This document shows, one piece after another, positions 1 to 64,000 of a stretch of DNA of 64,000 bases. The notes beneath the pieces were generated by a model. That model was given only the letters and a program-made list of their open reading frames with translations. It was not told where the DNA came from and ran no database searches. Each line of letters begins with the position of its first letter. The stretch's first letter is position 1. The translations under genes were made by a program, and so were the position numbers. Origin of the DNA: a bacterium (GTDB lineage Bacteria; Electryoneota; Electryoneia; Electryoneales; Electryoneaceae); NCBI GenBank assembly GCA_020444425.1, contig JAHLLB010000022.1, forward strand, positions 1 to 64,000, in the 5' to 3' direction.

Positions 1-53
1 GCCCATAGCCCATAGCCCATAGCCCATAGCCCATAGCCCATAGCCCATAGCCC
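1..53. repeat. Heptanucleotide tandem repeat, unit GCCCATA x7.5
   Basis: Seven perfect copies of GCCCATA plus GCCC run directly into the ATG of murQ, so the usual ribosome-binding position is occupied by repeat DNA and no purine-rich Shine-Dalgarno is visible. The array starts at the window edge and may be longer. Other period-7 arrays in this window follow stop codons, so this one may belong to the 3' end of an unseen upstream gene. The reading frames through it contain TAG stops, so it does not extend the murQ coding region. Confidence 0.95.
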
Positions 54-899
54 ATGAACTACAATCCCGACCAGATCCGTGCCGCGCTGGATGAGATGGC
101 GCGCTTGAACACCGAGTCATCCAACCCGCGCAGCGAAACGTTGAGCGAGCTGAGTACGTCCGCAATTCTCGCGCTGATCAACGACGAGGACGCGACAGTC
201 CCGGCGACGGTTAACGCGGCCGTACCGATGCTGACGAACGTCGTCGAGGCCGCGGTGGGTGCGATTCAATCCGGCGGACGGCTGGTCTATGTCGGCGCGG
301 GAACATCAGGCCGGCTCGGTGTGCTGGACGCCGCCGAGTGCCCACCGACGTACGGTGTTCCGGCGACGATGGTGATTGGCATCATCGCGGGCGGAGACAG
401 CGCGTTAAAGGTCGCCGCTGAGGGTGCGGAGGACGACGAACAGCAGGCGATGGTTGACCTTGAGGCGCATGGAGTGAACGCAAAGGACGCCGTGCTTGGC
501 ATCACCGCACGTGGTCAGACGCCGTATGTGCGCGCGATCCTGCGCGAGGCGAAGCGGCGCGGTGCCTGGGCCGGGCTGTTGACCTGCAATGCGGTGGAAC
601 ACGATCCGGATCTGGATGCGCTGGTCGTGCTCGATGTCGGGCCGGAGGTGGTGACCGGATCAACGCGGATGAAGGCGGGGCTGGCGACGAAGATGGCGTT
701 GACGATGATCTCTACCGCGACGATGGTCCGCTTGGGACGTGTCGAGGGCAACCGGATGGTGCGTCTGATGCCGAACTCGACGAAGCTCAAAGCGCGCCAG
801 GTGAAGCTGCTGATGGAGACGAAGGGCGTGACGCTGGAGGAAGCGGCGGAGCGTCTCGAGGTGGCAGGCGGTGATTTGACGAGAGCGCTGGCGATGTGA
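54..899 (+). CDS. murQ: N-acetylmuramic acid 6-phosphate etherase MurQ
   Basis: MurQ cleaves the lactyl ether of MurNAc-6-phosphate to give GlcNAc-6-phosphate and D-lactate in cytoplasmic peptidoglycan recycling. The 281-residue product has the family hallmarks in order: LNTESSNPRS near residue 19, LINDEDATVP near 41, the SIS-domain phosphosugar loop GAGTSGRLGVLDA at 81-93, ECPPTYGV at 95-102 and EGAEDD at 123-128. The last two hold the conserved acidic residues used in catalysis. The later GPEVVTGSTRMKAG block is also typical. Length is slightly under the usual ~300. No anhMurNAc kinase or MurNAc transporter lies beside it. The ATG at 54 is the only sensible start because the upstream repeat carries stops in frame. 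An internal ATG at residue 15 would also keep the whole conserved region. Confidence 0.93.
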   Translation: MNYNPDQIRAALDEMARLNTESSNPRSETLSELSTSAILALINDEDATVPATVNAAVPMLTNVVEAAVGAIQSGGRLVYVGAGTSGRLGVLDAAECPPTYGVPATMVIGIIAGGDSALKVAAEGAEDDEQQAMVDLEAHGVNAKDAVLGITARGQTPYVRAILREAKRRGAWAGLLTCNAVEHDPDLDALVVLDVGPEVVTGSTRMKAGLATKMALTMISTATMVRLGRVEGNRMVRLMPNSTKLKARQVKLLMETKGVTLEEAAERLEVAGGDLTRALAM

Positions 900-946
900 T
901 CCATTGCCCCGCAGGCTATGTTACCTTCCACCGGAGGACGTAACCC

Positions 947-970
947 ATGCGGCGGGGTGAACTCGAATGA
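947..970 (+). promoter_or_regulatory. Seven-codon leader ORF overlapping the sulfatase start
   Basis: GGAGG at 933-937 is followed, 9 nt later, by ATG at 947. The frame encodes MRRGELE and stops with TGA at 968-970, overlapping the sulfatase ATG at 967 in an ATGA arrangement. This geometry is typical of translational coupling. The GGGGTG run at 954-959 could instead serve directly as the sulfatase ribosome-binding site, so the leader may be fortuitous. Confidence 0.35.
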
Positions 971-2340
971 ATCGACGGAAATTTGTACAGCTGACAGGCG
1001 GCGGCGCAGCGGCGCTGGCACTGTCCCACTCATCGGTTCTCAGCCAGCCGACCCACCCGAATGTGTTGTTCATCCTGATGGACGACATGAATGATTGGCC
1101 GGGATTTCTCGGCGGTCATCCGCAGGCGATCACGCCGAACATCGATGCCCTTGCGAACAGCGGCGTGCAGTTCACCAACGCGCACGTCAACTCAACGATG
1201 TGCATCCCCTCCCGTTGCAGCATGTTCACCAGCCTGCGTCCCTCTTCGACGGGAATTTACGCCAATCACCAGGATTGGGAAGACTACCTCGATGACCCGT
1301 TGTGGATGCCGGTCAATTTCTCGCAGAATGGGTACAACACCTTCCGTGCCGGGAAGTTTTTCCACCATCCGTTGAACGATCTGTGGACGGAAACCGACGG
1401 TCCGCACCAGTCCAGCCGTCCGCCGGACTACCCGGTTGACGGCATGCCGTGGAGCGAAGGGTTTTACGACTTCTTCGATTTTTCGCCTGTGGATGTACCG
1501 GACGGTGCAACCCGGCAGGGGAGATGGTCGAACTGGATCATCGAGAAATTGCAGCAGGCGCACTCGCAGCCGTTTTTCATGGCGTTGGGTCTGACCGCGA
1601 CGCACTATCCGTTCAACGTGCCCCGCAAGTACTTCGAACCGTTCCCGCTGGAATCCATCGTGCTGCCGGAGATGCCTGAAGACGAGCTGGACGACATTCC
1701 GGACTTGCCGCGCACGCTGTATTCCGATCTGCCGCACCACGACAATCTGGTCAAGCAGCAGCAGCGCAGGAAGGCGGTGCAGGCGTACCTCGCGACGCTG
1801 TATTTCGTTGACACGCTGCTTGGGCGCGTGCTGGATGCGTTGGACTCGAGTCCCTACGCGAATGATACCATTGTCGCAATGACCAGCGACCACGCGTTGC
1901 ATTTCGGCGAGAAACGCCACTGGCGCAAGTTCGCGCTCTGGCGTGAAGATACGCGGGTGCCATTGATACTGCGGGCGCCGGGAGTGACGCAGGCGGGCGG
2001 GATCCACACTCACGCGACCGAAGTACTCGACCTGTATCCGACCTTCGCCGACCTGTGCAATTTGAGCCCGATTCCGGGCGCGGAGGGGGTGTCGTTGCGC
2101 AACCGGCTGGAGGATCCTTCGACACCAGGCACCCGTCCCGCGTTGATCACGGCGTCGTACCTGCGTCACGCGATCGTGGACGATCGCTGGCGGTACATCC
2201 GTTACGAGGATGACACCGAGGAGCTGTACGATCACGACGTCGACCCGCGTGAGCACACGAACCTCGCGAATGATCCCGGCCACCAGGCAATCAAGGCATC
2301 GTTGGCTGGATGGCTGCCTGATCTTAATGTGGAACCGTGA
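967..2340 (+). CDS. Tat-exported type I sulfatase (iduronate-2-sulfatase-like)
   Basis: This enzyme is predicted to hydrolyse sulfate esters, most likely on sulfated glycans, outside the cytoplasm. The 457-residue protein begins with a twin-arginine signal (NRRKFVQLTGGGAAALAL). The sulfatase core follows: NVLFILMDDMND at 32-43 with the metal-binding acidic pair, and the C79-I-P-S-R83 motif, whose cysteine is normally converted to formylglycine. The later TSDHALHFGEKRHWRKFALWRE segment matches the metal-binding DH and substrate-lysine region of iduronate-2-sulfatase-type enzymes. No formylglycine-generating enzyme is in the window, so maturation must come from elsewhere. A T9SS cargo gene starts 1 bp after its stop, suggesting cotranscription. 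The exact substrate cannot be read from sequence. Confidence 0.9.
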   Translation: MNRRKFVQLTGGGAAALALSHSSVLSQPTHPNVLFILMDDMNDWPGFLGGHPQAITPNIDALANSGVQFTNAHVNSTMCIPSRCSMFTSLRPSSTGIYANHQDWEDYLDDPLWMPVNFSQNGYNTFRAGKFFHHPLNDLWTETDGPHQSSRPPDYPVDGMPWSEGFYDFFDFSPVDVPDGATRQGRWSNWIIEKLQQAHSQPFFMALGLTATHYPFNVPRKYFEPFPLESIVLPEMPEDELDDIPDLPRTLYSDLPHHDNLVKQQQRRKAVQAYLATLYFVDTLLGRVLDALDSSPYANDTIVAMTSDHALHFGEKRHWRKFALWREDTRVPLILRAPGVTQAGGIHTHATEVLDLYPTFADLCNLSPIPGAEGVSLRNRLEDPSTPGTRPALITASYLRHAIVDDRWRYIRYEDDTEELYDHDVDPREHTNLANDPGHQAIKASLAGWLPDLNVEP

Positions 2341-2341
2341 G

Positions 2342-3787
2342 ATGAAGATCCTGAAATACAGCCTGCTTGTGATCGGAATCCTGTTCGCAGCATGTGCCTT
2401 CGCCCAGCCGCAGGCGCAGGAGTACATCTATGGCAGCAACACGTATGATGTGCTGAACGCGGTGACACGGCTTCCCGACGGTTCCTTTATTCTCGCCGGA
2501 ACCTCCCCGCCGGACGGTGACAGCTGGCAGGATGTGTACCTGGAGAAACTGAACGTCGGTGGTACCGGGACGGAATGGACGGTGGAGTTCGGCGGCTGGC
2601 CGTGGGATGAACCGTACGATGTCATCCCGGCGTTGGATGGCGGCTACCTGGTGGTCGGTGCGACTCGGTCCGGCGCAGGCACGACGCACGAGATGTTCGC
2701 GCGGCGCATCAACCCGGACGGTTCCCCCGACTGGCAGCACGAGTATGGCGCTGCCGGATACGACGCCGCACGGAAAGTGTTCGCACATGATGGCGGCTAC
2801 ACCCTCTTTGGCTACACCCGGCTGGAGAAATTCGGCCGCTCTGACTTTCGCATGCTGCGTATCGACACCGACGGCAACGAACTGTGGCACGCCGATTACG
2901 GTGGTAGCGAGGACGAGATGTGCTTCGGTGCGGGCCGGGCCGGAGACGGCAGTTTCTTGATCGCTGGCTACACGCATTCGTGGGAGTCGCAGGATCAGGA
3001 CCTGTACATGGTGCATGTGAACGCCGACGGCGACATGCTGCATGAGTTCTACGAGGTCGCGGACTATCCGTACGTACCGCGTGCGGTCATCGGCGAAAGC
3101 GACGGCTTTGTTATCGCCGGGACCATGTACGCGCACCCCGAAAGTGAGATGCCGAGCGCGTTCCTGATGAAGGTCGATCTGGACGGAAACATCGTCTGGC
3201 GGCACGACTACACGGATGGCATGTACGCCGAACCGCGCGCATTGACGAAGACGCCGTACGGGTACGCGTTGGCCGGATTCGCCTACAACGGCGGGCAACC
3301 GGACGGCTGGGTGCGGTGGACGAACAGTGCGGGCAATGCGGGCACCGAATGGACCGTTGGTGGCGACGGTTGGGAGGAATTTCACGCTGTCGCATTGCTC
3401 GGTGAGAACGATCTGCTGCTCGTGGGATTAAGCACCAGCACGGCCAACCGGGAATCGGATTTCTACCGTGTCCATGTCGGCGATTCGCTGGTGGCCAGCC
3501 CGGAACGACGGACGGTGGTCGAAGAGTATCGGCTCGCGGACGCCTGGCCGAACCCGTTCAACTCGGTGACACGGCTGCGGTTTGAGACCAACCGTGCGAT
3601 CGCTCTCCGGATTGCGTTGTACGATTTGCTCGGGCGGGAGGTGTTGACCGTGGCGCAAGGGTTTGTTTACGCCGGCGCACACAGTTACCTGCTCACCGGC
3701 TCGACGCTGGCGAGTGGGATGTATTTAGTGCGTGCCTATGCGAACGGTACACCCGTCGATCAGAAACGGGTGGTGTTGGTGAAGTAA
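2342..3787 (+). CDS. Secreted beta-propeller-like protein with T9SS sorting domain
   Basis: The function is unknown. The 481-residue product starts with a signal peptide (MKILKYSLLVIGILFAACAFAQ). It then has repeated units of about 50 residues of the form DGGYLVVGATRSG and DGSFLIAGYTHSW, which suggest a beta-propeller or delta-60-type repeat fold. Residues ~395-481 form a T9SS C-terminal domain: AWPNPFNSVTRLRFE, then YDLLGREV, then SGMYLVRAYANG and a VVLVK end. It should therefore be exported across the outer membrane and processed by a PorU-type sortase. The ATG at 2342 is chosen over an upstream in-frame start inside the sulfatase gene because it gives a clean signal peptide. Only one base separates it from the sulfatase stop. 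Confidence 0.85.
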   Translation: MKILKYSLLVIGILFAACAFAQPQAQEYIYGSNTYDVLNAVTRLPDGSFILAGTSPPDGDSWQDVYLEKLNVGGTGTEWTVEFGGWPWDEPYDVIPALDGGYLVVGATRSGAGTTHEMFARRINPDGSPDWQHEYGAAGYDAARKVFAHDGGYTLFGYTRLEKFGRSDFRMLRIDTDGNELWHADYGGSEDEMCFGAGRAGDGSFLIAGYTHSWESQDQDLYMVHVNADGDMLHEFYEVADYPYVPRAVIGESDGFVIAGTMYAHPESEMPSAFLMKVDLDGNIVWRHDYTDGMYAEPRALTKTPYGYALAGFAYNGGQPDGWVRWTNSAGNAGTEWTVGGDGWEEFHAVALLGENDLLLVGLSTSTANRESDFYRVHVGDSLVASPERRTVVEEYRLADAWPNPFNSVTRLRFETNRAIALRIALYDLLGREVLTVAQGFVYAGAHSYLLTGSTLASGMYLVRAYANGTPVDQKRVVLVK

Positions 3788-3860
3788 GGACCGGTTTCTG
3801 CTTTGACGCGCCCCGGTCAAGTTCGCCCCGGCCGCAATCGTGCTGGTCGGGATTGTTCGG

Positions 3861-3912
3861 CAGGTGCCCCTGATGGTTTCGCCAGCGGGGATGATCCACG
3901 ACATGAATGTCG
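3861..3912. repeat. Mosaic palindromic repeat (CCCCTG...CAGCGGGG and GACAT-GA-ATGTC hairpins)
   Basis: Two small hairpins sit between the T9SS cargo gene and the acetyltransferase: a GTGCCCCTGATGG...CCAGCGGGG stem, and CGACAT-GA-ATGTCG at about 3899-3912. The same modules recur at 5159-5189, 24378-24397 and 32726-33034, so this is a dispersed repeat family. Its 3' edge lies only a few bases from the candidate start codons of the next gene. Confidence 0.7.
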
Positions 3913-3929
3913 TAGGCATGGGGATGACG

Positions 3930-4676
3930 ATGACGATACTTGACGTCAATGCGGACAATGTCGACGATCTCGGATTCTTCTGCTACATGAGCAAGCGGAA
4001 GTCCGAGGGCTACCAGCGCAAACTGGAGTGGCTGAAGGATCGGTTCAGCGAAGGCTTACGGATCAAGATGCTCGAGCTGCCGGACCGGGGCTTCATCGAA
4101 TACATGCCGGGCGAACAGGCATGGCGTGGGGTGAACGCAGACGGCTGGATGGTGATCCACTGTCTCTGGGTGGTTGGCAAGAGCAAGAAGCAGGGGTACG
4201 CCAAGGCGCTGCTCGAAGCGTGTGTCGATGACGCACGCAAGGCGGGCAAACATGGCGTCGCGGTGGTCACCAGCGAGGGCAACTGGCTGATCAGCAAGAA
4301 ATTCTTCGTCAAGCAGGGCTGGGAGTGTGTGGCTACGGCAGCCCCGTCCTTCTCGCTGCTGGTGAAGCGGTTTGACGATGCGCCGGATCCATCCTTCGTT
4401 GGCGGCTGGACCGAAAAGCAGGCGGCGCAACCGGATGGATTGACCGTCTTCCGCACGGATCAATGTCCGTACATCGTGGATGCAGTTCAGGTCAGCGTGG
4501 ATACGGCGGCGAAGGCAGGGGTCGCGTGCAACGTGGTCGAGCTGACCAGCAGCGAACAGGTGAAGGTGCTGTCGCCGTCACCGTTCGGTGTCTACGGCAT
4601 GACGTTGAACGGCTGTATGCTAAGCTATCATTATCAGCTGGAAAAGGACTTGCTGCCGCAACTTACGGACAGGTGA
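3930..4676 (+). CDS. GNAT acetyltransferase with YoaP-like C-terminal region
   Basis: This is probably a cytoplasmic GNAT-family N-acetyltransferase of unknown substrate, 248 residues. The central segment VIHCLWVVGKSKKQGYAKALLEACVDDARKAG has the beta4/alpha3 acetyl-CoA loop pattern (V...GKSKKQGYAKALL). A conserved-looking N-terminal stretch (CYMSKRKSEGYQRKLEWLKDRFSEGL) precedes it. The C-terminal third, with FGVYGMTLNG and HYQLEKDLLPQL, resembles the YoaP-type extension found on some GNAT proteins. In-frame starts lie at 3918, 3924 and 3930. I chose 3930 because GGGGA at 3920-3924 is well spaced and homologue-like sequence begins with TILDVN. Earlier starts would run into a dispersed palindromic repeat. 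It is followed after 8 bp by a cupin gene. Confidence 0.78.
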   Translation: MTILDVNADNVDDLGFFCYMSKRKSEGYQRKLEWLKDRFSEGLRIKMLELPDRGFIEYMPGEQAWRGVNADGWMVIHCLWVVGKSKKQGYAKALLEACVDDARKAGKHGVAVVTSEGNWLISKKFFVKQGWECVATAAPSFSLLVKRFDDAPDPSFVGGWTEKQAAQPDGLTVFRTDQCPYIVDAVQVSVDTAAKAGVACNVVELTSSEQVKVLSPSPFGVYGMTLNGCMLSYHYQLEKDLLPQLTDR

Positions 4677-4684
4677 GGTGCAGG

Positions 4685-5026
4685 ATGAAGCTGGCGGAAC
4701 CGTTTCCGGAATTTGTCAAGAACCTACCCGAAATCGAGCTGCCGGTTCCGGGCGCGCGTGGCTGGATGATGCAGAGTGAGGGGCAGCAGGTGGTGTTTGC
4801 CCGGTTTGACGAAACGGTGGACGTCCCCGAACACTCCCATTCAGAACAATGGGAGTTCGCGTTGGATGGACGAGTCGATCTGAAAATGGACGGGCAGGTG
4901 TTGACACATACAGCCGGCGAGAATTTCTACATCCCGGCGGGCAAACCGCACGGCGCAACGGTGCACGCCGGCTACCGTGCGATGATGGTGTTCAATGAGC
5001 CGGACCGGTACAAACCGAAGGTGTGA
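4685..5026 (+). CDS. Small cupin-domain protein
   Basis: A single-domain cupin of 113 residues, probably cytoplasmic. The first cupin motif is visible as HSHSEQWEFALDGRVDLKMDG, giving two histidines and a downstream glutamate as metal ligands. The second is AGENFYIPAGKPHGATVHAG with the last histidine. Such proteins bind a metal and often a small carboxylate or sugar; the substrate here is not predictable. The ATG at 4685 has GAGGTG at about 4675-4680 as ribosome-binding site and lies 8 bp after the GNAT gene, so the two are likely cotranscribed. Heptad repeats begin five bases after its stop. Confidence 0.82.
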   Translation: MKLAEPFPEFVKNLPEIELPVPGARGWMMQSEGQQVVFARFDETVDVPEHSHSEQWEFALDGRVDLKMDGQVLTHTAGENFYIPAGKPHGATVHAGYRAMMVFNEPDRYKPKV

Positions 5027-5030
5027 CGTA

Positions 5031-5065
5031 GAGTTGTGACTGAAGAGTTGTAAGTGAAGAGTAAG
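5031..5065. repeat. Degenerate heptanucleotide repeat after the cupin stop codon
   Basis: Five consecutive heptads can be read: GAGTTGT, GACTGAA, GAGTTGT, AAGTGAA and GAGTAAG. Period 7 is clear, but units alternate and are diverged. The array begins 5 bp after the cupin stop codon, matching the placement of the other arrays. Confidence 0.7.
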
Positions 5066-5095
5066 AAAACAGCGAACAGATAAAATTGCGTTTGC

Positions 5096-5189
5096 CCCGA
5101 CCAGCTTGCTGGTCGGGATGCTCCAGCATTGACAGAACCTCGCCTGCCCCGATATCACGTGCCCCTGCTGGCAGAGCCCGCAGGGGCAC
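5096..5189. repeat. Mosaic palindromic repeat with two strong hairpins
   Basis: CCCGACCAGC-TT-GCTGGTCGGG at 5096-5117 is a perfect 10-bp hairpin with a two-base loop. GTGCCCCTGC...GCAGGGGCAC at 5159-5189 is a second perfect 10-bp stem. The first has a sister at 53402-53423 with an AA loop. The second matches the CCCCTG/CAGGGG module seen at 3861 and 32726-33034. Confidence 0.8.
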
Positions 5190-5224
5190 ATTCTCGAGAC
5201 GCTGACCACAACTGTGTGGAGAAA

Positions 5225-5256
5225 ACGATGCCACAGATTCACATCCGTGGCATCGT
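5225..5256. terminator. Hairpin between convergent genes
   Basis: ACGATGCCAC and GTGGCATCGT form a perfect 10-bp stem around a 12-nt loop, followed by TTAGTCTTTGT. It lies between the convergent cupin and subtilisin genes, so it may end transcription from either side, but the T-tract is weak. Confidence 0.5.
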
Positions 5257-5264
5257 TAGTCTTT

Positions 5265-5299
5265 GTCTCAAGTCTCAGGACTCAGGACTCAGGACTGTT
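5265..5299. repeat. Heptanucleotide repeat, GAGTCCT family (minus-sense)
   Basis: Heptads GTCTCAA, GTCTCAG, GACTCAG, GACTCAG and GACTGTT read on the plus strand. On the strand of the adjacent subtilisin gene, the sequence after the stop runs ACAGTCCTGAGTCCTGAG and ends TTGAGACAAAGAC. That is the same order as the array after the stop at 19140. It ends 3 bp from the subtilisin stop codon. Confidence 0.85.
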
Positions 5300-5302
5300 T
5301 TG

Positions 5303-7501
5303 TTACTTCATCAGCATCACTTTCTGAACGAGTGCCTGGCCGCCGTTGAACTGCGCGCGGACGAGGTACACGCCGCTGGTGAGGTTGGACGCGTCAAACG
5401 TCAGACTGTGCTGCCCACCGGCGTAACGGCCGTTCGCGAGCGTCGCAACTTCCTGGCCGAGCGTGTTGAACACCTGCATCCGCAGGTCGCCGGCGTCCGG
5501 CAGGGTCACGTTCAGCGTGGTGGTCGGGTTGAACGGGTTCGGGTAAGCCGCGCCCAGCGCAAACTTGCCCGGCATGGTTTCCGCCGTCGCAATTTCCGCA
5601 TTCTGCTTCAGATCCCAACCGGTGGAATTCCAGTCACCTTCCGAGTCCGCACCGAGGCTGAATTTGAGGAAGACGAAGGAATCCTGGTCGATGACGGTAC
5701 CCGGATACTGGCCGGCCTTGGCGACGTAGAGGTATTCACCTTCCGGCGCGAAGCCCGGGACGTTCTGCTGCACACCGGTCACGACGATATCGACACCCGG
5801 CTGGAAGGTGACGTTGTAGACATCCAGCGGATAGGTGTTGCCGTTCGGCAGGATCGCTTCGGTCCAGACCTGGCCCGGCGTGGCGGTGGTGTAGTTGTTG
5901 CGGATTTCGGCGTCAAAGATCAGCGTGCCGCCGTTCTGCAGGACCACGTAGGGCTCATACAGCGGATCGAGGTTGACAACCACATCGCTCATGGACGCTT
6001 CGGCGAGCAGCGCGGCTTCGTATACGTCCACACGGCCCGCGCCAAAGACGTTGTCCTTGCCGGTCGCGCCGAGGTCGACGGTCGTCGTCTGCAGGATCTC
6101 GTCAACTTCTTCCGGGGTCAGGTTCGGGTTGATCGAACGGATCAGGGCGATGGACCCACCGGCGCACGGGGACGCCATCGAGGTACCGGACTTGATGGTG
6201 TAGCCGTTGATGTTGGAGTAGCTGCAGGAATTGATGTCTTCGCCCGGGGCGGACACGTCCGGCTTGATCAGGCCCTGGTTCTGGCCGTTGTTGTAGACGT
6301 AGTCAAACCACGGGTCGATGTTCTCCCACGTGACCGGGCCGTGGCTGGAATAGGATGAAATGTTGTCGCTGCTGTTGGTGGAGCCGACGACGGTCAGGCC
6401 GCCCTGGCCACCCGGTTCGGTCTGGTCAGGGTTGTGCCACGGGGACGGAACCCAACCCGGCGCGGACACCTGCTCCGGCGGAGTGTTGAAGCTGGAACCG
6501 CCCGAGTTTCCTGCCGATTTCGTATTCGTCAGACCAGCGAGGCGGGCGACTTCGTACGTGTCGCGGTTACCCTGGTGCAGGGCGTTGGAGATGTTGTACC
6601 AGCCGGCGCTGATGGTGGTGTGGTGGGCGCCGTGTTCGACCGCCCAGTTGACACCAGCCCAGACGTCGCTGAGATCCGCGCCGCCGCCGTCGCTCATGAT
6701 CTTGACGCACATGATGGTCGCGTCCGGAGCGATACCGGCCTGCGTGCCCGCGGTACCGTCGCTGGCGACAATACCCGCAACGTGGGTACCGTGACCGTGA
6801 TAGTCCATCGGGTCGTTGTCGTTGCTGTACACGTCATAACCGTGGTTCGGGAATTCCGCGCCACCATCCCAGAGGTGGTCGGCGAGGTCGACGTGGTTGT
6901 AATTCACGCCGGTATCCATGATCGCGACGATGATGCCTTCACCAGTGTAGCCCATGTCCCACACGTCCGGGGCACCCACCTGGTTCACATGCCAGGCGAT
7001 TTCGTCGGTCTGGTTCCCGCCGGGGGTTCCGGAGGTTTCAACCGGCTCGAGGCACTGCACGTCCGGGGAATACTCGATCACGTTGACATCGTGACGGTCC
7101 GCCAGGCGGCGGATCGCGGTCGGGGTCAACTTCGCGGAGATCGAGTTGTTGATCGCGATGGAACGGATGCTCTCGGCCTGGCCGAGCTGCTCATCGGCAT
7201 ACAAGGCACCGAGGATGTCATCCTGCGCGATTTCGGCGGTACGGCTGACCTCATCCCAGAGCAACGCGCGGCGCTGTTCGATGCTGCGCACGCCTTCGAG
7301 ATACAGCTGTAGTTCCTGAGTATCCGGACGCGGATTCATCAGGATCACGACCTCGAGCAGCTCCGCATCATCAGCGGATGCCAGCACGGGGACGAGCGCA
7401 TCACCGTATACGGACGGAGCGGAGCTCGCGAACGCGGACGGCAGCAGAAACGCCGCCAGTAACATGACAGCGAGGGGGAGACGGAAAATGCGGGAATTCA
7501 T
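5303..7501 (-). CDS. Secreted S8 subtilisin-like serine protease with T9SS sorting domain
   Basis: An extracellular or surface subtilase of 732 residues. The N-terminus is a signal peptide (LAVMLLAAFLLPSAFA) followed by a ~150-residue propeptide region. The catalytic triad is intact: D196 in AIMDTGVNYNH, H237 in YHGHGTHVAGI and S441 in SGTSMASP, with oxyanion N332 in SAGNSGG. A beta-rich linker follows, then a T9SS C-terminal domain (AYPNPFNPTTTLNV, FNTLGQEVATL, SGVYLVRAQ, VMLMK). ATG at 7501 is preferred over the adjoining GTG at 7504 because GAGGTG lies 7 nt upstream. It is divergent from gcdH. Substrates are unknown, but general extracellular proteolysis is the normal role of this family. 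Confidence 0.93.
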   Translation of the reverse strand: MNSRIFRLPLAVMLLAAFLLPSAFASSAPSVYGDALVPVLASADDAELLEVVILMNPRPDTQELQLYLEGVRSIEQRRALLWDEVSRTAEIAQDDILGALYADEQLGQAESIRSIAINNSISAKLTPTAIRRLADRHDVNVIEYSPDVQCLEPVETSGTPGGNQTDEIAWHVNQVGAPDVWDMGYTGEGIIVAIMDTGVNYNHVDLADHLWDGGAEFPNHGYDVYSNDNDPMDYHGHGTHVAGIVASDGTAGTQAGIAPDATIMCVKIMSDGGGADLSDVWAGVNWAVEHGAHHTTISAGWYNISNALHQGNRDTYEVARLAGLTNTKSAGNSGGSSFNTPPEQVSAPGWVPSPWHNPDQTEPGGQGGLTVVGSTNSSDNISSYSSHGPVTWENIDPWFDYVYNNGQNQGLIKPDVSAPGEDINSCSYSNINGYTIKSGTSMASPCAGGSIALIRSINPNLTPEEVDEILQTTTVDLGATGKDNVFGAGRVDVYEAALLAEASMSDVVVNLDPLYEPYVVLQNGGTLIFDAEIRNNYTTATPGQVWTEAILPNGNTYPLDVYNVTFQPGVDIVVTGVQQNVPGFAPEGEYLYVAKAGQYPGTVIDQDSFVFLKFSLGADSEGDWNSTGWDLKQNAEIATAETMPGKFALGAAYPNPFNPTTTLNVTLPDAGDLRMQVFNTLGQEVATLANGRYAGGQHSLTFDASNLTSGVYLVRAQFNGGQALVQKVMLMK

Positions 7502-7757
7502 CACAGTTCACCTCATAGCAAATGTCGCCAGTTCCGTTGTTGGACCGTTGAGCTCGAAACATACGGAAGCCTGACCCGTTCGGCAATTCGAATTTGCGTA
7601 ATTTGGATTTTGACAATGGTGGAATCGTACCCCGGACTCGGGGAGTTCCCCGGTACTCGAAGCCATCTCCAGCGCCGAGCTTTGGCCCCTGACTCGGCGC
7701 AACCCACGCTGTATCTTGCACATTCCAAACGAAAGCACGTAACCCCGAGGATCGATC

Positions 7758-8927
7758 ATGCCGTACCACGCCCTTGATTATTACCGTCTCGACGAACAGC
7801 TCACCGAGGAAGAGCGGATGATCCGTGACGCGGTCCGCAGCTGGGTCAGTGACCGTGTCATCCCGAAGATCGACGAAGCATTCCGGGATCATTTTTTCCC
7901 GCAGGAATGGATTCCCGAAATGGCGGAGCTCGGCCTGTTCGGGCCGACGTTGCCGGAAGAATATGGCGGCGCGGGCATTGGCGACATCGCGTATGGGCTG
8001 GCGATGCAGGAGCTCGAACGTGGCGACTCCGGCATCCGCAGCTTCGCGTCGGTGCAAAGTGCGCTGGTGATGTACCCGATCTACACGTGGGGCAGCGAAG
8101 AGCAGAAACGCAACCTGTTGCCGAAGCTGGCACGTGCCGAATTGATCGGCGCGTTCGGGTTGACCGAGCCGGACGCCGGTTCCGACCCCGGTTCGATGCT
8201 GACCACGGCGACCAAAGTTGACGGTGGCTATCGGTTGAACGGCGCGAAGATGTGGATCACCAACAGCACCATCGCGGACATTCTGGTTGTCTGGGCGAAG
8301 CTGGACGGAGTCGTCAACGGTTTCCTCGTCGAAAAGGGCGCGGACGGGTTGACCTGTCCAGAGACGACGGGCAAGTGGAGCCTGCGGGCGAGTGTGACGG
8401 GCGAAATTGTGATGCAGGACGTGTTCGTGCCGGAAGAGATGCGCATGCCGGACGCGAACGGCCTCAAGTGCCCGTTGATGTGCCTCAACCAGGCGCGATA
8501 CGGGATCACGTGGGGTGTGCTCGGCGCGGCGCAGGCGTGTTTCGACAGCTCGTTGCAGTACGCACTCAGCCGTCCCCAGTGGGGCAAGCCGATCGCCGGC
8601 TTCCAAGCGGTGCAGGAGAAGCTGGTGCACATGGCGACCGAGATCACCAAGGGCCAGCTGCTGTGTTATCGTCTCGGCCAGATGAAGCAGAACGGCACCA
8701 GCTCGTTCCGTCAGGTCTCAATGGCGAAGGGGAACAACTGCCGGGTGGCGTTGGAGATTGCCCGGATCGCTCGTGATATCCACGGCGCGAACGGCATCAC
8801 GGATGAGTACCCGATCATGCGCCATATGATGAACCTGGAAAGCGTGTACACATACGAGGGTACTGACACGATGCACACGCTGATCGTCGGTTCGGACCTG
8901 ACCGGGCTGGAGGCGTATAAGGGGTAA
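7758..8927 (+). CDS. gcdH: Glutaryl-CoA dehydrogenase-type acyl-CoA dehydrogenase
   Basis: A cytoplasmic FAD-dependent acyl-CoA dehydrogenase of 389 residues. It follows the glutaryl-CoA dehydrogenase pattern closely: RSFASVQSALVMYPI, FGLTEPDAGSDPGSM (FAD and substrate loop), GAKMWITNSTIADILVVWAK, KWSLRASVTGEIVM, LNQARYGITWGVLGAA, and YTYEGTDTMHTL, whose E367 is the likely catalytic base. GcdH oxidises and decarboxylates glutaryl-CoA to crotonyl-CoA in lysine, tryptophan or aromatic degradation. No partner electron-transfer flavoprotein genes are nearby, so the substrate assignment rests on sequence alone. Another short-chain specificity is possible. A heptad array starts 3 bp after its stop. 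Confidence 0.85.
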   Translation: MPYHALDYYRLDEQLTEEERMIRDAVRSWVSDRVIPKIDEAFRDHFFPQEWIPEMAELGLFGPTLPEEYGGAGIGDIAYGLAMQELERGDSGIRSFASVQSALVMYPIYTWGSEEQKRNLLPKLARAELIGAFGLTEPDAGSDPGSMLTTATKVDGGYRLNGAKMWITNSTIADILVVWAKLDGVVNGFLVEKGADGLTCPETTGKWSLRASVTGEIVMQDVFVPEEMRMPDANGLKCPLMCLNQARYGITWGVLGAAQACFDSSLQYALSRPQWGKPIAGFQAVQEKLVHMATEITKGQLLCYRLGQMKQNGTSSFRQVSMAKGNNCRVALEIARIARDIHGANGITDEYPIMRHMMNLESVYTYEGTDTMHTLIVGSDLTGLEAYKG

Positions 8928-8929
8928 GT

Positions 8930-8978
8930 GGGCTGCTGACTACGGTCTGCGGGCTGCGGGCTGCTGATTACAGGTCGC
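8930..8978. repeat. Heptanucleotide repeat after gcdH, GGGCTGC family
   Basis: Seven heptads: GGGCTGC, TGACTAC, GGTCTGC, GGGCTGC, GGGCTGC, TGATTAC and AGGTCGC. The period is exact, with two unit types interleaved. It begins 3 bp after the gcdH stop codon. Confidence 0.8.
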
Positions 8979-9022
8979 GGATATCGAACCACCGACCACG
9001 GGTAGTGTAGTAGAAAATCTTG

Positions 9023-9098
9023 CCCGTGTTGGCTTGTCCAACGCGGGTCATCCAAACCTTGAACGTCAGGGCGAATGTGATTCGCGCTGACGTTTTGT
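9023..9098 (+). terminator. Hairpin pair ending in a Rho-independent terminator
   Basis: CCCGTGTTGG and CCAACGCGGG at 9023-9047 make a 10-bp hairpin with one GT pair. AACGTCAG-GCGAAT (9062-9076) pairs with ATTCGC-CTGACGTT (9080-9094) over 15 positions with one mismatch, and is followed by TTGTTTG. The second hairpin is a good terminator for gcdH on the plus strand. Confidence 0.65.
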
Positions 9099-9155
9099 TT
9101 GATCCGGACCGACCAGGCTGTACCTTACATGAGGTATATGATCCTGGAGGCAATC

Positions 9156-10694
9156 GTGATATCACCAAATCGTTGGCAAGCTTTGGCCGTATGTGTCCTT
9201 CTCTGTTTCCCTGTCCTTTTGGCGGCGCAGCTGAACCAAAGTTGGGTTCAAACCTACGGCCAGCCGTCCCAGCCCTACCGTAATCTGTACTCCATCGAAC
9301 ACATCCAACCCGCGCCGGACGGTGGCTGGTATCTCGGCGTCAGCGCGGTACATTCCTGGCGGCAATCCTTTGAGGCAACTCTCGAGAGCCGGTTTATCCG
9401 AATCCAATCGAATGGTGAAACCATCTGGGCAACGGTCAGGAGCGGTGACCTTATCGCCTGCATGACCGTGCTTTTCGACAGTTCGATAGCCTACGGACTG
9501 AATTCAGGATTTGATGCTCGCAGTGGATATGAAACCAGTATCGTCCTTGCAAGGCATCGGGCCACTGGCGTACAGGCATGGACGACAAATGGGAATGTTC
9601 CCTACGATATCAATCCATGGTTGGGGGCGATGTGTGCGTTTCCTGACGAAACTCATCCCGGGCCGGGCCTCAACCTTTTCGTAAGCTTTGCCATTGACAA
9701 CGCACCATTCTACGACGATCCGTCCGACATCGACCTCTACTTTCGCATCTACAATGAGCGGGGACAATACCGCGAATCAACACTTCACCTTGGCAATTGC
9801 GGTAGCACACATGCACCCCGGGTCGTGCAGGATGCGTTGAGGTTGCCCGATGGCGACATTCTGGTTTACGCGCGAGGCCGGAATTTCCCTGGCGAGCCAA
9901 CGCCAGATTATGTCTCAGATGATTTTCTGTTGCGGCTAAATGACGATCTGCAAGTGACACGGGCAACAAAGATCCGCGAGTTTAATCCCGATCACCATGT
10001 CAGCGGGTACGACATCCACATGCTGTTGACACGTGACGGTTGCCTGATGGTGCAATCAGGGCTGGGAATCGGGAAGTACGATTTCCATGGACGGCTTGTC
10101 TGGTTCCGGGAGTATGCGGATTTTTCGCCGCGACGTGTTGCCCGGGAAACGGCGTCCTGGCCAGCGCTTCACTACGTTGTCGGCACTTTGGATGATGGAG
10201 AAGACACTCAATGCGTCGGCGCCATTGGCACCGAGGGGGATCTGTATTTCTTCCAGCCCGTGCCGGAAGCGATTGAACTGAACAGCCTCCGGGTAGCTGG
10301 AATCGGCGACCTGGTGGTCGGGGGAGCAGTCGAAGCGAATGATCCATATGGCCGGACGTTCGAGCAGGCTATCCTGATCAAATACGGCAACTCGTACCGC
10401 GAACGGATGGCATCCGATCAGCAGCCAGCAGGGATGACCTTGCTTCCTGTTTCGCCAAACCCGTTCAACTCGTCCACCACCATCTCGTTTGACCTGAACC
10501 GTCCGACACCCGTCAACCTGTCCTTCTTCGACCTGCTCGGGCGTGAGGTAAGGGTGCTGAGTGACGGCCAGCCGTACGCGCCGGGTACGCACCGTGTGGT
10601 GTGGGACGCGTCCGGTCTGCCCGGCGGGACGTACTTCCTGCGTGCATCCACCGAGGACGAGCAGCAGGTGCGGCGGATGCTGTTCTTGAAATGA
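9156..10694 (+). CDS. Secreted protein of unknown function with T9SS sorting domain
   Basis: I do not recognise the N-terminal 420 residues. The 512-residue product has a signal peptide (LAVCVLLCFPVLLAA) and beta-rich sequence with propeller-like stretches such as LPDGDILVYARGRN. The C-terminal domain starts at about residue 430 with SPNPFNSSTTISFDL, then FFDLLGREVRVL and GTYFLRASTEDEQQVRRMLFLK. The start is taken as GTG at 9156, with CTGGAGG at 9144-9150. An ATG at 9138 is an alternative but has poorer spacing. The last ~160 bp are about 91% identical to the end of the next gene (10832-12310), although the N-terminal parts are not obviously related. This points to recent exchange of the sorting cassette. 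Confidence 0.8.
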   Translation: MISPNRWQALAVCVLLCFPVLLAAQLNQSWVQTYGQPSQPYRNLYSIEHIQPAPDGGWYLGVSAVHSWRQSFEATLESRFIRIQSNGETIWATVRSGDLIACMTVLFDSSIAYGLNSGFDARSGYETSIVLARHRATGVQAWTTNGNVPYDINPWLGAMCAFPDETHPGPGLNLFVSFAIDNAPFYDDPSDIDLYFRIYNERGQYRESTLHLGNCGSTHAPRVVQDALRLPDGDILVYARGRNFPGEPTPDYVSDDFLLRLNDDLQVTRATKIREFNPDHHVSGYDIHMLLTRDGCLMVQSGLGIGKYDFHGRLVWFREYADFSPRRVARETASWPALHYVVGTLDDGEDTQCVGAIGTEGDLYFFQPVPEAIELNSLRVAGIGDLVVGGAVEANDPYGRTFEQAILIKYGNSYRERMASDQQPAGMTLLPVSPNPFNSSTTISFDLNRPTPVNLSFFDLLGREVRVLSDGQPYAPGTHRVVWDASGLPGGTYFLRASTEDEQQVRRMLFLK

Positions 10695-10831
10695 TGTGGT
10701 TCCGGACCGGAGCTTCGGGTGGAAGTATTCAGGTGTATTCTCGAACGCACGCTTGAATTTCTTAAGATTGCCGCCTAAGTTCCTGTGAATGGGACGGTTT
10801 CAGCTCACGACCAAACGGGGGAACGGGTGAA

Positions 10832-12310
10832 ATGAACGTGAGACTTGGTTTCATTGTATGCGCAATCGTGCTTCTTTTCACGAGTTTCCTGCCTGCCACC
10901 GGCCAGCCGATTTCGCAACGCTGGTACGTTGAGTTCGACGACATTCCCGCCACGTTAAAGTATGTCCATGTCAGCTCACCGAACGCCATTTACGCCGGCG
11001 GATTCGACCGTTACGGCTGGGGTGATGTGCAGGCGTATCACCTGAAGTTCAACCCCGATATGGGAGTGGAGTGGTTCACCGTTGCGCTGGACACCACGCT
11101 CGGAGAAACACCAAACGAGGAATACAACCGTTTCCAGGCGACGATACCTGTTGCGACGGACAGCTTGCTCAGTGTCGGTTATTTCCTTAACGAGATTCAA
11201 TCCGAACTTTTTCTCGAGGAATTCTACGGCGCATACACCGATCCTGACGGCGAGCCGCTGTCAACGTTTGATAAAAACAGCGGCGTCAAGCGAGTGAAGG
11301 GCATCCACTACCTCTCGGACCAGTCGTTGCTGCTGGTCGGCGATGATTTCCTCGGCGTGGGCTACCCGGATGTGAACAACTTCGTTCGCTTTCGTCATGC
11401 GCGGGTGGATGGCGAACCGCAGATTTCCTACCTGGTTGAGTACGACAACGACGCCGAAGTCCTGATCATCGGAACACTGTTCAATGAAAACGAGCAGGTG
11501 CTTGTCGCGTTGAACCGTGACCCTGTCGCCGCAGACGAGGATTGGCGGGCAAGCTTGCTGTGTTTCGATCCACTGACGGATGAGGAATTATGGACCCTGA
11601 TCCCGCGCGATACCTACAGTTTGATGCAGGCCGTGTATCCCGGCGCGGACGGTTGCGCGCTCACCCTGTCCTACGCCAATCCGAACGTGTGGGTGGACAA
11701 GGTTTCTGCCGCCGGTACTGTGGAGTACACGTGGCTGATCACGGATTACTACGCCTCCCAGCTGCTCGCATTGCACGAACTGGATGATCAGTACTTATTA
11801 GCCGTGACGGAGACGTCCGAAGGGATCGACCTCGTCGTGTTCGACCACTCCGGCGCGATCGGGTGGACCTCGGGCTTGCCGGTACACGGGGATGAGGTCA
11901 TCATCGGAAAGCTGATCGAGTTGGATGACAACGGTGTGTTGATCAGCGGATCTGTTGAACGGAACAATGAGGTGTTCGCGTTTCTGCTGGCGGTGGATGT
12001 ATCGTCGGCGGGTGTGACGGGACTGTCAGATGTCCGGCTGCCTGCCCGTTTCGCCCTGCATCCCATTTATCCGAATCCATTCAACTCCAGCGCGACGGTT
12101 TCGTTCGACTTAACTCGTCCGGCGTGGCTGAATCTGGCGGTTTTCGATCTGCTCGGGCGTGAGGTGACGGTGCTGGCTGACGGCCAGCCGTACGCACCCG
12201 GCACGCACCGTGTGGTCTGGGACGCGTCCGGTCTGCCCGGCGGGACGTACTTCCTGCGCGCATCCACCGAGGACGAGCAGCAGGTGCGGCGCATGCTGTT
12301 CCTCAAGTAG
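10832..12310 (+). CDS. Secreted protein of unknown function with T9SS sorting domain
   Basis: A 492-residue exported protein with a signal peptide (LGFIVCAIVLLFTSFLPATG). It has an unrecognised beta-rich body and a T9SS C-terminal domain: IYPNPFNSSATVSFDL, VFDLLGREVTVLADG, SGLPGGTYFLRAS and a MLFLK end. GTTACGGCTGGGGTGATG-like coding near residues 55-60 gives a GGFDRYGWGDVQ motif, and repeated GxVLISGSVE-like segments suggest a propeller. The gene follows the 9156 gene in the same orientation after 137 bp. The sorting-domain DNA of the two is nearly the same, mostly with third-position differences. Function is unknown; it is probably surface-attached or released after PorU cleavage. Confidence 0.8.
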   Translation: MNVRLGFIVCAIVLLFTSFLPATGQPISQRWYVEFDDIPATLKYVHVSSPNAIYAGGFDRYGWGDVQAYHLKFNPDMGVEWFTVALDTTLGETPNEEYNRFQATIPVATDSLLSVGYFLNEIQSELFLEEFYGAYTDPDGEPLSTFDKNSGVKRVKGIHYLSDQSLLLVGDDFLGVGYPDVNNFVRFRHARVDGEPQISYLVEYDNDAEVLIIGTLFNENEQVLVALNRDPVAADEDWRASLLCFDPLTDEELWTLIPRDTYSLMQAVYPGADGCALTLSYANPNVWVDKVSAAGTVEYTWLITDYYASQLLALHELDDQYLLAVTETSEGIDLVVFDHSGAIGWTSGLPVHGDEVIIGKLIELDDNGVLISGSVERNNEVFAFLLAVDVSSAGVTGLSDVRLPARFALHPIYPNPFNSSATVSFDLTRPAWLNLAVFDLLGREVTVLADGQPYAPGTHRVVWDASGLPGGTYFLRASTEDEQQVRRMLFLK

Positions 12311-12773
12311 TGGCGAGTTATCGAATATCATCGGCCGGGCCGGTGTGAACGTCCCGGTGCAGGTGATGGTACAGGTCAGCTCAAGGGGTGATCCGTCAGA
12401 TAGCGACTTCAACTTGAGTGCTAACTCTACGTTTTCCATGAGTTAAATCCCAAAACAGACCGATTCTCCGCAATTCGTCGAGGTGATATCCTCAAATCAC
12501 GAAATCCAGCCTGAGTATTCAACCCTCGTTTCGAACAATTTTCGAGAAAAGTCTCAGCTCAACCTGTTTTGAACGAGAGCTCTCCGAGACAGGGGCTCAA
12601 ATGTGAGTCTCGGACTCAGAAGTATAATTACCAGTAAGAATACTCAGTATCGCGGGTTTCAAGGGGGTTCTGAATTCCGAAATCTGGCTTTTTGGGAATC
12701 GTAAATCTGTAAAATCCCAAAAGAATGGTGGGTAAAAACGGCGGCAAACTTCTAATACTGTGATACAGAACAC
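12311..12773. other. AT-rich intergenic region without genes
   Basis: About 460 bp between two cargo genes. Base composition drops sharply after 12,430. I see no convincing coding frame, hairpin terminator or repeat array. It leads into the promoter-like elements at 12774. Confidence 0.6.
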
Positions 12774-12805
12774 TTGATTTTGTAACTTTGCAGCATTATT
12801 ATAAT
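12774..12805 (+). promoter_or_regulatory. Sigma-70-like promoter upstream of the 12880 cargo gene
   Basis: TTGATT at 12774-12779 and TATTAT at 12797-12802 are separated by 17 bp. An overlapping TATAAT lies at 12800-12805. TAACTTTG at 12782-12789 also resembles the TAnnTTTG -7 element of Bacteroidetes promoters, but no matching upstream TTTG is visible. The predicted leader is about 70 nt and ends in a strong GAGGAGGA ribosome-binding site before the ATG at 12880. Confidence 0.45.
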
Positions 12806-12879
12806 ACCCGAAAGGCGAGCAGGTTCAGGAAACGATGCGCAAAGCGCGGGCAGGTTGGTAGCTCGAGGAGGACATCAAG

Positions 12880-15141
12880 ATGAAGATGACGACTATTGTA
12901 CTTCTCACGATTGGTTTGTTGGCGGTCAGCGCGAACGCCAGCTCATTTGAGCCCGTAGCGATTGAACGGTCCAACTTCACGGTTCCCGTTGACGGAAACA
13001 TGCCGGTCACGGACAGCAACATGACATCTCCTTTCTTTGAAGGGTTCGAGACGGGAGCGGCCGGATGGAGTTTTTACGACGGCAACGGTGAGACGGTCGG
13101 TTGGCAGGTGATTGAGGATCCGGACCTCGCGTGGGCGGATGCCTGTTATCTGGGTCTGGAGAATGTCGAGGGCGGCACGGTGCTGTATGCTGAGAGCCCT
13201 GCATTCGACACCCCGACGCTCGCCGCCGAAGAAACGATGTTCCTGGACGTGTACTTCGCGAATGTGTGGATGAACACGGACAACCTTACCGAGAGCTTCT
13301 GGTGGCGTCCGGAGATTTACGATCCGAACACGGACACCTGGGGCCCGCTGGCGTCCCTGCACAATGCTGTCTATGTAGAGAGCAACGGCGGAGTGTGGGA
13401 ATCCTTCAGCACCAGCGGCTACGCGTACGATTGGAACATGGAAGACTACCAGGGTCTGGACGGCGTCAAGGTGCGCTTCGTCTTCAACGTCCCGGCGGAC
13501 ATCACTGGTTTCGACTTCATGCGTCTGGACAACGTGGAGGTTTTCCATCGTTCGATTGAACATGACGTCTCGCCCGTGCTGAAAATTCCGTATCCGACGG
13601 TCGTTGACTACCCGGTGTTTGGTGAGGTTCGTCTGTCGAACAACACGATGTATCCGGCGGACAACGTCAGCGCGGCGTGGACGTTGAACGGTCAGACGTG
13701 CAATTTGCTTCCGATGAGCCCGTACAACATGGACCCGTACCAGACGAGCCTGTTGTTCATCTCGGACCCGGTGGATCCGGACAACGTCGACTTCTGGCTG
13801 CCGACGGTGGACGATATCGGTGTCAATCACCTGTCCGCGACGTCCAGCTACGCCGATGATGAAAACCCGACGAACGACATTTATCCGATGATCGTGAACG
13901 TGATGCCGTCCGGCCACTTTGAAGTTGGCGCCGACTCGCGTGGGTTTACCAGCAACCTGTCGATTCCGTCGTTGAACGACGGTCCGGTGGTGCACCTGGA
14001 TGCGGAAGAAATCAATCCGGACTACTTCTTCGACCAGTACTACGACCTTTCAGAACTTCGCATGTGGACGTATTTCCACCAAGCGGCTGGTGGTGCACCG
14101 GCAAACGCCAGCATGACCTTCCATGTCTACCAGGGTGGCAACACTCCGGGCGACGAGCTGTTCAGCGTCGATTATGATTTCGACGTGGACGAAGGGTACG
14201 TCGGTGATTACAACGTCGTGGTTGACATTGAGGGTGAGCCCGGCACGCGCTGGCTCTCCGGTGATGTCTGGGTCTGGGCTGAGATCACGTCCGAAGGTCT
14301 GAATGGGTATCCGCAGCCGTTCATCTACCAGACGATTCCGAACCACCTGCAGCACAACCACTTCGACAGTTTCGCGGACGCGCAGGCCGGCAACAACGTG
14401 TCGGACTATGGGTACCACGTGACGATGACGATGAAGCATCTGGGCACGGAACCGCCGGTCTCGATGTCAATGACGCCGATTCACACCGATGTTCCGGGCA
14501 ACGGTGGCAGCATTTTCTACCAGCTGGAGATCATTTCCCAGGTCGATTATCCTCTGGACGACATCTGCTACTGGGTTGACATTGTCGCCCCGGAAGGTGT
14601 CGAGCTGCGTGAGTACAAGACGGCGTTCTTCAATGCTTTCCCGCACCGCCACATGTTCATCCAGTCGATCCAGAACGCGGTTCCGGGCTGGGCGCCGGAC
14701 GGTGTATACGAATTCCACGGCTACATTGGCTACCCGCCGATGTACTACGATTCCGACGTCTTCATCTTTGTAAAGGGCGGTGCGAACGACGGTCCGACGG
14801 TGCAGAACTGGGCGCATGATGACCTCGACTTCGGTGGCGAGGAAGAAGTGATGGCGGTAACGTCCGATCTTCCGACCGAGTATGCGTTGAGCCAGGCCTA
14901 CCCGAACCCGTTCAACCCGACAACGTCCCTCGATATCTATCTGCCGCAGGCAGGTGACCTGAACGTGTCGGTGTACAACGTCAATGGGCAGCAGGTGGAT
15001 GTCGTGACCAGTGGCATGTATCAGGCCGGCCGTCACACGTTGACCATTAACGGCAGTCAGTTGGCGAGTGGAGTGTACTTTGTCCGCGCAACGGTTCCGG
15101 GCAAGATGACGGAGATGAGGAAACTCGTCCTGATGAAGTGA
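12880..15141 (+). CDS. Secreted adhesin-like protein (choice-of-anchor-type domain) with T9SS sorting domain
   Basis: A 753-residue exported protein. After the signal peptide (MTTIVLLTIGLLAVSANA), residues ~45-230 resemble the choice-of-anchor or cleaved-adhesin jelly-roll type: FFEGFETGAAGWSFYDGNG, then YLGLENVEGGTVLYAESPAFDT, then WESFSTSGYAYDW and GFDFMRLDNVEVF. A CARDB-like beta domain follows (SPVLKIPYPTVVDYPVFGEVRLSNNT). The end is a T9SS domain (AYPNPFNPTTSLDIYL, YNVNGQQVDVV, SGVYFVRATVPG, LVLMK) that closely resembles that of the next gene. A likely role is adhesion or polysaccharide binding at the cell surface, which is inference. A strong promoter-like region and GAGGAGGA ribosome-binding site precede it, and a clear terminator follows. 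Confidence 0.82.
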   Translation: MKMTTIVLLTIGLLAVSANASSFEPVAIERSNFTVPVDGNMPVTDSNMTSPFFEGFETGAAGWSFYDGNGETVGWQVIEDPDLAWADACYLGLENVEGGTVLYAESPAFDTPTLAAEETMFLDVYFANVWMNTDNLTESFWWRPEIYDPNTDTWGPLASLHNAVYVESNGGVWESFSTSGYAYDWNMEDYQGLDGVKVRFVFNVPADITGFDFMRLDNVEVFHRSIEHDVSPVLKIPYPTVVDYPVFGEVRLSNNTMYPADNVSAAWTLNGQTCNLLPMSPYNMDPYQTSLLFISDPVDPDNVDFWLPTVDDIGVNHLSATSSYADDENPTNDIYPMIVNVMPSGHFEVGADSRGFTSNLSIPSLNDGPVVHLDAEEINPDYFFDQYYDLSELRMWTYFHQAAGGAPANASMTFHVYQGGNTPGDELFSVDYDFDVDEGYVGDYNVVVDIEGEPGTRWLSGDVWVWAEITSEGLNGYPQPFIYQTIPNHLQHNHFDSFADAQAGNNVSDYGYHVTMTMKHLGTEPPVSMSMTPIHTDVPGNGGSIFYQLEIISQVDYPLDDICYWVDIVAPEGVELREYKTAFFNAFPHRHMFIQSIQNAVPGWAPDGVYEFHGYIGYPPMYYDSDVFIFVKGGANDGPTVQNWAHDDLDFGGEEEVMAVTSDLPTEYALSQAYPNPFNPTTSLDIYLPQAGDLNVSVYNVNGQQVDVVTSGMYQAGRHTLTINGSQLASGVYFVRATVPGKMTEMRKLVLMK

Positions 15142-15181
15142 GTTAGCTCACACAAGATTCGAACAAAAAGTTGTATACATC

Positions 15182-15214
15182 AGCCAGTCCGGAGATTGTT
15201 CCGGGCTGGCTTTG
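15182..15214 (+). terminator. Rho-independent terminator
   Basis: AGCCAGTCCGGA (15182-15193) pairs with TCCGGGCTGGCT (15200-15211) in a 12-bp stem with one GT pair and a six-base loop, followed by TTTGTTATT. It lies 40 bp after the 12880 gene stop. Confidence 0.8.
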
Positions 15215-15352
15215 TTATTGGGCATGGGTGAAGTCTCCGAGTCAGCTTTGTGAGCGGATTTCGGAAATCCGATTGATTTCTGGTTTTTCAGGTATTATCC
15301 TTAAAAAACTATATACTGTTACTTGTTGTGTGAATTAAGCTGTTGATTATCA

Positions 15353-15358
15353 TATAAT
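15353..15358 (+). promoter_or_regulatory. TATAAT -10 box in the leader of the lamin-tail repeat gene
   Basis: A consensus TATAAT lies in an AT-rich stretch 75 bp before the ATG at 15433. Candidate -35 sequences such as TTGTGT at 15327 are at 20-bp spacing, which is not ideal. The 15215-15432 interval holds no other feature. Confidence 0.3.
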
Positions 15359-15432
15359 AAAGGCTTGTTGCCAACGATTGAGATAAGCGTCACAAAGAGT
15401 TTAACGTCATACGACCTTGGGGGGTTAAGGAC

Positions 15433-18400
15433 ATGAAGGGCATGAAATGGATGGTGGTGCTGGCCGCAATTTGTACACTGCTGGCTGGCGCTGCGCAGGC
15501 AGATGTCATGATCACAGAGATCATGATCAATCCGCTCGCATCGGGTGACAACTACGGCGAGTGGTTTGAGGTGTACAACGACGGCGCTGAAGACGTCGAC
15601 ATGAGCGGTTGGACGGTATCGGACAACGATGGCCAATCGTTCGTGATCTCAGCGTTTACGGTGCCCGCAGGTGACTACGCGGTTTTCGCGAAGTACAACA
15701 ATGATGGGCTCAACGGGCACGTACCGTACGACTACAGCTATAATTCGGCGATGAATTTCGATGAGCCGGCGGACGAACTGATGATGTACGACGCCGAAGA
15801 CAATTTGATGGATCAAGTTACCTATGACAGTGGCAACGGTTGGGTGTACGTCGAAGGCGCGTCGATTCAGTTGACGGATCTCGGTTCTGACAATAACGAT
15901 CCGGCGAACTGGATGGTTTCGGAATATGGCTGGTATGAAGGCAACTGGGACTTTGGCACGCCGGGTGCAGCGTTTGATGGTCCGTATGCGACGAAGAACA
16001 TGGTCATCAGCGAGATTCTGTATGATCCGTTCTCCAGAGAGGATCAGTACGCGGAATGGTTCGAGGTGTACAATGCCGGATCCGATACGACCAACATGCG
16101 ATTGTGGACATTTGAGGATCTGGGTGGCAACTCATTCAGAGTCAATGCTCACATTCTGGTCGCGCCGGGAGAGTACGCTGTGTTTGGCCGCTACGAAAAC
16201 AACGGCTACAACGGGTACATCTATCCAGACTATGTGTACGGCACGGGCTTCCCGCTTGACAATTCTGCTGATGAAATCGTCATGAACATGCCTGACGGAA
16301 CGTTGCATGACGAGGTGCAGTACGATGAATCCACCGGCTGGCCGACGGCCTGGGGTGCCAGCATGCAGTTGATGGACGTGAATGCGGACAACAGCGTCGC
16401 GTCCAACTGGACGATCTCTCGCTATGCATGGCCGCTGAGTAACGGCGATTTCGGCACGCCGCACGAAGCGTTTGACGGCCCTTACGATCAGCACAACCTG
16501 ATCATCAGTGAAATCCTCTACGATCCAAACGCGACCGAAGATCAGTATGGTGAGTTCTTCGAAGTGTACAACGCGGGGGATGGTCCAACCGACCTGCGGT
16601 TGTGGACGGTCAAGGATGCCGATTCCGATTCGTTCGCGGTGACCTCCAGTGTGACGGTGCAACCGGGTGAATACAAGGTAATCGGTCGTTACGGCAACGA
16701 AGGCTACAACGGCAACATCAACGATGATTATAGCTACAACGGCGCGATGGTGATGGACGATGACGCCGACGAGGTCATGCTGTACGATCCGAACAGCCAG
16801 TTGCATGACGTGGTTGCGTACGATGAGGGTAGTGGCTGGCCGACGGCGTCCGGCGCGAGCATGCAGCTGACGGATCTGAACGATGACAACAACGATCCGG
16901 CGAGCTGGGTGATTTCGCGGAACCCGTGGCCCGGCAGCCTGGGGGACTTCGGCACGCCGCACGATCCGTTCGATGGCCCGTACTACGATCACCACCTGGT
17001 GATCACGGAGATCATGTACGATCCGTACGTCCAATCGGACCAATATGCTGAGTATTTCGAACTCTACAACGCCGGCCAGGGTCCGACCGATATCCGCCTC
17101 TGGGAAATCACCAGCGGAGCTGAACAGTACCGGATTCAGTCAAGTGTGATCGCTCAGCCGGGAGAGTACCTCGTGCTCGGGATTTACGGCAACGAAGGGT
17201 ATAACGGTCACATCAACGATGATCTGGATTACGACAACGTCACGTTGAGCAATGTCGCGGACACGTTGACCATCATCGATCCGTACGGGAACGTACATGA
17301 CCAGGTGATGTACGATGAGGAAAATGGCTGGCCGAAGCCGTTCGGTGCGAGCCTTCAGCTGAACGATCCGGCGTCGGACAACAGTGATCCGGCGAACTGG
17401 TATGCGTCGATGTGGCCGTGGCCGGACAGTGACGGCGACCTTGGCACGCCGGGCGTCGCCAATGACGGTCCGTACGCTGAAACGCAGATCATCATCAGCG
17501 AGATCATGTACAACCCGCTGGTGGTGTCGGATCAATACGGTGAGTGGTTCGAGCTGCACAACGCCGGTACGGACACGGTCAACCTGAAGTATTGGATGTT
17601 TTACGACAACGATGCCGACAGCTTCTTCCCGACAAGCCAGCAGTATATCGCACCTGGTGAAGAACTGGTGTTCGGGTGCTATGCAAACCCCGGGTATAAC
17701 GGCAATGTCGTGGTAAACTTTGACTACGACAACTTTGTTTTTGATCATGACACCGACGAGATTTACATGTACGACGGTAACGGTGTGTTGATCGACGAAG
17801 TCGAGTATGATCTCACCGGTGACTTCCCGAGCATTGACGGCGCGTCGATTTATCTGCCGGATTTGAACGTGGACAACAACATCGGGTCCAACTGGTCGAT
17901 TTCGACGATTGCCTGGCCGGGCAGTGTTGGCGATTTCGGTTCCCCGGGTGAAGAAAACCAGGATGTACCGGCTCCGTACCAGATCAAGATCACCGAGATC
18001 ATGAAGGATCCGGCGGCGTCTTCGGATCAGTATGGCGAGTGGTTTGAGATCGTTAACGAGAGCGACGAGCAGATCAATCTGCGGCTGTGGGAGTTCTACG
18101 ACAACGACACGGACTATTTCAGGATCACCAACGATGTTTTCGTTGAGGCTGGTGACTACTGCGTGCTCGCACGCTACGGCAACTTTGGCTACAACGGTGG
18201 TGTGCAGGATGACTATGACTACGACAACATGATCCTGGACAACGATGAGGACGATGAGATCATCATCCGCGACCTGTTCGGTGAAGTTCAGGACGAAGTC
18301 TGGTACCTCGAGGATGGTATCTGGCCGGATCCGACCGGTGCGACGATGACCTTGCCCGATCCGCGTCTGCAGAACGACGATCCCGCCAACTGGGTAGTTT

Positions 18401-19140
18401 CGGAAAAAGCGTGGGGCGGCAGTGCGGGTGATTACGGTTCACCGGGCTGGCCGATGGAACGCGGCATTCTCACGTTGAATCCGAACCAGACCGTCATTCC
18501 GGCCGGCGGCGGAAACCTGACCTACGGCATCTCGCTGGTGACGTACCTGTATCCGGTCTACGAGAACTGCGCGTACTGGACCGAGGTGATTCTGCCAAGT
18601 TCGGACGTGTACCCGATCGGCAACCAGTACTTCACCTTGACACCGTTCCTCGCGGTCACACTGCCGAACCAGGTGCAGCCGGTTCCGGGTGGCGCTCCGG
18701 AAGGGACGTACACGTTCAACGCGTATGTCGGTTATCCGGAAACGCACATCGCGGACAGCTTCGAGTTCACCAAGCTCGGCACGACGGGCGAACCGTTCGG
18801 ACCGGAGGACTGGCTTGCGGCGAACCCGTTCGAGGTGCTGGAAGAGTCGGTCGCCAGCGAACCGGAACTGCCGACAGTGTTTGCGGTTGGCAATGCGTAT
18901 CCGAACCCGTTCAACCCGAGCACGTCGCTGGACATTGACTTGCCGGACGCGGGTGAGGTGGAAATCGCGGTGTACAACGTCAACGGGCAGTTGGTCGCGA
19001 CGGTGACGAAGGGTGTCTACCAGGCCGGCTACCATACGTTCAGCATCGATGGTTCGCACTGGGCGAGTGGCGTGTATTTCGTCCGTGCGACGATCCCGGG
19101 TCAGTTGACCGAGATGCGCAAGATTGTGCTGATGAAATAA
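15433..19140 (+). CDS. Large secreted protein with six lamin-tail-type repeats and T9SS sorting domain
   Basis: A 1235-residue exported protein. After the signal peptide (MKWMVVLAAICTLLAGAAQA) come six tandem repeats of about 165 residues. Each opens with a variant of IISEIMYDP...DQYGEWFEVYNAG, followed by LRLWTFxDxxSDSF, VxPGEYxVxGRYGNEGYNG, DEVMLYDPxGxLHDxVxYD and SDNNDPANWxxSxxxWPGSxGDFGTPG. Repeat openings lie near residues 25, 190, 355, 520, 685 and 850. This matches the LTD (lamin-tail) domain of bacterial surface proteins. A separate ~110-residue beta domain (GILTLNPNQTVIPAGGG) precedes the T9SS domain (AYPNPFNPSTSLDIDL to IVLMK). The function is probably structural or adhesive at the cell surface. 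The heptad array begins 4 bp after the stop. Confidence 0.88.
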   Translation: MKGMKWMVVLAAICTLLAGAAQADVMITEIMINPLASGDNYGEWFEVYNDGAEDVDMSGWTVSDNDGQSFVISAFTVPAGDYAVFAKYNNDGLNGHVPYDYSYNSAMNFDEPADELMMYDAEDNLMDQVTYDSGNGWVYVEGASIQLTDLGSDNNDPANWMVSEYGWYEGNWDFGTPGAAFDGPYATKNMVISEILYDPFSREDQYAEWFEVYNAGSDTTNMRLWTFEDLGGNSFRVNAHILVAPGEYAVFGRYENNGYNGYIYPDYVYGTGFPLDNSADEIVMNMPDGTLHDEVQYDESTGWPTAWGASMQLMDVNADNSVASNWTISRYAWPLSNGDFGTPHEAFDGPYDQHNLIISEILYDPNATEDQYGEFFEVYNAGDGPTDLRLWTVKDADSDSFAVTSSVTVQPGEYKVIGRYGNEGYNGNINDDYSYNGAMVMDDDADEVMLYDPNSQLHDVVAYDEGSGWPTASGASMQLTDLNDDNNDPASWVISRNPWPGSLGDFGTPHDPFDGPYYDHHLVITEIMYDPYVQSDQYAEYFELYNAGQGPTDIRLWEITSGAEQYRIQSSVIAQPGEYLVLGIYGNEGYNGHINDDLDYDNVTLSNVADTLTIIDPYGNVHDQVMYDEENGWPKPFGASLQLNDPASDNSDPANWYASMWPWPDSDGDLGTPGVANDGPYAETQIIISEIMYNPLVVSDQYGEWFELHNAGTDTVNLKYWMFYDNDADSFFPTSQQYIAPGEELVFGCYANPGYNGNVVVNFDYDNFVFDHDTDEIYMYDGNGVLIDEVEYDLTGDFPSIDGASIYLPDLNVDNNIGSNWSISTIAWPGSVGDFGSPGEENQDVPAPYQIKITEIMKDPAASSDQYGEWFEIVNESDEQINLRLWEFYDNDTDYFRITNDVFVEAGDYCVLARYGNFGYNGGVQDDYDYDNMILDNDEDDEIIIRDLFGEVQDEVWYLEDGIWPDPTGATMTLPDPRLQNDDPANWVVSEKAWGGSAGDYGSPGWPMERGILTLNPNQTVIPAGGGNLTYGISLVTYLYPVYENCAYWTEVILPSSDVYPIGNQYFTLTPFLAVTLPNQVQPVPGGAPEGTYTFNAYVGYPETHIADSFEFTKLGTTGEPFGPEDWLAANPFEVLEESVASEPELPTVFAVGNAYPNPFNPSTSLDIDLPDAGEVEIAVYNVNGQLVATVTKGVYQAGYHTFSIDGSHWASGVYFVRATIPGQLTEMRKIVLMK

Positions 19141-19143
19141 GGA

Positions 19144-19206
19144 CAGTCTTGAGTCCTGAGTCCTGAGTCCTGAGTCCTGAGTCTTGAGTCTTGAGTCCTG
19201 AGTCTT
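19144..19206. repeat. Heptanucleotide tandem repeat, GAGTCCT/GAGTCTT x9
   Basis: Nine in-phase heptads: CAGTCTT, four GAGTCCT, two GAGTCTT, GAGTCCT and GAGTCTT. A degenerate tail (GAGACAA, AGACTTC, GACACAG, ACTTCAG) extends to about 19234. The array starts 4 bp after the lamin-tail gene stop codon. It shares the order ACAGTC...TTGAGACAAAGAC with the array at 5265-5299 read on its gene's strand. Confidence 0.95.
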
Positions 19207-19263
19207 GAGACAAAGACTTCGACACAGACTTCAGACACAGACTTCAGACGAAAATCGTTTCAT

Positions 19264-19299
19264 CGGGGACACTTACTCCGCTAAGTGTCCCCGTTTTTT
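19264..19299 (+). terminator. Rho-independent terminator of the GGGGACACTTA family
   Basis: CGGGGACACTTA (19264-19275) pairs perfectly with TAAGTGTCCCCG (19282-19293) around loop CTCCGC, followed by TTTTTT. Near-identical hairpins occur at 23996-24037 and 24233-24269, and a related one at 43246-43277. It is thus both a terminator and a member of a repeat family. Confidence 0.9.
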
Positions 19300-19494
19300 G
19301 TCTGTCGCGGGGGCATCCAGACAATTCTGTGCCTGCGGTGTATTCATGCTGTCGCGACAAATCCGCCCATGGCCATCAATCAGGTCAATTCCGCGATTTT
19401 CGAGTTGCCTCTGGTCTGGCCGGGACAATGCTCGTACATTTCGAGGCTACACTACATCGCAACGGTTTCCGTGAGACACATGGAGAGTTCACCA

Positions 19495-20838
19495 ATGAAA
19501 TGGTCACCTGCCTTGACGGCGCTTGTGTTGTTGCTGGTTCTGTCAATCAGTGCGACCGCTGAACCGGTGCAGTCGGTGCCGGACGGACGGTTCTATATCA
19601 CTGTGGGAGACGAACAGATCTGCACTCCCTACCTGTCCAATCAGTCCATCGATGAGACCCATCCGAACCGTGACCGCTGTGTGATCATCTTGCCGGGTGG
19701 TTCACGTGACATCGAGCAGGTTGGTGACTGGATGCAGCAGGCGGCGTTCCAGGCGGATGCATTGGAGACGACATTGCTGGTTGGCATCCAGTTTCTACTG
19801 GAAACCGACGTTGATACGCATTTGCTCAACGATGATGTCGTTTTCTGGGACCACATGGCGTGGTACAACGGGGACGTAAGCGATTCCAGCGGGCACAACC
19901 CACGGTACGCTCGCGCGAGCAGCTTTACGTTCACGGACAGCCTGGTGTATCACATCTGGCAGTTGAACCCGCATTTCGAGACCTTTGTCATCACCGGCCC
20001 ATCAGCCGGTGGCAAGTATACCCAGCGCTACGCCGCGACCAACCGGATCGAAACCTACCTCGCGCAGAATGATGGTCCGCCGATGATCTACACCACGATC
20101 AACAACGGCTCGTTTGTGTACATGGATGCTGGACGGCGTGCGATTGATGGCACGTTTCCGGAAGCGGATGACTTGTCCCTGACGTTCATTCCACGGTACA
20201 ACAAGTATCCGTACGGGTTGGAGGAGCTGAACGACTACAGCGCGGAAACCGGTTCTCAGACGATTTACAACCAGTACCGCTACCGCTGGGGGTTTTACAT
20301 CATCGGCGAGTTGGACAACGGCCCCAACTCGGACGATCAACCGATGGCGTTACAGGGCTACAATAACATCCAGCGGAACGTGGTCTACGCTGAGCACCTG
20401 ACATCGACCTACGGCACTGATCACAACCATGAGGTGATCGTGATTGAGGGCGCGGATCACAACACGCATGAGATCATCCTCGATCCGACCACCTGGGAAC
20501 CGTTGTTCTACTTCGTTCCGCCGGAATCGGCGGTGGAGGAAGAGGGCAATCACGGGGGCTCATCAACGTTGCCGCAGGAAGCGTCGCTGGTGGCGTATCC
20601 GAACCCGTTCAATCCGAGCACCAACCTGACGGTTACCTTGCCGCACGCGGGCCGGCTCAAGGTGGAAGTGTTCAATGTTGCCGGACAGCGGGTTGCGTTG
20701 CTCGAAAACGCGCAGGTCAGCGCCGGCGAGCACGCGTTCACCTTCGCGCCGGAGCAGCAGAGCAGCGGGGTGTATTTCGTGCACGTGACCGCGCGTGGCC
20801 AATTCTCCGAAGTCCGGAAGATCACGCTGCTGAAGTAA
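19495..20838 (+). CDS. Secreted alpha/beta-hydrolase-like protein with T9SS sorting domain (paralogue 1)
   Basis: A 447-residue exported protein. A signal peptide (LVLLLVLSISATA) is followed by a ~340-residue domain. This carries FETFVITGPSAGGKYTQRYAATNRI, where G-P-S-A-G-G fits the nucleophile elbow (G-x-S-x-G), and VIVIEGADHNTHEIIL, which offers a candidate catalytic histidine. The domain is shared with the next gene (21246-22583): WYNGDVSDSSGHNPR against WFIGNLSDSTDTHPR, and YGLEELNDYSAETGSQTIY against YGLEELNEYTTETGAQVIF. The C-terminus is a T9SS domain (AYPNPFNPSTNLTV to ITLLK). It is probably a surface or secreted esterase or related hydrolase, by inference. ATG 19495 is chosen for its GGAGAG at 19481-19486 and clean signal peptide; longer in-frame starts lack a signal. 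Confidence 0.75.
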   Translation: MKWSPALTALVLLLVLSISATAEPVQSVPDGRFYITVGDEQICTPYLSNQSIDETHPNRDRCVIILPGGSRDIEQVGDWMQQAAFQADALETTLLVGIQFLLETDVDTHLLNDDVVFWDHMAWYNGDVSDSSGHNPRYARASSFTFTDSLVYHIWQLNPHFETFVITGPSAGGKYTQRYAATNRIETYLAQNDGPPMIYTTINNGSFVYMDAGRRAIDGTFPEADDLSLTFIPRYNKYPYGLEELNDYSAETGSQTIYNQYRYRWGFYIIGELDNGPNSDDQPMALQGYNNIQRNVVYAEHLTSTYGTDHNHEVIVIEGADHNTHEIILDPTTWEPLFYFVPPESAVEEEGNHGGSSTLPQEASLVAYPNPFNPSTNLTVTLPHAGRLKVEVFNVAGQRVALLENAQVSAGEHAFTFAPEQQSSGVYFVHVTARGQFSEVRKITLLK

Positions 20839-20947
20839 GCTTCGGTTCGGATCGAAGCGTTGTACTCGTATTGCGGATCTGGATGATCGCGCCAGGTGGG
20901 CGAAATAAGGTGAAATCCAATTTATGCTTCGAGATACAGCAGGTAGG

Positions 20948-21059
20948 TCATTCTGAAGCCGCGTTTGTTTGCGGCTGAAGAAGATCCAGCTGATCAACTG
21001 GTTGCTACCCGGTTCAACGTTGGCTCTTCCTCACTTCTCTTCGTTCCGTTCGGAATGAC
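20948..21059. mobile_element. TCATTCTGA inverted-repeat element (MITE-like), copy 1
   Basis: The element is bounded by TCATTCTGAA at 20948 and TTCGGAATGA at 21059. The right arm, read in reverse, begins TCATTCCGAACGGAACG and continues AAGAGAAGTGAGGAAG. The same arm sequence forms the left end of the element at 24094. It is 112 bp, non-coding, and flanked by short non-repeat DNA. The arms match a motif I recognise as common in intergenic DNA of many environmental genomes. Confidence 0.6.
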
Positions 21060-21092
21060 GTTCCTTCTTACCCATACAGTTTTGCAATTTCC

Positions 21093-21118
21093 AGCCCGGA
21101 CGATCTGTCCGGGCTGAT
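21093..21118 (+). terminator. Rho-independent terminator
   Basis: AGCCCGGAC (21093-21101) and GTCCGGGCT (21107-21115) form a perfect 9-bp stem with loop GATCT, followed by GATTTG. It lies downstream of the first hydrolase-like gene. The rest of 20839-21245 holds only the inverted-repeat element and this hairpin. Confidence 0.7.
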
Positions 21119-21245
21119 TTGCTCCACACTCGGCTCAACTCGGCAGGGTGACGCGATCACCGTTGCTTTTTCAAAACCTCGACCCCCATTTTACAACTCT
21201 CACCGAGGTTCGGGTTCAATCTCTGTTGCGTGGTGGAGGAGTGAG

Positions 21246-22583
21246 ATGAGATCGTTTGTGCTCGCAATGTTCGCCCTGCTGATGCTGTGCGGAACGTCTT
21301 ATGTAGTCTTCGCGGATCCGGTACAATACGTCCCGCCGTATCGGTATACCATCACGGTCGACAACCACTCGCTCTCGCTCCCGATGATCTTCAACGGAGA
21401 CCCCAGCGAACCGCATCCGGAAGCAACCCGTGCCGTGTTGTACACCTCCAACGGAACCCGGGAGGTGGTACCGATTGGTCAGACGCTCGTCGATGCGCGT
21501 GATCTGGCGGATGTCGACTCCGCGTCGGTGCTGATGGTTGGCCTGCAGTACCTCTATGAGGTCGATATCGAGGAGCACGATCTCGACGACGACGTTGCAT
21601 TCTGGAAGCACGAGCACTGGTTCATCGGGAATCTCAGCGACTCGACGGATACGCATCCGCGTCCAGTCAAAATCAGCGCGTACGCCTGGATGGACACGTT
21701 GCTCGCGCAGGTGGTGAGCCTCAATCCGCAGATCGAAACGATTTCCTTCCTCGGGGAATCGGCCGGCGGGAAGTTTTTTCAGCGCTACGCCGCCACCACC
21801 CGGCTGCCGTACGAGATGGACCTGCCGGAACTCATCTTTGTGACGGTCAACAACGGATCGTTCCTCTATTTCGACGAATACCGCTTTGACCTCGATGACG
21901 AATGGTCCATTCCCGGACCGATCAACCAGTCATTCGTGCCGAAATACAACCAGTGGCCATACGGTCTGGAAGAGCTCAACGAATACACGACGGAAACCGG
22001 CGCGCAGGTGATTTTCGACAACTTCCCCTCGCGCAACATGTTCCATTTCATCGGCGAAGAGGACAATGGCCTCAACTCCGACGACAAGCCGATGAACATG
22101 CAGGGCATGAACAACATCATGCGGCACGTGTTCTACTGGGATCACCTGCACCACCTCTGGGGCAACGGTATTGAAGCCACGCAGCAGGTGGTGATCATGG
22201 AGGATTATGGGCACGAGGGCCACGCGATTGTGCGCTCGCCCGCCTGCCGCAACGCGTTGTTCCTGTACGATCCGTCCACTTCGGTGGATGAAACCGGGAA
22301 CGCTAACGGTGCGTTGCCGGCAAGTGTGGAATTGACCTCGTATCCGAACCCGTTCAACCCGTCCGCGACGGTCAAGCTGTACCTGCCGTCCCCGGGCGAG
22401 GTACGGGTAAGCGTGTTCAACCTGTTGGGCGAATCGGTCGCGACGCTGGCGCATGAGGAGATGGCTGCCGGGACGCACACGTTCACGTTCGACGGATCGG
22501 AAATGAGCAGCGGTGTGTACTTTGTGCAGGTGGTCGCGCCCGGGCAGATTTACAAGACGAAGAAGATTACGTTGGTGAAGTGA
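21246..22583 (+). CDS. Secreted alpha/beta-hydrolase-like protein with T9SS sorting domain (paralogue 2)
   Basis: A 445-residue paralogue of the gene at 19495-20838. It has a signal peptide (FVLAMFALLMLCGTSYVVFA). The nucleophile-elbow candidate is SFLGESAGGKFFQRYAATTR (G-E-S-A-G-G), and VVIMEDYGHEGHAIV is a histidine candidate. The two proteins share most blocks along their length, including VTVNNGSFLYFDEYRF against TTINNGSFVYMDAGRR. The T9SS domain is SYPNPFNPSATVKLYL to ITLVK. The start ATG has GGAGGAG 5-6 nt upstream. Between the paralogues lie a MITE-like element and a terminator, so they are separately transcribed. A heptad array starts 4 bp after the stop. The substrate is unknown. Confidence 0.78.
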   Translation: MRSFVLAMFALLMLCGTSYVVFADPVQYVPPYRYTITVDNHSLSLPMIFNGDPSEPHPEATRAVLYTSNGTREVVPIGQTLVDARDLADVDSASVLMVGLQYLYEVDIEEHDLDDDVAFWKHEHWFIGNLSDSTDTHPRPVKISAYAWMDTLLAQVVSLNPQIETISFLGESAGGKFFQRYAATTRLPYEMDLPELIFVTVNNGSFLYFDEYRFDLDDEWSIPGPINQSFVPKYNQWPYGLEELNEYTTETGAQVIFDNFPSRNMFHFIGEEDNGLNSDDKPMNMQGMNNIMRHVFYWDHLHHLWGNGIEATQQVVIMEDYGHEGHAIVRSPACRNALFLYDPSTSVDETGNANGALPASVELTSYPNPFNPSATVKLYLPSPGEVRVSVFNLLGESVATLAHEEMAAGTHTFTFDGSEMSSGVYFVQVVAPGQIYKTKKITLVK

Positions 22584-22586
22584 GGA

Positions 22587-22647
22587 CAGTCCTGAGTCCT
22601 GAGGCGTGAGATGTGAGATGTGAGACGTGGGACCTGAGACCTGAGAC
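22587..22647. repeat. Heptanucleotide repeat interrupted by an insertion sequence
   Basis: Heptads CAGTCCT, GAGTCCT, GAGGCGT, GAGATGT, GAGATGT, GAGACGT, GGGACCT and GAGACCT begin 4 bp after the hydrolase-like gene stop. The ninth unit is cut by the insertion sequence starting at 22648, and the array resumes after it as ACCTGAGACCTGAGA at 23973-23987. Confidence 0.9.
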
Positions 22648-23972
22648 CAATGCTGTCCCAACGTTGAGTTGTGTAGTTCTTTGAAAGCCGCATGATTCTT
22701 GGGTTTGGAGCCAATTCGTTACGAAATCGATTTGAACTCGTCCAACTTCATCTGATGTTCTCTCCTGAGTTCATTTTGGAGGGGCATCGTGAACACCGGT
22801 CGGCTCGTCTTTTCTCAGTTGATGGATTTCCTTCCCATGCAGGATTTTCACAGGTGTGTCGCTCGCTACCGGGGCAATCACAAGGTCAAGAGCTTCCTGT
22901 GCTACAGCCAGTTTCTCTGTATGGTTTTTGCGCAACTGACCCATCGGGAGAGCCTTCGCGACATTGAAGCCTCTCTGCGTGCAGTCGCCGGCAAGCTGTA
23001 TCACACTGGATTTCGGGGTCAAGTCTCCCGCAATACCTTGGCCCACGCCAACCAGATCCGTGACTGGCGCATCTATCGTGATTTCGCACATCGTCTGATC
23101 GAGGAGGCCCGGTCGCTGTATGCCGATGAGGCGCTCGCAGTTGACCTCGACGCCACAGCGTATGCGTTGGATGCCTCGACCATCGAACTTTGCCTGACGT
23201 TGTTTCCCTGGGCGACCTTCAAACAGGGGCACGGCGGCATCAAGCTCCATACATTGCTGGATTTACGCGGCAACATTCCAACCTGGTGCGTGATCACGGA
23301 CGCGCTCACGCATGAGATCAGGCTGATGGATCAGCTCGTCTATGAAGCAGGCGCATACTACATCCTGGACCGAGGCTACATCGATTTTGCCCGGCTGTTC
23401 CGCATTGACCGCAGTGGCGCGTTCTTCGTCACCCGGATCAAGACAAACACCGCCTATCGTGTGGTGGAATCACGACCGGTGCCTGTCGGCAGCGGTGTGC
23501 TGGAAGACCAGTTGATTGTCTTCACCAGTCGTCCGAAATGCCGGCGCTACCCGGATCAACTGCGGCGTATCCGGTACCACGACGCTGAGACCGATCGCGA
23601 GCTGGTGTTTCTGACGAACCATCTCGATTTGGACGCAACGATCATCGCCGGTCTGTACCGGTCCCGCTGGCAGATCGAGCTGTTCTTCCGCTGGATCAAG
23701 CAAAATCTGCGCATCAAGGTCTTCTATGGGACCAGCAAGAACGCTGTGAAAACACAGATCTGGATCGCGATTTCTGTCTATGTCCTCGTCGCGATCATCA
23801 AGAAACGGCTCGGACTGACCACCAGTCTTTCGACAATGCTGCAGATCCTGAGCGTCACACTGTTTGAAAAAAAACCGATAAACCAACTACTTACGACAAG
23901 CCTCAACACTGACTTGTTAGTCGAAAACCCTAACCAGCTGAAATTATTCAGCTAAACGTTGGGACAGCATTG
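22648..23972 (+). mobile_element. Complete IS4-type insertion sequence with 9-bp target duplication
   Basis: The element is 1325 bp. Perfect 18-bp terminal inverted repeats (CAATGCTGTCCCAACGTT) at 22648-22665 and 23955-23972 extend to 24 bp with two mismatches. ACCTGAGAC is duplicated at 22639-22647 and 23973-23981, giving a 9-bp target-site duplication inside a heptad array. It carries one intact transposase, and the transposase stop codon lies inside the right inverted repeat. Intact ends, target duplication and reading frame suggest a recent, possibly still mobile insertion. Confidence 0.93.
22789..23955 (+). CDS. IS4-family DDE transposase with DUF4372 N-terminus
   Basis: A 388-residue transposase that excises and inserts the surrounding element. 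Residues ~1-75 (FSQLMDFLPMQDFHRCVARYRGN...FAQLTHRESLRDIE) match the DUF4372 DNA-binding-type N-terminus seen in this IS4 subgroup. The DDE catalytic core follows: first D in AVDLDATAYALDAS, second D in YYILDRGYIDFARL, and E in YRSRWQIELFFRWIK, which is the Y-x2-R-x3-E-x6-K signature of IS4 elements. The frame is uninterrupted and all key residues are present. The upstream end of the element (22672-22788) provides a purine-rich GGAGGGG before the ATG. Confidence 0.95.
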   Translation: MNTGRLVFSQLMDFLPMQDFHRCVARYRGNHKVKSFLCYSQFLCMVFAQLTHRESLRDIEASLRAVAGKLYHTGFRGQVSRNTLAHANQIRDWRIYRDFAHRLIEEARSLYADEALAVDLDATAYALDASTIELCLTLFPWATFKQGHGGIKLHTLLDLRGNIPTWCVITDALTHEIRLMDQLVYEAGAYYILDRGYIDFARLFRIDRSGAFFVTRIKTNTAYRVVESRPVPVGSGVLEDQLIVFTSRPKCRRYPDQLRRIRYHDAETDRELVFLTNHLDLDATIIAGLYRSRWQIELFFRWIKQNLRIKVFYGTSKNAVKTQIWIAISVYVLVAIIKKRLGLTTSLSTMLQILSVTLFEKKPINQLLTTSLNTDLLVENPNQLKLFS

Positions 23973-23995
23973 ACCTGAGACCTGAGATAAAACCA

Positions 23996-24037
23996 AAAAA
24001 CCGGGGACACTTACTCCGTTAAGTGTCCCCGGTTTTT
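23996..24037. terminator. Bidirectional terminator hairpin, GGGGACACTTA family
   Basis: AAAAACCGGGGACACTTA pairs with TAAGTGTCCCCGGTTTTT around loop CTCCGT, giving an 18-bp perfect stem. The A-tract and T-tract flanks allow termination on both strands. It differs from the hairpin at 19264 by one loop base and longer AT flanks. Confidence 0.85.
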
Positions 24038-24093
24038 GCAGACTGCTGACAAAGTGGCAACGTTCGGGATTCAAGGAATATTCGGCTGTCGCA

Positions 24094-24198
24094 TCATTCT
24101 GAACGGAACGAAGAGAAGTGAAGAAGATCCAGATTATCAATGGGTTACAACAATTGGATTTCAGAAAAGCTGGACCTTCTTCGCTTCGCTCAGAATGA
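24094..24198. mobile_element. TCATTCTGA inverted-repeat element (MITE-like), copy 2
   Basis: The left arm begins TCATTCTGAACGGAACG and continues AAGAGAAGTGAAGAAGATCC. The right arm, read in reverse, begins TCATTCTGAGCGAAGCG and continues AAGAAGGTCCAGC. The 105-bp element has no coding capacity. Arms are similar but not identical, so the two halves probably derive from different family variants. Confidence 0.6.
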
Positions 24199-24232
24199 CA
24201 CCCCTGGCAATCCGGGGTTTGTCAACGATCTG

Positions 24233-24269
24233 ACCGGGGACACTTACTCCGTTAAGTCCCCGGTTTTTG
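24233..24269. terminator. Decayed GGGGACACTTA-family hairpin
   Basis: ACCGGGGACACTTA, then CTCCGT, then TAAGTCCCCGGT and TTTTTG. Compared with the copy at 23996, the right arm lacks two bases (GT), leaving a bulge. It still looks able to terminate. Confidence 0.65.
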
Positions 24270-24334
24270 TTTGTACGCAAACATCCGGTCTGTACGTATT
24301 TCGGCACAGTATCCTGATATCGCTACCTGAGAAA

Positions 24335-24397
24335 GACCCGCGCCACAAGCAAGCACGGGTCTGGTAGTGCGGATGATCCCAGACATGAATGTCTGGG
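24335..24397. repeat. Mosaic palindromic repeat downstream of the desulfurase gene
   Basis: GACCCG...CGGGTC flanks a GCAAGCA-type loop at about 24335-24362. CCCAGACAT-GA-ATGTCTGGG at 24378-24397 is a perfect 9-bp stem with a GA loop. Both modules recur in the 32.7-33.0 kb repeat region. Confidence 0.7.
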
Positions 24398-24411
24398 GCA
24401 AGTTTGTTTTT

Positions 24412-24474
24412 CGAACCCCGAACCCCGAACCCCGAACCCTGAACCCCGAGCCCCGAGCCCCGAGCCCCGAGCCC
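24412..24474. repeat. Heptanucleotide tandem repeat, CGAACCC/CGAGCCC x9
   Basis: Four CGAACCC, one TGAACCC and four CGAGCCC in perfect phase. The block structure (all A-type then all G-type) shows expansion by unit duplication. It ends 1 bp before the stop codon of the minus-strand desulfurase-like gene. Confidence 0.95.
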
Positions 24475-24475
24475 G

Positions 24476-25636
24476 TTACTGTGCGATATCCTCCACCGCG
24501 GCGATGGCGGTTTGCACCTGGTCCGGTGTGTTGAACGGTCCGAGCGAGAAGCGCACGGTTCCATGCAGGTCGAAGGTGCCGATGGATTCATGGCATTTCG
24601 GTGCGCACTGCAGGCCGGTACGGGTGGCGATGTCGTGGTCGACGTCCAGCATGATGCCGACGTTCATCGCGTCGATGCCCTCGACGTTAATCGAGAGCGT
24701 CGCGAGGTGATTCTCCAGCGAATCGCAACAGTAAGTCGTCACCTTCGGCAGATCCTTGATGCCGTCCACGAAGGTCTGCACCATCGCCATCTCTTTCGCG
24801 TGGATCGCCGCCGGGCCACCGTTTTCTTCGATCCAGCGCTGTCCCGCCCAGAGGCCGCCGATGCCCATCAGGTTCGGGGTGCCGTATTCCAGCCGCCACG
24901 GATATTCCGCCAGATGGTAAGGGAATGCCGAGCGCACGCCGGTCCCGCCGGAGCGGGTTTGGCCAATTTCGAGGTGTTCGCGGACGCAGATGACGCCGGT
25001 TCCGGTCGGACCCATCAGCGCCTTGTGGCCGGTCGCGACCAGGGCGTCCACATGCCATGCCTTCATGTCGATCGGGACCACACCTGCGGTCTGGGACGCG
25101 TCGATCACGAACTTCGCCTGGTGATCCTTGAGGATCGCACCAATCGCGGCGATGTCCTGGACGGTGCCGATAACGTTTGAGCCGTGGTTGACGACGACCA
25201 GCGACGTGTTCGGCCGCAGCGCGTTCTCGAGGTCGGCGGTCTGGATGAAGCCGTGCTCGTTGGGCGTGAGCCAGGTGACGTCGGCAACACCGTCGCGTTC
25301 GAGACAGTTCAGCGGCCGCAGCACGCTGTTGTGGTCGAGGTTGGTGCTGATGACATGGTCGCCCGGCTTGACCAGCCCCTGGATCACGATGTTCAGGCCG
25401 TCTGTGGCGTTGTGGCAGAAGAGAGTTCGTTCCGGCAGGTCACCGTTGAAGAAGGCGTTCAGTTTCTTGCGGGTGTTTTCGACGAGATCCCCGGCGGAGA
25501 TGGCGGCGTCAAAGCCCGAACGTCCCGGGTTGACCCCGTTGTGCCGGTAGAAGTCGTCCATGAACGCGTAGACTTCGTCCGGTTTCGGCCACGAGGTGGC
25601 GGCATTGTCCATGTAGATCAGGTCACGGGCGTCCAT
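24476..25636 (-). CDS. Class V aminotransferase, cysteine desulfurase-family protein
   Basis: A cytoplasmic PLP-dependent fold-type I enzyme of 386 residues. N-terminal YMDNAATSWPKPDEV, GVNPGRSG and FCHNATDGLNIVIQGL match the class V aminotransferase pattern. The PLP lysine is K205 in ATGHKALMGPTGTG. C344 in TGLQCAPKCHESIGT occupies the position of the catalytic cysteine in the cysteine desulfurase family exemplified by TIGR01977. It probably removes sulfur from cysteine for transfer to an acceptor, but these stand-alone members are poorly characterised and selenocysteine lyase or other activity is possible. No IscU, SufU or Fe-S assembly genes are adjacent. A kinase gene lies 141 bp upstream on the same strand. 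Confidence 0.85.
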   Translation of the reverse strand: MDARDLIYMDNAATSWPKPDEVYAFMDDFYRHNGVNPGRSGFDAAISAGDLVENTRKKLNAFFNGDLPERTLFCHNATDGLNIVIQGLVKPGDHVISTNLDHNSVLRPLNCLERDGVADVTWLTPNEHGFIQTADLENALRPNTSLVVVNHGSNVIGTVQDIAAIGAILKDHQAKFVIDASQTAGVVPIDMKAWHVDALVATGHKALMGPTGTGVICVREHLEIGQTRSGGTGVRSAFPYHLAEYPWRLEYGTPNLMGIGGLWAGQRWIEENGGPAAIHAKEMAMVQTFVDGIKDLPKVTTYCCDSLENHLATLSINVEGIDAMNVGIMLDVDHDIATRTGLQCAPKCHESIGTFDLHGTVRFSLGPFNTPDQVQTAIAAVEDIAQ

Positions 25637-25777
25637 CGCAACTCCCCCACAAAACGGTGTGTTGTTGAGTATCCGGGAAGATAGTGAACGGGGGTGCGTT
25701 CCGGGGCCTCAGGGAGTTGTCTGGAGATCAGACACAACGATTTTTGGCTTCGGATTCACCCATGCGCGAAGAACAGC

Positions 25778-26788
25778 CTAAACCCTCAGATGATTCAATA
25801 GTTGTTCGCGTGTCCGTTGCCCGGCTTGAGCGCCTCGATGTTGCACGGACAGGGACGCGGCGTGCGTCGCCAGCGCGATGGCGGTGTCCATCGGCAGATC
25901 TTCGGCGAGGAAGGCCGCGACCGCACCGCAGAAGGCGTCCCCCGCGCCGACGCTGTCGATGACCTCGATCTCCGGCGGTGGAAACATCAGGTGCGCGCCG
26001 TCGGGACGAATCCACTCCACACCCTGCGGCCCGAGGGTGACGAAGACATGCTGCGCGCCGACTTCGGTCCATTGCACGTACCGTTCGGCGGGCGGAATCG
26101 CTTCATAATCCTTGACGTCCAGGATCGCGGCTGCCTGCAGCTCGTTGGGGATCAACGCGAACAGCCCGCGCGGCGGACGTGGAGATTTGTGCCTGAACGG
26201 ATCGGGGTTGAAAATGATCTTCAGGTCAAATTCTTTCGCCAGCTCGATGGCGTGGGTAACAGTCGCGAGCGGGAGTTCGTTCTGAATCAGCAGCCATTTG
26301 GCTCGACGGAACAGGTGCAGCTTGCGGTCGAGGTGGTCCGGCAGCAGGTGGTGGTACGCTCCAGGGCAGGCGGTGATCTGGTTTTCGCCGTGCTCATCCA
26401 CCGAGATGATCGCTTCGGCGGTGGGTTGGTTTGGCACGTGGACCACGCCCTCGGTGTCGACTCCGGCGTCGAGCAGGGGTTGCAACGCTATCCGTCCCGC
26501 CTCATCCTCTCCGCCGATGGCCGAGATGAACAGCACCTCCGCGCCCATCTTGCGTGCGGCGAGGGCCTGGTTCGCACCTTTGCCACCGGGATGGATCTCC
26601 ATGCGGTGTCCGATGGAGGTCTCGCCGGGGCGTGGCAGGTTGGTCACATAGAAGATACGGTCGAGCACCGTCGCGCCGACAACCAGGATCGTGCCGGGAC
26701 GTTCCGGCTGTTCCGGGACGATGGAGAAGTCTGGCGTGGGTTGCTCCGAGTGTCCGCTGTTTGCGTACAGGGGGGTCGTCTCGTTCAT
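25778..26788 (-). CDS. PfkB-family sugar kinase, ribokinase-like
   Basis: A cytoplasmic sugar kinase of 336 residues, most like ribokinase, which phosphorylates D-ribose at O5. PfkB signature 1 is HPGGKGANQALAARKMGAEV. Signature 2 is DSVGAGDAFCGAVAAFLAE with the catalytic aspartate in GAGD. Intermediate blocks ILVVGATVLDRIFYV, NELPLATVTHAIELAKEF, IPNELQA and VFVTLGPQGVEW are typical. Length is 25-30 residues above normal ribokinases because of an N-terminal tail (NETTPLYANSGHSEQPTPDF). ATG at 26788 is chosen, with GAGGA just upstream; an earlier in-frame ATG at 26821 is possible. No ribose transporter is in the window, so specificity is uncertain. Confidence 0.85.
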   Translation of the reverse strand: MNETTPLYANSGHSEQPTPDFSIVPEQPERPGTILVVGATVLDRIFYVTNLPRPGETSIGHRMEIHPGGKGANQALAARKMGAEVLFISAIGGEDEAGRIALQPLLDAGVDTEGVVHVPNQPTAEAIISVDEHGENQITACPGAYHHLLPDHLDRKLHLFRRAKWLLIQNELPLATVTHAIELAKEFDLKIIFNPDPFRHKSPRPPRGLFALIPNELQAAAILDVKDYEAIPPAERYVQWTEVGAQHVFVTLGPQGVEWIRPDGAHLMFPPPEIEVIDSVGAGDAFCGAVAAFLAEDLPMDTAIALATHAASLSVQHRGAQAGQRTREQLLNHLRV

Positions 26789-26949
26789 CAAGTCCTCATC
26801 AGATTGGGGGACGACGTCCATCTAAGATAGTCGCGCCATGCGCCTCGCGCCTGTCTGGACACGGAGGTTGTGCAGATGCGTATACTCAGCGGGTTCGGAG
26901 CGCGCGAAGGGTTGTGCGTTGTCAGAGGCAAGCGAAGGGCGGAATTGCG

Positions 26950-27393
26950 GTGAACAATCGTCACGATAATCCGTGGGTGATCAGCCAGGTCCGGGTGCCG
27001 TACGGCCACACCGATCAGATGGGGAACGTCTATTATGGCCATGCGTTACTCTATTTCGAGATGGGCCGGACCGAATGGATGCGCCAGGGTGGGCTGACCT
27101 ACCGTGAGTTCGAGGACATGGGTTTCTTCGTGCCGGTGATCGAGGCGCATGTGCAGTATCGCGGACGGTTGTTTTACGATGACCTCCTCGAGATCTGGAC
27201 GGCGGCGTCGATGGTTGGCCGGTCACGGTTCCGCTTCACGCATCAGCTGCGCCGCGCGGGCGAAGACGCCGTGTTGTTCGAGGGCTATACGGTCCATCCG
27301 GTTGTGGATGAGAGTGCGAAGCCGATCAAGATGCCGCCGGTGATGCGGGAGCTGTTGGAGCGGCTCGGAGAGTATAAACCCGAAAAACCCTGA
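26950..27393 (+). CDS. YbgC/FadM-type acyl-CoA thioesterase (hotdog fold)
   Basis: A cytoplasmic 4HBT hotdog thioesterase of 147 residues. The signature VPYGHTDQMGNVYYGHALLYFEMGRTEWMR holds the catalytic aspartate of the YbgC/FadM group, followed by FVPVIEAHVQYRGRLFYDDLLEI. It hydrolyses an acyl-CoA thioester; chain length and physiological substrate cannot be read. The start is GTG at 26950, after GAAGGGCGGA. A longer in-frame extension upstream overlaps the divergent kinase gene and is not credible. It is transcribed away from the kinase gene. Confidence 0.85.
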   Translation: MNNRHDNPWVISQVRVPYGHTDQMGNVYYGHALLYFEMGRTEWMRQGGLTYREFEDMGFFVPVIEAHVQYRGRLFYDDLLEIWTAASMVGRSRFRFTHQLRRAGEDAVLFEGYTVHPVVDESAKPIKMPPVMRELLERLGEYKPEKP

Positions 27394-27475
27394 ATCCGCG
27401 TGGGTGGTGACTGTGCGCTGGCACACAGTGGGGGCTCCGGGAACCAATAAACGGGTCCGAAACCGTGGGAAGAGG

Positions 27476-27505
27476 TTGACTCCCTGTGTGGGGCGAGTGT
27501 AGTTT
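27476..27505 (+). promoter_or_regulatory. Possible promoter for the porU-porV genes
   Basis: TTGACT at 27476-27481 and TAGTTT at 27500-27505 are separated by 18 bp, about 165 bp before the PorU start codon. No other strong element is seen in 27394-27668. Confidence 0.35.
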
Positions 27506-27668
27506 GAGCGTGCTAACCGCAGGATAACGACTTGGAGTGCATCGGGACGCTTCGCTATCAGAGTTTGTGTGTGACCAGGCAGCAACGGGGATAACTCTCG
27601 CGCTGCCGGAATAGCCAGGCGTGCCAGGCGAATCTCCCCGATTCGTCATTGGCCTACCAAGGACGTTC

Positions 27669-30600
27669 ATGATTCGCGTGACAATTCAATCATCAGCGAC
27701 GATTCGTTTGCTGGCTTTCGTGTGCCTGATCGCGATCCTTTTCGCGGGAACGGGCACCGCCTGGGCCGGTGTGTTCACCGTGCTCGAGGACAACGCCGGC
27801 GAAACGGTTGTCGAACTGTCCTTCCCGGAGTGGGAACAGCGTCAGTTCGAGGATGGAACGCTCTACGTGCCGGTCTCGGCAGCGGTGGACAGCCGCGAGG
27901 GCATGCGGATGACGCCGTATGTGTCCCGGCTGGTCGCGTTGCCCTCGGCAAACTTGCCGCAGATTGTGATCGAAGAGCAGCGCTGGGGCGACACGTTCGA
28001 GGGGCTGGCTCCGTACGGCGATGCGGCTGCGGACAACCTGCCGGTCTCGCGTTTGCAGGGGCGTGGCCCGGTGGTGCTCAGCGAGCCGTACACCTGGCGT
28101 CACCGCAACGTCGCGCACGTGTTTGTCGTGCCGGTACGTGAGACGGACGGCGGCGTGGTCCCGCTCCAGTACATCCGCTTCCGGATCGTGCACCCGCGTC
28201 CGCAGGCCGGGCTCCGCAGCGAGCCGGACCGTCTCGCCGAACTGGGTGTGCTGAATGGCAAGACCGCCCGGAGTTGGGCGTTGCCGAAAAAGCGCAGCAA
28301 CACTCGCAGTATCGCGTCGACGTTTGGTTGGCCGGACGGTCAGATGTTGCGTATCGAGATCGAGCAGGAAGGGATGTACCAGATCTCCGGCGCGACATTG
28401 AAGGCGCGCGGCATTGATGTCGCCGGGTTTGATCCCCGCAAGTTCCGCCTCTACAACAACGGCGGCCAGCGGTTGCCGATAGTGTTCAACTCGCCGCGTC
28501 CCGATTCATTGATCGAAAACGCGATTCTCGTCACCGGAGAGGCTGATGGCAGCTTCGATGACGATGATCGGATCATTTTCTACGGGCGGTCGGTCAACAC
28601 GTGGGTCTCTGGCGCAACACCGGGCTCGTACGTACACACGATGAACCCGTTCACCCGCCGCAATGTGTACTGGCTGCAGATTTCGAACACCGGCGATGAC
28701 GGCAAGCGGATGAGCGATCTGGACGCCGACATTGCGGTCACGTACGAAGCGGATCACGCGCGCTCGCGCGTGTTCGTGGACACTGAGGCGATCGTCTACG
28801 GCAGCAAGAATCACCCGGAATCGGGCACGCTGTGGTACGCGAAGGAGCTGAACGCGGGTGAAGCGTATTCGGTCAGCTTCGAGGTGGACAAGCCGTTGGC
28901 GGCTTCGGACGCTTCTGTCTGGGTGATGTTCGAGAACGTTGGCGTGTTCTCGGAAGAAGCCGTCGTGCAGATCAACAGCACGGTGATCGACACGATCGAG
29001 CTGGACGACGAACGTCGTCAGCTGTCGATTCCGGATGGTGTGCTGCGTGACGGCTCCAACAACTTCAGTTTCCGGCTGGTCGGCGGTCACGTTTACTTCA
29101 ACGCTATCGAGGTCGATTACCTGCGTTCGCTGGAAAGCGATGACGGCAAGATGGCGTTCGATGCGCTCCCGCAGGATGGCATCGCGCGGATGACGCTCGA
29201 AGGGATGGAAAACCCGTGGCTGTTTGACATTCAGGACTATTCAAACGTCAGCTACACTCGCGGCGAAACCCTGAGCATCGTCAGTTCGGTGAGTAGTCCG
29301 CGCCGGCACCTGGCGGTAGAGAACGATCAGCTGCTGTCCCCGGCGTCGATTCAGACGGCTGGCTTCGGTTCGTCGGCCTACCCGAACGGCCTGCGTGATC
29401 CGAGTCTCGCGCCAAACACCATCTACATCTACCATTCTGATTTTACCGACGCCACCCGTCAGCTGGAAACGTACGTCGAGGATCGCGATGGTCGCGAAGT
29501 CCTCAGCGTGGACATAGCCGATGTGTACCAGGAGTTTGCGTGGGGGTTGTACGACCCGGTGGCGATTCGCGATTACCTGATGTACGCGTACGAAAACTAC
29601 GCGACTACGCCGAGCACGGTGCTGCTGATCGGTGACGGTGATTACGATTACCGCAACATCGTATCGAACGCCGACAACAACTGGATTCCGCCGTACGAAG
29701 ATGGCATTCTGTGCCGCGACTTGTGGTACACGCAATTCGCCGCGAACGACGTGATCCAGACGCAGATGGTGATGGGGCGCTTGCCGGTGCAATCGAATTC
29801 CGAGCTCGAGGTGTACCTCGACAAGCTGCGGCGGTATGAAAACGACAGCGACCTCGGCGCGTGGCGTTCCAAGCTGGTGATGGTGGCGGACGATGAGTAC
29901 GTCGAAACCGGCCCCTCGGTGCAGGAGCAGATCCACATGGAAGACGCCGAGGAATTCGCGAACGAAGCCGCGCCGGATTTCATCACCGTAAAGAAGATCT
30001 ATATCGGGACCTACCCGACCACGTTTGATCCGGGCACCGGCGGACGCCGCAAACCAGCCGCAACGGCCGCGTTGCTCAACGAGATCAACCGTGGCGCGTT
30101 GATTGTCAGCTTCATTGGTCATGGCAACGCGCATGTCTGGACGCATGAGTCGGTGCTGCTGGATACGCGTGACACGCAATTGATCGACAGCGGCGACCGG
30201 ACCCCGTTGTTCCTCGCGGCGACGTGTTCGTGGGGGCATTTTGACCGGCCGGAAAACGAAGCGCATCCTGAACAGTTGCTGGTCAACCCGGGCGGGGCGA
30301 TTGGTGTTGTCGCGGCCAGCCGTGTGACCAATGCGTTCGCAAACAACCGCTTTGCGCTCGCGTTTTACGAGCGCGTGTTCGACCGGGAAGCGGCACTCTC
30401 CGCTGCGGAAGCGCTGTACCTGGCGTTGATTGATCACCCGGAGAGCACGAACCAGTACTACCACTACTTCGGCGAGCCGGACATGAAGCTGGCGTTGCCG
30501 AATCTGGATGTCGACATGACCAGCATCAACCCGGACAGCCTGACTGCGTTGCAGAACGCTCAGGTGACGGCGGAGGTGCGTGCGCCGGACGGTTCGGCGC

Positions 30601-31571
30601 TGCCGGAGTTTGACGGTGAGTCGGTGGTGACGGTCTACGACAGCGCGGACACGCTCGAGTACGTTTTCGTTGATGGTAACGGCAACCCGGCGGACACGCT
30701 GCAGTACTACGTCGCCGGTGGAACGCTGTTCCGTGGGCTGGTATCGACGTCCGAGGGCGAACTCGCGGCTGAGTTTATCGTCCCGCGCGATGTGAAGTAC
30801 GGCAGCCAGAACGGCAGCATTCACATGTACGCATACAACGACGAGACGGACGGTGTCGGCTCGACGGCGGGTGTGAAGATTTCGACGCAGTCCGCCAGCA
30901 GCAACGACAACACGCCGCCGGATGTGATGCTCTACTTCGATCACCCGAACTGGCGTGAGGGAGATCTTACCTCGGCTTCGCCAACGCTGTACGTTTCGCT
31001 GTTCGATTCCAGCGGCATCAACCTGACCGGTGAAATCGGGCATGATATCCGCGCGGTAGTCGATGGCACGGACGAAGTGCTGCTGACGGAAACGTTCACC
31101 TACGAACGCGACAGCTACACCGCCGGAATTGCGACCGAGCAATTGTTCGGCATTGAGCCGGGCGAGCACCAGCTGGAAGTGTGGGCGTGGGATAACGCCA
31201 ACAATTTCGCTCGTGCGGAGACGAAGTTCGTCGTGGTCGATGCGGACCAGGAAGTGGCACTGAACAACGTGCTGAACTGGCCGAATCCGTTTGAACAGCG
31301 TACGAACTTCACGTTCGAGTTGTCGACGGATGCCGAAGTCACGATCAAGATCTACACCGCCAGCGGGCGGAAGATCCGTGAGATCGGGCCGATTCAGGCG
31401 CAGGCCGGGTTTAACTATCCGGCGGACGGCGCGAGCCAGTCGCTGGAGTGGGATGGCCGTGACGATTACGGCGATCCGGTGGCCAACGGAGCGTACCTGT
31501 ATGTCGTGGAGGCAACCTCGGCGTCCGGTCAGAGCGCCGAAGTTGTTGGCAAGCTGCTCCGAATACGCTAA
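27669..31571 (+). CDS. porU: PorU-type C25 sortase of the type IX secretion system
   Basis: PorU is the cell-surface sortase that cleaves T9SS sorting domains and helps attach cargo to the outer membrane. The 1300-residue protein has a signal peptide (LLAFVCLIAILFAGTGTAWA) and a long N-terminal beta region with WPDGQMLRIEIEQEGMYQIS. The C25 (gingipain-like) domain then runs from TPSTVLLIGDGDYDYRN through WYTQFAANDVIQTQMVMGRLP. The catalytic dyad is present: H818 in IVSFIGHGNAHVWTHE and C853 in LFLAATCSWGHFDRPEN. The C-terminus is an FlgD-like Ig/sorting-like domain (WPNPFEQRTNFTFEL ... YLYVVEATSASGQ). Length is nearer to the longer PorU2-type proteins than to the ~1160-residue P. gingivalis PorU. 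It is followed after 57 bp by porV. ATG 27669 has AAGGA upstream. Confidence 0.9.
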   Translation: MIRVTIQSSATIRLLAFVCLIAILFAGTGTAWAGVFTVLEDNAGETVVELSFPEWEQRQFEDGTLYVPVSAAVDSREGMRMTPYVSRLVALPSANLPQIVIEEQRWGDTFEGLAPYGDAAADNLPVSRLQGRGPVVLSEPYTWRHRNVAHVFVVPVRETDGGVVPLQYIRFRIVHPRPQAGLRSEPDRLAELGVLNGKTARSWALPKKRSNTRSIASTFGWPDGQMLRIEIEQEGMYQISGATLKARGIDVAGFDPRKFRLYNNGGQRLPIVFNSPRPDSLIENAILVTGEADGSFDDDDRIIFYGRSVNTWVSGATPGSYVHTMNPFTRRNVYWLQISNTGDDGKRMSDLDADIAVTYEADHARSRVFVDTEAIVYGSKNHPESGTLWYAKELNAGEAYSVSFEVDKPLAASDASVWVMFENVGVFSEEAVVQINSTVIDTIELDDERRQLSIPDGVLRDGSNNFSFRLVGGHVYFNAIEVDYLRSLESDDGKMAFDALPQDGIARMTLEGMENPWLFDIQDYSNVSYTRGETLSIVSSVSSPRRHLAVENDQLLSPASIQTAGFGSSAYPNGLRDPSLAPNTIYIYHSDFTDATRQLETYVEDRDGREVLSVDIADVYQEFAWGLYDPVAIRDYLMYAYENYATTPSTVLLIGDGDYDYRNIVSNADNNWIPPYEDGILCRDLWYTQFAANDVIQTQMVMGRLPVQSNSELEVYLDKLRRYENDSDLGAWRSKLVMVADDEYVETGPSVQEQIHMEDAEEFANEAAPDFITVKKIYIGTYPTTFDPGTGGRRKPAATAALLNEINRGALIVSFIGHGNAHVWTHESVLLDTRDTQLIDSGDRTPLFLAATCSWGHFDRPENEAHPEQLLVNPGGAIGVVAASRVTNAFANNRFALAFYERVFDREAALSAAEALYLALIDHPESTNQYYHYFGEPDMKLALPNLDVDMTSINPDSLTALQNAQVTAEVRAPDGSALPEFDGESVVTVYDSADTLEYVFVDGNGNPADTLQYYVAGGTLFRGLVSTSEGELAAEFIVPRDVKYGSQNGSIHMYAYNDETDGVGSTAGVKISTQSASSNDNTPPDVMLYFDHPNWREGDLTSASPTLYVSLFDSSGINLTGEIGHDIRAVVDGTDEVLLTETFTYERDSYTAGIATEQLFGIEPGEHQLEVWAWDNANNFARAETKFVVVDADQEVALNNVLNWPNPFEQRTNFTFELSTDAEVTIKIYTASGRKIREIGPIQAQAGFNYPADGASQSLEWDGRDDYGDPVANGAYLYVVEATSASGQSAEVVGKLLRIR

Positions 31572-31628
31572 CTTCGCAAACTTTAACATTACGAATAGCA
31601 ACCAAACCGTAGAAACGAGGACGAAGGC

Positions 31629-32696
31629 ATGAGCAGGATCAATTGGGCGCGCCGCATCGTGGTCGTCGCGATGATAGCCCTTTTTGCTGCTGGCGCGGGC
31701 ACCGCGCAGGCGGCGAGTGTATCCCAGGCGGGTGTGTTGTTTCTGAAGATCTCTCCGGGCGCGCGTCCGGGTGGTATGGGTGAAGCGTTTGTCGCGTTGG
31801 CCAATGACGCCACGTCGACCTGGTGGAACCCGGCAGGTCTGGCCTATGTGCCGTACAACGAAGTCACGTTGATGCACTCGAACTGGTTGCCGCAGTTCAA
31901 GTTCAACGACTTGTACTATGATTTCGTCAGCTATGTGCACCAGGTCGAGGATTGGGGGACGTTCGGCGCGAACATCATCTTCCTCAATCTCGGTGAGAGC
32001 ATTCGTACGGACGAGACGGGCCGTGAGCTCGGCACGTTCAACTCCTACGAAATGGCATTGACCGGATCGTACGGTTCCCCGATCACCAACGACGAGAAAA
32101 TGGCCGTTGGTGTGAACATGCGCTTCATCTATTCGAACCTCTCGCCGGTGGGCGCCGGTTCGGAAAAGGGCACCGGTACCGCGACCAGCGTCGGCGTCGA
32201 CGTCGGCTGGCTGTGGCACACCCCGGTTAACAAGCTGAGCCTCGGTGCGAACCTGTCAAACATGGGCCCGAAGGTCGCGTACATCGACCGTGCCCAGGCC
32301 GACCCGCTGCCGACCAACCTCAAGTTCGGTTTCGCCTACCATCTCGTGAAGAGCCCGTACAACACGTTGACCCTCGTCGGTGACTTCGACAAGGAGCTGG
32401 TGTACCTGAACGATGACGGCGAATCCGATCCGTTCTACCTCGCTCTCGTGCGTGCGTGGGGCGACGGCGCTTTCTTCGGCACGTTGATCTACCACACCGG
32501 TATGGAATACTGGTACAGCGATCTCGTCGGCCTCCGTGTCGGGTACTGGAACGACGAACTGGGTAAGGTCAAGCCGATCACGTTCGGTGCCAGCCTGAAG
32601 TATTCGCTGTATCGCTTCGACTTCAGTTATGTCGCCGCGGGCGAAGGGCACCCATTGCAGGATACGATGCGGTTCAGTCTGTCGATCGGCTTCTGA
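31629..32696 (+). CDS. porV: PorV/PorQ-family outer-membrane protein
   Basis: PorV is a FadL-like 14-strand outer-membrane barrel that shuttles T9SS cargo from the translocon to the PorU attachment complex. This 355-residue protein has a signal peptide (VVVAMIALFAAGAGTAQA). The family N-terminus follows: GVLFLKISPGARPGGMGEAFVALANDATSTWWNPAGLAYVP. Alternating beta-strand sequence then continues to FSLSIGF with a terminal aromatic residue. It sits 57 bp after porU with a GAGGACGAAGG ribosome-binding region, so PorU and PorV are almost certainly made from one transcript. PorV and PorQ cannot be told apart firmly by eye; placement next to PorU favours PorV. Confidence 0.88.
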   Translation: MSRINWARRIVVVAMIALFAAGAGTAQAASVSQAGVLFLKISPGARPGGMGEAFVALANDATSTWWNPAGLAYVPYNEVTLMHSNWLPQFKFNDLYYDFVSYVHQVEDWGTFGANIIFLNLGESIRTDETGRELGTFNSYEMALTGSYGSPITNDEKMAVGVNMRFIYSNLSPVGAGSEKGTGTATSVGVDVGWLWHTPVNKLSLGANLSNMGPKVAYIDRAQADPLPTNLKFGFAYHLVKSPYNTLTLVGDFDKELVYLNDDGESDPFYLALVRAWGDGAFFGTLIYHTGMEYWYSDLVGLRVGYWNDELGKVKPITFGASLKYSLYRFDFSYVAAGEGHPLQDTMRFSLSIGF

Positions 32697-32725
32697 CCGT
32701 CCGTCGATGAAAGCATCTCACAGGG

Positions 32726-33034
32726 TGTGGCCTTGTCGCACGATGTGCCCCAGTCAGCTTGCTGACGGCGGATGAACCCAGACATGAATGTCTGGAGCAT
32801 GACGGACCGAGGGTGAGTAATCCCTGCTGGCGGAGCCATCAGGGGCACAGACTCCGGTTACAGGATGTGGCCTTGTCGCACGATGTGCCCGTGTCAGCTT
32901 GCTGACGCGGATGAACCCAGAGATGAATGTCTGGGGCATGACGGACCGAGGGTGAGTAATCCCTGCTGGCGGAGCCATCAGGGGCACAGACATCGGGTCT
33001 GATGGCGGATGAACCCAGACATGAATGTCGTGGG
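32726..33034. repeat. Tandem ~140-bp mosaic hairpin repeat, about 2.2 copies
   Basis: A unit starting TGTGGCCTTGTCGCACGATG at 32726 repeats at 32866, giving a period of 140 bp. A partial third copy covers about 33002-33034. Each unit contains GTCAGC-TT-GCTGAC, CAGACAT-GA-ATGTCTG and CCCTGCTGGCGGAGCCATCAGGGG hairpins. The first two copies differ at few positions. The region fills the 480-bp gap between porV and the pseudo-peptidase gene. No gene is supported. Confidence 0.9.
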
Positions 33035-33175
33035 CATGACGAACAGACATGAAGGACGATCCGGGACAGGTACGGGTAGTTGTGTTGAGCCCTGAGCCTG
33101 TGTCCGGAGCCCGAGGTATTCAGGAACATTGGCGCATGCGTGTTGAGTTCGCGCACCCATGCAAACGAGTAGATC

Positions 33176-36100
33176 ATGCACGCACGCAAAACGTTCGCAT
33201 TTCTTTCCGGCACGATCCTCCTGCTGGCCATGATGTTGCTGCCAGTGGCGGTGGACGCGCGTTCCGACGGGTACGCTCCCGGTGTTGACCCGCGTCCGGT
33301 AATCGCGGGATTGCAGCCGGACCGCTCCGTCGCGAACATCGTCGACGAAGACTTTTACACGCTGCCGGGAGACTTGCCGGACACATTGCGGGTGATGGCG
33401 ATCCGGGTACATTTCCAGCCGGACACGTTGTCGGCGACCTTCGGTGACGGGGATTTCATGTATGATTACCCCGACACCGTCAATCCGGACGGCTGGCTGC
33501 TCGATCCACCGCCGCATGACCGCCAGTTTTTCCAGGATCACCTGCTCGCCGCGCGGAACTACTTCTCGAAGTTCAGCAACGGCAAGCTGACCCTGGCCGG
33601 TTACGACGATGAAGACGTCGAAGGCGGTGACGTCTACCCGAAGGGTGCGCAGGATTCCTACCAGCTGGATTACCCGATCTGGACGATCAACTACGGCAAC
33701 GACGACGAGCAGCGCTTGAATGAGCAGCTGGTCAAGTTGTTCGCGGACTCGTGGACCGTGGCCGATCAGAACGGTCTCGCGGACGATCTGGCGGCAGATG
33801 GCCGCACGGTCGAGGATTACGACATCTTCATCATCTTCCACGCCGGATCGGGCAACGAATTCGATACGGGCTATGACCTGACGCCGTTCGACATTCCGTC
33901 CGTGTTCATCTCGGAAAACGACCTGCAGGAGTTTGGCGGGTTGACTGGCGGTGTGGACTTCGCTGGCAGCAAGATTCCCAACGGTCTCATCCTGCCCGAA
34001 ACGCAGCGTCAGCTCGGAACGGATGTCGGCATGCACGGTACCGTGGTCGCGCAACTTGGTTTCGCGATTGGGTTGCCGCACCTGTACGACACTGAGGACG
34101 GCGACGCCGGCATCGGCATGCTGGGCCTGATGGACCGTGGCTTCGGAGCGTTTTACGGCACGATTCCGATTCCGCCGAGTGCGTGGTCGCGCATCTTCAT
34201 GCGCTGGGACGAGCCGGTGACGGTGAGCAGTTACACCACCATTGACACCGTGCGGCTCGGTGGGTTGCACTTGCCGGACAGCGTCTTCAGCGACAATCTC
34301 GACGATCCAGACAATGTTGTCCGCCTGCTGCGCATACCGATCAACGATACCGAGTATTACCTCGCCGAAGTGCGCCGTCGTGACCCGGATGAGGACAGCC
34401 TCAGCTACGGCTGGGACCGTGACGGACGCAAGATCACGTTCTACGACGATTATTCCTGGGAAGTCGAAGACGGCTTCCGCGTTGCGGTGACTTACAGCGA
34501 TTACGACTTCGACCTGCCTTCGTCCGGCGTGTTGCTGTGGCACATTGACGACCAATTGATCCGCAACCGGTACGCCGACGATCGCATCCAGAACGACTTC
34601 GACAAGCGCGGGATCCGTCTGCAGGAAGCGGACGGAACGTGGGATATCGGCAAGGACTATCCCTTCCTGACCGTCGGCGACGGTACCGAGCTCGGTTGGG
34701 CGGACGACGCGTTTTACCGTGACAACGATTCGTGGTCCGACGCCAACCGTCCGTTGTTCAATCCGGAATTTTCGACGAATACGAACCCATCCAGCACCAG
34801 CAACGACGGGGGCCAGACGCACCTGACGATCAACAAATTCAGTGACATTGCGGACACGATGACTTTCCGCATCACCAACGGCTGGATTCAGGATGGATTC
34901 CCGATTGAGTTGTCAGAAGTGTGGGATGTGACACATGGTGACATCAATGGTGATGATATCGACGAGCTGATCGTTCATGGCTCAGACGGTACAAGCCATA
35001 CTGTTTTTGTCTTGGATAGCACAGGTGTCGTGCTGGAGAGTTTTCCAGCAGGCGGCCAATCAGCAAAGATTGCCGTTGCCGATATGGATCAGGACGGCAG
35101 TTGCGAGATAGTTGCAGCAGATGCCAACACGATCTTCATAGCAGTCTATAGCCCGCTAACATCGCAATTCAATATAGATTGGTCGGCGACATTACCTGAT
35201 TATGCTGAAATACGAGCTCTAGCAGTGATCGAACACGGCGAAAACTCGGTTGCGCTTGGCCTGTTCGATGGCGAAGTGGGACAGCATATCCTGCTTCGTG
35301 GTGGTAGAAAAGGCGACATAGCGGACCAGTTTTTTGTTGATGCCACCTTCAGTTACGATGAAGTAAGGCCAGGTGACGGTTTTCTTCTAGCAGCTGAAGC
35401 CGAAGGAGCTGGTGCGGACGCGATTGTCTGGTTCAATTCAACGCAAGTTGCATCGGTCGACCTCGACGATGGCAGTGTCGAATTGGGTTGGATCACGGAA
35501 GACCCGGAACCGGATCCGGTGCCGGGTACGCGTGTGTTGAAAGACGCAATCGCCGCCGATTTCGACGGTGACGGCGAAACCGAATACATCGGCACGCTTG
35601 AAGAGGGGCGCCTGCTGTTCTTCGAGTTCGTCAATGGTCAACCGGTCGGCCGCAGTGTTGATGTGGATGAGATGCCTTCCGCGCTGCGCGTGCTCGACAT
35701 GGACCATGACGGCGACCTGGAACCGGCGTGGCTCGACATGAGCAGCAAAGAGATCGTGTCCGTCGAGCGGGACGGTCTGCTCGCCGAAGGGACACCGTTC
35801 CAGTTGAGCCGCAAGGGCGGTGATCCCTACGACAGTCACTCAATCATCTTCGATTCCGACGGCGACGGCAACCTTGAGTGGTTCACGGTCACCGAGGGTG
35901 ATGGCAACAGCCTGCTGCTGTCGGCGTACGACCTGTCCGACGGCCAGTTGTTGCCGGGCTTCCCGCTGCCGCTGCCGAATGCTTCTTCGATTGGCGAGTA
36001 CAGCATGATCGCCGCCAACATCGACTCCGACGACAGCGTGGAGCTGATCGTTGCCAGCAATGTGCCGAACACGACGGCGATGCGCATCACAGCGTACGAC

Positions 36101-36490
36101 CTGCCCGGTTTCTCCGGCGACAAGGACGTCGCGTGGGGCGAACCGGACGGCGATCCGGCGAACACCCGCCGTGTGTCGTTGGATTTGAGCAGCATCGGCG
36201 GCGTGGCGCAGTTCACGATGGATGACGCCTACTGCTGGCCGAATCCGGTGCTGGCGGAGGATATTGCACATTTCCGTTTCCCGAACCGTGGGTCGGAAGC
36301 CGAGGTGACGGTTTACGACATCGCCGGCCGTGAGCAGCTGTCGAAGCGTTGCACGTGGCAGGGTGCCGGGATGGATACGGACGAGGCGGAGCTGGAATTG
36401 GATGTGTCAGCGTTGCCGTCCGGCGTGTATGTGGCCCGGCTTGAGGTCGGGGGTGAGGTCCAACTGATACGATTTTCCGTGGTGAATTGA
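33176..36490 (+). CDS. M6-like pseudo-metalloprotease with FG-GAP-type repeats and diverged T9SS domain
   Basis: A 1104-residue exported protein. A signal peptide (LSGTILLLAMMLLPVAVDA) is followed by a domain resembling the M6 (immune inhibitor A) peptidases: NYFSKFSNGKLTLAGY, then YDIFIIFHAGSG, then GLPHLYDTEDGDAGIGMLGLMDRG and PPSAWSRIFMRW. Where active M6 enzymes have HExxH followed by GLPDLYD, this protein has A292-Q293-L-G-F296, so both histidines and the glutamate are lost. It is probably inactive. Residues ~580-1000 hold FG-GAP/VCBS-like repeats (DINGDDIDELIV, ADMDQDGSCEIVA, ADFDGDGETEYIG, DMDHDGDLEPAW). The C-terminus (CWPNPVLAEDIAHFRF ... SGVYVARLEVGG) is a diverged sorting domain. 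The stop overlaps the next gene's start (TGATG), giving translational coupling. A lower-GC patch with atypical codons spans about 34925-35450. Confidence 0.85.
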   Translation: MHARKTFAFLSGTILLLAMMLLPVAVDARSDGYAPGVDPRPVIAGLQPDRSVANIVDEDFYTLPGDLPDTLRVMAIRVHFQPDTLSATFGDGDFMYDYPDTVNPDGWLLDPPPHDRQFFQDHLLAARNYFSKFSNGKLTLAGYDDEDVEGGDVYPKGAQDSYQLDYPIWTINYGNDDEQRLNEQLVKLFADSWTVADQNGLADDLAADGRTVEDYDIFIIFHAGSGNEFDTGYDLTPFDIPSVFISENDLQEFGGLTGGVDFAGSKIPNGLILPETQRQLGTDVGMHGTVVAQLGFAIGLPHLYDTEDGDAGIGMLGLMDRGFGAFYGTIPIPPSAWSRIFMRWDEPVTVSSYTTIDTVRLGGLHLPDSVFSDNLDDPDNVVRLLRIPINDTEYYLAEVRRRDPDEDSLSYGWDRDGRKITFYDDYSWEVEDGFRVAVTYSDYDFDLPSSGVLLWHIDDQLIRNRYADDRIQNDFDKRGIRLQEADGTWDIGKDYPFLTVGDGTELGWADDAFYRDNDSWSDANRPLFNPEFSTNTNPSSTSNDGGQTHLTINKFSDIADTMTFRITNGWIQDGFPIELSEVWDVTHGDINGDDIDELIVHGSDGTSHTVFVLDSTGVVLESFPAGGQSAKIAVADMDQDGSCEIVAADANTIFIAVYSPLTSQFNIDWSATLPDYAEIRALAVIEHGENSVALGLFDGEVGQHILLRGGRKGDIADQFFVDATFSYDEVRPGDGFLLAAEAEGAGADAIVWFNSTQVASVDLDDGSVELGWITEDPEPDPVPGTRVLKDAIAADFDGDGETEYIGTLEEGRLLFFEFVNGQPVGRSVDVDEMPSALRVLDMDHDGDLEPAWLDMSSKEIVSVERDGLLAEGTPFQLSRKGGDPYDSHSIIFDSDGDGNLEWFTVTEGDGNSLLLSAYDLSDGQLLPGFPLPLPNASSIGEYSMIAANIDSDDSVELIVASNVPNTTAMRITAYDLPGFSGDKDVAWGEPDGDPANTRRVSLDLSSIGGVAQFTMDDAYCWPNPVLAEDIAHFRFPNRGSEAEVTVYDIAGREQLSKRCTWQGAGMDTDEAELELDVSALPSGVYVARLEVGGEVQLIRFSVVN

Positions 36491-39400
36491 TGCGTTTTCC
36501 GAACATAGACTCATCCCTGCGTCGCACTCTCTACGGGTTTGCCGCGGTCGTTGTCAGCATCTTCGTTTTCGCGTGGCTCGCGTTTGGCCAGTACGGCATG
36601 GCGAACCATCCGGAGCTGGTGTGGAAGACGATGGAGACCGAGCATTTCTACGTCCATTACGATACCACCGCCACCCGCACCGCGATGACGGTGGCGAAGA
36701 TTGGTGACGAGATTTACGAGACGGTGACCCGCTTGTACGAATACGAGCCGGATACCAAGGTGCACCTGATCGTCAAGGATACGGACGACTACGCCAACGG
36801 CGGCGCGTACTACTACAACAACAAGATCTGGATCTGGGCGACACCGCTGGACTATGAGCTTCGCGGCACGAAGAACTGGTTGCGGGATGTGTTGACGCAC
36901 GAGTTCACGCACATGATCCAGCTCGGCAAGGCGCGCAAGCTGCCGCGCAACATCCCGGCAATCTACGGGCAGGTAATGGCGTACGAGGAGGAGAAACGGC
37001 CGGATGTGTTATACGGCTATCCGAACGTCCTCGCCAGCTATCCGTTCGCGATGACGGTGATGCCGATGTGGTTCGCGGAAGGCACGGCGCAGTACAACGA
37101 TCCGAAGTTCCGGTTCGATTTCTGGGACAGCCACCGCGACATGCAGTTACGCACCCGTGCGCTGGATGGAAAAATCCTCGATCTCGACAACATGGAAGTC
37201 TTCGGCAAGAACAGCATCGGCAACGAGGGCGTGTACAACCACGGCTACGGGCTGGTGAAATACATCGCCGAAACCTATGGCATCGAAAATCTGCGTGAAC
37301 TGACCGAGCAGCAGAGCAAGCTGACACGGTTTGATTTCAACACGTCGTGCGAGAAAGTGCTCGGAATGAGCGCGTACCAGCTGCACGATGAGTGGGTTGA
37401 CTACCTGACCGCGCAGTACGAGGCGGACACCGAAGTCATCCGCCGGAACCTGGTCGTCGGCGAAGTGATTGACAGCTCGGGCAACGCGAACCTGTACCCG
37501 AAATTCGCCCCGGACGGCGAGACGCTGTACTTCGTCAGCAACCGTGGCATGGACTACTTCAGCCAGCGCAACCTGTTCGCCCTTGATCGGGAAGTGGTTG
37601 ACCATCCGGACAGCACCTTCGACGACGAAGGAGACATCGAACACGACCCGGATCTCACGATCAAGCAGGTCACGCACGCGTTCGACATCAGCGACGACGG
37701 CCGCTGGTTGGTGTACGGGAAGATCACGCCGCAGTTCAACGAGTCGAACTACAGTGACTTGTACCTCTACGACCTGGAAGAAGAGAAGGATCACCGGTTG
37801 ACCATTGCCGGGCGCGCGTGGGAACCGTCGTTCCATCCGGACGAAGACCGGATCGTGTTTGTCGTCAACCGTGACGGCACGCTGGATCTGGCGACCCTTG
37901 ACCTGCCGGCGAAGGAAGAGTGGCCGGACATCGACCCGGTTGAAGCGGATTCGATTCACCACCTGACGGACTTCGATGATGGTCGCCGCGTGTACCAGCC
38001 GCAATACAGCCCGAACGGTGAAGACATCCTGTTCGCGATGAGCCTCGATGTTGGGCGCGACCTGATGGTCATGGACGCGGACGGCTCAAACATGCGCGCC
38101 GCAGTCGACGGTGACGGCGACCAGCGCGACGCCATCTGGGGCCCGAGCGGCCAGATCGTGTATTATGCGTCGGACGAAACCGGCATCTTCAACATTTACC
38201 GCCACAACCTCGCGACCGGCCAGACCGACCTGTTAACGAACACGGTGGGCGGTGCATTCAGCCCGACGCTGTCCCCGGACGCGATGACGCTGGTTTACAG
38301 CGACTGGCACTCGGACGGGTACAAGCTGACCCGTCTCGACCGGCCGATGCCGATCCATCCGGACAGCGCGGCGTACGGGCGGAACTATCTCGAAGTGTTG
38401 CCGGAAACGACGTACGACGACACCGAGGTCGCTGTCCTGCCGAGCAAGAACTACAAGCCGATCTTCGAGAACGTATTCTTCGTGCCGCGGATCGCGTGGG
38501 ATTACGGCACGTTCAAGCCGGGCGTGTACGTCTTCAGCAGCGATTTCCTCGAGAAGCTGAACTTCTTCGGCGGGTTCGACATCAACTCGCGCGGTGAGTT
38601 TGATGCCATCGGGATGCTCGACTTCACAGCGTTCCGGCCGACCTTCTACACGCTGGGCTACTACCTGATTCGCAAGGACAGTGAGAGCTTCGAGGATACG
38701 TACGTCATCAACGACCAGAAGCTTGACCCGGACGGCAACCTGGTTCCGGTGTACGACAAGTACGGTGTTGACTACACGTTCAACCTGATGCTGTTCGACA
38801 TCGGCGCGCGGATGACGGTGTTCCCGTTTGTCGATGCGGAGCTGAGCACCCGACTCAGCCGGTACGAGGCGAACCTGGACTACGATGATGGGACAACGTT
38901 CCACTACACGTACTTCCTCGGGCGCACGTACCAGGCGCGGTTTGATTACAACACGATGCCGGCGATGATCAAGGGGAACGTGCACCCGCGCGCGGGTTCC
39001 GCGGCGCAGGTGACGGTTGCGTTTGAGGACAACCAGTTCATTGATGGCTTTGAGGTGGACGCGGACGCGCTCACCTTGCAGGAAGTCTACACGCCATACA
39101 AATTCTGGCGTCTCGAGGCCGACGCGACTCACTGGTACAATCCGGCAGGCAAGTTGACGCTGCAGCCGCGTGTGCGTGTCGGTTACCTCGACAAGCAGGT
39201 GGATCCGTTCATGCACCTGTACGCCGGCGGGTTGCACGGGATGCGTGGTTACAGCTTCTACAGCCTCGGCGGTACGCGCAAGCTGATTGGTTCGCTGGCC
39301 GTGCGTCACCCGGTCTGGGAGCCGAACCGTCCCCGCACCGGCTGGTTGCACTGGGACGGCATCTACGCCGGAGTTTTCGGCGATGTCGGCGACGCGTGGC

Positions 39401-39648
39401 GTGAACGTGACTTTGATTCCGGCGAGCTGAAATCCGATCTCGGACTCGAGTTACGCGCCAAATTCTACTCGTGGTATGGGTATCCGACGGCGGTTACCTT
39501 CAGTGCGGCGCGTGCCTTTGACACGGTGACGGTGACGGAAAACGACATCACCACCGTGTACGATCCCGAGTGGAAGTTTTACCTGACCGTGCTATTCAAC
39601 TTCGAAACGATATTTCCCTTCGGGGGACCACAAGGAGAGCACCGATGA
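36490..39648 (+). CDS. Metalloprotease-TolB propeller-Omp85-like barrel fusion
   Basis: A 1052-residue envelope protein with three recognisable parts. After an N-terminal hydrophobic segment (LYGFAAVVVSIFVFAWLAF) comes a peptidase MA-like (gluzincin) domain with H137-E-F-T-H141 and the third ligand E197 in MWFAEGTAQY, all intact. Residues ~330-630 are TolB/PD40 propeller blades (YPKFAPDGETLYFVSNRG, FHPDEDRIVFVVNRDGTLDL, YSPNGEDILFAMS). The last ~350 residues look like a beta-barrel. They contain GGLHGMRGYSFYSLGG, whose R919-G-Y921 resembles the RGY/RGF loop-6 motif of the Omp85/BamA superfamily. The likely topology is a periplasmic protease and propeller tethered to an outer-membrane barrel. 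ATG 36490 overlaps the previous stop; the next gene overlaps its stop by 4 bp. Confidence 0.83.
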   Translation: MRFPNIDSSLRRTLYGFAAVVVSIFVFAWLAFGQYGMANHPELVWKTMETEHFYVHYDTTATRTAMTVAKIGDEIYETVTRLYEYEPDTKVHLIVKDTDDYANGGAYYYNNKIWIWATPLDYELRGTKNWLRDVLTHEFTHMIQLGKARKLPRNIPAIYGQVMAYEEEKRPDVLYGYPNVLASYPFAMTVMPMWFAEGTAQYNDPKFRFDFWDSHRDMQLRTRALDGKILDLDNMEVFGKNSIGNEGVYNHGYGLVKYIAETYGIENLRELTEQQSKLTRFDFNTSCEKVLGMSAYQLHDEWVDYLTAQYEADTEVIRRNLVVGEVIDSSGNANLYPKFAPDGETLYFVSNRGMDYFSQRNLFALDREVVDHPDSTFDDEGDIEHDPDLTIKQVTHAFDISDDGRWLVYGKITPQFNESNYSDLYLYDLEEEKDHRLTIAGRAWEPSFHPDEDRIVFVVNRDGTLDLATLDLPAKEEWPDIDPVEADSIHHLTDFDDGRRVYQPQYSPNGEDILFAMSLDVGRDLMVMDADGSNMRAAVDGDGDQRDAIWGPSGQIVYYASDETGIFNIYRHNLATGQTDLLTNTVGGAFSPTLSPDAMTLVYSDWHSDGYKLTRLDRPMPIHPDSAAYGRNYLEVLPETTYDDTEVAVLPSKNYKPIFENVFFVPRIAWDYGTFKPGVYVFSSDFLEKLNFFGGFDINSRGEFDAIGMLDFTAFRPTFYTLGYYLIRKDSESFEDTYVINDQKLDPDGNLVPVYDKYGVDYTFNLMLFDIGARMTVFPFVDAELSTRLSRYEANLDYDDGTTFHYTYFLGRTYQARFDYNTMPAMIKGNVHPRAGSAAQVTVAFEDNQFIDGFEVDADALTLQEVYTPYKFWRLEADATHWYNPAGKLTLQPRVRVGYLDKQVDPFMHLYAGGLHGMRGYSFYSLGGTRKLIGSLAVRHPVWEPNRPRTGWLHWDGIYAGVFGDVGDAWRERDFDSGELKSDLGLELRAKFYSWYGYPTAVTFSAARAFDTVTVTENDITTVYDPEWKFYLTVLFNFETIFPFGGPQGEHR

Positions 39649-40691
39649 AGTACGGAAACCTCGCGCTGATCGCTCTGGCGCTGGTTCTGGCGGCGGCGCC
39701 GGTGATGGCCGTTGAAACGAGTGGCGAGTCGTCTGAAATCTCACCGGTTTTCATGCGTGGTGACATGCCCGCGCTGGATGAAGGCGTGAATCTGGATGAG
39801 TGGAATGAAGCGTCCCGCTTCGGCACCTCCTACAGCCAGTTTGATCTGAACCGTCGCCTCGCGGTTGGCCTGCAGGCTGACCCGGAAGACGGTGATGTGG
39901 AAACCGTCACTGCCAATGAAGAAGACGACGACGCGATGGCGATGGAAAACAGGAAGAACCCGGGCCGTGCGCTGCTGCTGAGTGCGATCATGCCGGGCGC
40001 CGGTGAATTGTATGCTGGCAAGACCTGGCGTGCCGCCGGTTTCTTCGCTCTTGAAATGGCCGCGTGGGTCGGCGCGATTTACTACGCGCAGCAGGGTGAA
40101 GACAAGGAAACCGAGTACGAGAAGTACGCGGACCAGCACTACCATGAAAACTACTACCGTTCGGTCGAGTACGCAGCTGCTTTGGACGCCACGATTGGGG
40201 ATGCCTGGGATGAGGAAGACGGCCAAGGTGCTTGGGAAGCGTTGGACTGGCAGGACAAGCTCGGCTATCTGCCGGACAACTTCACGCATGACCTCCCGCA
40301 GGAACGGAACCAGCAGTACTACGAGAACATCGGCAAGTACATGACGCAGTTCGGGTACGGCTGGGAAGACTACATCGGTATAGATGCGGATGGAAATTTA
40401 ATTCGAAATACCGATGAGATTAATGGTCAAGCAGCGGGCTGGGGATATATCTGGGCTGGCTCAAGCCCGCTTGCCAATGAGTACATCGACATGCGCGACG
40501 AGTCGAACCAGCTGCTCGACCGCAGCGCGACCTTCTTCGCGGTGATCATGGTCAACCACGTGGCGTCGGCGCTGCACGCCGGCTTCACCGTTCGCGCGAT
40601 GAACGAAGACGCGAAGGTCGAACCGGCGATGGGCATGATTCGTCACAACGACGAACGCGTGACGACCGCCGGCCTGCGGATCCGGTTCTAG
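39645..40691 (+). CDS. DUF5683-like exported membrane protein (paralogue 1)
   Basis: A 348-residue protein of unknown function. It has a signal peptide (LALIALALVLAAAPVMA) and an acidic linker (DPEDGDVETVTANEEDDDAM). The DUF5683-like core then follows: GRALLLSAIMPGAGELYAGKTWRAAGFFALEMAAWVGAIYY. Late hydrophobic stretches (TFFAVIMVNHVASALHAGFTV) suggest membrane insertion. The ATG overlaps the stop of the protease-barrel gene (ATGA) and has AAGGAGAG at 39632-39639, so it is translationally coupled. A short stretch at 40375-40450 (coding IGIDADGNLIRNTDEINGQ) is AT-rich with codons unlike the rest of the gene. DUF5683 proteins are common in T9SS-bearing lineages but have no known activity. Confidence 0.8.
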   Translation: MKYGNLALIALALVLAAAPVMAVETSGESSEISPVFMRGDMPALDEGVNLDEWNEASRFGTSYSQFDLNRRLAVGLQADPEDGDVETVTANEEDDDAMAMENRKNPGRALLLSAIMPGAGELYAGKTWRAAGFFALEMAAWVGAIYYAQQGEDKETEYEKYADQHYHENYYRSVEYAAALDATIGDAWDEEDGQGAWEALDWQDKLGYLPDNFTHDLPQERNQQYYENIGKYMTQFGYGWEDYIGIDADGNLIRNTDEINGQAAGWGYIWAGSSPLANEYIDMRDESNQLLDRSATFFAVIMVNHVASALHAGFTVRAMNEDAKVEPAMGMIRHNDERVTTAGLRIRF

Positions 40692-40726
40692 GTCCGCAGT
40701 TGCTGTAGCCTGTTTGCGAATCACGT

Positions 40727-40759
40727 CTTGCCACGGATACGCTGTGTGTCCGTGGCAAG
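40727..40759. terminator. Perfect 11-bp hairpin between the DUF5683-like genes
   Basis: CTTGCCACGGA (40727-40737) pairs with TCCGTGGCAAG (40749-40759). No T-tract follows, so it may be an mRNA processing or attenuation site rather than a strong terminator. Confidence 0.5.
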
Positions 40760-40795
40760 GCGAGTTGTTCAACCACCGATCAATTCGAGCGTTCG

Positions 40796-41629
40796 ATGTT
40801 CCGACCTGTCACCGTGATCCTGTTGCTGTTGCTCCTCGCCGTGCCCCTGTTTGCCGGTGACGGTGGAACGCCTGTCCCCTGGCGTGAGAACTTGTCCACG
40901 TCGTCCATGCTTTCCGGGGATGATCCCGATCCGGAACTCGCCTCGGTCGAACAGATCTCGGCGTTTCTCACGGACGGTCAGAAGCCGCCGGAGCGTGGAT
41001 TTGACGAAGAGCAGGGACAGGTGTATTCCGTCGGCCTGACGGAGGAAGAACGCGCGTACCTGGCGAAACAGCCGTCCGAAGCGTTCCTGCGGTCCGCCGT
41101 GTTGCCGGGCTGGGGGCAGCGGTACGGCGATCGGAATTTCCGTGGCGCAATCTTCTCCGGCGTCGAAGTCGGGTTGTGGACAGCGTTGCTGCTCACCCGT
41201 CAGGACTGGATCGAAGGCGAAGATGATTACATGACCTTCGCCCGCCAGCACGCAGGCGTTTCCGGCTCGCCCGACCACCAGTACTTTGTTGACATCGGCA
41301 ACTACAACACGATGGACGAGTTCAACGAAGCCCAGCGTGCGCAACGCCAGTACGCCGACCAGTACCGCAGCTCCAGCTCATACTGGGAGTGGGATTCGTC
41401 GAAGAACCGGGAACGGTTCAAGGATATCCGCATCGACGCGGACGCGTCCAAACGGCGGATCTACTACTTCGTCGGCGGGTTGGTGTTGAACCGTGTGTTG
41501 TCGTCGATTGACGCGTCCCGTGGCCTCGCCAAGCGCCAGAAGGATTTGCGGGAAAAGGAAGCCGGCTTCAGCTTCGGCGTCGGCTACAACGCGTACACGC
41601 GCGGCCCCGCACTGACCATTGGCTGGTGA
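40796..41629 (+). CDS. DUF5683-like exported membrane protein (paralogue 2)
   Basis: A 277-residue paralogue of the preceding gene. Its signal peptide is FRPVTVILLLLLLAVPLFAG. The shared core is FLRSAVLPGWGQRYGDRNFRGAIFSGVEVGLWTALLL, equivalent to the ALLLSAIMPGAGELYAG...AGFFALEMAAWVGAI block of paralogue 1. A second shared region is YYFVGGLVLNRVLSSIDASRG near the C-terminus. Function is unknown. Position at the end of the porU-porV cluster suggests an envelope role. The separating hairpin at 40727-40759 may reduce its expression relative to the upstream genes. Confidence 0.78.
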   Translation: MFRPVTVILLLLLLAVPLFAGDGGTPVPWRENLSTSSMLSGDDPDPELASVEQISAFLTDGQKPPERGFDEEQGQVYSVGLTEEERAYLAKQPSEAFLRSAVLPGWGQRYGDRNFRGAIFSGVEVGLWTALLLTRQDWIEGEDDYMTFARQHAGVSGSPDHQYFVDIGNYNTMDEFNEAQRAQRQYADQYRSSSSYWEWDSSKNRERFKDIRIDADASKRRIYYFVGGLVLNRVLSSIDASRGLAKRQKDLREKEAGFSFGVGYNAYTRGPALTIGW

Positions 41630-41691
41630 TCCTGCCCAGCTGAAACAACGAACAATCTTTCTATACTGACGATACTGCTGGGGGCAGATCG

Positions 41692-42072
41692 TTGGATTCC
41701 CTCATCACACGGATGCTGATCGCCGGCGGCCTGCTGCTGCTGGCTTTGATCAGCGGCTACCTCACGCACGGCCTGGGCCGTCCTCTGAACACGGCGCTAT
41801 TCACGGTCCACAAGCTGAGTGCGGTGGCGGCGATTGTGTTTGCGGTGCTGGCGTTCGTGCTGGCGCGCAACACGCTGGCGTGTCCCTCTCCCACCGGCAT
41901 CCTGATCGCCATTTCCTTGCTGCTGCTGGTTGTGCTGCTGGTAACCGGTGGTTTTCTCTCCTTTGAACGTTTCGCGGATACGTGGCTGGCAACCGTTCAC
42001 ACCCTCCTCGGCCCGGCGACGGCTGTGCTGTGGGTTGTGGCGCTGGTGGTTTTTTGGCTTGGCGGGCGGTAG
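41692..42072 (+). CDS. Small four-helix membrane protein with conserved-looking histidines
   Basis: A 126-residue inner-membrane protein of unknown family. Four hydrophobic helices are evident at about residues 8-25, 42-58, 67-88 and 103-123. H26 (YLTHGLG), H40 (FTVHKLSAV) and H103 (TVHTLLGP) lie at helix ends on the same side, which would suit heme or metal binding. That reading is inference only. The start is TTG at 41692, with GGGGG at 41680-41684; an ATG at 41713 would shorten it by seven residues. Heptads begin 9 bp after its stop, and the next gene is convergent. Confidence 0.65.
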   Translation: MDSLITRMLIAGGLLLLALISGYLTHGLGRPLNTALFTVHKLSAVAAIVFAVLAFVLARNTLACPSPTGILIAISLLLLVVLLVTGGFLSFERFADTWLATVHTLLGPATAVLWVVALVVFWLGGR

Positions 42073-42080
42073 TACGGACA

Positions 42081-42129
42081 GTGGTCAGTAGTCGGTGCTC
42101 AGTTGTCAGTTATCAGTTGTCAGTTATCA
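42081..42129. repeat. Heptanucleotide repeat, GTTATCA/GTTGTCA family
   Basis: Seven heptads: GTGGTCA, GTAGTCG, GTGCTCA, GTTGTCA, GTTATCA, GTTGTCA and GTTATCA. The last four form an alternating 14-bp superunit. It starts 9 bp after the membrane-protein stop, preceded by GGACA as in the arrays at 19144 and 22587. Confidence 0.9.
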
Positions 42130-42165
42130 GTCCATCCGTTTCCGTGCCTTCTGTGTATTCTGTGG

Positions 42166-42537
42166 TTATTTCTTCTTTTTCTTCCGTGCCTTGTTCGGTG
42201 GTTCAGCGGCGACGGTTTCCAGCGAGGTGTGCACGAACCACGTCCAGTCGTCGTGATACTCGGGCGCGTCCGGTTTGATCCACTCGACCCACGTGCCGAG
42301 CGGTTTCGCGTTCATCGGGTTGAACGCCTCGACGTCATCCCGTGCCAGCGCTTCGTCATACTTGTCGGGCGGCATTTTCACAATCAGGCCGTCCTCGCCG
42401 ATCATCAGGAAGAATTTGTTGTTGCTGACGAGCCGCCAACCCGGATGACCCATCATCTGGGAGCGTTCGATGTCCGGGTATGTCTTTAATTTATCCTCGC
42501 ACAGCTCGAGCAGATCGTCACGGTACCGGTGCGGCAT
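42166..42537 (-). CDS. TfoX N-terminal domain-like protein
   Basis: A 123-residue cytoplasmic protein. QMMGHPGWRLVSNNKFFLMIGEDGLIVKMPPDKYDEAL follows the pattern of TfoX N-terminal domain proteins (glycine-rich turn, F-x-x-I/V-G-E-D-G-L, K-x-P). A PMNAKPLGTWVEW segment then resembles the PMG...W element of the same family. The tail KARKKKKK is unusually basic and may bind nucleic acid. TfoX/Sxy regulates competence in some proteobacteria, but many single-domain relatives have no known role. No competence genes are nearby. Confidence 0.65.
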   Translation of the reverse strand: MPHRYRDDLLELCEDKLKTYPDIERSQMMGHPGWRLVSNNKFFLMIGEDGLIVKMPPDKYDEALARDDVEAFNPMNAKPLGTWVEWIKPDAPEYHDDWTWFVHTSLETVAAEPPNKARKKKKK

Positions 42538-42629
42538 GGGTCTTACTCCCTGGACGGTGATTTGGCTGCGAGAAGATACGCCTTATCAACAGAGAATGCT
42601 ACACAATTGTTCAGTACGCAGGAGCGGGA

Positions 42630-43091
42630 TCATTTGATGCCGAACTGCTTCCGGATCACCTGCGTGCGGTGGTTGAAGATGTGTTCGACACGGTTGCGAA
42701 CCAGTCCGGCGCCGAGCCGGTTGCCGAGTGTACCGAAGGGCAGCAGGTAGCGGACTTCGTCCCGGATCAAGGTGCCGCCTTCGACCTCCTCGAAGGTGTG
42801 CGTGTGATGCCAGAACGCGTACGGGCCTTTGATCTGTTCGTCGACGAACCGGTGCGGCGGATCGTACGCGGTGATCAGCGTGCGCCAGTGCAGGCGCAGG
42901 CCTGGGAACGGGCGGATGGTGTAGTCAATCACCGCACCGCGTTGCATTTCGATCGGTGTCGGTGTGAGGATGTGAAAGCCGAGGTCTTTCGGCGTGATTT
43001 CGGCGAGGTTTTCCGGCCGGTCGAAGAAGGCGAAAACCTCGTCGCGTGGGCGTGGGACAAACTGTTCGCGTTTCAGGATGAACGGGTTCAT
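42630..43091 (-). CDS. SRPBCC-family ligand-binding protein
   Basis: A 153-residue START/SRPBCC-fold protein. It begins PFILKREQFVPRPRDEVFAFFDRPENLAEITPKDLGF, the standard opening of this family. VIDYTIRPFPGLRLHWRTLITAYDPPHRFVDEQIKGPYAFWHHTHTFEE and a C-terminal helix with HIFNHRTQVIRKQFG complete the domain. Members bind hydrophobic ligands; the ligand is unknown. The start at 43091 (MNPFIL) matches homologues; an in-frame ATG at 43136 is possible but its extra residues look non-conserved. No strong ribosome-binding site is visible for either. Confidence 0.78.
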   Translation of the reverse strand: MNPFILKREQFVPRPRDEVFAFFDRPENLAEITPKDLGFHILTPTPIEMQRGAVIDYTIRPFPGLRLHWRTLITAYDPPHRFVDEQIKGPYAFWHHTHTFEEVEGGTLIRDEVRYLLPFGTLGNRLGAGLVRNRVEHIFNHRTQVIRKQFGIK

Positions 43092-43245
43092 GGGTGCGTG
43101 CCGTATGTTGAGTTGGTTGCGATTTGGACGGATCATCGCTGCAGAACGAAACAGCTGGACCTGTTTGCCAACTCAGGATGCAACCCGTGCGCCAGAATGC
43201 GCCGCCTGCTTCAACACGACGATCTTCCGCGAGACCGTTGAGCCA

Positions 43246-43277
43246 GCGGGGACACATTGTCCTCAATGTGTCCCCGC
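43246..43277. repeat. Perfect 14-bp hairpin, GGGGACAC family variant
   Basis: GCGGGGACACATTG (43246-43259) pairs with CAATGTGTCCCCGC (43264-43277) around loop TCCT. It shares GGGGACAC/GTGTCCCC with the hairpins at 19264 and 23996 but has a different apical half. It lies 25 bp after the stop of the minus-strand cargo gene and could act in transcript 3'-end formation. Confidence 0.75.
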
Positions 43278-43302
43278 GTACCGGTTGCTCAGTCCCGCAA
43301 CA

Positions 43303-46300
43303 TCATTTGAGCACGACAAGCTTGCGTGTTGCGACGGATGGTTTCCCAGCAGCCTGTGTTCCGTCAACAATCTCGGCGTGGACGAAATAGATCCCGCTGG
43401 CAAGGGTTGATCCGTCCACGGTGAGGGTGTGCGTTCCGGGGGCGTGGGGGCCATGCGCGAGGGTTATCACCTCCTGCCCGAGCACATTGAATAGGGAGAC
43501 ATTCAGGTCGCCGGGTGCCGGCAGCGTGACAGTCACCATCGCGGACGCGTTGAACGGGTTCGGGAAGACGGGAGCGAGGGAAAACTGTCGCGCGACGGGA
43601 TTTCGGGAGGTCTCACTCACAGATACCGGCGGCAGGAACAAACGTTGCGCCCGCAGGTGATCGCGTCCGTAGTAGGGGATATCCAGTTTGTCATCCCACC
43701 AGCCCAGCAGCAGGCCGCCCGCGCCATCCTCTTCGATCCGCCACAGCTCGTTGAGCTCGTTGAAGGTGATCGTCTCGTCACCCGGTTCACCGTATTCACT
43801 GATGGTGAAACACTGCATTACGTAGCCCAGATCAGGAAGATCAATACCGAGGGTGATATACGCGCCGCCGTTTTCGGTCATGGCGATGCGGATCTCGTCC
43901 GCGTCCCAGCTCAGTGGGTGTTGGAAAACAGACGATCCGGTTTCCACGGTGAACTTGTCCGCGAACCCTTGCCCGGCATAATTCCACGAGATCCAGAAGC
44001 TGTCGTCCTGCGGGGAGTAGATGCTCGCGGTCAACCCCTCATACGGCGAGATGAAATCGTCCTCGAGCAATAGCGGTTCGTTACCCCAAATCAGGGTGCC
44101 GTCGGCGTCGACAGCCTGGGCGTACAGTTCATGCGAGGCGCTGACCCAGATGACGATCACGCGGGCGTTCGTCGCGACAGAGACTATCCGGGTTTGTGGT
44201 TCGTTGTCCGGCATGGATAGTTGTTGAGACCAGACCGTTTCGCCCGAACTGGATAATGCGGTGACAAACATGGAGTCCGCGGCGCGATACGGAATCAGAA
44301 TCCGGTCTTCCGGCAGCAGTTTTGCGAGACCATACGGCCAGGCACCCTGGGCGGCGAGCACAACGTAGTCGCCGTCCCCCTCGCTCCACAGCGGGTCGCC
44401 GTCTGGGGATAGATGCGCGACGAAGGTGCCGCTGAAGTTCTCAGTGTAGTTTTTGAAATTGCCGGTGATAAAGACACCGTCCTCCCCGAAGCACTCCATG
44501 ACTCTCGGTTCGATGGTTCCGTGAAACGTGGCGGTTCCCCAGATGTCTACACCGGCCGGGTCCCAGAGCGGAGAGCCGTCCGGGTCGAACTTCTGTACGA
44601 CGGTCTCACGGCTGCCGTCCTGTTCGAAGATCAACGCGTTCGCGAAGTAGAAGCCTCCTTCGTGGCTGGGGGTTAGAGTGCACTGGAAACTGACCGGATA
44701 ATCGGAGGTGTCGGGCAGGTCCGGGTAAACCGGCACGCCGCCGGGTTCAAACAGTGGCGTGCCGGATTCGTCATCGAGGATCTGCATGTACGGCAGCCGG
44801 CAGTTGCTGTCCCCGAAACGGTTGTCATCCCACGCAAAGGCGACAGTGCCCGCCGCGTGCGTCATGTCGAACGAGTGGGTTGGACGGATCCACCCATTGA
44901 TCGCCTGGAAGGCGTTGACGCCCTCCGGCGGGAAGACTCGGGATTGGGTCGCGATGTCGAGCAGGTTGTACTGCAGGCTGACGTACGGGCCTTCTTCCAG
45001 GAGGGCGACGCAAGAGACGTGCTCGTCGGTGGGGCCGAGGATCAGTTGATCGTTGATGCTGAATGGCAGGTCAATATCGCCCGGAGTGTTGCTGCCCTCG
45101 GAGTTGACGTGAAAGGTGCGTAGCGACCACTGATCCCGCACCGCGACGGACGCCCCGCCCTGGCCATCGGACGCCGCGCCGATAAAATCGCGGAAATGGC
45201 CCTGGTGCAGCAGGACGGGTTCAGACCAGAATGTCTGTACAGTGTCGACCAATCCCAGTTTGTGCGCCCGTAAAAAGCCGTCCAGGTTTGTGGACCGGTA
45301 GGCGATCAGGATGGCGGAGCCGGGGTCGGATTCGACGAGTGCCAAGGGTATATGGGACGGGCCATCGACGGGAATCAGTACTTCGCCGTAGTAGCCGTTG
45401 ACCCGCCAGCCAGTTGGGAGCACGTGGCCTAGATTGAGGCTCTGGTTGTACCAGTTGTATCGGCGGGTAGACGCAAAGTACACACCACCCTCACCGTCCG
45501 AACAGTAACAGAAATTGATCGCATTGACGGTCGCCGGTGGACTCCACAGGATGTCACCCTCCGCTGTAACCCGCTGCATGAAGGCTGTATCCTGATTCTG
45601 CCAGACGACGATCACATCTCCGTCGTCAGCGGGCAGAACAGACAGGCTGTCTCCGCTACTGTAACCTGAACTCGGGCTGGAACGGAGCGAAACACCGTCC
45701 GCGGGCCAGGTTGGATCACACGAACCGTCTGCGAGCAGGAGCCGGAACAGCCGGACATCCCAAAGGTGCGGGTAGTCCGGGTCTTCGTCCACGGCGGCGG
45801 CGACAAACAGGCCATCGTCCACCGGCAGCACCGCGATTTTTCCAGCGGTGGGGTCGCCAGGCAGCAGCGGCAGGGCGTCATACGGATCGCCGCCGGGTTC
45901 CTGCCACAGCGGGTAGCCGTCGCCGTCGAAACGCTGCAGGTACGGCGAACCTTCCCGATAGTCGTTGCCGTCGCCACGGCTGTCGAGCCACGCCAGTACC
46001 CAGCCGTCGCTGGTTGTGGTACCAGTGCATTGGAATTGCGCGCCGGGGGCGGTGATTAACGGGCGCCCGTCCTCCTCCCACAGCTTGTTACCGTCGGCTT
46101 CCAGCAACTGGCCGTAGAAGTCGTAGTCGCCACTGCGTGGATCGGTCCAGACGAGCAGACCCTGCCCCGGCTGATGTCCAGACAACAGCAACTCGGGTAG
46201 CGGTTCGTACATGCCGCGGATCGGGACACCGTCTTCCGGTTCCCAGAGGATTTGCGCGGAAAGGTTGCCAGCCGAGATGGCCAGGAGCAGGCTGGCGAGC

Positions 46301-46320
46301 AGCAGGGGAAGAAGCCGTTT
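43303..46320 (-). CDS. Large secreted propeller-like protein with T9SS sorting domain (paralogue 1)
   Basis: A 1005-residue exported protein. After the signal peptide (KRLLPLLLASLLLAISAGNLSA) it has WEPEDGVPIRG and repeated WxDxRxGDYDFYGQLLxADGxxLW-type units. These are shared with the gene at 60759-63698 (WEPNDGVQVF; WSDGRGYYRSYYGQLLNAQGEELW). Blades of the form VVVWQNQDTAFMQRVTAEGDILW and VIWVSASHELYAQAVDADGTLIW recur about every 50-60 residues, suggesting one or more beta-propellers. The T9SS domain (VFPNPFNASAMVTVTL ... SGIYFVHAEIVDG) has an extra ~10-residue insert (TQAAGKPSVATR) before the final KLVVLK. ATG 46320 has TGTGAGGTT upstream; an in-frame start at 46341 lacks it. Function is unknown. 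Confidence 0.82.
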   Translation of the reverse strand, partial: KRLLPLLLASLLLAISAGNLSAQILWEPEDGVPIRGMYEPLPELLLSGHQPGQGLLVWTDPRSGDYDFYGQLLEADGNKLWEEDGRPLITAPGAQFQCTGTTTSDGWVLAWLDSRGDGNDYREGSPYLQRFDGDGYPLWQEPGGDPYDALPLLPGDPTAGKIAVLPVDDGLFVAAAVDEDPDYPHLWDVRLFRLLLADGSCDPTWPADGVSLRSSPSSGYSSGDSLSVLPADDGDVIVVWQNQDTAFMQRVTAEGDILWSPPATVNAINFCYCSDGEGGVYFASTRRYNWYNQSLNLGHVLPTGWRVNGYYGEVLIPVDGPSHIPLALVESDPGSAILIAYRSTNLDGFLRAHKLGLVDTVQTFWSEPVLLHQGHFRDFIGAASDGQGGASVAVRDQWSLRTFHVNSEGSNTPGDIDLPFSINDQLILGPTDEHVSCVALLEEGPYVSLQYNLLDIATQSRVFPPEGVNAFQAINGWIRPTHSFDMTHAAGTVAFAWDDNRFGDSNCRLPYMQILDDESGTPLFEPGGVPVYPDLPDTSDYPVSFQCTLTPSHEGGFYFANALIFEQDGSRETVVQKFDPDGSPLWDPAGVDIWGTATFHGTIEPRVMECFGEDGVFITGNFKNYTENFSGTFVAHLSPDGDPLWSEGDGDYVVLAAQGAWPYGLAKLLPEDRILIPYRAADSMFVTALSSSGETVWSQQLSMPDNEPQTRIVSVATNARVIVIWVSASHELYAQAVDADGTLIWGNEPLLLEDDFISPYEGLTASIYSPQDDSFWISWNYAGQGFADKFTVETGSSVFQHPLSWDADEIRIAMTENGGAYITLGIDLPDLGYVMQCFTISEYGEPGDETITFNELNELWRIEEDGAGGLLLGWWDDKLDIPYYGRDHLRAQRLFLPPVSVSETSRNPVARQFSLAPVFPNPFNASAMVTVTLPAPGDLNVSLFNVLGQEVITLAHGPHAPGTHTLTVDGSTLASGIYFVHAEIVDGTQAAGKPSVATRKLVVLK

Positions 46321-46650
46321 CATACAGAACCTCACAGGCATTTGATAGATTCTGGAATGTACAGGGTGACGGGTTTGAAATCCAGCGCAGCCGCGATATT
46401 CGCTTTGTTATTCCAGAATTTGGCGTGGTTGGTTGGTGAGTCACGCGTCTCGGATCGGTTGCTGAAACAGTGGTTAGGCACTCCTACCCGTTTGGCGGTA
46501 AGGGACAAAGTTCTCTATCTTGGGCACTGTTATGCACCCCCTTTCACAAGCAGGTGTGAAAGTACCGTCGAATGGAGAGTTGCGACGGAAGGCCGGTGAG
46601 GTCAGACGCCAGAGGGTTGGCTGGATTCGGACGAGTTGGTCCTGCCTGGC

Positions 46651-46801
46651 GTATCCGCGTTTGCAGGCAAACACGGGCACATTCCGGGTGTGATAGATCC
46701 TGGGGTGTCGCATCCGCGTTTGCAAGCAAACACGGGCACATTCCGGGTGTGATTGATCCTGGGGTGTCGCGTCCGCGTTTGCAAGCAAACACGGGCACAT
46801 T
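46651..46801. repeat. 59-bp tandem repeat x ~2.6 with CCGCGTTTGC hairpin, upstream of the QmoC-like gene
   Basis: CCGCGTTTGCA begins at 46655, 46714 and 46773, an exact 59-bp period. Each unit holds a CCGCGTTTGC-AA-GCAAACACGG hairpin and GGGCACATTCCGGGTGTGAT. Copies are nearly identical; the first has one change in the loop (CAGG for CAAG). The remaining parts of 46342-46902 show no gene. Confidence 0.9.
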
Positions 46802-46902
46802 CGGCTGCTGTGGTCGCGGGGATCTCCTGTTCGCCGGCTGTTGTGTGTAACCCTGGTACGTGACAAAAGGTGCAATCTGCGAACCCGATGAGGAGATGGA
46901 TG

Positions 46903-48216
46903 ATGGGTGAGCGTGTGACGATGACTCCGGATGTCGATTTCATCCGGAAGGTGCAGGAAGCTGGCGGTGGCACGTTGAAGAAGTGTTACCAGTGCGCGAC
47001 CTGCAGCACGGTCTGTGAGTTGTCTCCGGCGGACAAACCGTTCCCACGCAAGGAGATGTTGTGGGCGCAGTGGGGCATGCGTGACAAGCTGATTTCCGAT
47101 CCGGACATCTGGCTGTGTCACCAGTGCAACGACTGTTCGACACGGTGTCCGCGTGGTGCGAAACCGGGCGATGTGCTGGCGGCGATCCGTGCGCACATTT
47201 ACGAGACATTCACGTTCCCGCGTTTCATGGGCAAGGCGCTGGCGTCTCCGGCGGCGTTGCCGATCCTGTTGCTGGTGCCGGCGTTGATCGTGGCCGGGTT
47301 GATCTTCCTCAACATCCAGTTCAACCAGGAAGCGTTGCAGCACGAGTTCGGCGTTCATGAACAGGTGACATTGTCGACGTTCTTCAACACGCCTGAAGTT
47401 CACCTGACGTCCTTTGTGCCGGCGGGGTATACGGAGATGCTGTTCATCTTCGGCAACCTGGTGATTTTCCTGATCGCGGCGGTCGGGTTGCTGCGGTTCT
47501 GGAAGCAGTTGCAGCATTCGGCCGCGCCTGGCGGTGGGCCGGGCTTTGTGCCGGCGTTGCTGCAGACGCTGGGCGACGTGTTCACGCACAAGTACTTCGG
47601 CGAATGCGGGCAGAACCGTCCGCGCCAGCTGGCGCACCTGTTCGTGATGTACGGTTTCCTGTTCGCGGCAGCCGCGGCGGGGCTGGCGTTGCTGCGTGTG
47701 ATCAACACGAGCCTCGGCTTGATTCCCGGCGACTGGTTCATGTACGGGCATGATCCGTCAAACCTGCCGAGCCCGATCAAGTGGGTTGGTTTGATCGGTG
47801 GCCTGGGCCTGTTTGTCGGCGGGCTGATGATGGTTGTCCGCCGCAACACCAACGCGGACGGCGTCGGCGCCAATGGGTACGCCGACAAGCTGTTCCTGTG
47901 GATGGTGTTCTGGGTTGGCACGACGGGCATGTTGAGCTGGCTGCTGCGTTGGGCCGGTCAGCCGACGGTAGCCTATCCGCTGTATTACATCCACATCGTT
48001 GTCGTCTTCTTCCTGTTGTGGTACATGCCGTACAGCAAGTTTGCGCACATGCTGTACCGTGGCCTGGCGATGGTCTGGGCACGCCAGAACATGCGGCAGT
48101 TTGGCAAGGAAGCGACGGCTGGCGCGCGCACGATGGCGCCGCAGCCGACGGTCGCGCCCGTGGCGGCGATGGACGATGCTGACGAAGAAAAGGAAGCGCA
48201 GCCTGCGACCGCGTAG
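46903..48216 (+). CDS. QmoC-like membrane iron-sulfur/b-type cytochrome subunit
   Basis: A 437-residue fusion of HdrC-like and HdrE-like domains, as in QmoC of the quinone-interacting membrane oxidoreductase. Two 4Fe-4S motifs lie in the N-terminal ~110 residues: CYQCATCSTVC and CHQCNDCSTRCPRG. About six transmembrane helices follow from SPAALPILLLVPALIVAGLIF. Among them is HKYFGECGQNRPRQLAHLFVMYGF, where QmoC/NarI-type proteins carry heme-ligand histidines. The C-terminal tail is acidic. It would pass electrons between the quinone pool and a cytoplasmic HdrA-type partner, but no qmoA or qmoB lies adjacent, so the partner is unknown. ATG 46903 has GAGGAG 7 nt upstream; ATG 46900 is equally possible. 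Confidence 0.85.
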   Translation: MGERVTMTPDVDFIRKVQEAGGGTLKKCYQCATCSTVCELSPADKPFPRKEMLWAQWGMRDKLISDPDIWLCHQCNDCSTRCPRGAKPGDVLAAIRAHIYETFTFPRFMGKALASPAALPILLLVPALIVAGLIFLNIQFNQEALQHEFGVHEQVTLSTFFNTPEVHLTSFVPAGYTEMLFIFGNLVIFLIAAVGLLRFWKQLQHSAAPGGGPGFVPALLQTLGDVFTHKYFGECGQNRPRQLAHLFVMYGFLFAAAAAGLALLRVINTSLGLIPGDWFMYGHDPSNLPSPIKWVGLIGGLGLFVGGLMMVVRRNTNADGVGANGYADKLFLWMVFWVGTTGMLSWLLRWAGQPTVAYPLYYIHIVVVFFLLWYMPYSKFAHMLYRGLAMVWARQNMRQFGKEATAGARTMAPQPTVAPVAAMDDADEEKEAQPATA

Positions 48217-48251
48217 GGGATAGCACGACACGGAACTGTCGTGGAACGCAG

Positions 48252-48284
48252 AAGCCGCGTCTTGATAACCAGACGCGGCTTTGC
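48252..48284. terminator. Terminator between convergent genes
   Basis: AAGCCGCGTCT (48252-48262) pairs with AGACGCGGCTT (48271-48281), loop TGATAACC, followed by TTGCATGTTT. It sits 35 bp after the QmoC-like stop and before the convergent lipoprotein stop. Confidence 0.8.
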
Positions 48285-48304
48285 ATGTTTATACAACCAA
48301 GGGG

Positions 48305-49426
48305 CTACAAATCGTCGCGCTCGATGTAGAATTTACCTGTACCGGTTTCGCCGAGCAGTTGCATTCGACCATCATCCATCAGGATCATTTCGTGGAAATC
48401 GTTGTCGCTAATCGTACTGCCATAACTGCGTTCATCGAGGAGTTCACGTCCCAAATCAAACTGCAGTTGTACAACATGTGAATTCCAGTCACCGTCGATG
48501 TCATTGATACCCAATGCCACCAGCGAACCATCCTCAGTCACCGCGATGGCTTTGCCTTGGGACGATGTGGTATGTACATGCAGGTGTGACCACTCCTCGC
48601 CGCCGTTTGGAAGGAACTCGATAATCGCCATTTGGTTGTCCTCTTGATCAATCACCGTTCCGACAATCACGTACGTGTCGATTCGGGTGGCGGCCATCGA
48701 GATTTCGTCGCCGACAAATTCGGGAGCGAAGAGGATGATGGACTCGTTGTTATGCCCTGCCTGGTCATAGAACTGCAGGGTGAGCACGGGTCCGATCTCG
48801 ATTTCATCCTTGTAGACAGCCAGCACGACCCGGTTTGCCGCATCCGTGGTGATGGCGAACATCGAGCGTTCAGCAGGTTCGGTAACCTGCCACAGCACCG
48901 TCGAATCCTGCGACACGGCCATCAGGTGAACGCTCTGGTCGGTGCTTTCGTAGCTGGCGAGGATGAACGTGCCATCGTCACGGATCAAACCACGATCCGC
49001 AGTTGTTTCGACCGACCATACCTTGTTCCCGCCGCGCATCATCGTCGCTTGACCGTCCTCGGTAATCACCAGCACTTCTGACAAGGATACCGGGATCACT
49101 CCAGTCACAACGGCCGGGAACTCCCAACTCATCAGGTACTTGCCATCCGGTCCGAAGCGTCCCACCCAGCCTTCGCCGCTGTCGAAGACTTCTCCGCCAA
49201 CGAATACGTATCCGTCTGATGTGCTACCCAGATCATGGACCTCGATTCCGACAATTTCGAGGACAAAGTACCCGTTCAGCGCGTGTTCATACTCCTGAAT
49301 GCCGGTTGGTACCGAAGACTCCTCGCACGCGGAAAACAGGACGAGCAGAAGCACCACAACCAGCACCGCGGGGGTCAGCTTGCGGGTTGTGTTCCGCGTG
49401 CGACGTTGCCGGGGGGCGGCGTTCAC
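48305..49426 (-). CDS. Lipoprotein with propeller-like repeats (downstream of pair)
   Basis: A 373-residue predicted lipoprotein. A basic N-terminus (RQRRTRNTTRKL) and hydrophobic segment lead to a lipobox LFSAC. Beta-rich repeats follow, of the form TSDGYVFVGGEVFDSGEGW, IRDDGTFILASYES and TEDGSLVALGINDIDG, resembling the propeller blades of the secreted proteins in this window. There is no T9SS sorting domain, so it should be lipid-anchored instead. Its ATG overlaps the stop of the upstream lipoprotein gene by 4 bp (49423-49426), implying translational coupling and joint function. The role is unknown. Confidence 0.78.
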   Translation of the reverse strand: MNAAPRQRRTRNTTRKLTPAVLVVVLLLVLFSACEESSVPTGIQEYEHALNGYFVLEIVGIEVHDLGSTSDGYVFVGGEVFDSGEGWVGRFGPDGKYLMSWEFPAVVTGVIPVSLSEVLVITEDGQATMMRGGNKVWSVETTADRGLIRDDGTFILASYESTDQSVHLMAVSQDSTVLWQVTEPAERSMFAITTDAANRVVLAVYKDEIEIGPVLTLQFYDQAGHNNESIILFAPEFVGDEISMAATRIDTYVIVGTVIDQEDNQMAIIEFLPNGGEEWSHLHVHTTSSQGKAIAVTEDGSLVALGINDIDGDWNSHVVQLQFDLGRELLDERSYGSTISDNDFHEMILMDDGRMQLLGETGTGKFYIERDDL

Positions 49427-50565
49427 GGTTCCATTTCCTCACGCACAATGACCACCTGCCCTTTGGTCAGGCTGGCCGTCGTCATGTAGTAGGACAGCTG
49501 GATCAGGTTGTCGTCAAGTATGGCAACGTCCAGCGGTATGGCGCCTTGGTGCGGGAATGTTTCACCGTATTCACGTGTCCAGATGATATTCCCGGCGGCG
49601 TCAAAGCGTCTCAGTCTGATCGGGGCGGCGCTGAGTTCCTGGGTCAGGAGCAACAAACCGTTGTCACTCGCCGGTTCGATATCATGTCGCGAATACTCCA
49701 ACTCAGAGTTGGTGTATTGCCAGGCTATTGCGCCGGAAGCGTCCCACACGCACATGATATTCTGAATCAAAGCCCCTTCAACCTCCAGTACCCCAAAAGC
49801 AGCGAAGCCACCATCGGCAAGTGCCACGAAGGTTTGGACCAACGAGACGAACTCTGGATCGGCTATCGTACGTGTTTGCTGAGTTGATCCATCGGCCGAG
49901 ATGATGCGAACCCCAGTGATCGGAATGGGTGAAATCGGATCGTCGTTGGACAGAGTTTGCAGCAGCAGTGCGGTGTCGCCGTTCGGTATCCGGGCAGCGC
50001 CGACAGCGAGTTCGTGCGGCTCACGTTCAAAGCTGGTCGACCACAGGGTGACACCGAGCGCGTTAACGGCGGTGACGTGGATCAGCGTGTCTTCTACGCC
50101 TTCGTGCCCGGCGAGGATCACGCTTCCGTCTGGACGGGGCAGAGTGGAGGTCGCCGGGATATCGAGCAGCCAGTCGACACCACCTTCGGAATTGTACTTG
50201 AGCGGCGTCGGCGTGCCGGAACCGACGCAGCCATAGTCAACCGTCGCGTGGATATCGCTTGCGATGAAGTCCTCGCCGTCCGTTTCGAACAGGGTCTCGC
50301 CGTACGGTGAGATACGCAGCACGTTGAGGCCGTAATTCTCCGCCGGGCTCGCACCGAACAGGGTTGTCCCGAGAAGGAAGACATCTCCGCCGGGGGACGT
50401 GTCCGCGGTAAAGACCTGCGGATAGTCAAGCGTATCCGAGACGAACACGCCGGCGTCGGGCAATGGATCATCGACCGTTCGTACAACCTCGCCGTCTTCA
50501 CAGCCGGCCAGCAGGACAAGGGCGGAAAGCAGCAGAACGAGTAAAAGTAAGAATCGGGCACGCAT
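49423..50565 (-). CDS. Lipoprotein with propeller-like repeats (upstream of pair)
   Basis: A 380-residue predicted lipoprotein with a strong leader (RARFLLLLVLLLSALVLLAGC), lipobox LAGC and acidic start EDGEVVR. Blades such as PRPDGSVILAGHEG, IPNGDTALLLQTL, ALADGGFAAFGVLE and ASDNNGLLLLTQE-like sequence (ASDNGLLLLTQE) recur at ~50-residue spacing. It resembles the downstream lipoprotein in layout but is not closely similar. It has no sorting domain. The upstream region 50566-50651 separates it from a glycosyltransferase on the same strand. Confidence 0.78.
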   Translation of the reverse strand: MRARFLLLLVLLLSALVLLAGCEDGEVVRTVDDPLPDAGVFVSDTLDYPQVFTADTSPGGDVFLLGTTLFGASPAENYGLNVLRISPYGETLFETDGEDFIASDIHATVDYGCVGSGTPTPLKYNSEGGVDWLLDIPATSTLPRPDGSVILAGHEGVEDTLIHVTAVNALGVTLWSTSFEREPHELAVGAARIPNGDTALLLQTLSNDDPISPIPITGVRIISADGSTQQTRTIADPEFVSLVQTFVALADGGFAAFGVLEVEGALIQNIMCVWDASGAIAWQYTNSELEYSRHDIEPASDNGLLLLTQELSAAPIRLRRFDAAGNIIWTREYGETFPHQGAIPLDVAILDDNLIQLSYYMTTASLTKGQVVIVREEMEP

Positions 50566-50651
50566 GATGTCCCCCGGGATGCGATGATACCCACACGTTG
50601 ATAGCTACAATAACCTACACTCGGGGATGTGGATGTCGCAAGGAATGGGGA

Positions 50652-51485
50652 TCAATCGCTCGGTTTGTGTCCGCTGACGCTGAGCCGTGTGCGGGAGACC
50701 GTGGCCGCGTGACCGCTGCGGATCAGGCCGGCTTTGGTGTAGCGGAGGAATTTCTCGTAGCCGGTGGATACGGCGAGCAGGGCGCCGTGGGTGCCATCGA
50801 GGAAGCCGCGTTGCAGCAGGTATTTTTTGACGAAGGCGGCGAGCCCGTGGCGGATGCCGGGTGCGAGTCCGGCGCGGCGGTTCGGGTCGGCGGCGATTTT
50901 CTCGGCGGCGAGGGTGCTGTAGAGATCGATCTTCGCGAGGTAGCCGGCGAAGGTTGGGTTGGTGTGGTGATCGAGCGGGTGATACAGCCGGCGGACGGGT
51001 CCGTTGACGATGATCTTTTCGTGCACCGTGTCGCCGGAAACGCTGAACAGCGTGCGTTTCATCAGCCGCAGCACCCAGTCACGGTCCCAGCCACCATGCC
51101 GCATCTCATGGCCGAGGAAGAAGGAACGGCGGGGCAGTTCGTAGCCGTCGGCGTCCGGCTTGGCGATGGTGCTGAGGATTTCTTCGGCGAGGGCGGGGGG
51201 AATGCGTTCGTCGGCGTCGAGGGATAACACCCAGTCGCCGGTGGCGAGTTCCAGCGCACGGCCCTTGGTCTGTCCGAAGCCATCCCAGTCCAGTTCAACG
51301 ACCGTCGCGCCGTGTTGTTTCGCCAGTTCCCGGGTACGGTCGGTGGAGCCGGTGTCCGCGACGATGCGTTCATCGGCGAACGTGCACGACTCGAGGCACG
51401 CGTCAATGTTGAGCGCTTCGTCCTTCGTCATGATGACGATGGACAGAGTCGGACGGTCGCTATTTCCCTGACCGTATTCGGTCAT
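50652..51485 (-). CDS. Family 2 glycosyltransferase, WaaE/KdtX-like
   Basis: A 277-residue cytoplasmic-face glycosyltransferase. The GT-A core is clear: LSIVIMTKDEALNIDACLESC, ERIVADTGSTDRTRELA, GFGQTKGRALELATGDWVLSLDADERI (DxD motif in DADE) and LPRRSFFLGHEMRHGGWDRDWVLRL. This order matches the LPS-core glucosyltransferase group WaaE/KdtX, which adds sugar to the inner core. The protein may therefore act in lipopolysaccharide or another surface glycan. ATG 51485 overlaps the stop of the upstream glycosyltransferase by 4 bp; a longer in-frame extension upstream lies inside that gene and is rejected. Confidence 0.85.
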   Translation of the reverse strand: MTEYGQGNSDRPTLSIVIMTKDEALNIDACLESCTFADERIVADTGSTDRTRELAKQHGATVVELDWDGFGQTKGRALELATGDWVLSLDADERIPPALAEEILSTIAKPDADGYELPRRSFFLGHEMRHGGWDRDWVLRLMKRTLFSVSGDTVHEKIIVNGPVRRLYHPLDHHTNPTFAGYLAKIDLYSTLAAEKIAADPNRRAGLAPGIRHGLAAFVKKYLLQRGFLDGTHGALLAVSTGYEKFLRYTKAGLIRSGHAATVSRTRLSVSGHKPSD

Positions 51486-52543
51486 CCGGAACTCCGGGCC
51501 AGCATGTCGTTGTACACCGCAAGGTAACGCTTCGCAATCGCCGGTAGGGTGACATTGTCCAGCGCCCACTGTCGCGCCTTGTCCGCCATCGATGCGCGCA
51601 GGGCGGCGTCGTCCAGCAGCCGCGACACATGATCCGCGAGACAAATCGGGTCGCTGTGCGGGCAGGTCAGGCCACGGTCGGCGACACTGTCCCGCATCCC
51701 GCCGGTCAATGTTGAGACGACAGGCACATTGTGCGCGAACGCGTCGTACACGCTGCTGTTCAAGCCCTCGGTCCTGTTTCCGGTGACGAGGAAGACGGTG
51801 AACAGTGCGTACAGGTCTTCGACGCCGTCAATGTGGCCGAGCAGCCGCAGCCGGTCCTGCAGGCCGAAATTCTCGATTCCGGCACGGACCTTGTCGCCCA
51901 TCTGATCGTTACCACACTGGACGACGACAAAATCCTGCCGCCGTTTCGCCAGCTCACGCACGGTTTCGACCAGCAGCCGTGGATCCTTCTGTGGAACAAG
52001 ATCGCCCACCCAGCCGACGATGTTTGTGTCGTGCGGCACATGCAAAGATTCAAGCAAATTTCGAGCACGGTCTGTGTCCAGGTCGCGCGGTTTGACAGCG
52101 GAGGAGATAATCTCGACATCGCGCACGCCGAACTCGATCAATGTGTCGCGAATCGCGGTGCTGATGGCGACGGTGCGGTCGGTGGCGTTGTATTTAAGCA
52201 CCGAGCTGAAGCCATGCGGTTTGAAGTTGACGCGGCGGGTGTAAAGGATCGGGCGGTTGTGCAACGGTTTCGACAGCACGGCGATCGACTGGCCCTTGGC
52301 AGACTGGGCGTGAATCAGGTCGTAGGTGCGGCCGACGGTGGACGTAACCCGGACGGCATCAGCAGTGTTTCGCGCCGGGTGGATGGTGACCGGCAGATCG
52401 CGTACGGACTTGTGCAACGGGTAGTTGTCACGGCAGACCAGGCCGACCTCGACACCTGCGTCGAGCAGGCCCTCGATGGTGTAGACCGTTTGACGCTCAC
52501 CTCCGCGCCAGGTCTTCTCGGTGTTGATCTGCAGGATCCGCAT
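51482..52543 (-). CDS. Family 4 (GT-B) glycosyltransferase
   Basis: A 353-residue glycosyltransferase. N-terminal MRILQINTEKTWRGGERQTVYTIEGLLDAG is the acceptor-side GT-B motif. The donor-binding half has NIVGWVGDLVPQKDPRLLVETVREL, LLGHIDGVEDLYALFTVFLVTGNRTEGLNSSVYDAFAHNVPVV with the conserved acidic residue in TEG, and a glycine-rich TGGMRDSV. It probably works with the overlapping WaaE-like gene on LPS core or another envelope glycan, possibly also feeding the A-type glycan anchor used by T9SS. The last point is speculation. It is divergent from the class II aldolase gene. Confidence 0.87.
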   Translation of the reverse strand: MRILQINTEKTWRGGERQTVYTIEGLLDAGVEVGLVCRDNYPLHKSVRDLPVTIHPARNTADAVRVTSTVGRTYDLIHAQSAKGQSIAVLSKPLHNRPILYTRRVNFKPHGFSSVLKYNATDRTVAISTAIRDTLIEFGVRDVEIISSAVKPRDLDTDRARNLLESLHVPHDTNIVGWVGDLVPQKDPRLLVETVRELAKRRQDFVVVQCGNDQMGDKVRAGIENFGLQDRLRLLGHIDGVEDLYALFTVFLVTGNRTEGLNSSVYDAFAHNVPVVSTLTGGMRDSVADRGLTCPHSDPICLADHVSRLLDDAALRASMADKARQWALDNVTLPAIAKRYLAVYNDMLARSSG

Positions 52544-52626
52544 CCGTTCCCGGGTGCTGGTTGACGTTGTACATTGGCGGCAAGATACGCATTTCCCCGG
52601 GATGCTACCGACTCTGGAGGGGCGAC

Positions 52627-53322
52627 GTGAACGAAATCGATGGGATGCACCTGCGCGCCGAACTGATCGAGGTGGGCCAGCGGCTGGATCAACGCACGTT
52701 GATCTCCGGCACGGAAGGCAATGTGTCCGTCAGGCTGGGGCAGGATTCGATTCTGATCACCCAGTCCGGCACGATGCTCGGCCGGCTGATGCAGGAAGAT
52801 TTTGTACGCGTCGGGTTGAGCTCGGGCGAGCTGCTGGATAAACACGGCAAGCCGACGTCGGAGCTGGGGGCACACCTGAGCGCGTATCGGTCCGACCCGA
52901 ACATTCAGGCGATTGTGCACGCGCATCCGCGGTCGTGTGTCGCGTTAACGCTGCGCGGTTGGACCTTGGAAGGGATTCCGTTGCCGGAAGCGGCGTACGC
53001 GATCGGGAGTGTGCCGACCTGTGCGTTCGCGGTGCCGGGTTCGGACGAAGGCGGGGAGGTGATGGCACAATGGGCGGCGAAACGGGACGCGCTGGTGTTC
53101 GATCGGCACGGTGCGTTCACGTTCGGCAAGACACCGTTCGAGGCGCAGGCACGAATGGAGATGCTGGACGCGGTCGCGCAGTCGGTGCTGCTCGCCGGTG
53201 GGCCGGATCAGCTCAGGCCGATGACCACGGAACAGGTGGATCGTGTTGTGGCGAACGCGTTGAAGAGTGGGGTTCGTGAGGATTCGCTGCGCGCCTGGGC
53301 GGATGCGGTGAAGTTGCGGTAA
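52627..53322 (+). CDS. Class II aldolase/adducin-family protein, fuculose-phosphate aldolase-like
   Basis: A 231-residue cytoplasmic zinc enzyme. SGTEGNVSVRLGQDSILITQSGT is the phosphate-binding start of the family. E79 (TSELGAHLSAYRS) is the catalytic acid position, and H98, H100 (VHAHPRS) and H161 (DRHGAF) are the zinc ligands. The family cleaves or epimerises sugar phosphates such as L-fuculose-1-phosphate or L-ribulose-5-phosphate; the substrate here is unknown. GTG at 52627 is chosen, with CTGGAGGGG just upstream; ATG at 52645 is the alternative. No sugar isomerase or kinase partner is adjacent. Confidence 0.85.
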   Translation: MNEIDGMHLRAELIEVGQRLDQRTLISGTEGNVSVRLGQDSILITQSGTMLGRLMQEDFVRVGLSSGELLDKHGKPTSELGAHLSAYRSDPNIQAIVHAHPRSCVALTLRGWTLEGIPLPEAAYAIGSVPTCAFAVPGSDEGGEVMAQWAAKRDALVFDRHGAFTFGKTPFEAQARMEMLDAVAQSVLLAGGPDQLRPMTTEQVDRVVANALKSGVREDSLRAWADAVKLR

Positions 53323-53346
53323 TTCTGAACTCTGCCTGGTTTTATG

Positions 53347-53511
53347 TCCCTGTGACTCGCCGTCCGTCTGGCGGTTCGCAGGGATGATCCGAAAGGTCAT
53401 CCCGACGAGCAAGCTCGTCGGGGCAAACAACCCTGCCCAAGACATTTATGTCGGGAATGATCCGAAAGGTCATGACCCGCGATAGCCGTCACTAATAGCC
53501 GTGACGGTCAA
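53347..53511. repeat. Cluster of mosaic hairpins
   Basis: A TCCCTG...CGCC / GGCG...CAGGGA stem lies at about 53347-53382. GGATGATCCGAAAGGTCATCC-type hairpins occur at about 53383 and, diverged, at about 53456. CCCGACGAGC-AA-GCTCGTCGGG (53402-53423) is a perfect 10-bp stem, sister to 5096-5117. CCGTCAC/GTGACGG follows near 53486-53510. The rest of 53323-53618 holds nothing else. Confidence 0.75.
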
Positions 53512-53618
53512 TCACGGGCACCAGAGAACAGAAAACCCGCGTTGTCGAAGCCAACACGGGGAAGAATTTGAGGAGATGGTGTCGGATCAACGAGGAATCC
53601 GCCCCGTAACATCAGGTA

Positions 53619-53652
53619 GATTCTTCACTTCTCTTCATTCCGTTCTGAATGA
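53619..53652. repeat. Single arm of the TCATTCTGA element
   Basis: GATTCTTCACTTCTCTTCAT and then TCCGTTCTGAATGA read, in reverse, as TCATTCAGAACGGAATG followed by AAGAGAAGTGAAGAATC. This is the same arm as in the elements at 20948 and 24094. No partner arm is visible, so it is a solo or decayed copy. Confidence 0.65.
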
Positions 53653-53658
53653 CACACC

Positions 53659-53778
53659 CTCACCGGCTACCGGCCACCGACTACCGACCACCGGCCACCG
53701 ACTACCGGCTACCGGCTACCGGTCACCGACTACCGGCCACCGACCACCGACCACCGTCTACCGACTTACCGATCACCG
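53659..53778. repeat. Long heptanucleotide repeat, (G/A)(C/T)(T/C)ACCG x17
   Basis: Seventeen units of the pattern NNYACCG (GCTACCG, GCCACCG, ACTACCG, ACCACCG, GTCACCG, TCTACCG, ATCACCG). All keep ACCG, while the first three bases vary among a few types. The period is 7 except for one 8-base unit (ACTTACCG at 53764-53771). The array ends 4 bp before the stop codon of the minus-strand methyltransferase gene. Confidence 0.95.
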
Positions 53779-53782
53779 ACCC

Positions 53783-54655
53783 TCATTCCCCTTCCAGCAG
53801 CTGGTGGAAACGGCTGCCGCGCTTGAACAGGAACAGGCCGTGTTCGTAGTCCTGGAACAGTTCTTCGGCGATGAAGCCGTGCTGGGCGGCCCACTGGCGC
53901 ACAAACTGGTTCCACGTTGACCGTTCGGCGTCGTCGATCAGGATAACGGTGTCGTCGTGGAACTTGTCTGCGAGGACCGTAAGTCCGGCCCGGCGCTGCA
54001 GGTTGTCGTCATAGTCGGGCGGTCCGTCCACGAGCAACACATCGATTTTCTCTAGATCCTCGAATTTGGCTGGATCGTACCAGTGCAACGTGCGTCCGTC
54101 CTGCTGGAAGCTGGTCAACGGCGCATGGCGGATTTCCGCCCAGGTTTCCATTCCGTGTAACGCCATGTCGTTGGTGGTGCGCCGCGCCCATTTCTGCTCG
54201 TGATCGTACGCGTAGACCTTTCCGGACCCATTCTTCTGCAGCTGCAGGGATGCGAGCAACGTGCTGACACCGCTGCCGAGTTCGACGACGACGTCGGGTT
54301 TCGTCTGCCGGATCAGCTTGACATAATGCAGCGCGGTCAACGGTTGCAGCGCGGCATCACCGAGCAATGGCAGTGCGTGTTCTGGTTTCAGCTCGTGGTA
54401 CAGGCCGAGAATGCCCTGCATCTGCCGCTGGTTTGAGATACTACGGCGATTGAGCATCACAATGCGCATGAAGGTTTCGGCGAGCAACGTGCCGAGGGCA
54501 AACAGGGCCGTGGCGAAACCGAGCAGCGTGCCGGCGGTTAACCGGCGGCGGTTGACGATCTGCATGAACAGCCACCACGCGCCGGCGAGGCCGCCCAACG
54601 TGCCGATCGCCCACTGCGGCAGCACAGCCTGCCGGGTATGTGATTTCAGGTCCAT
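53783..54655 (-). CDS. Membrane-anchored class I methyltransferase-like protein (paralogue 1)
   Basis: A 290-residue protein with two N-terminal hydrophobic helices (AIGTLGGLAGAWWLFMQIV; TLLGFATALFALGTLLAETF). A SAM-dependent methyltransferase-like domain follows. VVVELGSGVSTLLASLQL is the SAM-binding motif I, YAYDHEQKWARRT the acidic loop, and KIDVLLVDGPPDY with DTVILIDDAERS the later strands. The substrate is unknown. It is a paralogue of the next upstream gene (54774-55661), sharing LYHELKPEHALPLL against LYNSLKPDAPIPML and the whole SAM fold. The anchors suggest the domain works at the cytoplasmic face of the membrane. Confidence 0.8.
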   Translation of the reverse strand: MDLKSHTRQAVLPQWAIGTLGGLAGAWWLFMQIVNRRRLTAGTLLGFATALFALGTLLAETFMRIVMLNRRSISNQRQMQGILGLYHELKPEHALPLLGDAALQPLTALHYVKLIRQTKPDVVVELGSGVSTLLASLQLQKNGSGKVYAYDHEQKWARRTTNDMALHGMETWAEIRHAPLTSFQQDGRTLHWYDPAKFEDLEKIDVLLVDGPPDYDDNLQRRAGLTVLADKFHDDTVILIDDAERSTWNQFVRQWAAQHGFIAEELFQDYEHGLFLFKRGSRFHQLLEGE

Positions 54656-54773
54656 TGCGTGTCTCAGGGTTCGGTTGTCGTGAAGTGGCGGAAGATAATA
54701 CGCTCAATCGTGCGAGTTCGCCGTCGAGAGTCGGTGATGTGGCGCTCGCGAACGCGATCGCTGGATAGCGGAA

Positions 54774-55661
54774 TCAGTCGTTCTGGTAGGACGGCAGCAC
54801 TCCGGCGGGCAGACCGTCCCGCTGCGCGGCGAGGACACTGTCCTTGCGGTACAGAATCAGCGAGCGTTTTTCGTTGAGGAACGGTTCCTCGATGACGAAA
54901 TCGTGTTCCATCGCCCAGCCCTGCACCCAGTTTCGCCAGCGCGGGCGGTTGCCATCGTCAACGATGATCACCGAGTCATGCGTGAAGCGGTTGGCGAAGT
55001 GTGCCAGCCCCGGCCGGCGGTTGCCACGGTCGTTGACATCACGGGGCCCGTCAACCAGCAGGATGTCGATGCGGTCGATGTCGTTGGAAACGCGGGTATC
55101 GTACCACTGCACGGTGTCACCTTCCACCTCGAACGGTTTCAACGGCGCGTGCCGCACCTCAGCAATGCCGGCGGCCTGGTGTTCGAGCAGATCGTCCCGG
55201 GTTTTCGCCGCCCAGTTTTCGTCATCCTCGAGCGCGATCACCCGTCCGGCGCCGTTTTCCCGTAACTGCAGCGCCGCGAGGACGGTTGACACGCCACCGC
55301 CGAGTTCGACGACTACGGTTGGCCGCAGTTGCCGGATCAGCTTAACGTATTCCAGCGCGGTGTCGGCGCTGAGCGCGGCGGTGCGCAGCATCGGGATCGG
55401 AGCATCCGGTTTGAGAGAGTTGTACAGCCCGAGCAGCGCCTGGAGTTGGCGTTCGTCGTGGATGGTGCGCCTGCGCAGGTCGATCACTCGCAGCAGCAGT
55501 TCGAGTAGCAACAGCGCGCCGATGAAAAAGATCAACGCTTCCGCGATCAGCCGGCCGGCATCGCCGAGCAGTTCGGTGAGCACGACGGCGAACGCCCACC
55601 ACGCGGCCATCAGGCCAATCAGGATGAGCACGAGCAGGGTGTTGATGAACGGTTTCTTCAT
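54774..55661 (-). CDS. Membrane-anchored class I methyltransferase-like protein (paralogue 2)
   Basis: A 295-residue paralogue of the gene at 53783-54655 on the same strand. N-terminal helices are LLVLILIGLMAAWWAFAVVL and AEALIFFIGALLLLELLLRV. RRTIHDERQLQALLGLYNSL links to the SAM domain: VVVELGGGVSTVLAALQL (motif I), IALEDDENWAAKT, RIDILLVDGPRDVNDRG and DSVIIVDDGNRPRW. The two proteins align from the second helix onward. Tandem duplication with retained motifs suggests both are functional. The target is unknown; a lipid, glycan or peptide substrate near the membrane is possible. Confidence 0.8.
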   Translation of the reverse strand: MKKPFINTLLVLILIGLMAAWWAFAVVLTELLGDAGRLIAEALIFFIGALLLLELLLRVIDLRRRTIHDERQLQALLGLYNSLKPDAPIPMLRTAALSADTALEYVKLIRQLRPTVVVELGGGVSTVLAALQLRENGAGRVIALEDDENWAAKTRDDLLEHQAAGIAEVRHAPLKPFEVEGDTVQWYDTRVSNDIDRIDILLVDGPRDVNDRGNRRPGLAHFANRFTHDSVIIVDDGNRPRWRNWVQGWAMEHDFVIEEPFLNEKRSLILYRKDSVLAAQRDGLPAGVLPSYQND

Positions 55662-55709
55662 GGGGACCAGGCCTGCATGGAACTGGATGCTACCGGGTTA
55701 ACAAGTACG

Positions 55710-56291
55710 CTAAAGCTTGGACAGCAAACGGTTAACAGCTTCTAGATCAAAGAAATCAGGATTGTAAAGCTCGTCGGATCCGGAAACCTCGCTATACCAC
55801 GATAAATAATCTTCGTGTTGGGGATGTGATGGATCCTGTATCCCGGAACAAAAATCATAGTAGCCTGGAACCCCACCGATATCTTCCGGAGGAGCCGCAC
55901 GTTGACCACTTAGACAACAAACTGGTGAAGGCATGTTCTCGGGATATTCTTCCTGGTATGATTTAATTTGAATCTGATGTTGCCAGTAATCTCCCATATC
56001 GTAAATGTACAATATGCTAGCTACCCCGTTATCTACAAATTCTTTCAGACTAAAATCTTTTTCATCATAATACTCATCATCATCGGAAATTTTCATCATT
56101 TCAGGGTCGGGACCATACCGAGAATCCCCGATGACAAATTCACGAAGGTGGTAGTTTTCCCATCCAAACGCTGTTTGGATTATATCATGCAGCCTGGCAA
56201 GGGTGGTGTTTTCCGGTACCAGAAGGACACGTGAAATTTTTGGTTCGATGTCCATCAGGAAAACAGAAACCTGGTATGTCTTGCTCTTCAT
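55710..56291 (-). CDS. Plasmid pRiA4b ORF-3-like protein
   Basis: A 193-residue protein matching the pRiA4b ORF-3-like family. MKSKTYQVSVFLMDIEPKISRVLLVPENTTLARLHDIIQTAFGW is the diagnostic N-terminus. YHLREFVIGDSRYGPDPEM, LYIYDMGDYWQHQI and CLSGQRAAPPEDIGGVPGYYDF follow, and all are family hallmarks. Function is unknown; such genes are common on mobile DNA. The coding region is much richer in A and T than its neighbours, suggesting recent acquisition. ATG 56291 has AAGGAGAA just upstream, and a longer in-frame start at 56780 overlaps the POT transporter region and is rejected. Confidence 0.88.
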   Translation of the reverse strand: MKSKTYQVSVFLMDIEPKISRVLLVPENTTLARLHDIIQTAFGWENYHLREFVIGDSRYGPDPEMMKISDDDEYYDEKDFSLKEFVDNGVASILYIYDMGDYWQHQIQIKSYQEEYPENMPSPVCCLSGQRAAPPEDIGGVPGYYDFCSGIQDPSHPQHEDYLSWYSEVSGSDELYNPDFFDLEAVNRLLSKL

Positions 56292-56502
56292 GAGTTCTCC
56301 TTCGTGGTAGCCGATTCCCGGAAAGGTAACATCTGGCAGGCATTCAGCAAGGGGGAGCCGGGTCCGAGTGGGGAGTTTAACCCTGTTCTTATCGCTCTCA
56401 AGACTTGGTGTTTCGGGGAGTGGGACTGTACCTTCCCAAATTCGATTGATGGGCGCAACCCGCGTATGGGCAAGGGAAACAAGCGAAACAGGCAGGGCAC
56501 CT

Positions 56503-58215
56503 ATGGCTGCTAAACAGAAGATGAGTCCGTTCCCACCGACGTTTTTCGTGGCGAACGTGATGGAGATTTTTGAGCGGATGGCGTGGTATGGCTTCTTCGC
56601 TGTCAGCTCGCTGTATTTGACCAGCCCGATTGCACAAGGCGGTTTGGGGTTTACCAGCACTGAACGTGGTATCCTGCAGGGTGTCATTCCCTTCCTGTTG
56701 TACCTGTTTCCGGTAATTACCGGCGCACTGGCCGACCGGTACGGGTATCGAAACACCTTCCTGGTTGCGTTCGCCATCATGACTCCCTCCTACTGGCTGC
56801 TTGGCCAGGTGAGCGGGTTCTGGAGCTTCTTCGGAGTGTTCCTGCTGGTGGCGATTGGCGCGGCGACCTTCAAGCCGGTTGTGGTGGGTACGGTCGGCCG
56901 GTTGACGGACGACACCAACCGCGGCATGGGCTTCGGCATCTTCTACACCATCGTCAACGTCGGCGGGTTTGTCGGGCCGTTGGTGGCTGGCTATGTCCGT
57001 GCGATCAGCTGGGATCTGGTGTTTGTGATGTCGGCCATCTGGATCGGTCTGAACTTCATTCCGACGCTGTTCTTCTACAAGGAACCGCCCGGCGGCGATA
57101 CTGGGAACAAGAAGAGCATCAAGCAGGTATTGCTTGGTGCGCAGGAAGTACTGGGTAACGGTCGATTCGCGTTGCTCGTGGTACCGATCATCGTCTCGAT
57201 GATGGTCTCCGGCGGTGGTTGGATGAGCTGGAATTACACGCTCATCGGCAGCGCGGTCTGGATCATCCTCAACCTGCTTTGGAACGCGGGTGTGAAGAAC
57301 AGCGGGGACAATGCGCCGTGGTTCCGCCAGAAGGCGCAGATCGGCAACTGGCCGTTCGTGGTCTACCTGCTGATCCTCGCCGGGTTCTGGGCGTCCTTCA
57401 ACCAGATCTTCATCACCTTGCCGGAATATATCCGCGACTTTGTTGACACCGGCCATCTGGTGAACATGATGGCAGTGTTTGGCCAGGGCACGGTGGACTT
57501 CCTTGCCAGTGTGAACATTGAACAGCTGTCGACTGAGATTCAGCGTCTCGCCAGCCAGTATTCGCACATCGCTGATGATGGCCAGGCGCAGCAGTTGCTG
57601 TTCGAGCTGGTACACTACAAGGTCCGCGTGCCGTTGGAAGAGATTACGACGACGTTCAACAGCTTCGCGGGTTCGGTGGATGCAGCCACCGCCACGGCAT
57701 TGGCCAACGAATGGGCTGGAAAGTACAGGCAGATTAACCCCGAGTACCTGGTTAACCTGGACGCTCTTTCCATCGTGATCTTCCAGATTCTGGTCAGCTT
57801 CGTGATCCAACGCTGGAAGCCATTCCCGGTACTGATTGTGGGTACGATCGTTGCGGGTACGGGTATCGCGTTGAACAGCATCGCTGTAACCGGTGTGCTG
57901 GTGGTGTTTGCGATTGTGGTGTTCGCGTTCGGTGAGATGATCGCGTCGCCGAAGAGCCAGGAGTATGTGGCGAAGATCGCGCCGCCTGGAAAGACGGCCT
58001 TGTTCATGGGGTATTACTTCGTGTCGGTGGCGTTGGGCAACCTGTTCGGCGGCATCCTGTCAGGCCAGGGCTACGACGTGATCGCGAAGGAGCACATGAA
58101 CCCGTCCCTGATGTGGCTCATCTTTGGTGGTGTCGGCTTCCTGACGGCTATAGCGTTGATGGTCTTCAACAAGGTTGTTGTCCCGACGCTTGAGAAGCAG
58201 GAACAGATGAGCTGA
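56503..58215 (+). CDS. POT-family MFS transporter (proton-coupled peptide transporter-like)
   Basis: A 570-residue inner-membrane transporter. VANVMEIFERMAWYGFFAVSSLYLT matches the POT helix-1 ExxER-type motif region. PFLLYLFPVITGALADRYGYRNTFLVAF is the MFS motif after helix 2, and GFGIFYTIVNVGGFVGPLVAGYVR fits the POT signature around helices 4-5. About 12-14 helices are visible. A ~110-residue hydrophilic insert between helices (about residues 310-420, VNIEQLSTEIQRLASQYSHIADDGQ...) is unusual and helical. POT proteins import di- and tripeptides with protons, and this fits a proteolytic lifestyle. ATG 56503 is preferred, though the ribosome-binding site is weak. Confidence 0.82.
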   Translation: MAAKQKMSPFPPTFFVANVMEIFERMAWYGFFAVSSLYLTSPIAQGGLGFTSTERGILQGVIPFLLYLFPVITGALADRYGYRNTFLVAFAIMTPSYWLLGQVSGFWSFFGVFLLVAIGAATFKPVVVGTVGRLTDDTNRGMGFGIFYTIVNVGGFVGPLVAGYVRAISWDLVFVMSAIWIGLNFIPTLFFYKEPPGGDTGNKKSIKQVLLGAQEVLGNGRFALLVVPIIVSMMVSGGGWMSWNYTLIGSAVWIILNLLWNAGVKNSGDNAPWFRQKAQIGNWPFVVYLLILAGFWASFNQIFITLPEYIRDFVDTGHLVNMMAVFGQGTVDFLASVNIEQLSTEIQRLASQYSHIADDGQAQQLLFELVHYKVRVPLEEITTTFNSFAGSVDAATATALANEWAGKYRQINPEYLVNLDALSIVIFQILVSFVIQRWKPFPVLIVGTIVAGTGIALNSIAVTGVLVVFAIVVFAFGEMIASPKSQEYVAKIAPPGKTALFMGYYFVSVALGNLFGGILSGQGYDVIAKEHMNPSLMWLIFGGVGFLTAIALMVFNKVVVPTLEKQEQMS

Positions 58216-58326
58216 CCGGGTCATGCTTGAGAGTCAACACACGGCCGGTGGTGATGGGTTGCAACGTCCATCCCACGGGCCGTTTTATCCTCCTGACCGA
58301 TTCGTGTGTGTAGATCGGCAGGAACG

Positions 58327-59421
58327 ATGGTTGGTGAGATCATGGAAACACGCGTTGTACCGATTGCCCGTGACCGGATTGATGAACTGGTACAGTTTTT
58401 CATCGAAACGGATGAGGTGATTCCGGACCGCGCGGCCGAAGTGTGGCCGGAGCGGGTCAAATTGTGGTGGGAACGGAATCCGTTCATGCCGTCAGACTGG
58501 ACCTGCGGTTGGGCGCTGGAAAACGAAGACGGTGAAATTGTCGGTTTCTTCGGGCAGATTCCGGTTCCGTTCCAGGTGCATGGCAAACCTCGGATTACGC
58601 ACTGGACCACGGCATTTCGTGTCAGGAAACCTTACCGTGGCCAGGGCGAAGATCTGCGCCGGGCAGCGCTGGAGGACGCGAAAGGCTCGATCATCTTCGC
58701 CAACAGCACGATCGACCGACTGCTGTACCGGGTGAAGCGATATTACATGCTGGTCCCGCGTTGGGAGTTGAACTATGACGTTCGCCGTGTCAGCCTGGCG
58801 GTTGGCAACGGGGCCTCGGTGTTGCGGCGGATCGGGGTGCCGCAGCCGTTTCCGAAACTCGCTGGCCGGTTGGTTGAGATCCTGCAGCGGATCTGGTTGA
58901 CGCCTTTGCATCGCCCCTCAACGTACGCCGTTCGGCGCATCAAACGCGTGGACGATCAGTTCCAGGAACTGTGGTCGCGAACCCGTGTACGGTATGAAAA
59001 TACTCAATTACGCACAGCGGAATACCTGCGCTGGATGATGTCCGGCCCGCCGCAGAAGCCGAGGGTGCTGCTGGGGTGTTATGATCCCGGCGGAACGCTT
59101 GTCGGGTACTTGCTGGCGATGCCGAAAGAACCCACGGGCGGCATCACGCTACTGGTGATCGATCTGTGGGTTGACGAACCCCGGCAGGAGATTACCCGGG
59201 CGCTGGTCGCGGGGGTGATTGATTTTGCGCGGGTGTATGAGTACGGTCTGGTTGACCTGTTCCATTTCACCGATGAAATCGGTGGCTGGTGCAAGCGTTG
59301 GCGGCTGCCGTCGCAGGCGAAACCACCACGCAAGGACCACTACCGGGTTGATGATTACGACTCGTGCAATTTCCGTCATAGCAACAGTTATTTTACCTAT
59401 GAAGGAGATTATGTTCTGTAG
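58327..59421 (+). CDS. GNAT-like acetyltransferase of unknown substrate
   Basis: A 364-residue cytoplasmic protein. The N-terminal half has a GNAT-like segment: CGWALENEDGEIVGFFGQIPVPFQVHG, then HWTTAFRVRKPYRGQGEDLRRAALEDAKG, where R-x-x-G-x-G-like RGQGED fits acetyl-CoA binding. The C-terminal half (VLLGCYDPGGTLVGYLLAMPK, VIDLWVDEPRQEITRALVAGVIDFAR) looks like a second, degenerate acyltransferase fold. Overall layout resembles bacterial proteins that add acyl groups to sugars or peptides, but I cannot assign one. ATG 58327 has AGGAA upstream; 58342 is also possible. Confidence 0.6.
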   Translation: MVGEIMETRVVPIARDRIDELVQFFIETDEVIPDRAAEVWPERVKLWWERNPFMPSDWTCGWALENEDGEIVGFFGQIPVPFQVHGKPRITHWTTAFRVRKPYRGQGEDLRRAALEDAKGSIIFANSTIDRLLYRVKRYYMLVPRWELNYDVRRVSLAVGNGASVLRRIGVPQPFPKLAGRLVEILQRIWLTPLHRPSTYAVRRIKRVDDQFQELWSRTRVRYENTQLRTAEYLRWMMSGPPQKPRVLLGCYDPGGTLVGYLLAMPKEPTGGITLLVIDLWVDEPRQEITRALVAGVIDFARVYEYGLVDLFHFTDEIGGWCKRWRLPSQAKPPRKDHYRVDDYDSCNFRHSNSYFTYEGDYVL

Positions 59422-59607
59422 CCTGTCGAGAGGCAACGGGAGACAATTCGCGGTGGTTTCGTTCAAATCGGGGTTGTAGGTTATACGATCTTAAGGGATT
59501 ACAAATTGTAAGTGAAGTATTTTGTTTTTTCTGGCATGTGATCGTGCGCACAGCGTTTCGTGTCTTCGGGTGGTATCCTGAGGCACGATTTGGCTCAGGG
59601 AAGCATC

Positions 59608-60561
59608 ATGAAGGTGAAATTCTGGGGAGTGCGAGGGAGCATTCCGACACCGCTTAGTCCTCACGACGTGGAGCAGAAGGTGATCTCCATGGCGGAAGAC
59701 GTGGTGCGTGCCGGAATCACGGACCCGAATGAAGTCGCGGGTTACCTTCGCCGCAACTACAGCATGCTGCAGCGTGCGACGGTGGGTGGCAACACCACCT
59801 GCGTCAGTGTCGAATGGCCGGACACGACGGTCATCCTGGACGCCGGCAGCGGGATCCGTCTGCTCGGCGAATCGCTGATGGACGGGGCGTGCGGCAACGG
59901 CGGCGCGGAGTTGCATCTCCTGTTTTCACACACCCACTGGGACCACATTCAGGGCCTGCCCTTCTTCGGACCGCTATTCCAGCGCAATCTGCTCAACATT
60001 TACGGCTGCCACCCGAACCTCGAACAACGCCTGCGCTACCAGCAGAGCTTTGACTATTTCCCCGTTTCGCTGGATGCGTTCGTCGCAGATCTCAAGTTCC
60101 ACCAGTGCGTACCGGATACGCCGGTCGATCTGCCTGGCGGGGGACGTTTCATTCCGCACAAACTGGAACACCCGGGCGACTGCTTCGGCTATCGGATCGA
60201 AAAAGACGGCAAGTCGGTGGTGTTTGCGACCGACAGCGAGCACAAGCCGAAGGATCGCGACAATCATCATGACGTGATCGAGTTCTTCAAGGATGCCGAC
60301 CTCGTCATCTTCGACAGCCAGTACACGCTGGAAGAAAGCATCATCAAGGAAGATTGGGGGCATTCGTCCGCGATTGTCGGCGTGGACCTGTGCGCCAGGG
60401 CGAACGTGAAAAAGCTGGCGTTGTTCCACCACGAACCGTCCTACCCGGACGCCTTCATCCACAACCTGCTGCTCAAGGCGCAAACCTACCGTCAAGTGAA
60501 CTACAACGGCATTCCGCTCGAGCTGTTCATCGCGACCGAGGGTGACGCGATTTCTCTGTAA
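59608..60561 (+). CDS. MBL-fold metallo-hydrolase
   Basis: A 317-residue metallo-beta-lactamase-fold hydrolase. The N-terminus MKVKFWGVRGSIPTP is typical of the PhnP/ribonuclease Z-like branch. H108-T-H110-W-D112-H113 is the metal-binding HxHxDH motif, with later ligands in HKLEHPGDCFGYRI, VVFATDSEH and LALFHHEPSYPD. A ~35-residue insert (SPHDVEQKVISMAEDVVRAG...) follows the first strand, as in many relatives. The family acts on phosphodiesters or similar bonds; the substrate is unknown. ATG 59608 has CAGGGA upstream; in-frame sequence before it is not conserved-looking. Confidence 0.85.
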   Translation: MKVKFWGVRGSIPTPLSPHDVEQKVISMAEDVVRAGITDPNEVAGYLRRNYSMLQRATVGGNTTCVSVEWPDTTVILDAGSGIRLLGESLMDGACGNGGAELHLLFSHTHWDHIQGLPFFGPLFQRNLLNIYGCHPNLEQRLRYQQSFDYFPVSLDAFVADLKFHQCVPDTPVDLPGGGRFIPHKLEHPGDCFGYRIEKDGKSVVFATDSEHKPKDRDNHHDVIEFFKDADLVIFDSQYTLEESIIKEDWGHSSAIVGVDLCARANVKKLALFHHEPSYPDAFIHNLLLKAQTYRQVNYNGIPLELFIATEGDAISL

Positions 60562-60603
60562 TCCAGTGCAAGTTTTCCGTGTCTTTTTACCATCTTAAAA
60601 TAG

Positions 60604-60655
60604 GGACAGACGTAGTTTAATCGCACCATATTTCACCAATAAACTACGTCTGTCC
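60604..60655. repeat. GGACAGACG palindromic hairpin with solo half-copy
   Basis: GGACAGACGTAGTTTA (60604-60619) and TAAACTACGTCTGTCC (60640-60655) form a perfect 16-bp stem with a 20-nt loop. A further CGTCTGTCCTTTTT half-motif follows at about 60668-60681. The GGGACAGACG motif resembles REP-like sequences mobilised by RAYT-type transposases, but none is in the window. It could also terminate the MBL gene. Confidence 0.7.
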
Positions 60656-60758
60656 TTATTAAATTCGTCTGTCCTTTTTAAAATTCAATTGCCGGGAGTA
60701 GCGCGGCCGCGTCTGACCAGCAGACACGGCCACATATTCTTCCAGCTTCCAGCCTTTT

Positions 60759-63698
60759 CTACTTCAGCAGCACCAGCTTCTGCATCCGTGTCATGCCACC
60801 GGGCTGGTTCACGCGCAGGAAGTACATCCCGCTCGCCAGCCTGGACGCGTCCACGGTAAGTGTGTGCCGTCCCGCGCTGAACGGCTGGTCGGCGAGAGTC
60901 ATCACTTCACGGCCAAGGATATCGTACACCTGCGCCTTGAGGTGCGCGCGTTGCGGCAGGTCAATGTGGATCGACGTGGTCGCGTTGAACGGGTTCGGGT
61001 ACGCGGTAGACACGATCCAGGTGTTTGGGCGGTTGGGCGTGGCGATGGGTTCCGGGGCGGACTCGAGGAAATCGTTGACGCGCTGGGTGTAGACGCCCGC
61101 TCCGCCGAAATAGGGAATAAATGCACGATAATCCTGCCACAGGTAGACCACACCGTCCGCGCCATCGGATTTTGCGGCAACCAACCGCTGCGACCCGGAG
61201 AGATCACACAGGGTCTTGAAAACACCTTCATAGCCGGGAGCGAATTCACCCGTGGTTAGAATGTGAGTGTAGAAGATATTGTCGAAAACTTGCTCGTCTT
61301 CGCTATAGTAGGTAATGGTATTCAAGGCCGCGAACAGGCTTTGATCGGGCAGGACGATCAGGTGGGATAACCATTCTTCCCAGTCGACTTGAATCTGGAG
61401 TTCCGGGAACAGCAAATCACCTGAAAAATTGTAGCATCGCAGATAATTGCCGCCCTCACCATCCGACCACAGCAGCCAGAAGGAATCCGTCTCTCGCTTC
61501 AGCGATGCGAGATAGTGAACTGGACAGTCAACTTCAAGAGGCTCATCTCCCCAGACCAGATTACCATCCGTGTCGATGAAATGAACACCACTGGCGTTTC
61601 CATCGTTGCACGTGATGAGGATGCCATTGTTTGCCAGACACGTATAGCCGATATCCGGGAAGCTGAGTGTCCAGCTGATCGCGCCATCTTGATTGACACG
61701 AATGATCTTGTAGTCGTCAGCCGCAAGGTCTCGATAGACGACAATCAACGATCCATCGTCGAGTTGATCGGCGAACCTGAGCCAATACTCAGTATCCGTG
61801 TCAGTCAGGGTGAGGAAATTGTAATCACCGGAGGACCATTGCGGGGTGCCGTCGCTGGAGAATTTCTGGAGGAAGAAATTTGAGATCGAATTCTGCAGAA
61901 ATTTCGCCACCAACAGCAAGCCGTCATCGTCAGTCGGGAACAGGCGCGGTTCACTGAAGGTTATGTCTTCGTTTGGTGGAGGAAACAGCGACCCGCCATC
62001 CCCCCACAGCAGCTGGCCGGAAGGGGTCAATCGCTGCAACCGGTACGGGAAACCGGAGAGTGCGGCGATATCTCCATTGTTGAACTGCCCGAGCAGGCTG
62101 TTGTAGTGGTTGGATGAATCCGGCGGATCGGTGAAATAGGCGGGAAGCAGGCAGATTCCGGTGGAATCGAAGAGAATTTCACCGGTTTCCAGATCCTGGG
62201 CTTGAACAAACGATAGATTCCAACCGGACCGCTCGCCAGTCCATGTACTCCAGGCCCGGTCGTCCATCACCAGTAGACTGTGTGGAAACGCAGATCCGAG
62301 CCCGCCCCGTGTCAGCAGCACGCCACCGAACGGGTTCAGCAGTTGTTGTTGCTGCAGGTCGTACACCTGGGAATAGACACTCACCGTGTACGACCAGTCC
62401 AAACCCGCATAGGTCAGGCTGTGGTAGATGTTAACCGCTTCCCCGGATACGGTCGCGCTGTAATACTGAGCGTGATCCCCGGCATACGGCAGTCCGTCGT
62501 CCGGATGCTGGAGCTGGCCGTTCACGTCGATGTGCTGCACATGCGTTCTGTCGACGAGAACCGCGCCGCCGTTGGGACCGCTGTAAGGGGTGTACATGGT
62601 GGGAATCGGTGTATTCCAGAGAATCTCCAACTGGTCCGTTCCGCCGAACCGGATGGCTGCCAGATTTTCCATGTTGTCGTCATAGGTCAGCGCGATGGCG
62701 GTACCATCCAGTGATGAAACGCCCGTGCTGACAAACGCGTCGTTGGAGGGTACGATGACTGAACCGTCACTGCCCCATTGCAGGCTGCCGTCGGGTGCGA
62801 TGCGTTGCGCCATCAGTATGTCATCGCCGGACGTGGTCCAGCAGGTGAAGTAGCTGTCAGCGCCGGCTGGGATCGTGAAGACACGTGCGCCAAGGTGCTC
62901 AACGATTTCAACTCGTTCCGGTGTCCATTGCGGATTTCCCAGAAGGTCAAAGCGTTTGCCGTAATAGTGCGGGGAAAATACAAAGAACGCTGTGAAACCA
63001 ACCATTTCGGGGTCTGGATTGTCGGACCAGACAGGCAACAGCTGCAATTTCCCGAACGAGCTATTGTCAGGATTAGCTTCGAGCGTGATACCGCTATCCG
63101 GGCAGTCTGGATCAAGATCCCCGTTTGCCAACACAAAATAGCCCATCAGCGGACCATTGTTGTCGGTATTGCGCAAGGCGACGATGGCACCTCCCGCGCT
63201 GTTGGCAATTGCAGTCCCGCGAAAATAGCCAGAGCCGAAGTGTGTGATCAGCTTGCCGATGGGGGAGGGATCGCCACCATTCGACCATAGCGGCGTTCCA
63301 TCAATGTCGTATTTCTGGCCGTAGAGACTATAGGCGTGATCGGGTGCATGAAGCGTGGTTACCCAGAACATGACAAAGCAATCGTCCGAGGTATGAACCA
63401 AGCCAATGATATTCGTGAGATTAACATCGTCGAGTATCGGCAGCCCATTCTCGCGCCACAGTTCTTCGCCCTGTGCGTTCAGCAGTTGTCCGTAATATGA
63501 GCGATAGTAGCCGCGACCGTCTGACCAGACGACAAGCGAGGTGTTGTCCGGACCAGCGACGGCAATGTCTTCGAACTTGGCATTCTGCGCCTGAAAGACC
63601 TGGACGCCGTCGTTTGGCTCCCACAGGCCATCGGCGTAGGAGTGCGGAATCAGGACGATGGTGAGAGCGAGCAGGCACAGGATACGCGACAGTTTCAT
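60759..63698 (-). CDS. Large secreted propeller-like protein with T9SS sorting domain (paralogue 2)
   Basis: A 979-residue paralogue of the gene at 43303-46320. The signal peptide is KLSRILCLLALTIVLIPHSYA. The shared opening is LWEPNDGVQVFQAQN, then LVVWSDGRGYYRSYYGQLLNAQGEELWRENGLPI. Blades of the type QKYDIDGTPLWSNGG, RLTPSGQLLWGDGG and FSSDGTPQWSSGDYNF recur. The T9SS domain is AYPNPFNATTSIHIDL, VYDILGREVMTLAD, SGMYFLRVNQPGG and a LVLLK end. ATG 63698 has GGGGGAA upstream; an in-frame start at 63743 would add 15 non-signal residues. It is presumably surface-displayed or released after PorU cleavage. The biological role is unknown. Confidence 0.82.
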   Translation of the reverse strand: MKLSRILCLLALTIVLIPHSYADGLWEPNDGVQVFQAQNAKFEDIAVAGPDNTSLVVWSDGRGYYRSYYGQLLNAQGEELWRENGLPILDDVNLTNIIGLVHTSDDCFVMFWVTTLHAPDHAYSLYGQKYDIDGTPLWSNGGDPSPIGKLITHFGSGYFRGTAIANSAGGAIVALRNTDNNGPLMGYFVLANGDLDPDCPDSGITLEANPDNSSFGKLQLLPVWSDNPDPEMVGFTAFFVFSPHYYGKRFDLLGNPQWTPERVEIVEHLGARVFTIPAGADSYFTCWTTSGDDILMAQRIAPDGSLQWGSDGSVIVPSNDAFVSTGVSSLDGTAIALTYDDNMENLAAIRFGGTDQLEILWNTPIPTMYTPYSGPNGGAVLVDRTHVQHIDVNGQLQHPDDGLPYAGDHAQYYSATVSGEAVNIYHSLTYAGLDWSYTVSVYSQVYDLQQQQLLNPFGGVLLTRGGLGSAFPHSLLVMDDRAWSTWTGERSGWNLSFVQAQDLETGEILFDSTGICLLPAYFTDPPDSSNHYNSLLGQFNNGDIAALSGFPYRLQRLTPSGQLLWGDGGSLFPPPNEDITFSEPRLFPTDDDGLLLVAKFLQNSISNFFLQKFSSDGTPQWSSGDYNFLTLTDTDTEYWLRFADQLDDGSLIVVYRDLAADDYKIIRVNQDGAISWTLSFPDIGYTCLANNGILITCNDGNASGVHFIDTDGNLVWGDEPLEVDCPVHYLASLKRETDSFWLLWSDGEGGNYLRCYNFSGDLLFPELQIQVDWEEWLSHLIVLPDQSLFAALNTITYYSEDEQVFDNIFYTHILTTGEFAPGYEGVFKTLCDLSGSQRLVAAKSDGADGVVYLWQDYRAFIPYFGGAGVYTQRVNDFLESAPEPIATPNRPNTWIVSTAYPNPFNATTSIHIDLPQRAHLKAQVYDILGREVMTLADQPFSAGRHTLTVDASRLASGMYFLRVNQPGGMTRMQKLVLLK

Positions 63699-63830
63699 CA
63701 GTTCCCCCAGACAAGACAAAGCGTTCAAATCAATCAATGACATACAGACCCTACTCTTAATATAGAAGGGTTTCCGGCGTGGCGCAATGCTGCGGGTGAT
63801 CGCAGGTAGAAATCGTGCTCAGAACCGCGT

Positions 63831-63863
63831 AAAAACGCCCGCACCGGAATCCGATGCGGGCGT
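63831..63863 (-). terminator. Rho-independent terminator for the minus-strand aminotransferase
   Basis: On the minus strand, ACGCCCGCA pairs with TGCGGGCGT (63835-63843 and 63855-63863), followed by TTTTTA. It lies about 30 bp after the stop of the partial aminotransferase gene. The remaining DNA from 63699 to 63830 holds no gene. Confidence 0.8.
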
Positions 63864-63895
63864 GAAGAATCAATCAGGGTAACTGTCAGGCAAGC

Positions 63896-64000
63896 TTAGC
63901 CGCGGAGTTCCTCGAGGCCGTCCTTAAGGCGTTGCAGACCGGTTTGCAGATCTTTGTCGGACGCTGCGAAGCTGATGCGGATGAAGCCTTCCGCGCCGAA
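63896..64000 (-). CDS. PLP-dependent class I aminotransferase, C-terminal end (partial)
   Basis: Only the last 34 codons and the stop (TAA, complement of 63896-63898) are in the window. The reading gives FGAEGFIRISFAASDKDLQ followed by TGLQRLKDGLEELRG. G-x-x-G-F-I-R-I-S-F-A-x-S is the conserved C-terminal arginine region of aspartate aminotransferase-type enzymes, where the arginine binds the substrate alpha-carboxylate. The trailing helix is also typical. The gene continues beyond the right edge on the minus strand and ends before a good terminator. Confidence 0.8.
   Translation of the reverse strand, partial: FGAEGFIRISFAASDKDLQTGLQRLKDGLEELRG

Follow-up and report, generated by a model that had tools for sequence, protein, structure and literature searches.

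The stretch of DNA analysed in this study, which we call the window, consists of bases 1-64000 of contig 3 in an assembly of 4.48 Mb and 74 contigs. The nearest named relatives of one protein encoded in the window were uncultured bacteria, one of which is labelled Calditrichaeota. Among the genes of the window are those for a cupin, a subtilase, an acyl-CoA dehydrogenase, an aminotransferase and a protein with a methyltransferase domain, and many genes carry a type IX secretion (T9SS) tail. A reading made from the sequence alone had listed nine tandem arrays here, all with a period of seven bases, and had placed eight of them within a few bases of a stop codon. In searches with Tandem Repeats Finder and by lag identity, we found all nine arrays in the sequence (Table 1). 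The position next to a stop codon held for eight of them; the ninth, at 1-55, lies at an assembly break and is uninformative on this point. The period of seven was weak in the array that had been listed at 5031-5065, because the period-7 scan missed it and Tandem Repeats Finder assigned it a unit of 14 bp with indels.

Table 1. Tandem arrays of the window and the boundaries at which they lie
Array	Position	Strand	Boundary
GCCCATA (other strand ATGGGCT)	1-55	-	contig 3 terminus; shortened to 55 bp by the assembler
degenerate, 7/14 bases	5022-5065	+	begins at stop (5024-5026) of cupin gene
AGTCCTG	5265-5296	-	6 bp past stop of subtilase gene 5303-7504(-)
GGGCTGC	8930-8978	+	past stop (8927) of acyl-CoA dehydrogenase gene
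AGTCCTG/AGTCTTG	19145-19209	+	4 bp past stop (19140) of lamin-tail-domain gene with T9SS tail
AGTCCTG to TGAG-N3	22588-22648	+	4 bp past stop (22583) of T9SS-tail gene
GGGCTCG/GGGTTCG	24412-24474	-	1 bp past stop of aminotransferase gene 24476-25636(-)
CAGT-N3	42076-42131	+	3 bp past stop (42072) of small ORF without known family
CGGT-N3	53662-53778	-	past stop of methyltransferase-domain gene 53783-54655(-)

The edges of some arrays are gradual. The array behind the acyl-CoA dehydrogenase gene is array-like from about +3, and its clean part lies at 8940-8964. The clean part of the array behind the methyltransferase-domain gene lies 16 bp from the stop, with degenerate units up to about 3 bp from it. 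The last bases of the array at the contig end overlap the ATG of an ORF at 54-899. Heptamer arrays were found at 13 of the 49 contig ends examined, and several of these arrays, including that of the window, are exactly 55 bp long. Since the contigs are cut at arrays, these arrays probably extend further in the cell, and their lengths are underestimated. That is, short-read assembly breaks at heptamer arrays, and this should be kept in mind as a warning.

The arrays with the unit AGTCYTG (at 5265, 19145 and 22588 of the window and at loci L020, L024 and L033) lie mostly behind T9SS-tail genes, whose products end in VLMK before the stop. The ends of such genes and the arrays may have been copied together, and some of these arrays may be mutual copies. 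Directly behind the array at 22588-22648, a gene for a DDE transposase with a DUF4372 domain occupies 22789-23955.

The genome-level counts come from this single assembly, in which the window and separate stretches gave a sample of 1.11 Mb, 25% of the genome. For gene calling we wrote a codon-usage model, which gave 767 genes and 80% coding sequence and recovered the Pfam-supported genes of the window. The sample contained 106 arrays at the score used for the comparison of periods, and 115 arrays formed the set used for placement and units.

In this sample the predominance of period 7, which the window had suggested, was confirmed. At equal score, period 7 gave 106 arrays, and the periods 5, 6, 8-13, 15-17, 19 and 20 gave 0-24 each. 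Nearly all of the period-7 arrays (103 of 106) were non-coding, and the repeats of periods 6, 12 and 15 found by the same scan were mostly coding. After a dinucleotide shuffle, no period-7 arrays were found except runs of N. The arrays have a seven-base tandem unit, are non-coding and are dispersed (115 in 1.11 Mb); they are bacterial intergenic heptanucleotide tandem repeats, or STRR in the wide sense. Non-coding repeats of periods 9, 10 and 20 were also slightly over-represented in the sample.

The position of the arrays was compared with a null in which each array was placed at random within its own region in 5000 draws. In tandem intergenic regions, 25 of the 49 arrays lay within 15 bp of a stop codon, where 2.7 were expected and the maximum of all draws was 9. 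On the start side, the same test gave 2 arrays against an expectation of 2.7, that is, no excess near starts. Anchoring at stop codons, as proposed from the window, is thus obeyed by many unrelated units. A measurement that is independent of array calling gave the same picture: in the first 30 nt past 488 stops the self-identity was 0.31-0.33 at lag 7 and 0.24-0.28 at lags 5, 6, 8 and 9, and no lag-7 peak was seen before starts. Behind array-bearing genes, the lag-7 identity climbed steeply from +3 to +6 past the stop.

None of the 199 operon-like tandem gaps shorter than 60 bp carried a stop-adjacent array, compared with 25 of 326 longer ones. These counts support a tie to the ends of transcription units, at which the stop-adjacent arrays sit. 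Most of them are 23-75 bp long. They precede hairpins, and an A-rich stretch lies 3' of the array. Hairpins follow stops with or without arrays, and the hairpins behind arrays did not differ in strength from those behind other stops. The codon usage of array-bearing genes was slightly more typical. A site-specific process had also been considered in the sequence-only reading. No such process was shown: the array-bearing genes had no preference for a type of stop codon, their usage being ordinary, and no unit was common to both arrays of one region.

The main new point of this study is the strand polarity of the arrays, an observation that we regard as real with high confidence. When the arrays within 15 bp of a stop were oriented by the gene alone, the coding strand had G>C and G+T>A+C in all of them (45 of 45). 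For the arrays nearest to a start, the non-coding strand had G>C in 15 of 17, and the reverse was seen in 1. At both edges of a gene, then, the G-rich strand leads outward. The proposal that the arrays belong to the 3' ends of genes is accordingly too narrow as a rule, because arrays near starts also occur and have this outward polarity. In regions with two arrays, we found 14 inward pairs and 1 outward pair. Local base composition was rejected as the cause of the polarity, because neighbouring array-free sequence is without such strand skew. Replication-strand skew was also rejected: a single direction of replication cannot explain why the arrays at the two ends of a convergent or tandem region have opposite orientations.

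The polarity is not tied to a sequence. The 115 arrays have 53 consensus units, and the two arrays of a region shared units no more than random arrays did (p = 0.46). The rule therefore acts on strand composition and not on a particular sequence. It predicts the place (the first bases past the final stop of a transcription unit) and the strand (the G-rich strand leaves the gene), and the sequence of the unit is irrelevant to it. Within arrays, mismatches avoid a 4-base core, the best core holding 108 where 180 were expected, a count that may also include mismatches copied by duplication. The evidence for this core is good but not final. The cores CGGT, CAGT, TGAG and GGCT/GACT recurred at independent loci. 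Across 39 genomes of the phylum, four CRGT-N3 units in a row were found in 14 and four TGAG-N3 units in 18, and a reversed control pattern also matched some arrays of other families.

In the stretches fetched from relatives, period 7 leads wherever there are arrays, and the units are different ones: AATT-ANG in G002, AAAGCCT and TGAGGGA in G020, and TGAG-CTG in G001. In several relatives the stretches covered contained no arrays. In fetched loci of other genomes of the phylum, with crude gene models, stop-adjacent arrays had G>C in 19 of 26, with 2 ties and 5 against, and 9 of 10 start-adjacent arrays followed the G>C rule. The acyl-CoA dehydrogenase orthologue of G001, which belongs to the same genus, has CTGGCTGTGGACTGTGGAAAA within 30 nt past its stop, a relic of two units whose place and strand are unchanged. 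Behind the aminotransferase orthologues of six relatives the array was absent (0 of 6). The arrays turn over between species, and place and strand persist in the one informative pair.

Similar repeats occur in distant bacteria. Mazel and others are said to have described, in 1990, cyanobacterial heptanucleotide STRR with period 7, an intergenic position and several units per genome; in these respects they resemble the present arrays, although the lineage differs. To our knowledge, stop anchoring and polarity across units have not been described for cyanobacterial STRR. For other heptamers, however, the earlier statement that stop-anchored placement is not described was too strong, because both this placement and the G-rich polarity have been published for Xanthomonas and Anabaena (PMC4692102). 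There, the heptamers GGGAATC and GGGGA(C/T)T occupy the coding strand when next to a stop and the non-coding strand when next to a start, and they were discussed as quadruplexes (PMC4692102). The present arrays share with them the intergenic position, the strand rule at stops and starts, the rarity between divergent genes, and the variation of length and sequence among close relatives (PMC4692102). The Xanthomonas and Anabaena repeats differ in that each lineage has a single G-tract unit, which is read as a quadruplex (PMC4692102), whereas the arrays here have their many consensus units, half of them without any G-run motif, and are anchored more tightly, within a few bp and without exception in 45. 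The rule found here is wider than the published quadruplex reason, since it holds for units without quadruplex motifs.

The TAACTGA direct repeats of Beggiatoaceae are heptamers with related variant units and a CAGT core on the other strand (TCAGTTA), and their strand pointing away from the start is T-rich, as here; in contrast, they lie next to start codons and not stops, have mainly one unit and reach at most 6 copies (PMC4679880). The four- and five-unit heptanucleotide elements of Geobacter metallireducens are likewise tandem and dispersed, but they form families of fixed copy number found by BLAST, some within genes (PMC2700814), and the predicted regulator-binding sites of that genome are mostly paired (PMC2700814). 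In passages of the SPADE survey, heptamers rank first in abundance among the intergenic tandem repeats of prokaryotes, and their function is said to be without a clear clue (PMC6344855). These are the same class of repeat, and those passages give no placement or strand rule for them (PMC6344855).

How such arrays come about can be considered as follows. We tentatively favour, as possible though not as probable, the view that they are heptamer arrays, of the kind known from cyanobacteria and Xanthomonas, produced by slippage at sites where transcription passes beyond translated sequence; its step through transcription and R-loops is one that we infer. Slippage would be local and repeated in the unconstrained stretch that separates the final stop of a transcription unit from its terminator, and less often upstream of a gene start. 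Arrays would be born or would expand where RNA polymerase continues past the exit of the ribosome. There, the naked G-rich nascent transcript might rehybridise with the template to form an R-loop, and this would expose single-stranded DNA that slips in repair or replication. Arrays near starts are assumed to mark divergent antisense transcription. Purifying selection would exclude arrays from terminator hairpins, promoters and coding sequence, the last because 7 is not a multiple of 3. In favour of this view are the stop position, the end of the transcription unit, the polarity and its absence from neighbouring array-free sequence, the 53 units, the turnover, the slightly more typical codon usage of array-bearing genes, the other genomes of the phylum and the repeats of Xanthomonas and Anabaena. 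It covers place and strand, but not period 7 or the 4-base core. Against the R-loop step, many arrays (AGTCCTG, CAGTTGT) are without G runs and would thus be poor R-loop formers.

One competitor dispenses with transcription. Neutral slippage might be limited by selection to the free pocket past the stop, and the polarity might come from an unnoticed constraint on the 3' and 5' untranslated sequence. This would account for the position, the absence of arrays from genes and operon gaps, and the turnover, but it offers no reason for a polarity without exception at the stops, beside which the array-free sequence is unskewed. We think it rather unlikely.

A bolder idea is that, across bacterial phyla, the arrays mark the borders of transcription units. 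One conserved activity would make or maintain them by adding 7-base units, with a 4-base core kept and the other 3 bases less fixed, and transcription out of the gene would determine the direction of addition. This would be a so far unknown repeat-generating process and not chance slippage, and we regard it as unlikely.

The arrays might instead be functional insulators resembling Rho-utilisation (rut) sites, which would keep antisense or read-through transcription out of a gene on both sides. One rule would then serve both edges of the gene, and Rho is encoded in the genome. Known rut sites are marked by C>G and by cytosines at regular intervals (PMC6407284). When the stop-adjacent arrays were read in the direction of the gene, C>G held in 53 of 53, YC dinucleotides were regularly spaced, at 1.49 per unit compared with 0.64 for the opposite strand, and the RNA was nearly unstructured (-0.08 against -0.25 kcal/mol per nt). 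However, C>G toward the gene restates the polarity, and the length of a rut site, 70-80 nt, is not reached by most arrays. Stop-adjacent arrays were only weakly enriched in convergent regions of at least 60 bp (behind 19 of 144 stops, against 25 of 326 in tandem gaps of that length, p = 0.08). In addition, cyanobacteria are without Rho (PMC13289151), yet the Anabaena heptamers have the same placement and strand (PMC4692102), so that Rho cannot be the general cause. The rho gene, present in every genome searched, also failed to discriminate array-rich from array-poor genomes. Taken comprehensively, we consider insulation of this kind quite improbable. The question of heptamer origin becomes testable with the present rule: does the direction of transcription decide where and how the repeats form, or do the repeats guard the borders of genes?

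It is very unlikely that the arrays are the ends of a small mobile element or are REP-like, inward arrays bounding a cassette that inserts past stop codons. The excess of inward pairs agrees with such a cassette. Of the array-bearing intergenic regions, 72% contained dispersed palindromic repeats, of which AGCCATCAGGGGCA and CATGAATGTCGTGGGCAT are examples, against 21% of the others. The genome also has several Y1 transposase genes. Against this, there are 53 units, and array pairs are no more alike than random arrays. Terminal inverted repeats were rejected, because the two ends are not inverted copies of each other, and Y1 transposases were found in every genome searched, with many arrays or not, and do not discriminate array-rich from array-poor genomes.

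G-quadruplex regulatory elements, as proposed for the Xanthomonas and Nostoc repeats, are highly improbable. The published quadruplex repeats do match in place and strand (PMC4692102), with the coding strand G-rich at 45 of 45 stops and the non-coding strand at 15 of 17 starts here. However, a three-tetrad motif with its four G tracts occurred in only 4 of 51 stop-adjacent arrays, and 26 of 51 were without even a two-tetrad motif, so that quadruplexes were rejected as the general cause. We also rejected, as hardly credible, back-up stop codons, by which a stop-containing 7-base unit would offer a stop in all three frames just past the gene: the coding strand does so in 24 of 53 arrays and the opposite strand in 5, but over half of the arrays do not offer such stops, arrays near starts are left out, and stop codon usage of the array genes is ordinary.

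Two tandem repeats of the window have longer units. At 32720-32991 there are two 139-bp tandem copies containing palindromic dispersed repeats, and at 46653-46802 a 59-bp unit is present in 2.5 copies.

Follow-up and report, generated by a model that had tools for sequence, protein, structure and literature searches.

A conserved PorV-linked gene block pairing an inactive M6 protease with a predicted metalloprotease-TolB-Omp85 fusion in Candidatus Electryoneota and other phyla with T9SS

Most of what is known about the T9SS comes from Flavobacterium and Porphyromonas, and one of the closest described counterparts of the locus analyzed here is the PorU-PorV-PorQ-PorZ complex of Porphyromonas gingivalis. 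PorZ, which is composed of a propeller and a CTD, brings A-LPS to PorU. Among outer-membrane barrels of the Omp85 superfamily, BamA and TamA have POTRA domains, and by convention the N-terminal domains of Omp85 proteins are placed on the periplasmic side. The M48 protease BepA is responsible for quality control of BAM in E. coli.

The 64,000-nucleotide stretch of DNA analyzed here (the window) originates from Candidatus Electryoneota, its nearest kin among named genomes being Candidatus Electryonea clarkiae and relatives, and, like P. gingivalis, has adjacent PorU and PorV genes, with a PorZ homologue elsewhere in the genome. However, PorU and PorV are here part of a six-gene block (27669-41629), the other members of which are missing from the P. 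gingivalis attachment complex, namely an M6-like pseudo-protease (M6i), a fusion of a predicted metalloprotease with a TolB-like propeller and an Omp85-type barrel (BAR), and two DUF5683 proteins (D1 and D2). These extra components outlast the loss of PorU and PorZ in five genomes, and the M6i/BAR set is probably an overlooked part of the T9SS. No openly accessible paper describing or linking these genes was found, subscription papers and preprints being outside the scope of the search. The individual folds are known; within the literature searched, the BAR fusion and the obligate partnership of BAR with a T9SS pseudo-protease appear not to have been described.

Gene content and layout of the block

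All six ORFs are located on the plus strand in the order PorU-PorV-M6i-BAR-D1-D2, and both the gene content and all coordinates of the preliminary description were confirmed. The overlaps of 1-4 bp that it had ascribed to the block hold for M6i/BAR (1 bp, TGATG) and BAR/D1 (4 bp, ATGA) alone; elsewhere the genes are separated by gaps of 57 bp (PorU-PorV), 479 bp (PorV-M6i), and 104 bp (D1-D2). Across loci, the M6i-BAR spacing has a median gap of 3 bp, with exact 1- or 4-bp overlaps in 33/109 loci.

The 479-bp gap contains an intergenic 139-bp tandem repeat detected by TRF (32720-33029; two units and a third partial copy) with the core GGATGAACCCAGACATGAATGTC. A pattern search identified this core as a dispersed repeat with five copies in the window, where none is expected by chance: three in the gap and the others at positions 3889 and 24371. 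The repeat block itself is outside the conserved module. TRF also reported two 7-bp tandem arrays in the window, CGAACCC (9 copies, 24412-24474) and a CAGTTGT-type array (7.6 copies, 42079-42131).

The first gene (27669-31571) encodes the T9SS sortase PorU, with a C25 fold and a C-terminal FlgD/CTD-like domain. It scores 704.8 bits with NF033707 (cut-off 420) and 239 bits with the Pfam C25 model, and its translation retains the C25 residues, i.e., the histidine of IGHGN and the cysteine of ATCSWG. The probable T9SS outer-membrane shuttle barrel PorV (31629-32696) reaches 267.8 bits with the PorV/PorQ family model NF033709 (cut-off 90), PorV being the best of PorV, PorQ, and PorV2, whereas the score with the PorV equivalog NF033710 is 199.9 bits versus a cut-off of 250.

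M6i (33176-36490) consists of a signal peptide, a pseudo-M6 domain (residues about 70-560), a beta-propeller (about 570-985), and a type A T9SS sorting domain (about 1020-1104). HExxH, expected of an active M6 protease, is missing in 97/97 M6i proteins, and the sorting tail scores 26.8 with TIGR04183 (cut-off 23), as in type A cargo, and 23.8 with the Pfam sorting-tail model (cut-off 27); the degenerate M6 peptidase with a sorting-like end, as originally proposed, is thereby corroborated. The same protein is less unfamiliar a partner than had been supposed, since NCBIfam already models the family as NF052323, "T9SS-dependent M6-like inactivated metalloprotease". The window protein matches this model with 427 bits (1.4e-127), below the cut-off of 600, whereas proteins of the Ignavibacteria group reach 818-1071 bits. 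Its domain order and lost active site are those of NF052323, and by sequence it is a below-cut-off relative with the same position and partners. The accession of NF052323 neighbours those of PorU2 and PorV2, which indicates that curators have met the family; the record names the M6i-type protein alone, without the BAR and DUF5683 partners.

An AF2 model of M6i (pLDDT 83.5) reproduces the pseudo-M6 domain, the propeller, and the CTD. Profile searches of the PDB gave weak matches to the M6 protease InhA (4yu5) and to the PorU and PorZ CTDs, while Foldseek returned generic propellers and was little informative. We rejected a machinery-type, non-cargo CTD resembling those of PorU and PorZ, because the M6i-CTD profile scores cargo CTDs highest (median 43.6 bits), followed by PorU CTDs (32.5) and PorZ CTDs (20.1). 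The window M6i gave no match to the PorZ profile NF052228.

BAR (36490-39648) has a signal peptide followed by a predicted gluzincin domain, a TolB-like propeller, and an Omp85/BamA-type barrel. Pfam and NCBIfam models detected PD40 repeats and the TolB propeller (84 bits), whereas the Omp85 (18.1, cut-off 24) and peptidase MA (19.9, cut-off 32.4) matches are below their cut-offs. These weak calls are backed by motifs that are invariant among relatives and by a confident AF2 model (pLDDT 90.4, pTM 0.87). The window protein contains HEFTH (residues 137-141), WFAEG (194-198), and, in the barrel, GMRGY; the two histidines and the glutamate of HExxH and the glutamate of WxxEG are conserved in 116/116 BAR proteins, so that BAR is predicted to be a gluzincin metallopeptidase with HExxH and a downstream glutamate.

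In the model, the barrel is formed by 16 strands, as counted from the strand list. In Foldseek searches, the propeller is matched best by TolB and the barrel by BamA; together with the invariant motifs, these matches uphold the metalloprotease-TolB-Omp85 fusion proposed initially. BAR resembles BamA and TamA in the modelled 16-strand barrel, the RGY-type motif, and the Foldseek and profile matches, which places it as a putative member of the Omp85 superfamily. It differs from them in lacking POTRA domains, the corresponding N-terminal region of the model being occupied by the protease and the propeller; by the Omp85 convention, these two domains would face the periplasm. In the PDB, the propeller is matched best by TolB structures, including TolB/Pal complexes, and it also resembles propellers of S9 peptidases. 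Likeness to TolB extends to propeller sequence and fold, whereas BAR is devoid of the Tol-Pal operon context, joins the propeller to a barrel and a protease in one chain, and does not reach the TolB equivalog TIGR02800 (84.3 versus a cut-off of 343).

Both DUF5683-like proteins claimed for the window, each with a signal peptide, pass the PF18935 cut-off of 26.7: D1 (39645-40691) with 29.9 and D2 (40796-41629) with 29.2. D1 comes after BAR across phyla. D2 is present in Electryoneota, KSB1, and Calditrichota and was not detected downstream of D1 in Ignavibacteria and Bacteroidota. One genome lacking M6i and BAR also has a D1-like DUF5683 gene directly after PorU-PorV (L185:13077-13958).

Gene order across phyla and co-occurrence with T9SS

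M6i was found in 38/39 Electryoneota genomes, with weak tail matches alone in the remaining one. The order PorU-PorV-M6i-BAR-D1-D2 is kept in this phylum as far as the contigs extend (neighbourhoods of up to 20 kb), and PorU heads the block in 33/36 loci with visible order. A BAR-centred scan yielded 80 loci. In almost all untruncated loci, from KSB1, Calditrichota, Fidelibacterota, Ignavibacteriota, and Bacteroidota records, M6i and PorV are directly upstream of BAR, with PorV adjoining M6i in linked loci; the order is kept in only part of Bacteroidota. The sole Delongbacteria locus begins inside M6i, the position of PorV being beyond its reach, and the exceptions are two loci (L124 and L126) where BAR is flanked by neither M6i nor PorV. 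The named relatives are mostly MAGs, and absence from a single genome may reflect incompleteness. Conservation of the order is far beyond chance.

PorU adjoins the block in most loci of Electryoneota and Bacteroidota and in many of Ignavibacteriota/Bacteroidota. It is unlinked in KSB1, Calditrichota, and Fidelibacterota, where an unrelated gene precedes PorV, e.g., a glycine dehydrogenase subunit in L111 and a phosphatase-like protein in L093; PorU is located elsewhere, exceeding its cut-off in 20/26 genomes checked.

Several local deviations were observed. In many Ignavibacteria, M6i and BAR are separated by a lipoprotein of approximately 220 residues (L096, L116, L129; 9246-10007 and similar), and a KSB1 genome has an additional, diverged barrel of the PorV family at this point (L107:8660-9919). 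The BAR copies of L124 and L126 branch deep, and their genomes carry merely a PorU-like protein (249 bits). The public MAG names of L072, L097, and L104 (Caldithrix abyssi, Actinomycetota, and Puniceispirillum) do not agree with the Electryoneota or KSB1 sequences among which these loci group, and the records are probably mislabelled.

Within the window's own genome, at least 150 T9SS sorting tails were found, together with SprA (524 bits, contig C7) and a full-length PorZ match (C71:240965-243301, 202 bits). SprA is over its cut-off in 35/39 Electryoneota genomes. The first domain of GldM (PF12081) was detected in 0/39 of these genomes (G000-G038) in a search without a positive control, and the T9SS motor of Electryoneota may be divergent.

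For co-occurrence, 198 genomes were compared from the GTDB phylum to which an Ignavibacterium belongs; SprA is present in 154, PorU in 136, and PorZ in 129. Strong BAR matches were defined by E < 1e-100, the best of the remaining matches being 1.8e-47. Searched independently, M6i and BAR were found in an identical set of 78/198 genomes; both are kept even in the six genomes where BAR lies apart from M6i. All 78 genomes with the pair have SprA, and the pair is absent from all 44 genomes that lack SprA, i.e., the module was not seen in T9SS-lacking genomes of this sample. The Fisher values (4e-57 and 6e-12) take no account of relatedness and serve for description only. On a thinned PorU tree of 56 rows, the presence of the pair changes by gain or loss at least four times. 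PorU accompanies the pair in 73/78 genomes and PorZ in 72/78, whereas M6i and BAR are missing from 63 of the 136 PorU-bearing genomes.

Five genomes (G125, G145, G172, G183, and G235) in which neither PorU nor PorZ was matched at the chosen thresholds have PorV-M6i-BAR-D1 in order as well as SprA. Each encodes 7-30 CTD proteins, and on the BAR tree they occupy at least two separate places among PorU-bearing kin. Since the order is retained in these genomes, the module follows PorV and SprA rather than PorU. Among the expectations of the preliminary description, conservation of the order far beyond close relatives (in several phyla besides Electryoneota) and, in the sample tested, the tie of the downstream genes to T9SS held up. 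PorU as the centre of the module was weakened by the PorU-less and PorU-unlinked genomes, the stable core being PorV-M6i-BAR-D1. Loci L166-L170 represent T9SS with SprA and CTD cargo and without PorU and PorZ, apparently a sortase-less T9SS that arose more than once.

Possible roles of the block

Gene order and co-occurrence point to PorV-M6i-BAR-DUF5683 as an accessory module serving the outer-membrane arm of T9SS. BAR would provide a BamA-like barrel and, in the periplasm, a protease for quality control, with M6i as its partner at the surface; we tentatively assign this reading a probability of about 0.4. M6i would cross the outer membrane via SprA by means of its cargo-like CTD, pass to PorV, and remain at the surface as a binding protein rather than a protease. 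BAR would be anchored in the outer membrane by its Omp85-type barrel, with the metalloprotease and the TolB-like propeller in the periplasm at the POTRA position, where it could clear or process stalled or misassembled clients of SprA and PorV. It may also help to position PorV-type barrels, analogous to BepA for BAM in E. coli; BepA and BAR are alike in this proposed role alone, as HExxH metalloproteases at an Omp85 machine, whereas their architectures differ. M6i would then be the obligate exported partner of BAR on the outside, the DUF5683 proteins may be membrane-side partners, and the PorU sortase would be a frequent neighbour that the module can dispense with.

The preliminary description had proposed an accessory assembly, quality-control, or attachment complex; its assembly and quality-control part fits these data, and its attachment part agrees poorly with the PorU-less genomes. 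The adjacency of PorU in most Electryoneota and Bacteroidota loci fits a sortase-linked role equally well, and M6i and BAR could extend the PorU attachment complex, cleaving, anchoring, or releasing cargo together with PorU. PorU immediately precedes PorV-M6i-BAR in Electryoneota and in many loci of Ignavibacteriota/Bacteroidota and is present in most M6i genomes, both of which would agree with such an extension. Nevertheless, the module is kept in five genomes without PorU and PorZ, which branch at two or more points of the BAR tree, and PorU is unlinked in three phyla, so that a role requiring the sortase is unlikely to be the core function. Another reading, rather unlikely as well, takes M6i for a conserved cargo, placed in the operon because it is secreted by T9SS, and BAR for an outer-membrane protease or receptor of imported peptides. 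The cargo-like CTD of M6i, the intact gluzincin site of BAR, and the S9-like features of its propeller would suit it, whereas the active site lost throughout M6i, the strict one-to-one pairing of M6i with BAR, and the linkage to PorV speak against it.

The TolB-like propeller might alternatively tether the T9SS outer-membrane complex, through BAR and DUF5683, to the cell wall or a Tol-Pal-like system, with the protease trimming. TolB, including its complexes with Pal, provides the best PDB matches of the propeller; however, the likeness is confined to that domain, the equivalog score is far from its cut-off, and the block contains no Pal partner, which makes a tether decidedly improbable. M6i as a functional substitute of PorZ is hardly credible and was rejected: the M6i model and PorZ share a propeller and a CTD, but PorZ co-occurs in 72/78 M6i genomes, is matched at full length in the window's own genome, and has the CTDs least like that of M6i. 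Finally, M6i and BAR could constitute a sortase-independent end station of T9SS, where cargo borne by PorV is delivered to an M6i-capped Omp85 barrel and the protease finishes, releases, or destroys it. We consider this improbable; if true, T9SS would have two alternative end-stages, PorU/PorZ being one of them.

If the PorV-linked pair, found with SprA in 78/78 genomes, is a part of the machine in several other phyla that survives the loss of the sortase, the picture drawn from the model systems would be short of one component at the outer-membrane stage. The five genomes without PorU and PorZ provide natural cases for studying how cargo is handled without a sortase, and the exact pairing of a dead metalloprotease with an apparently live one yields a testable partner hypothesis.
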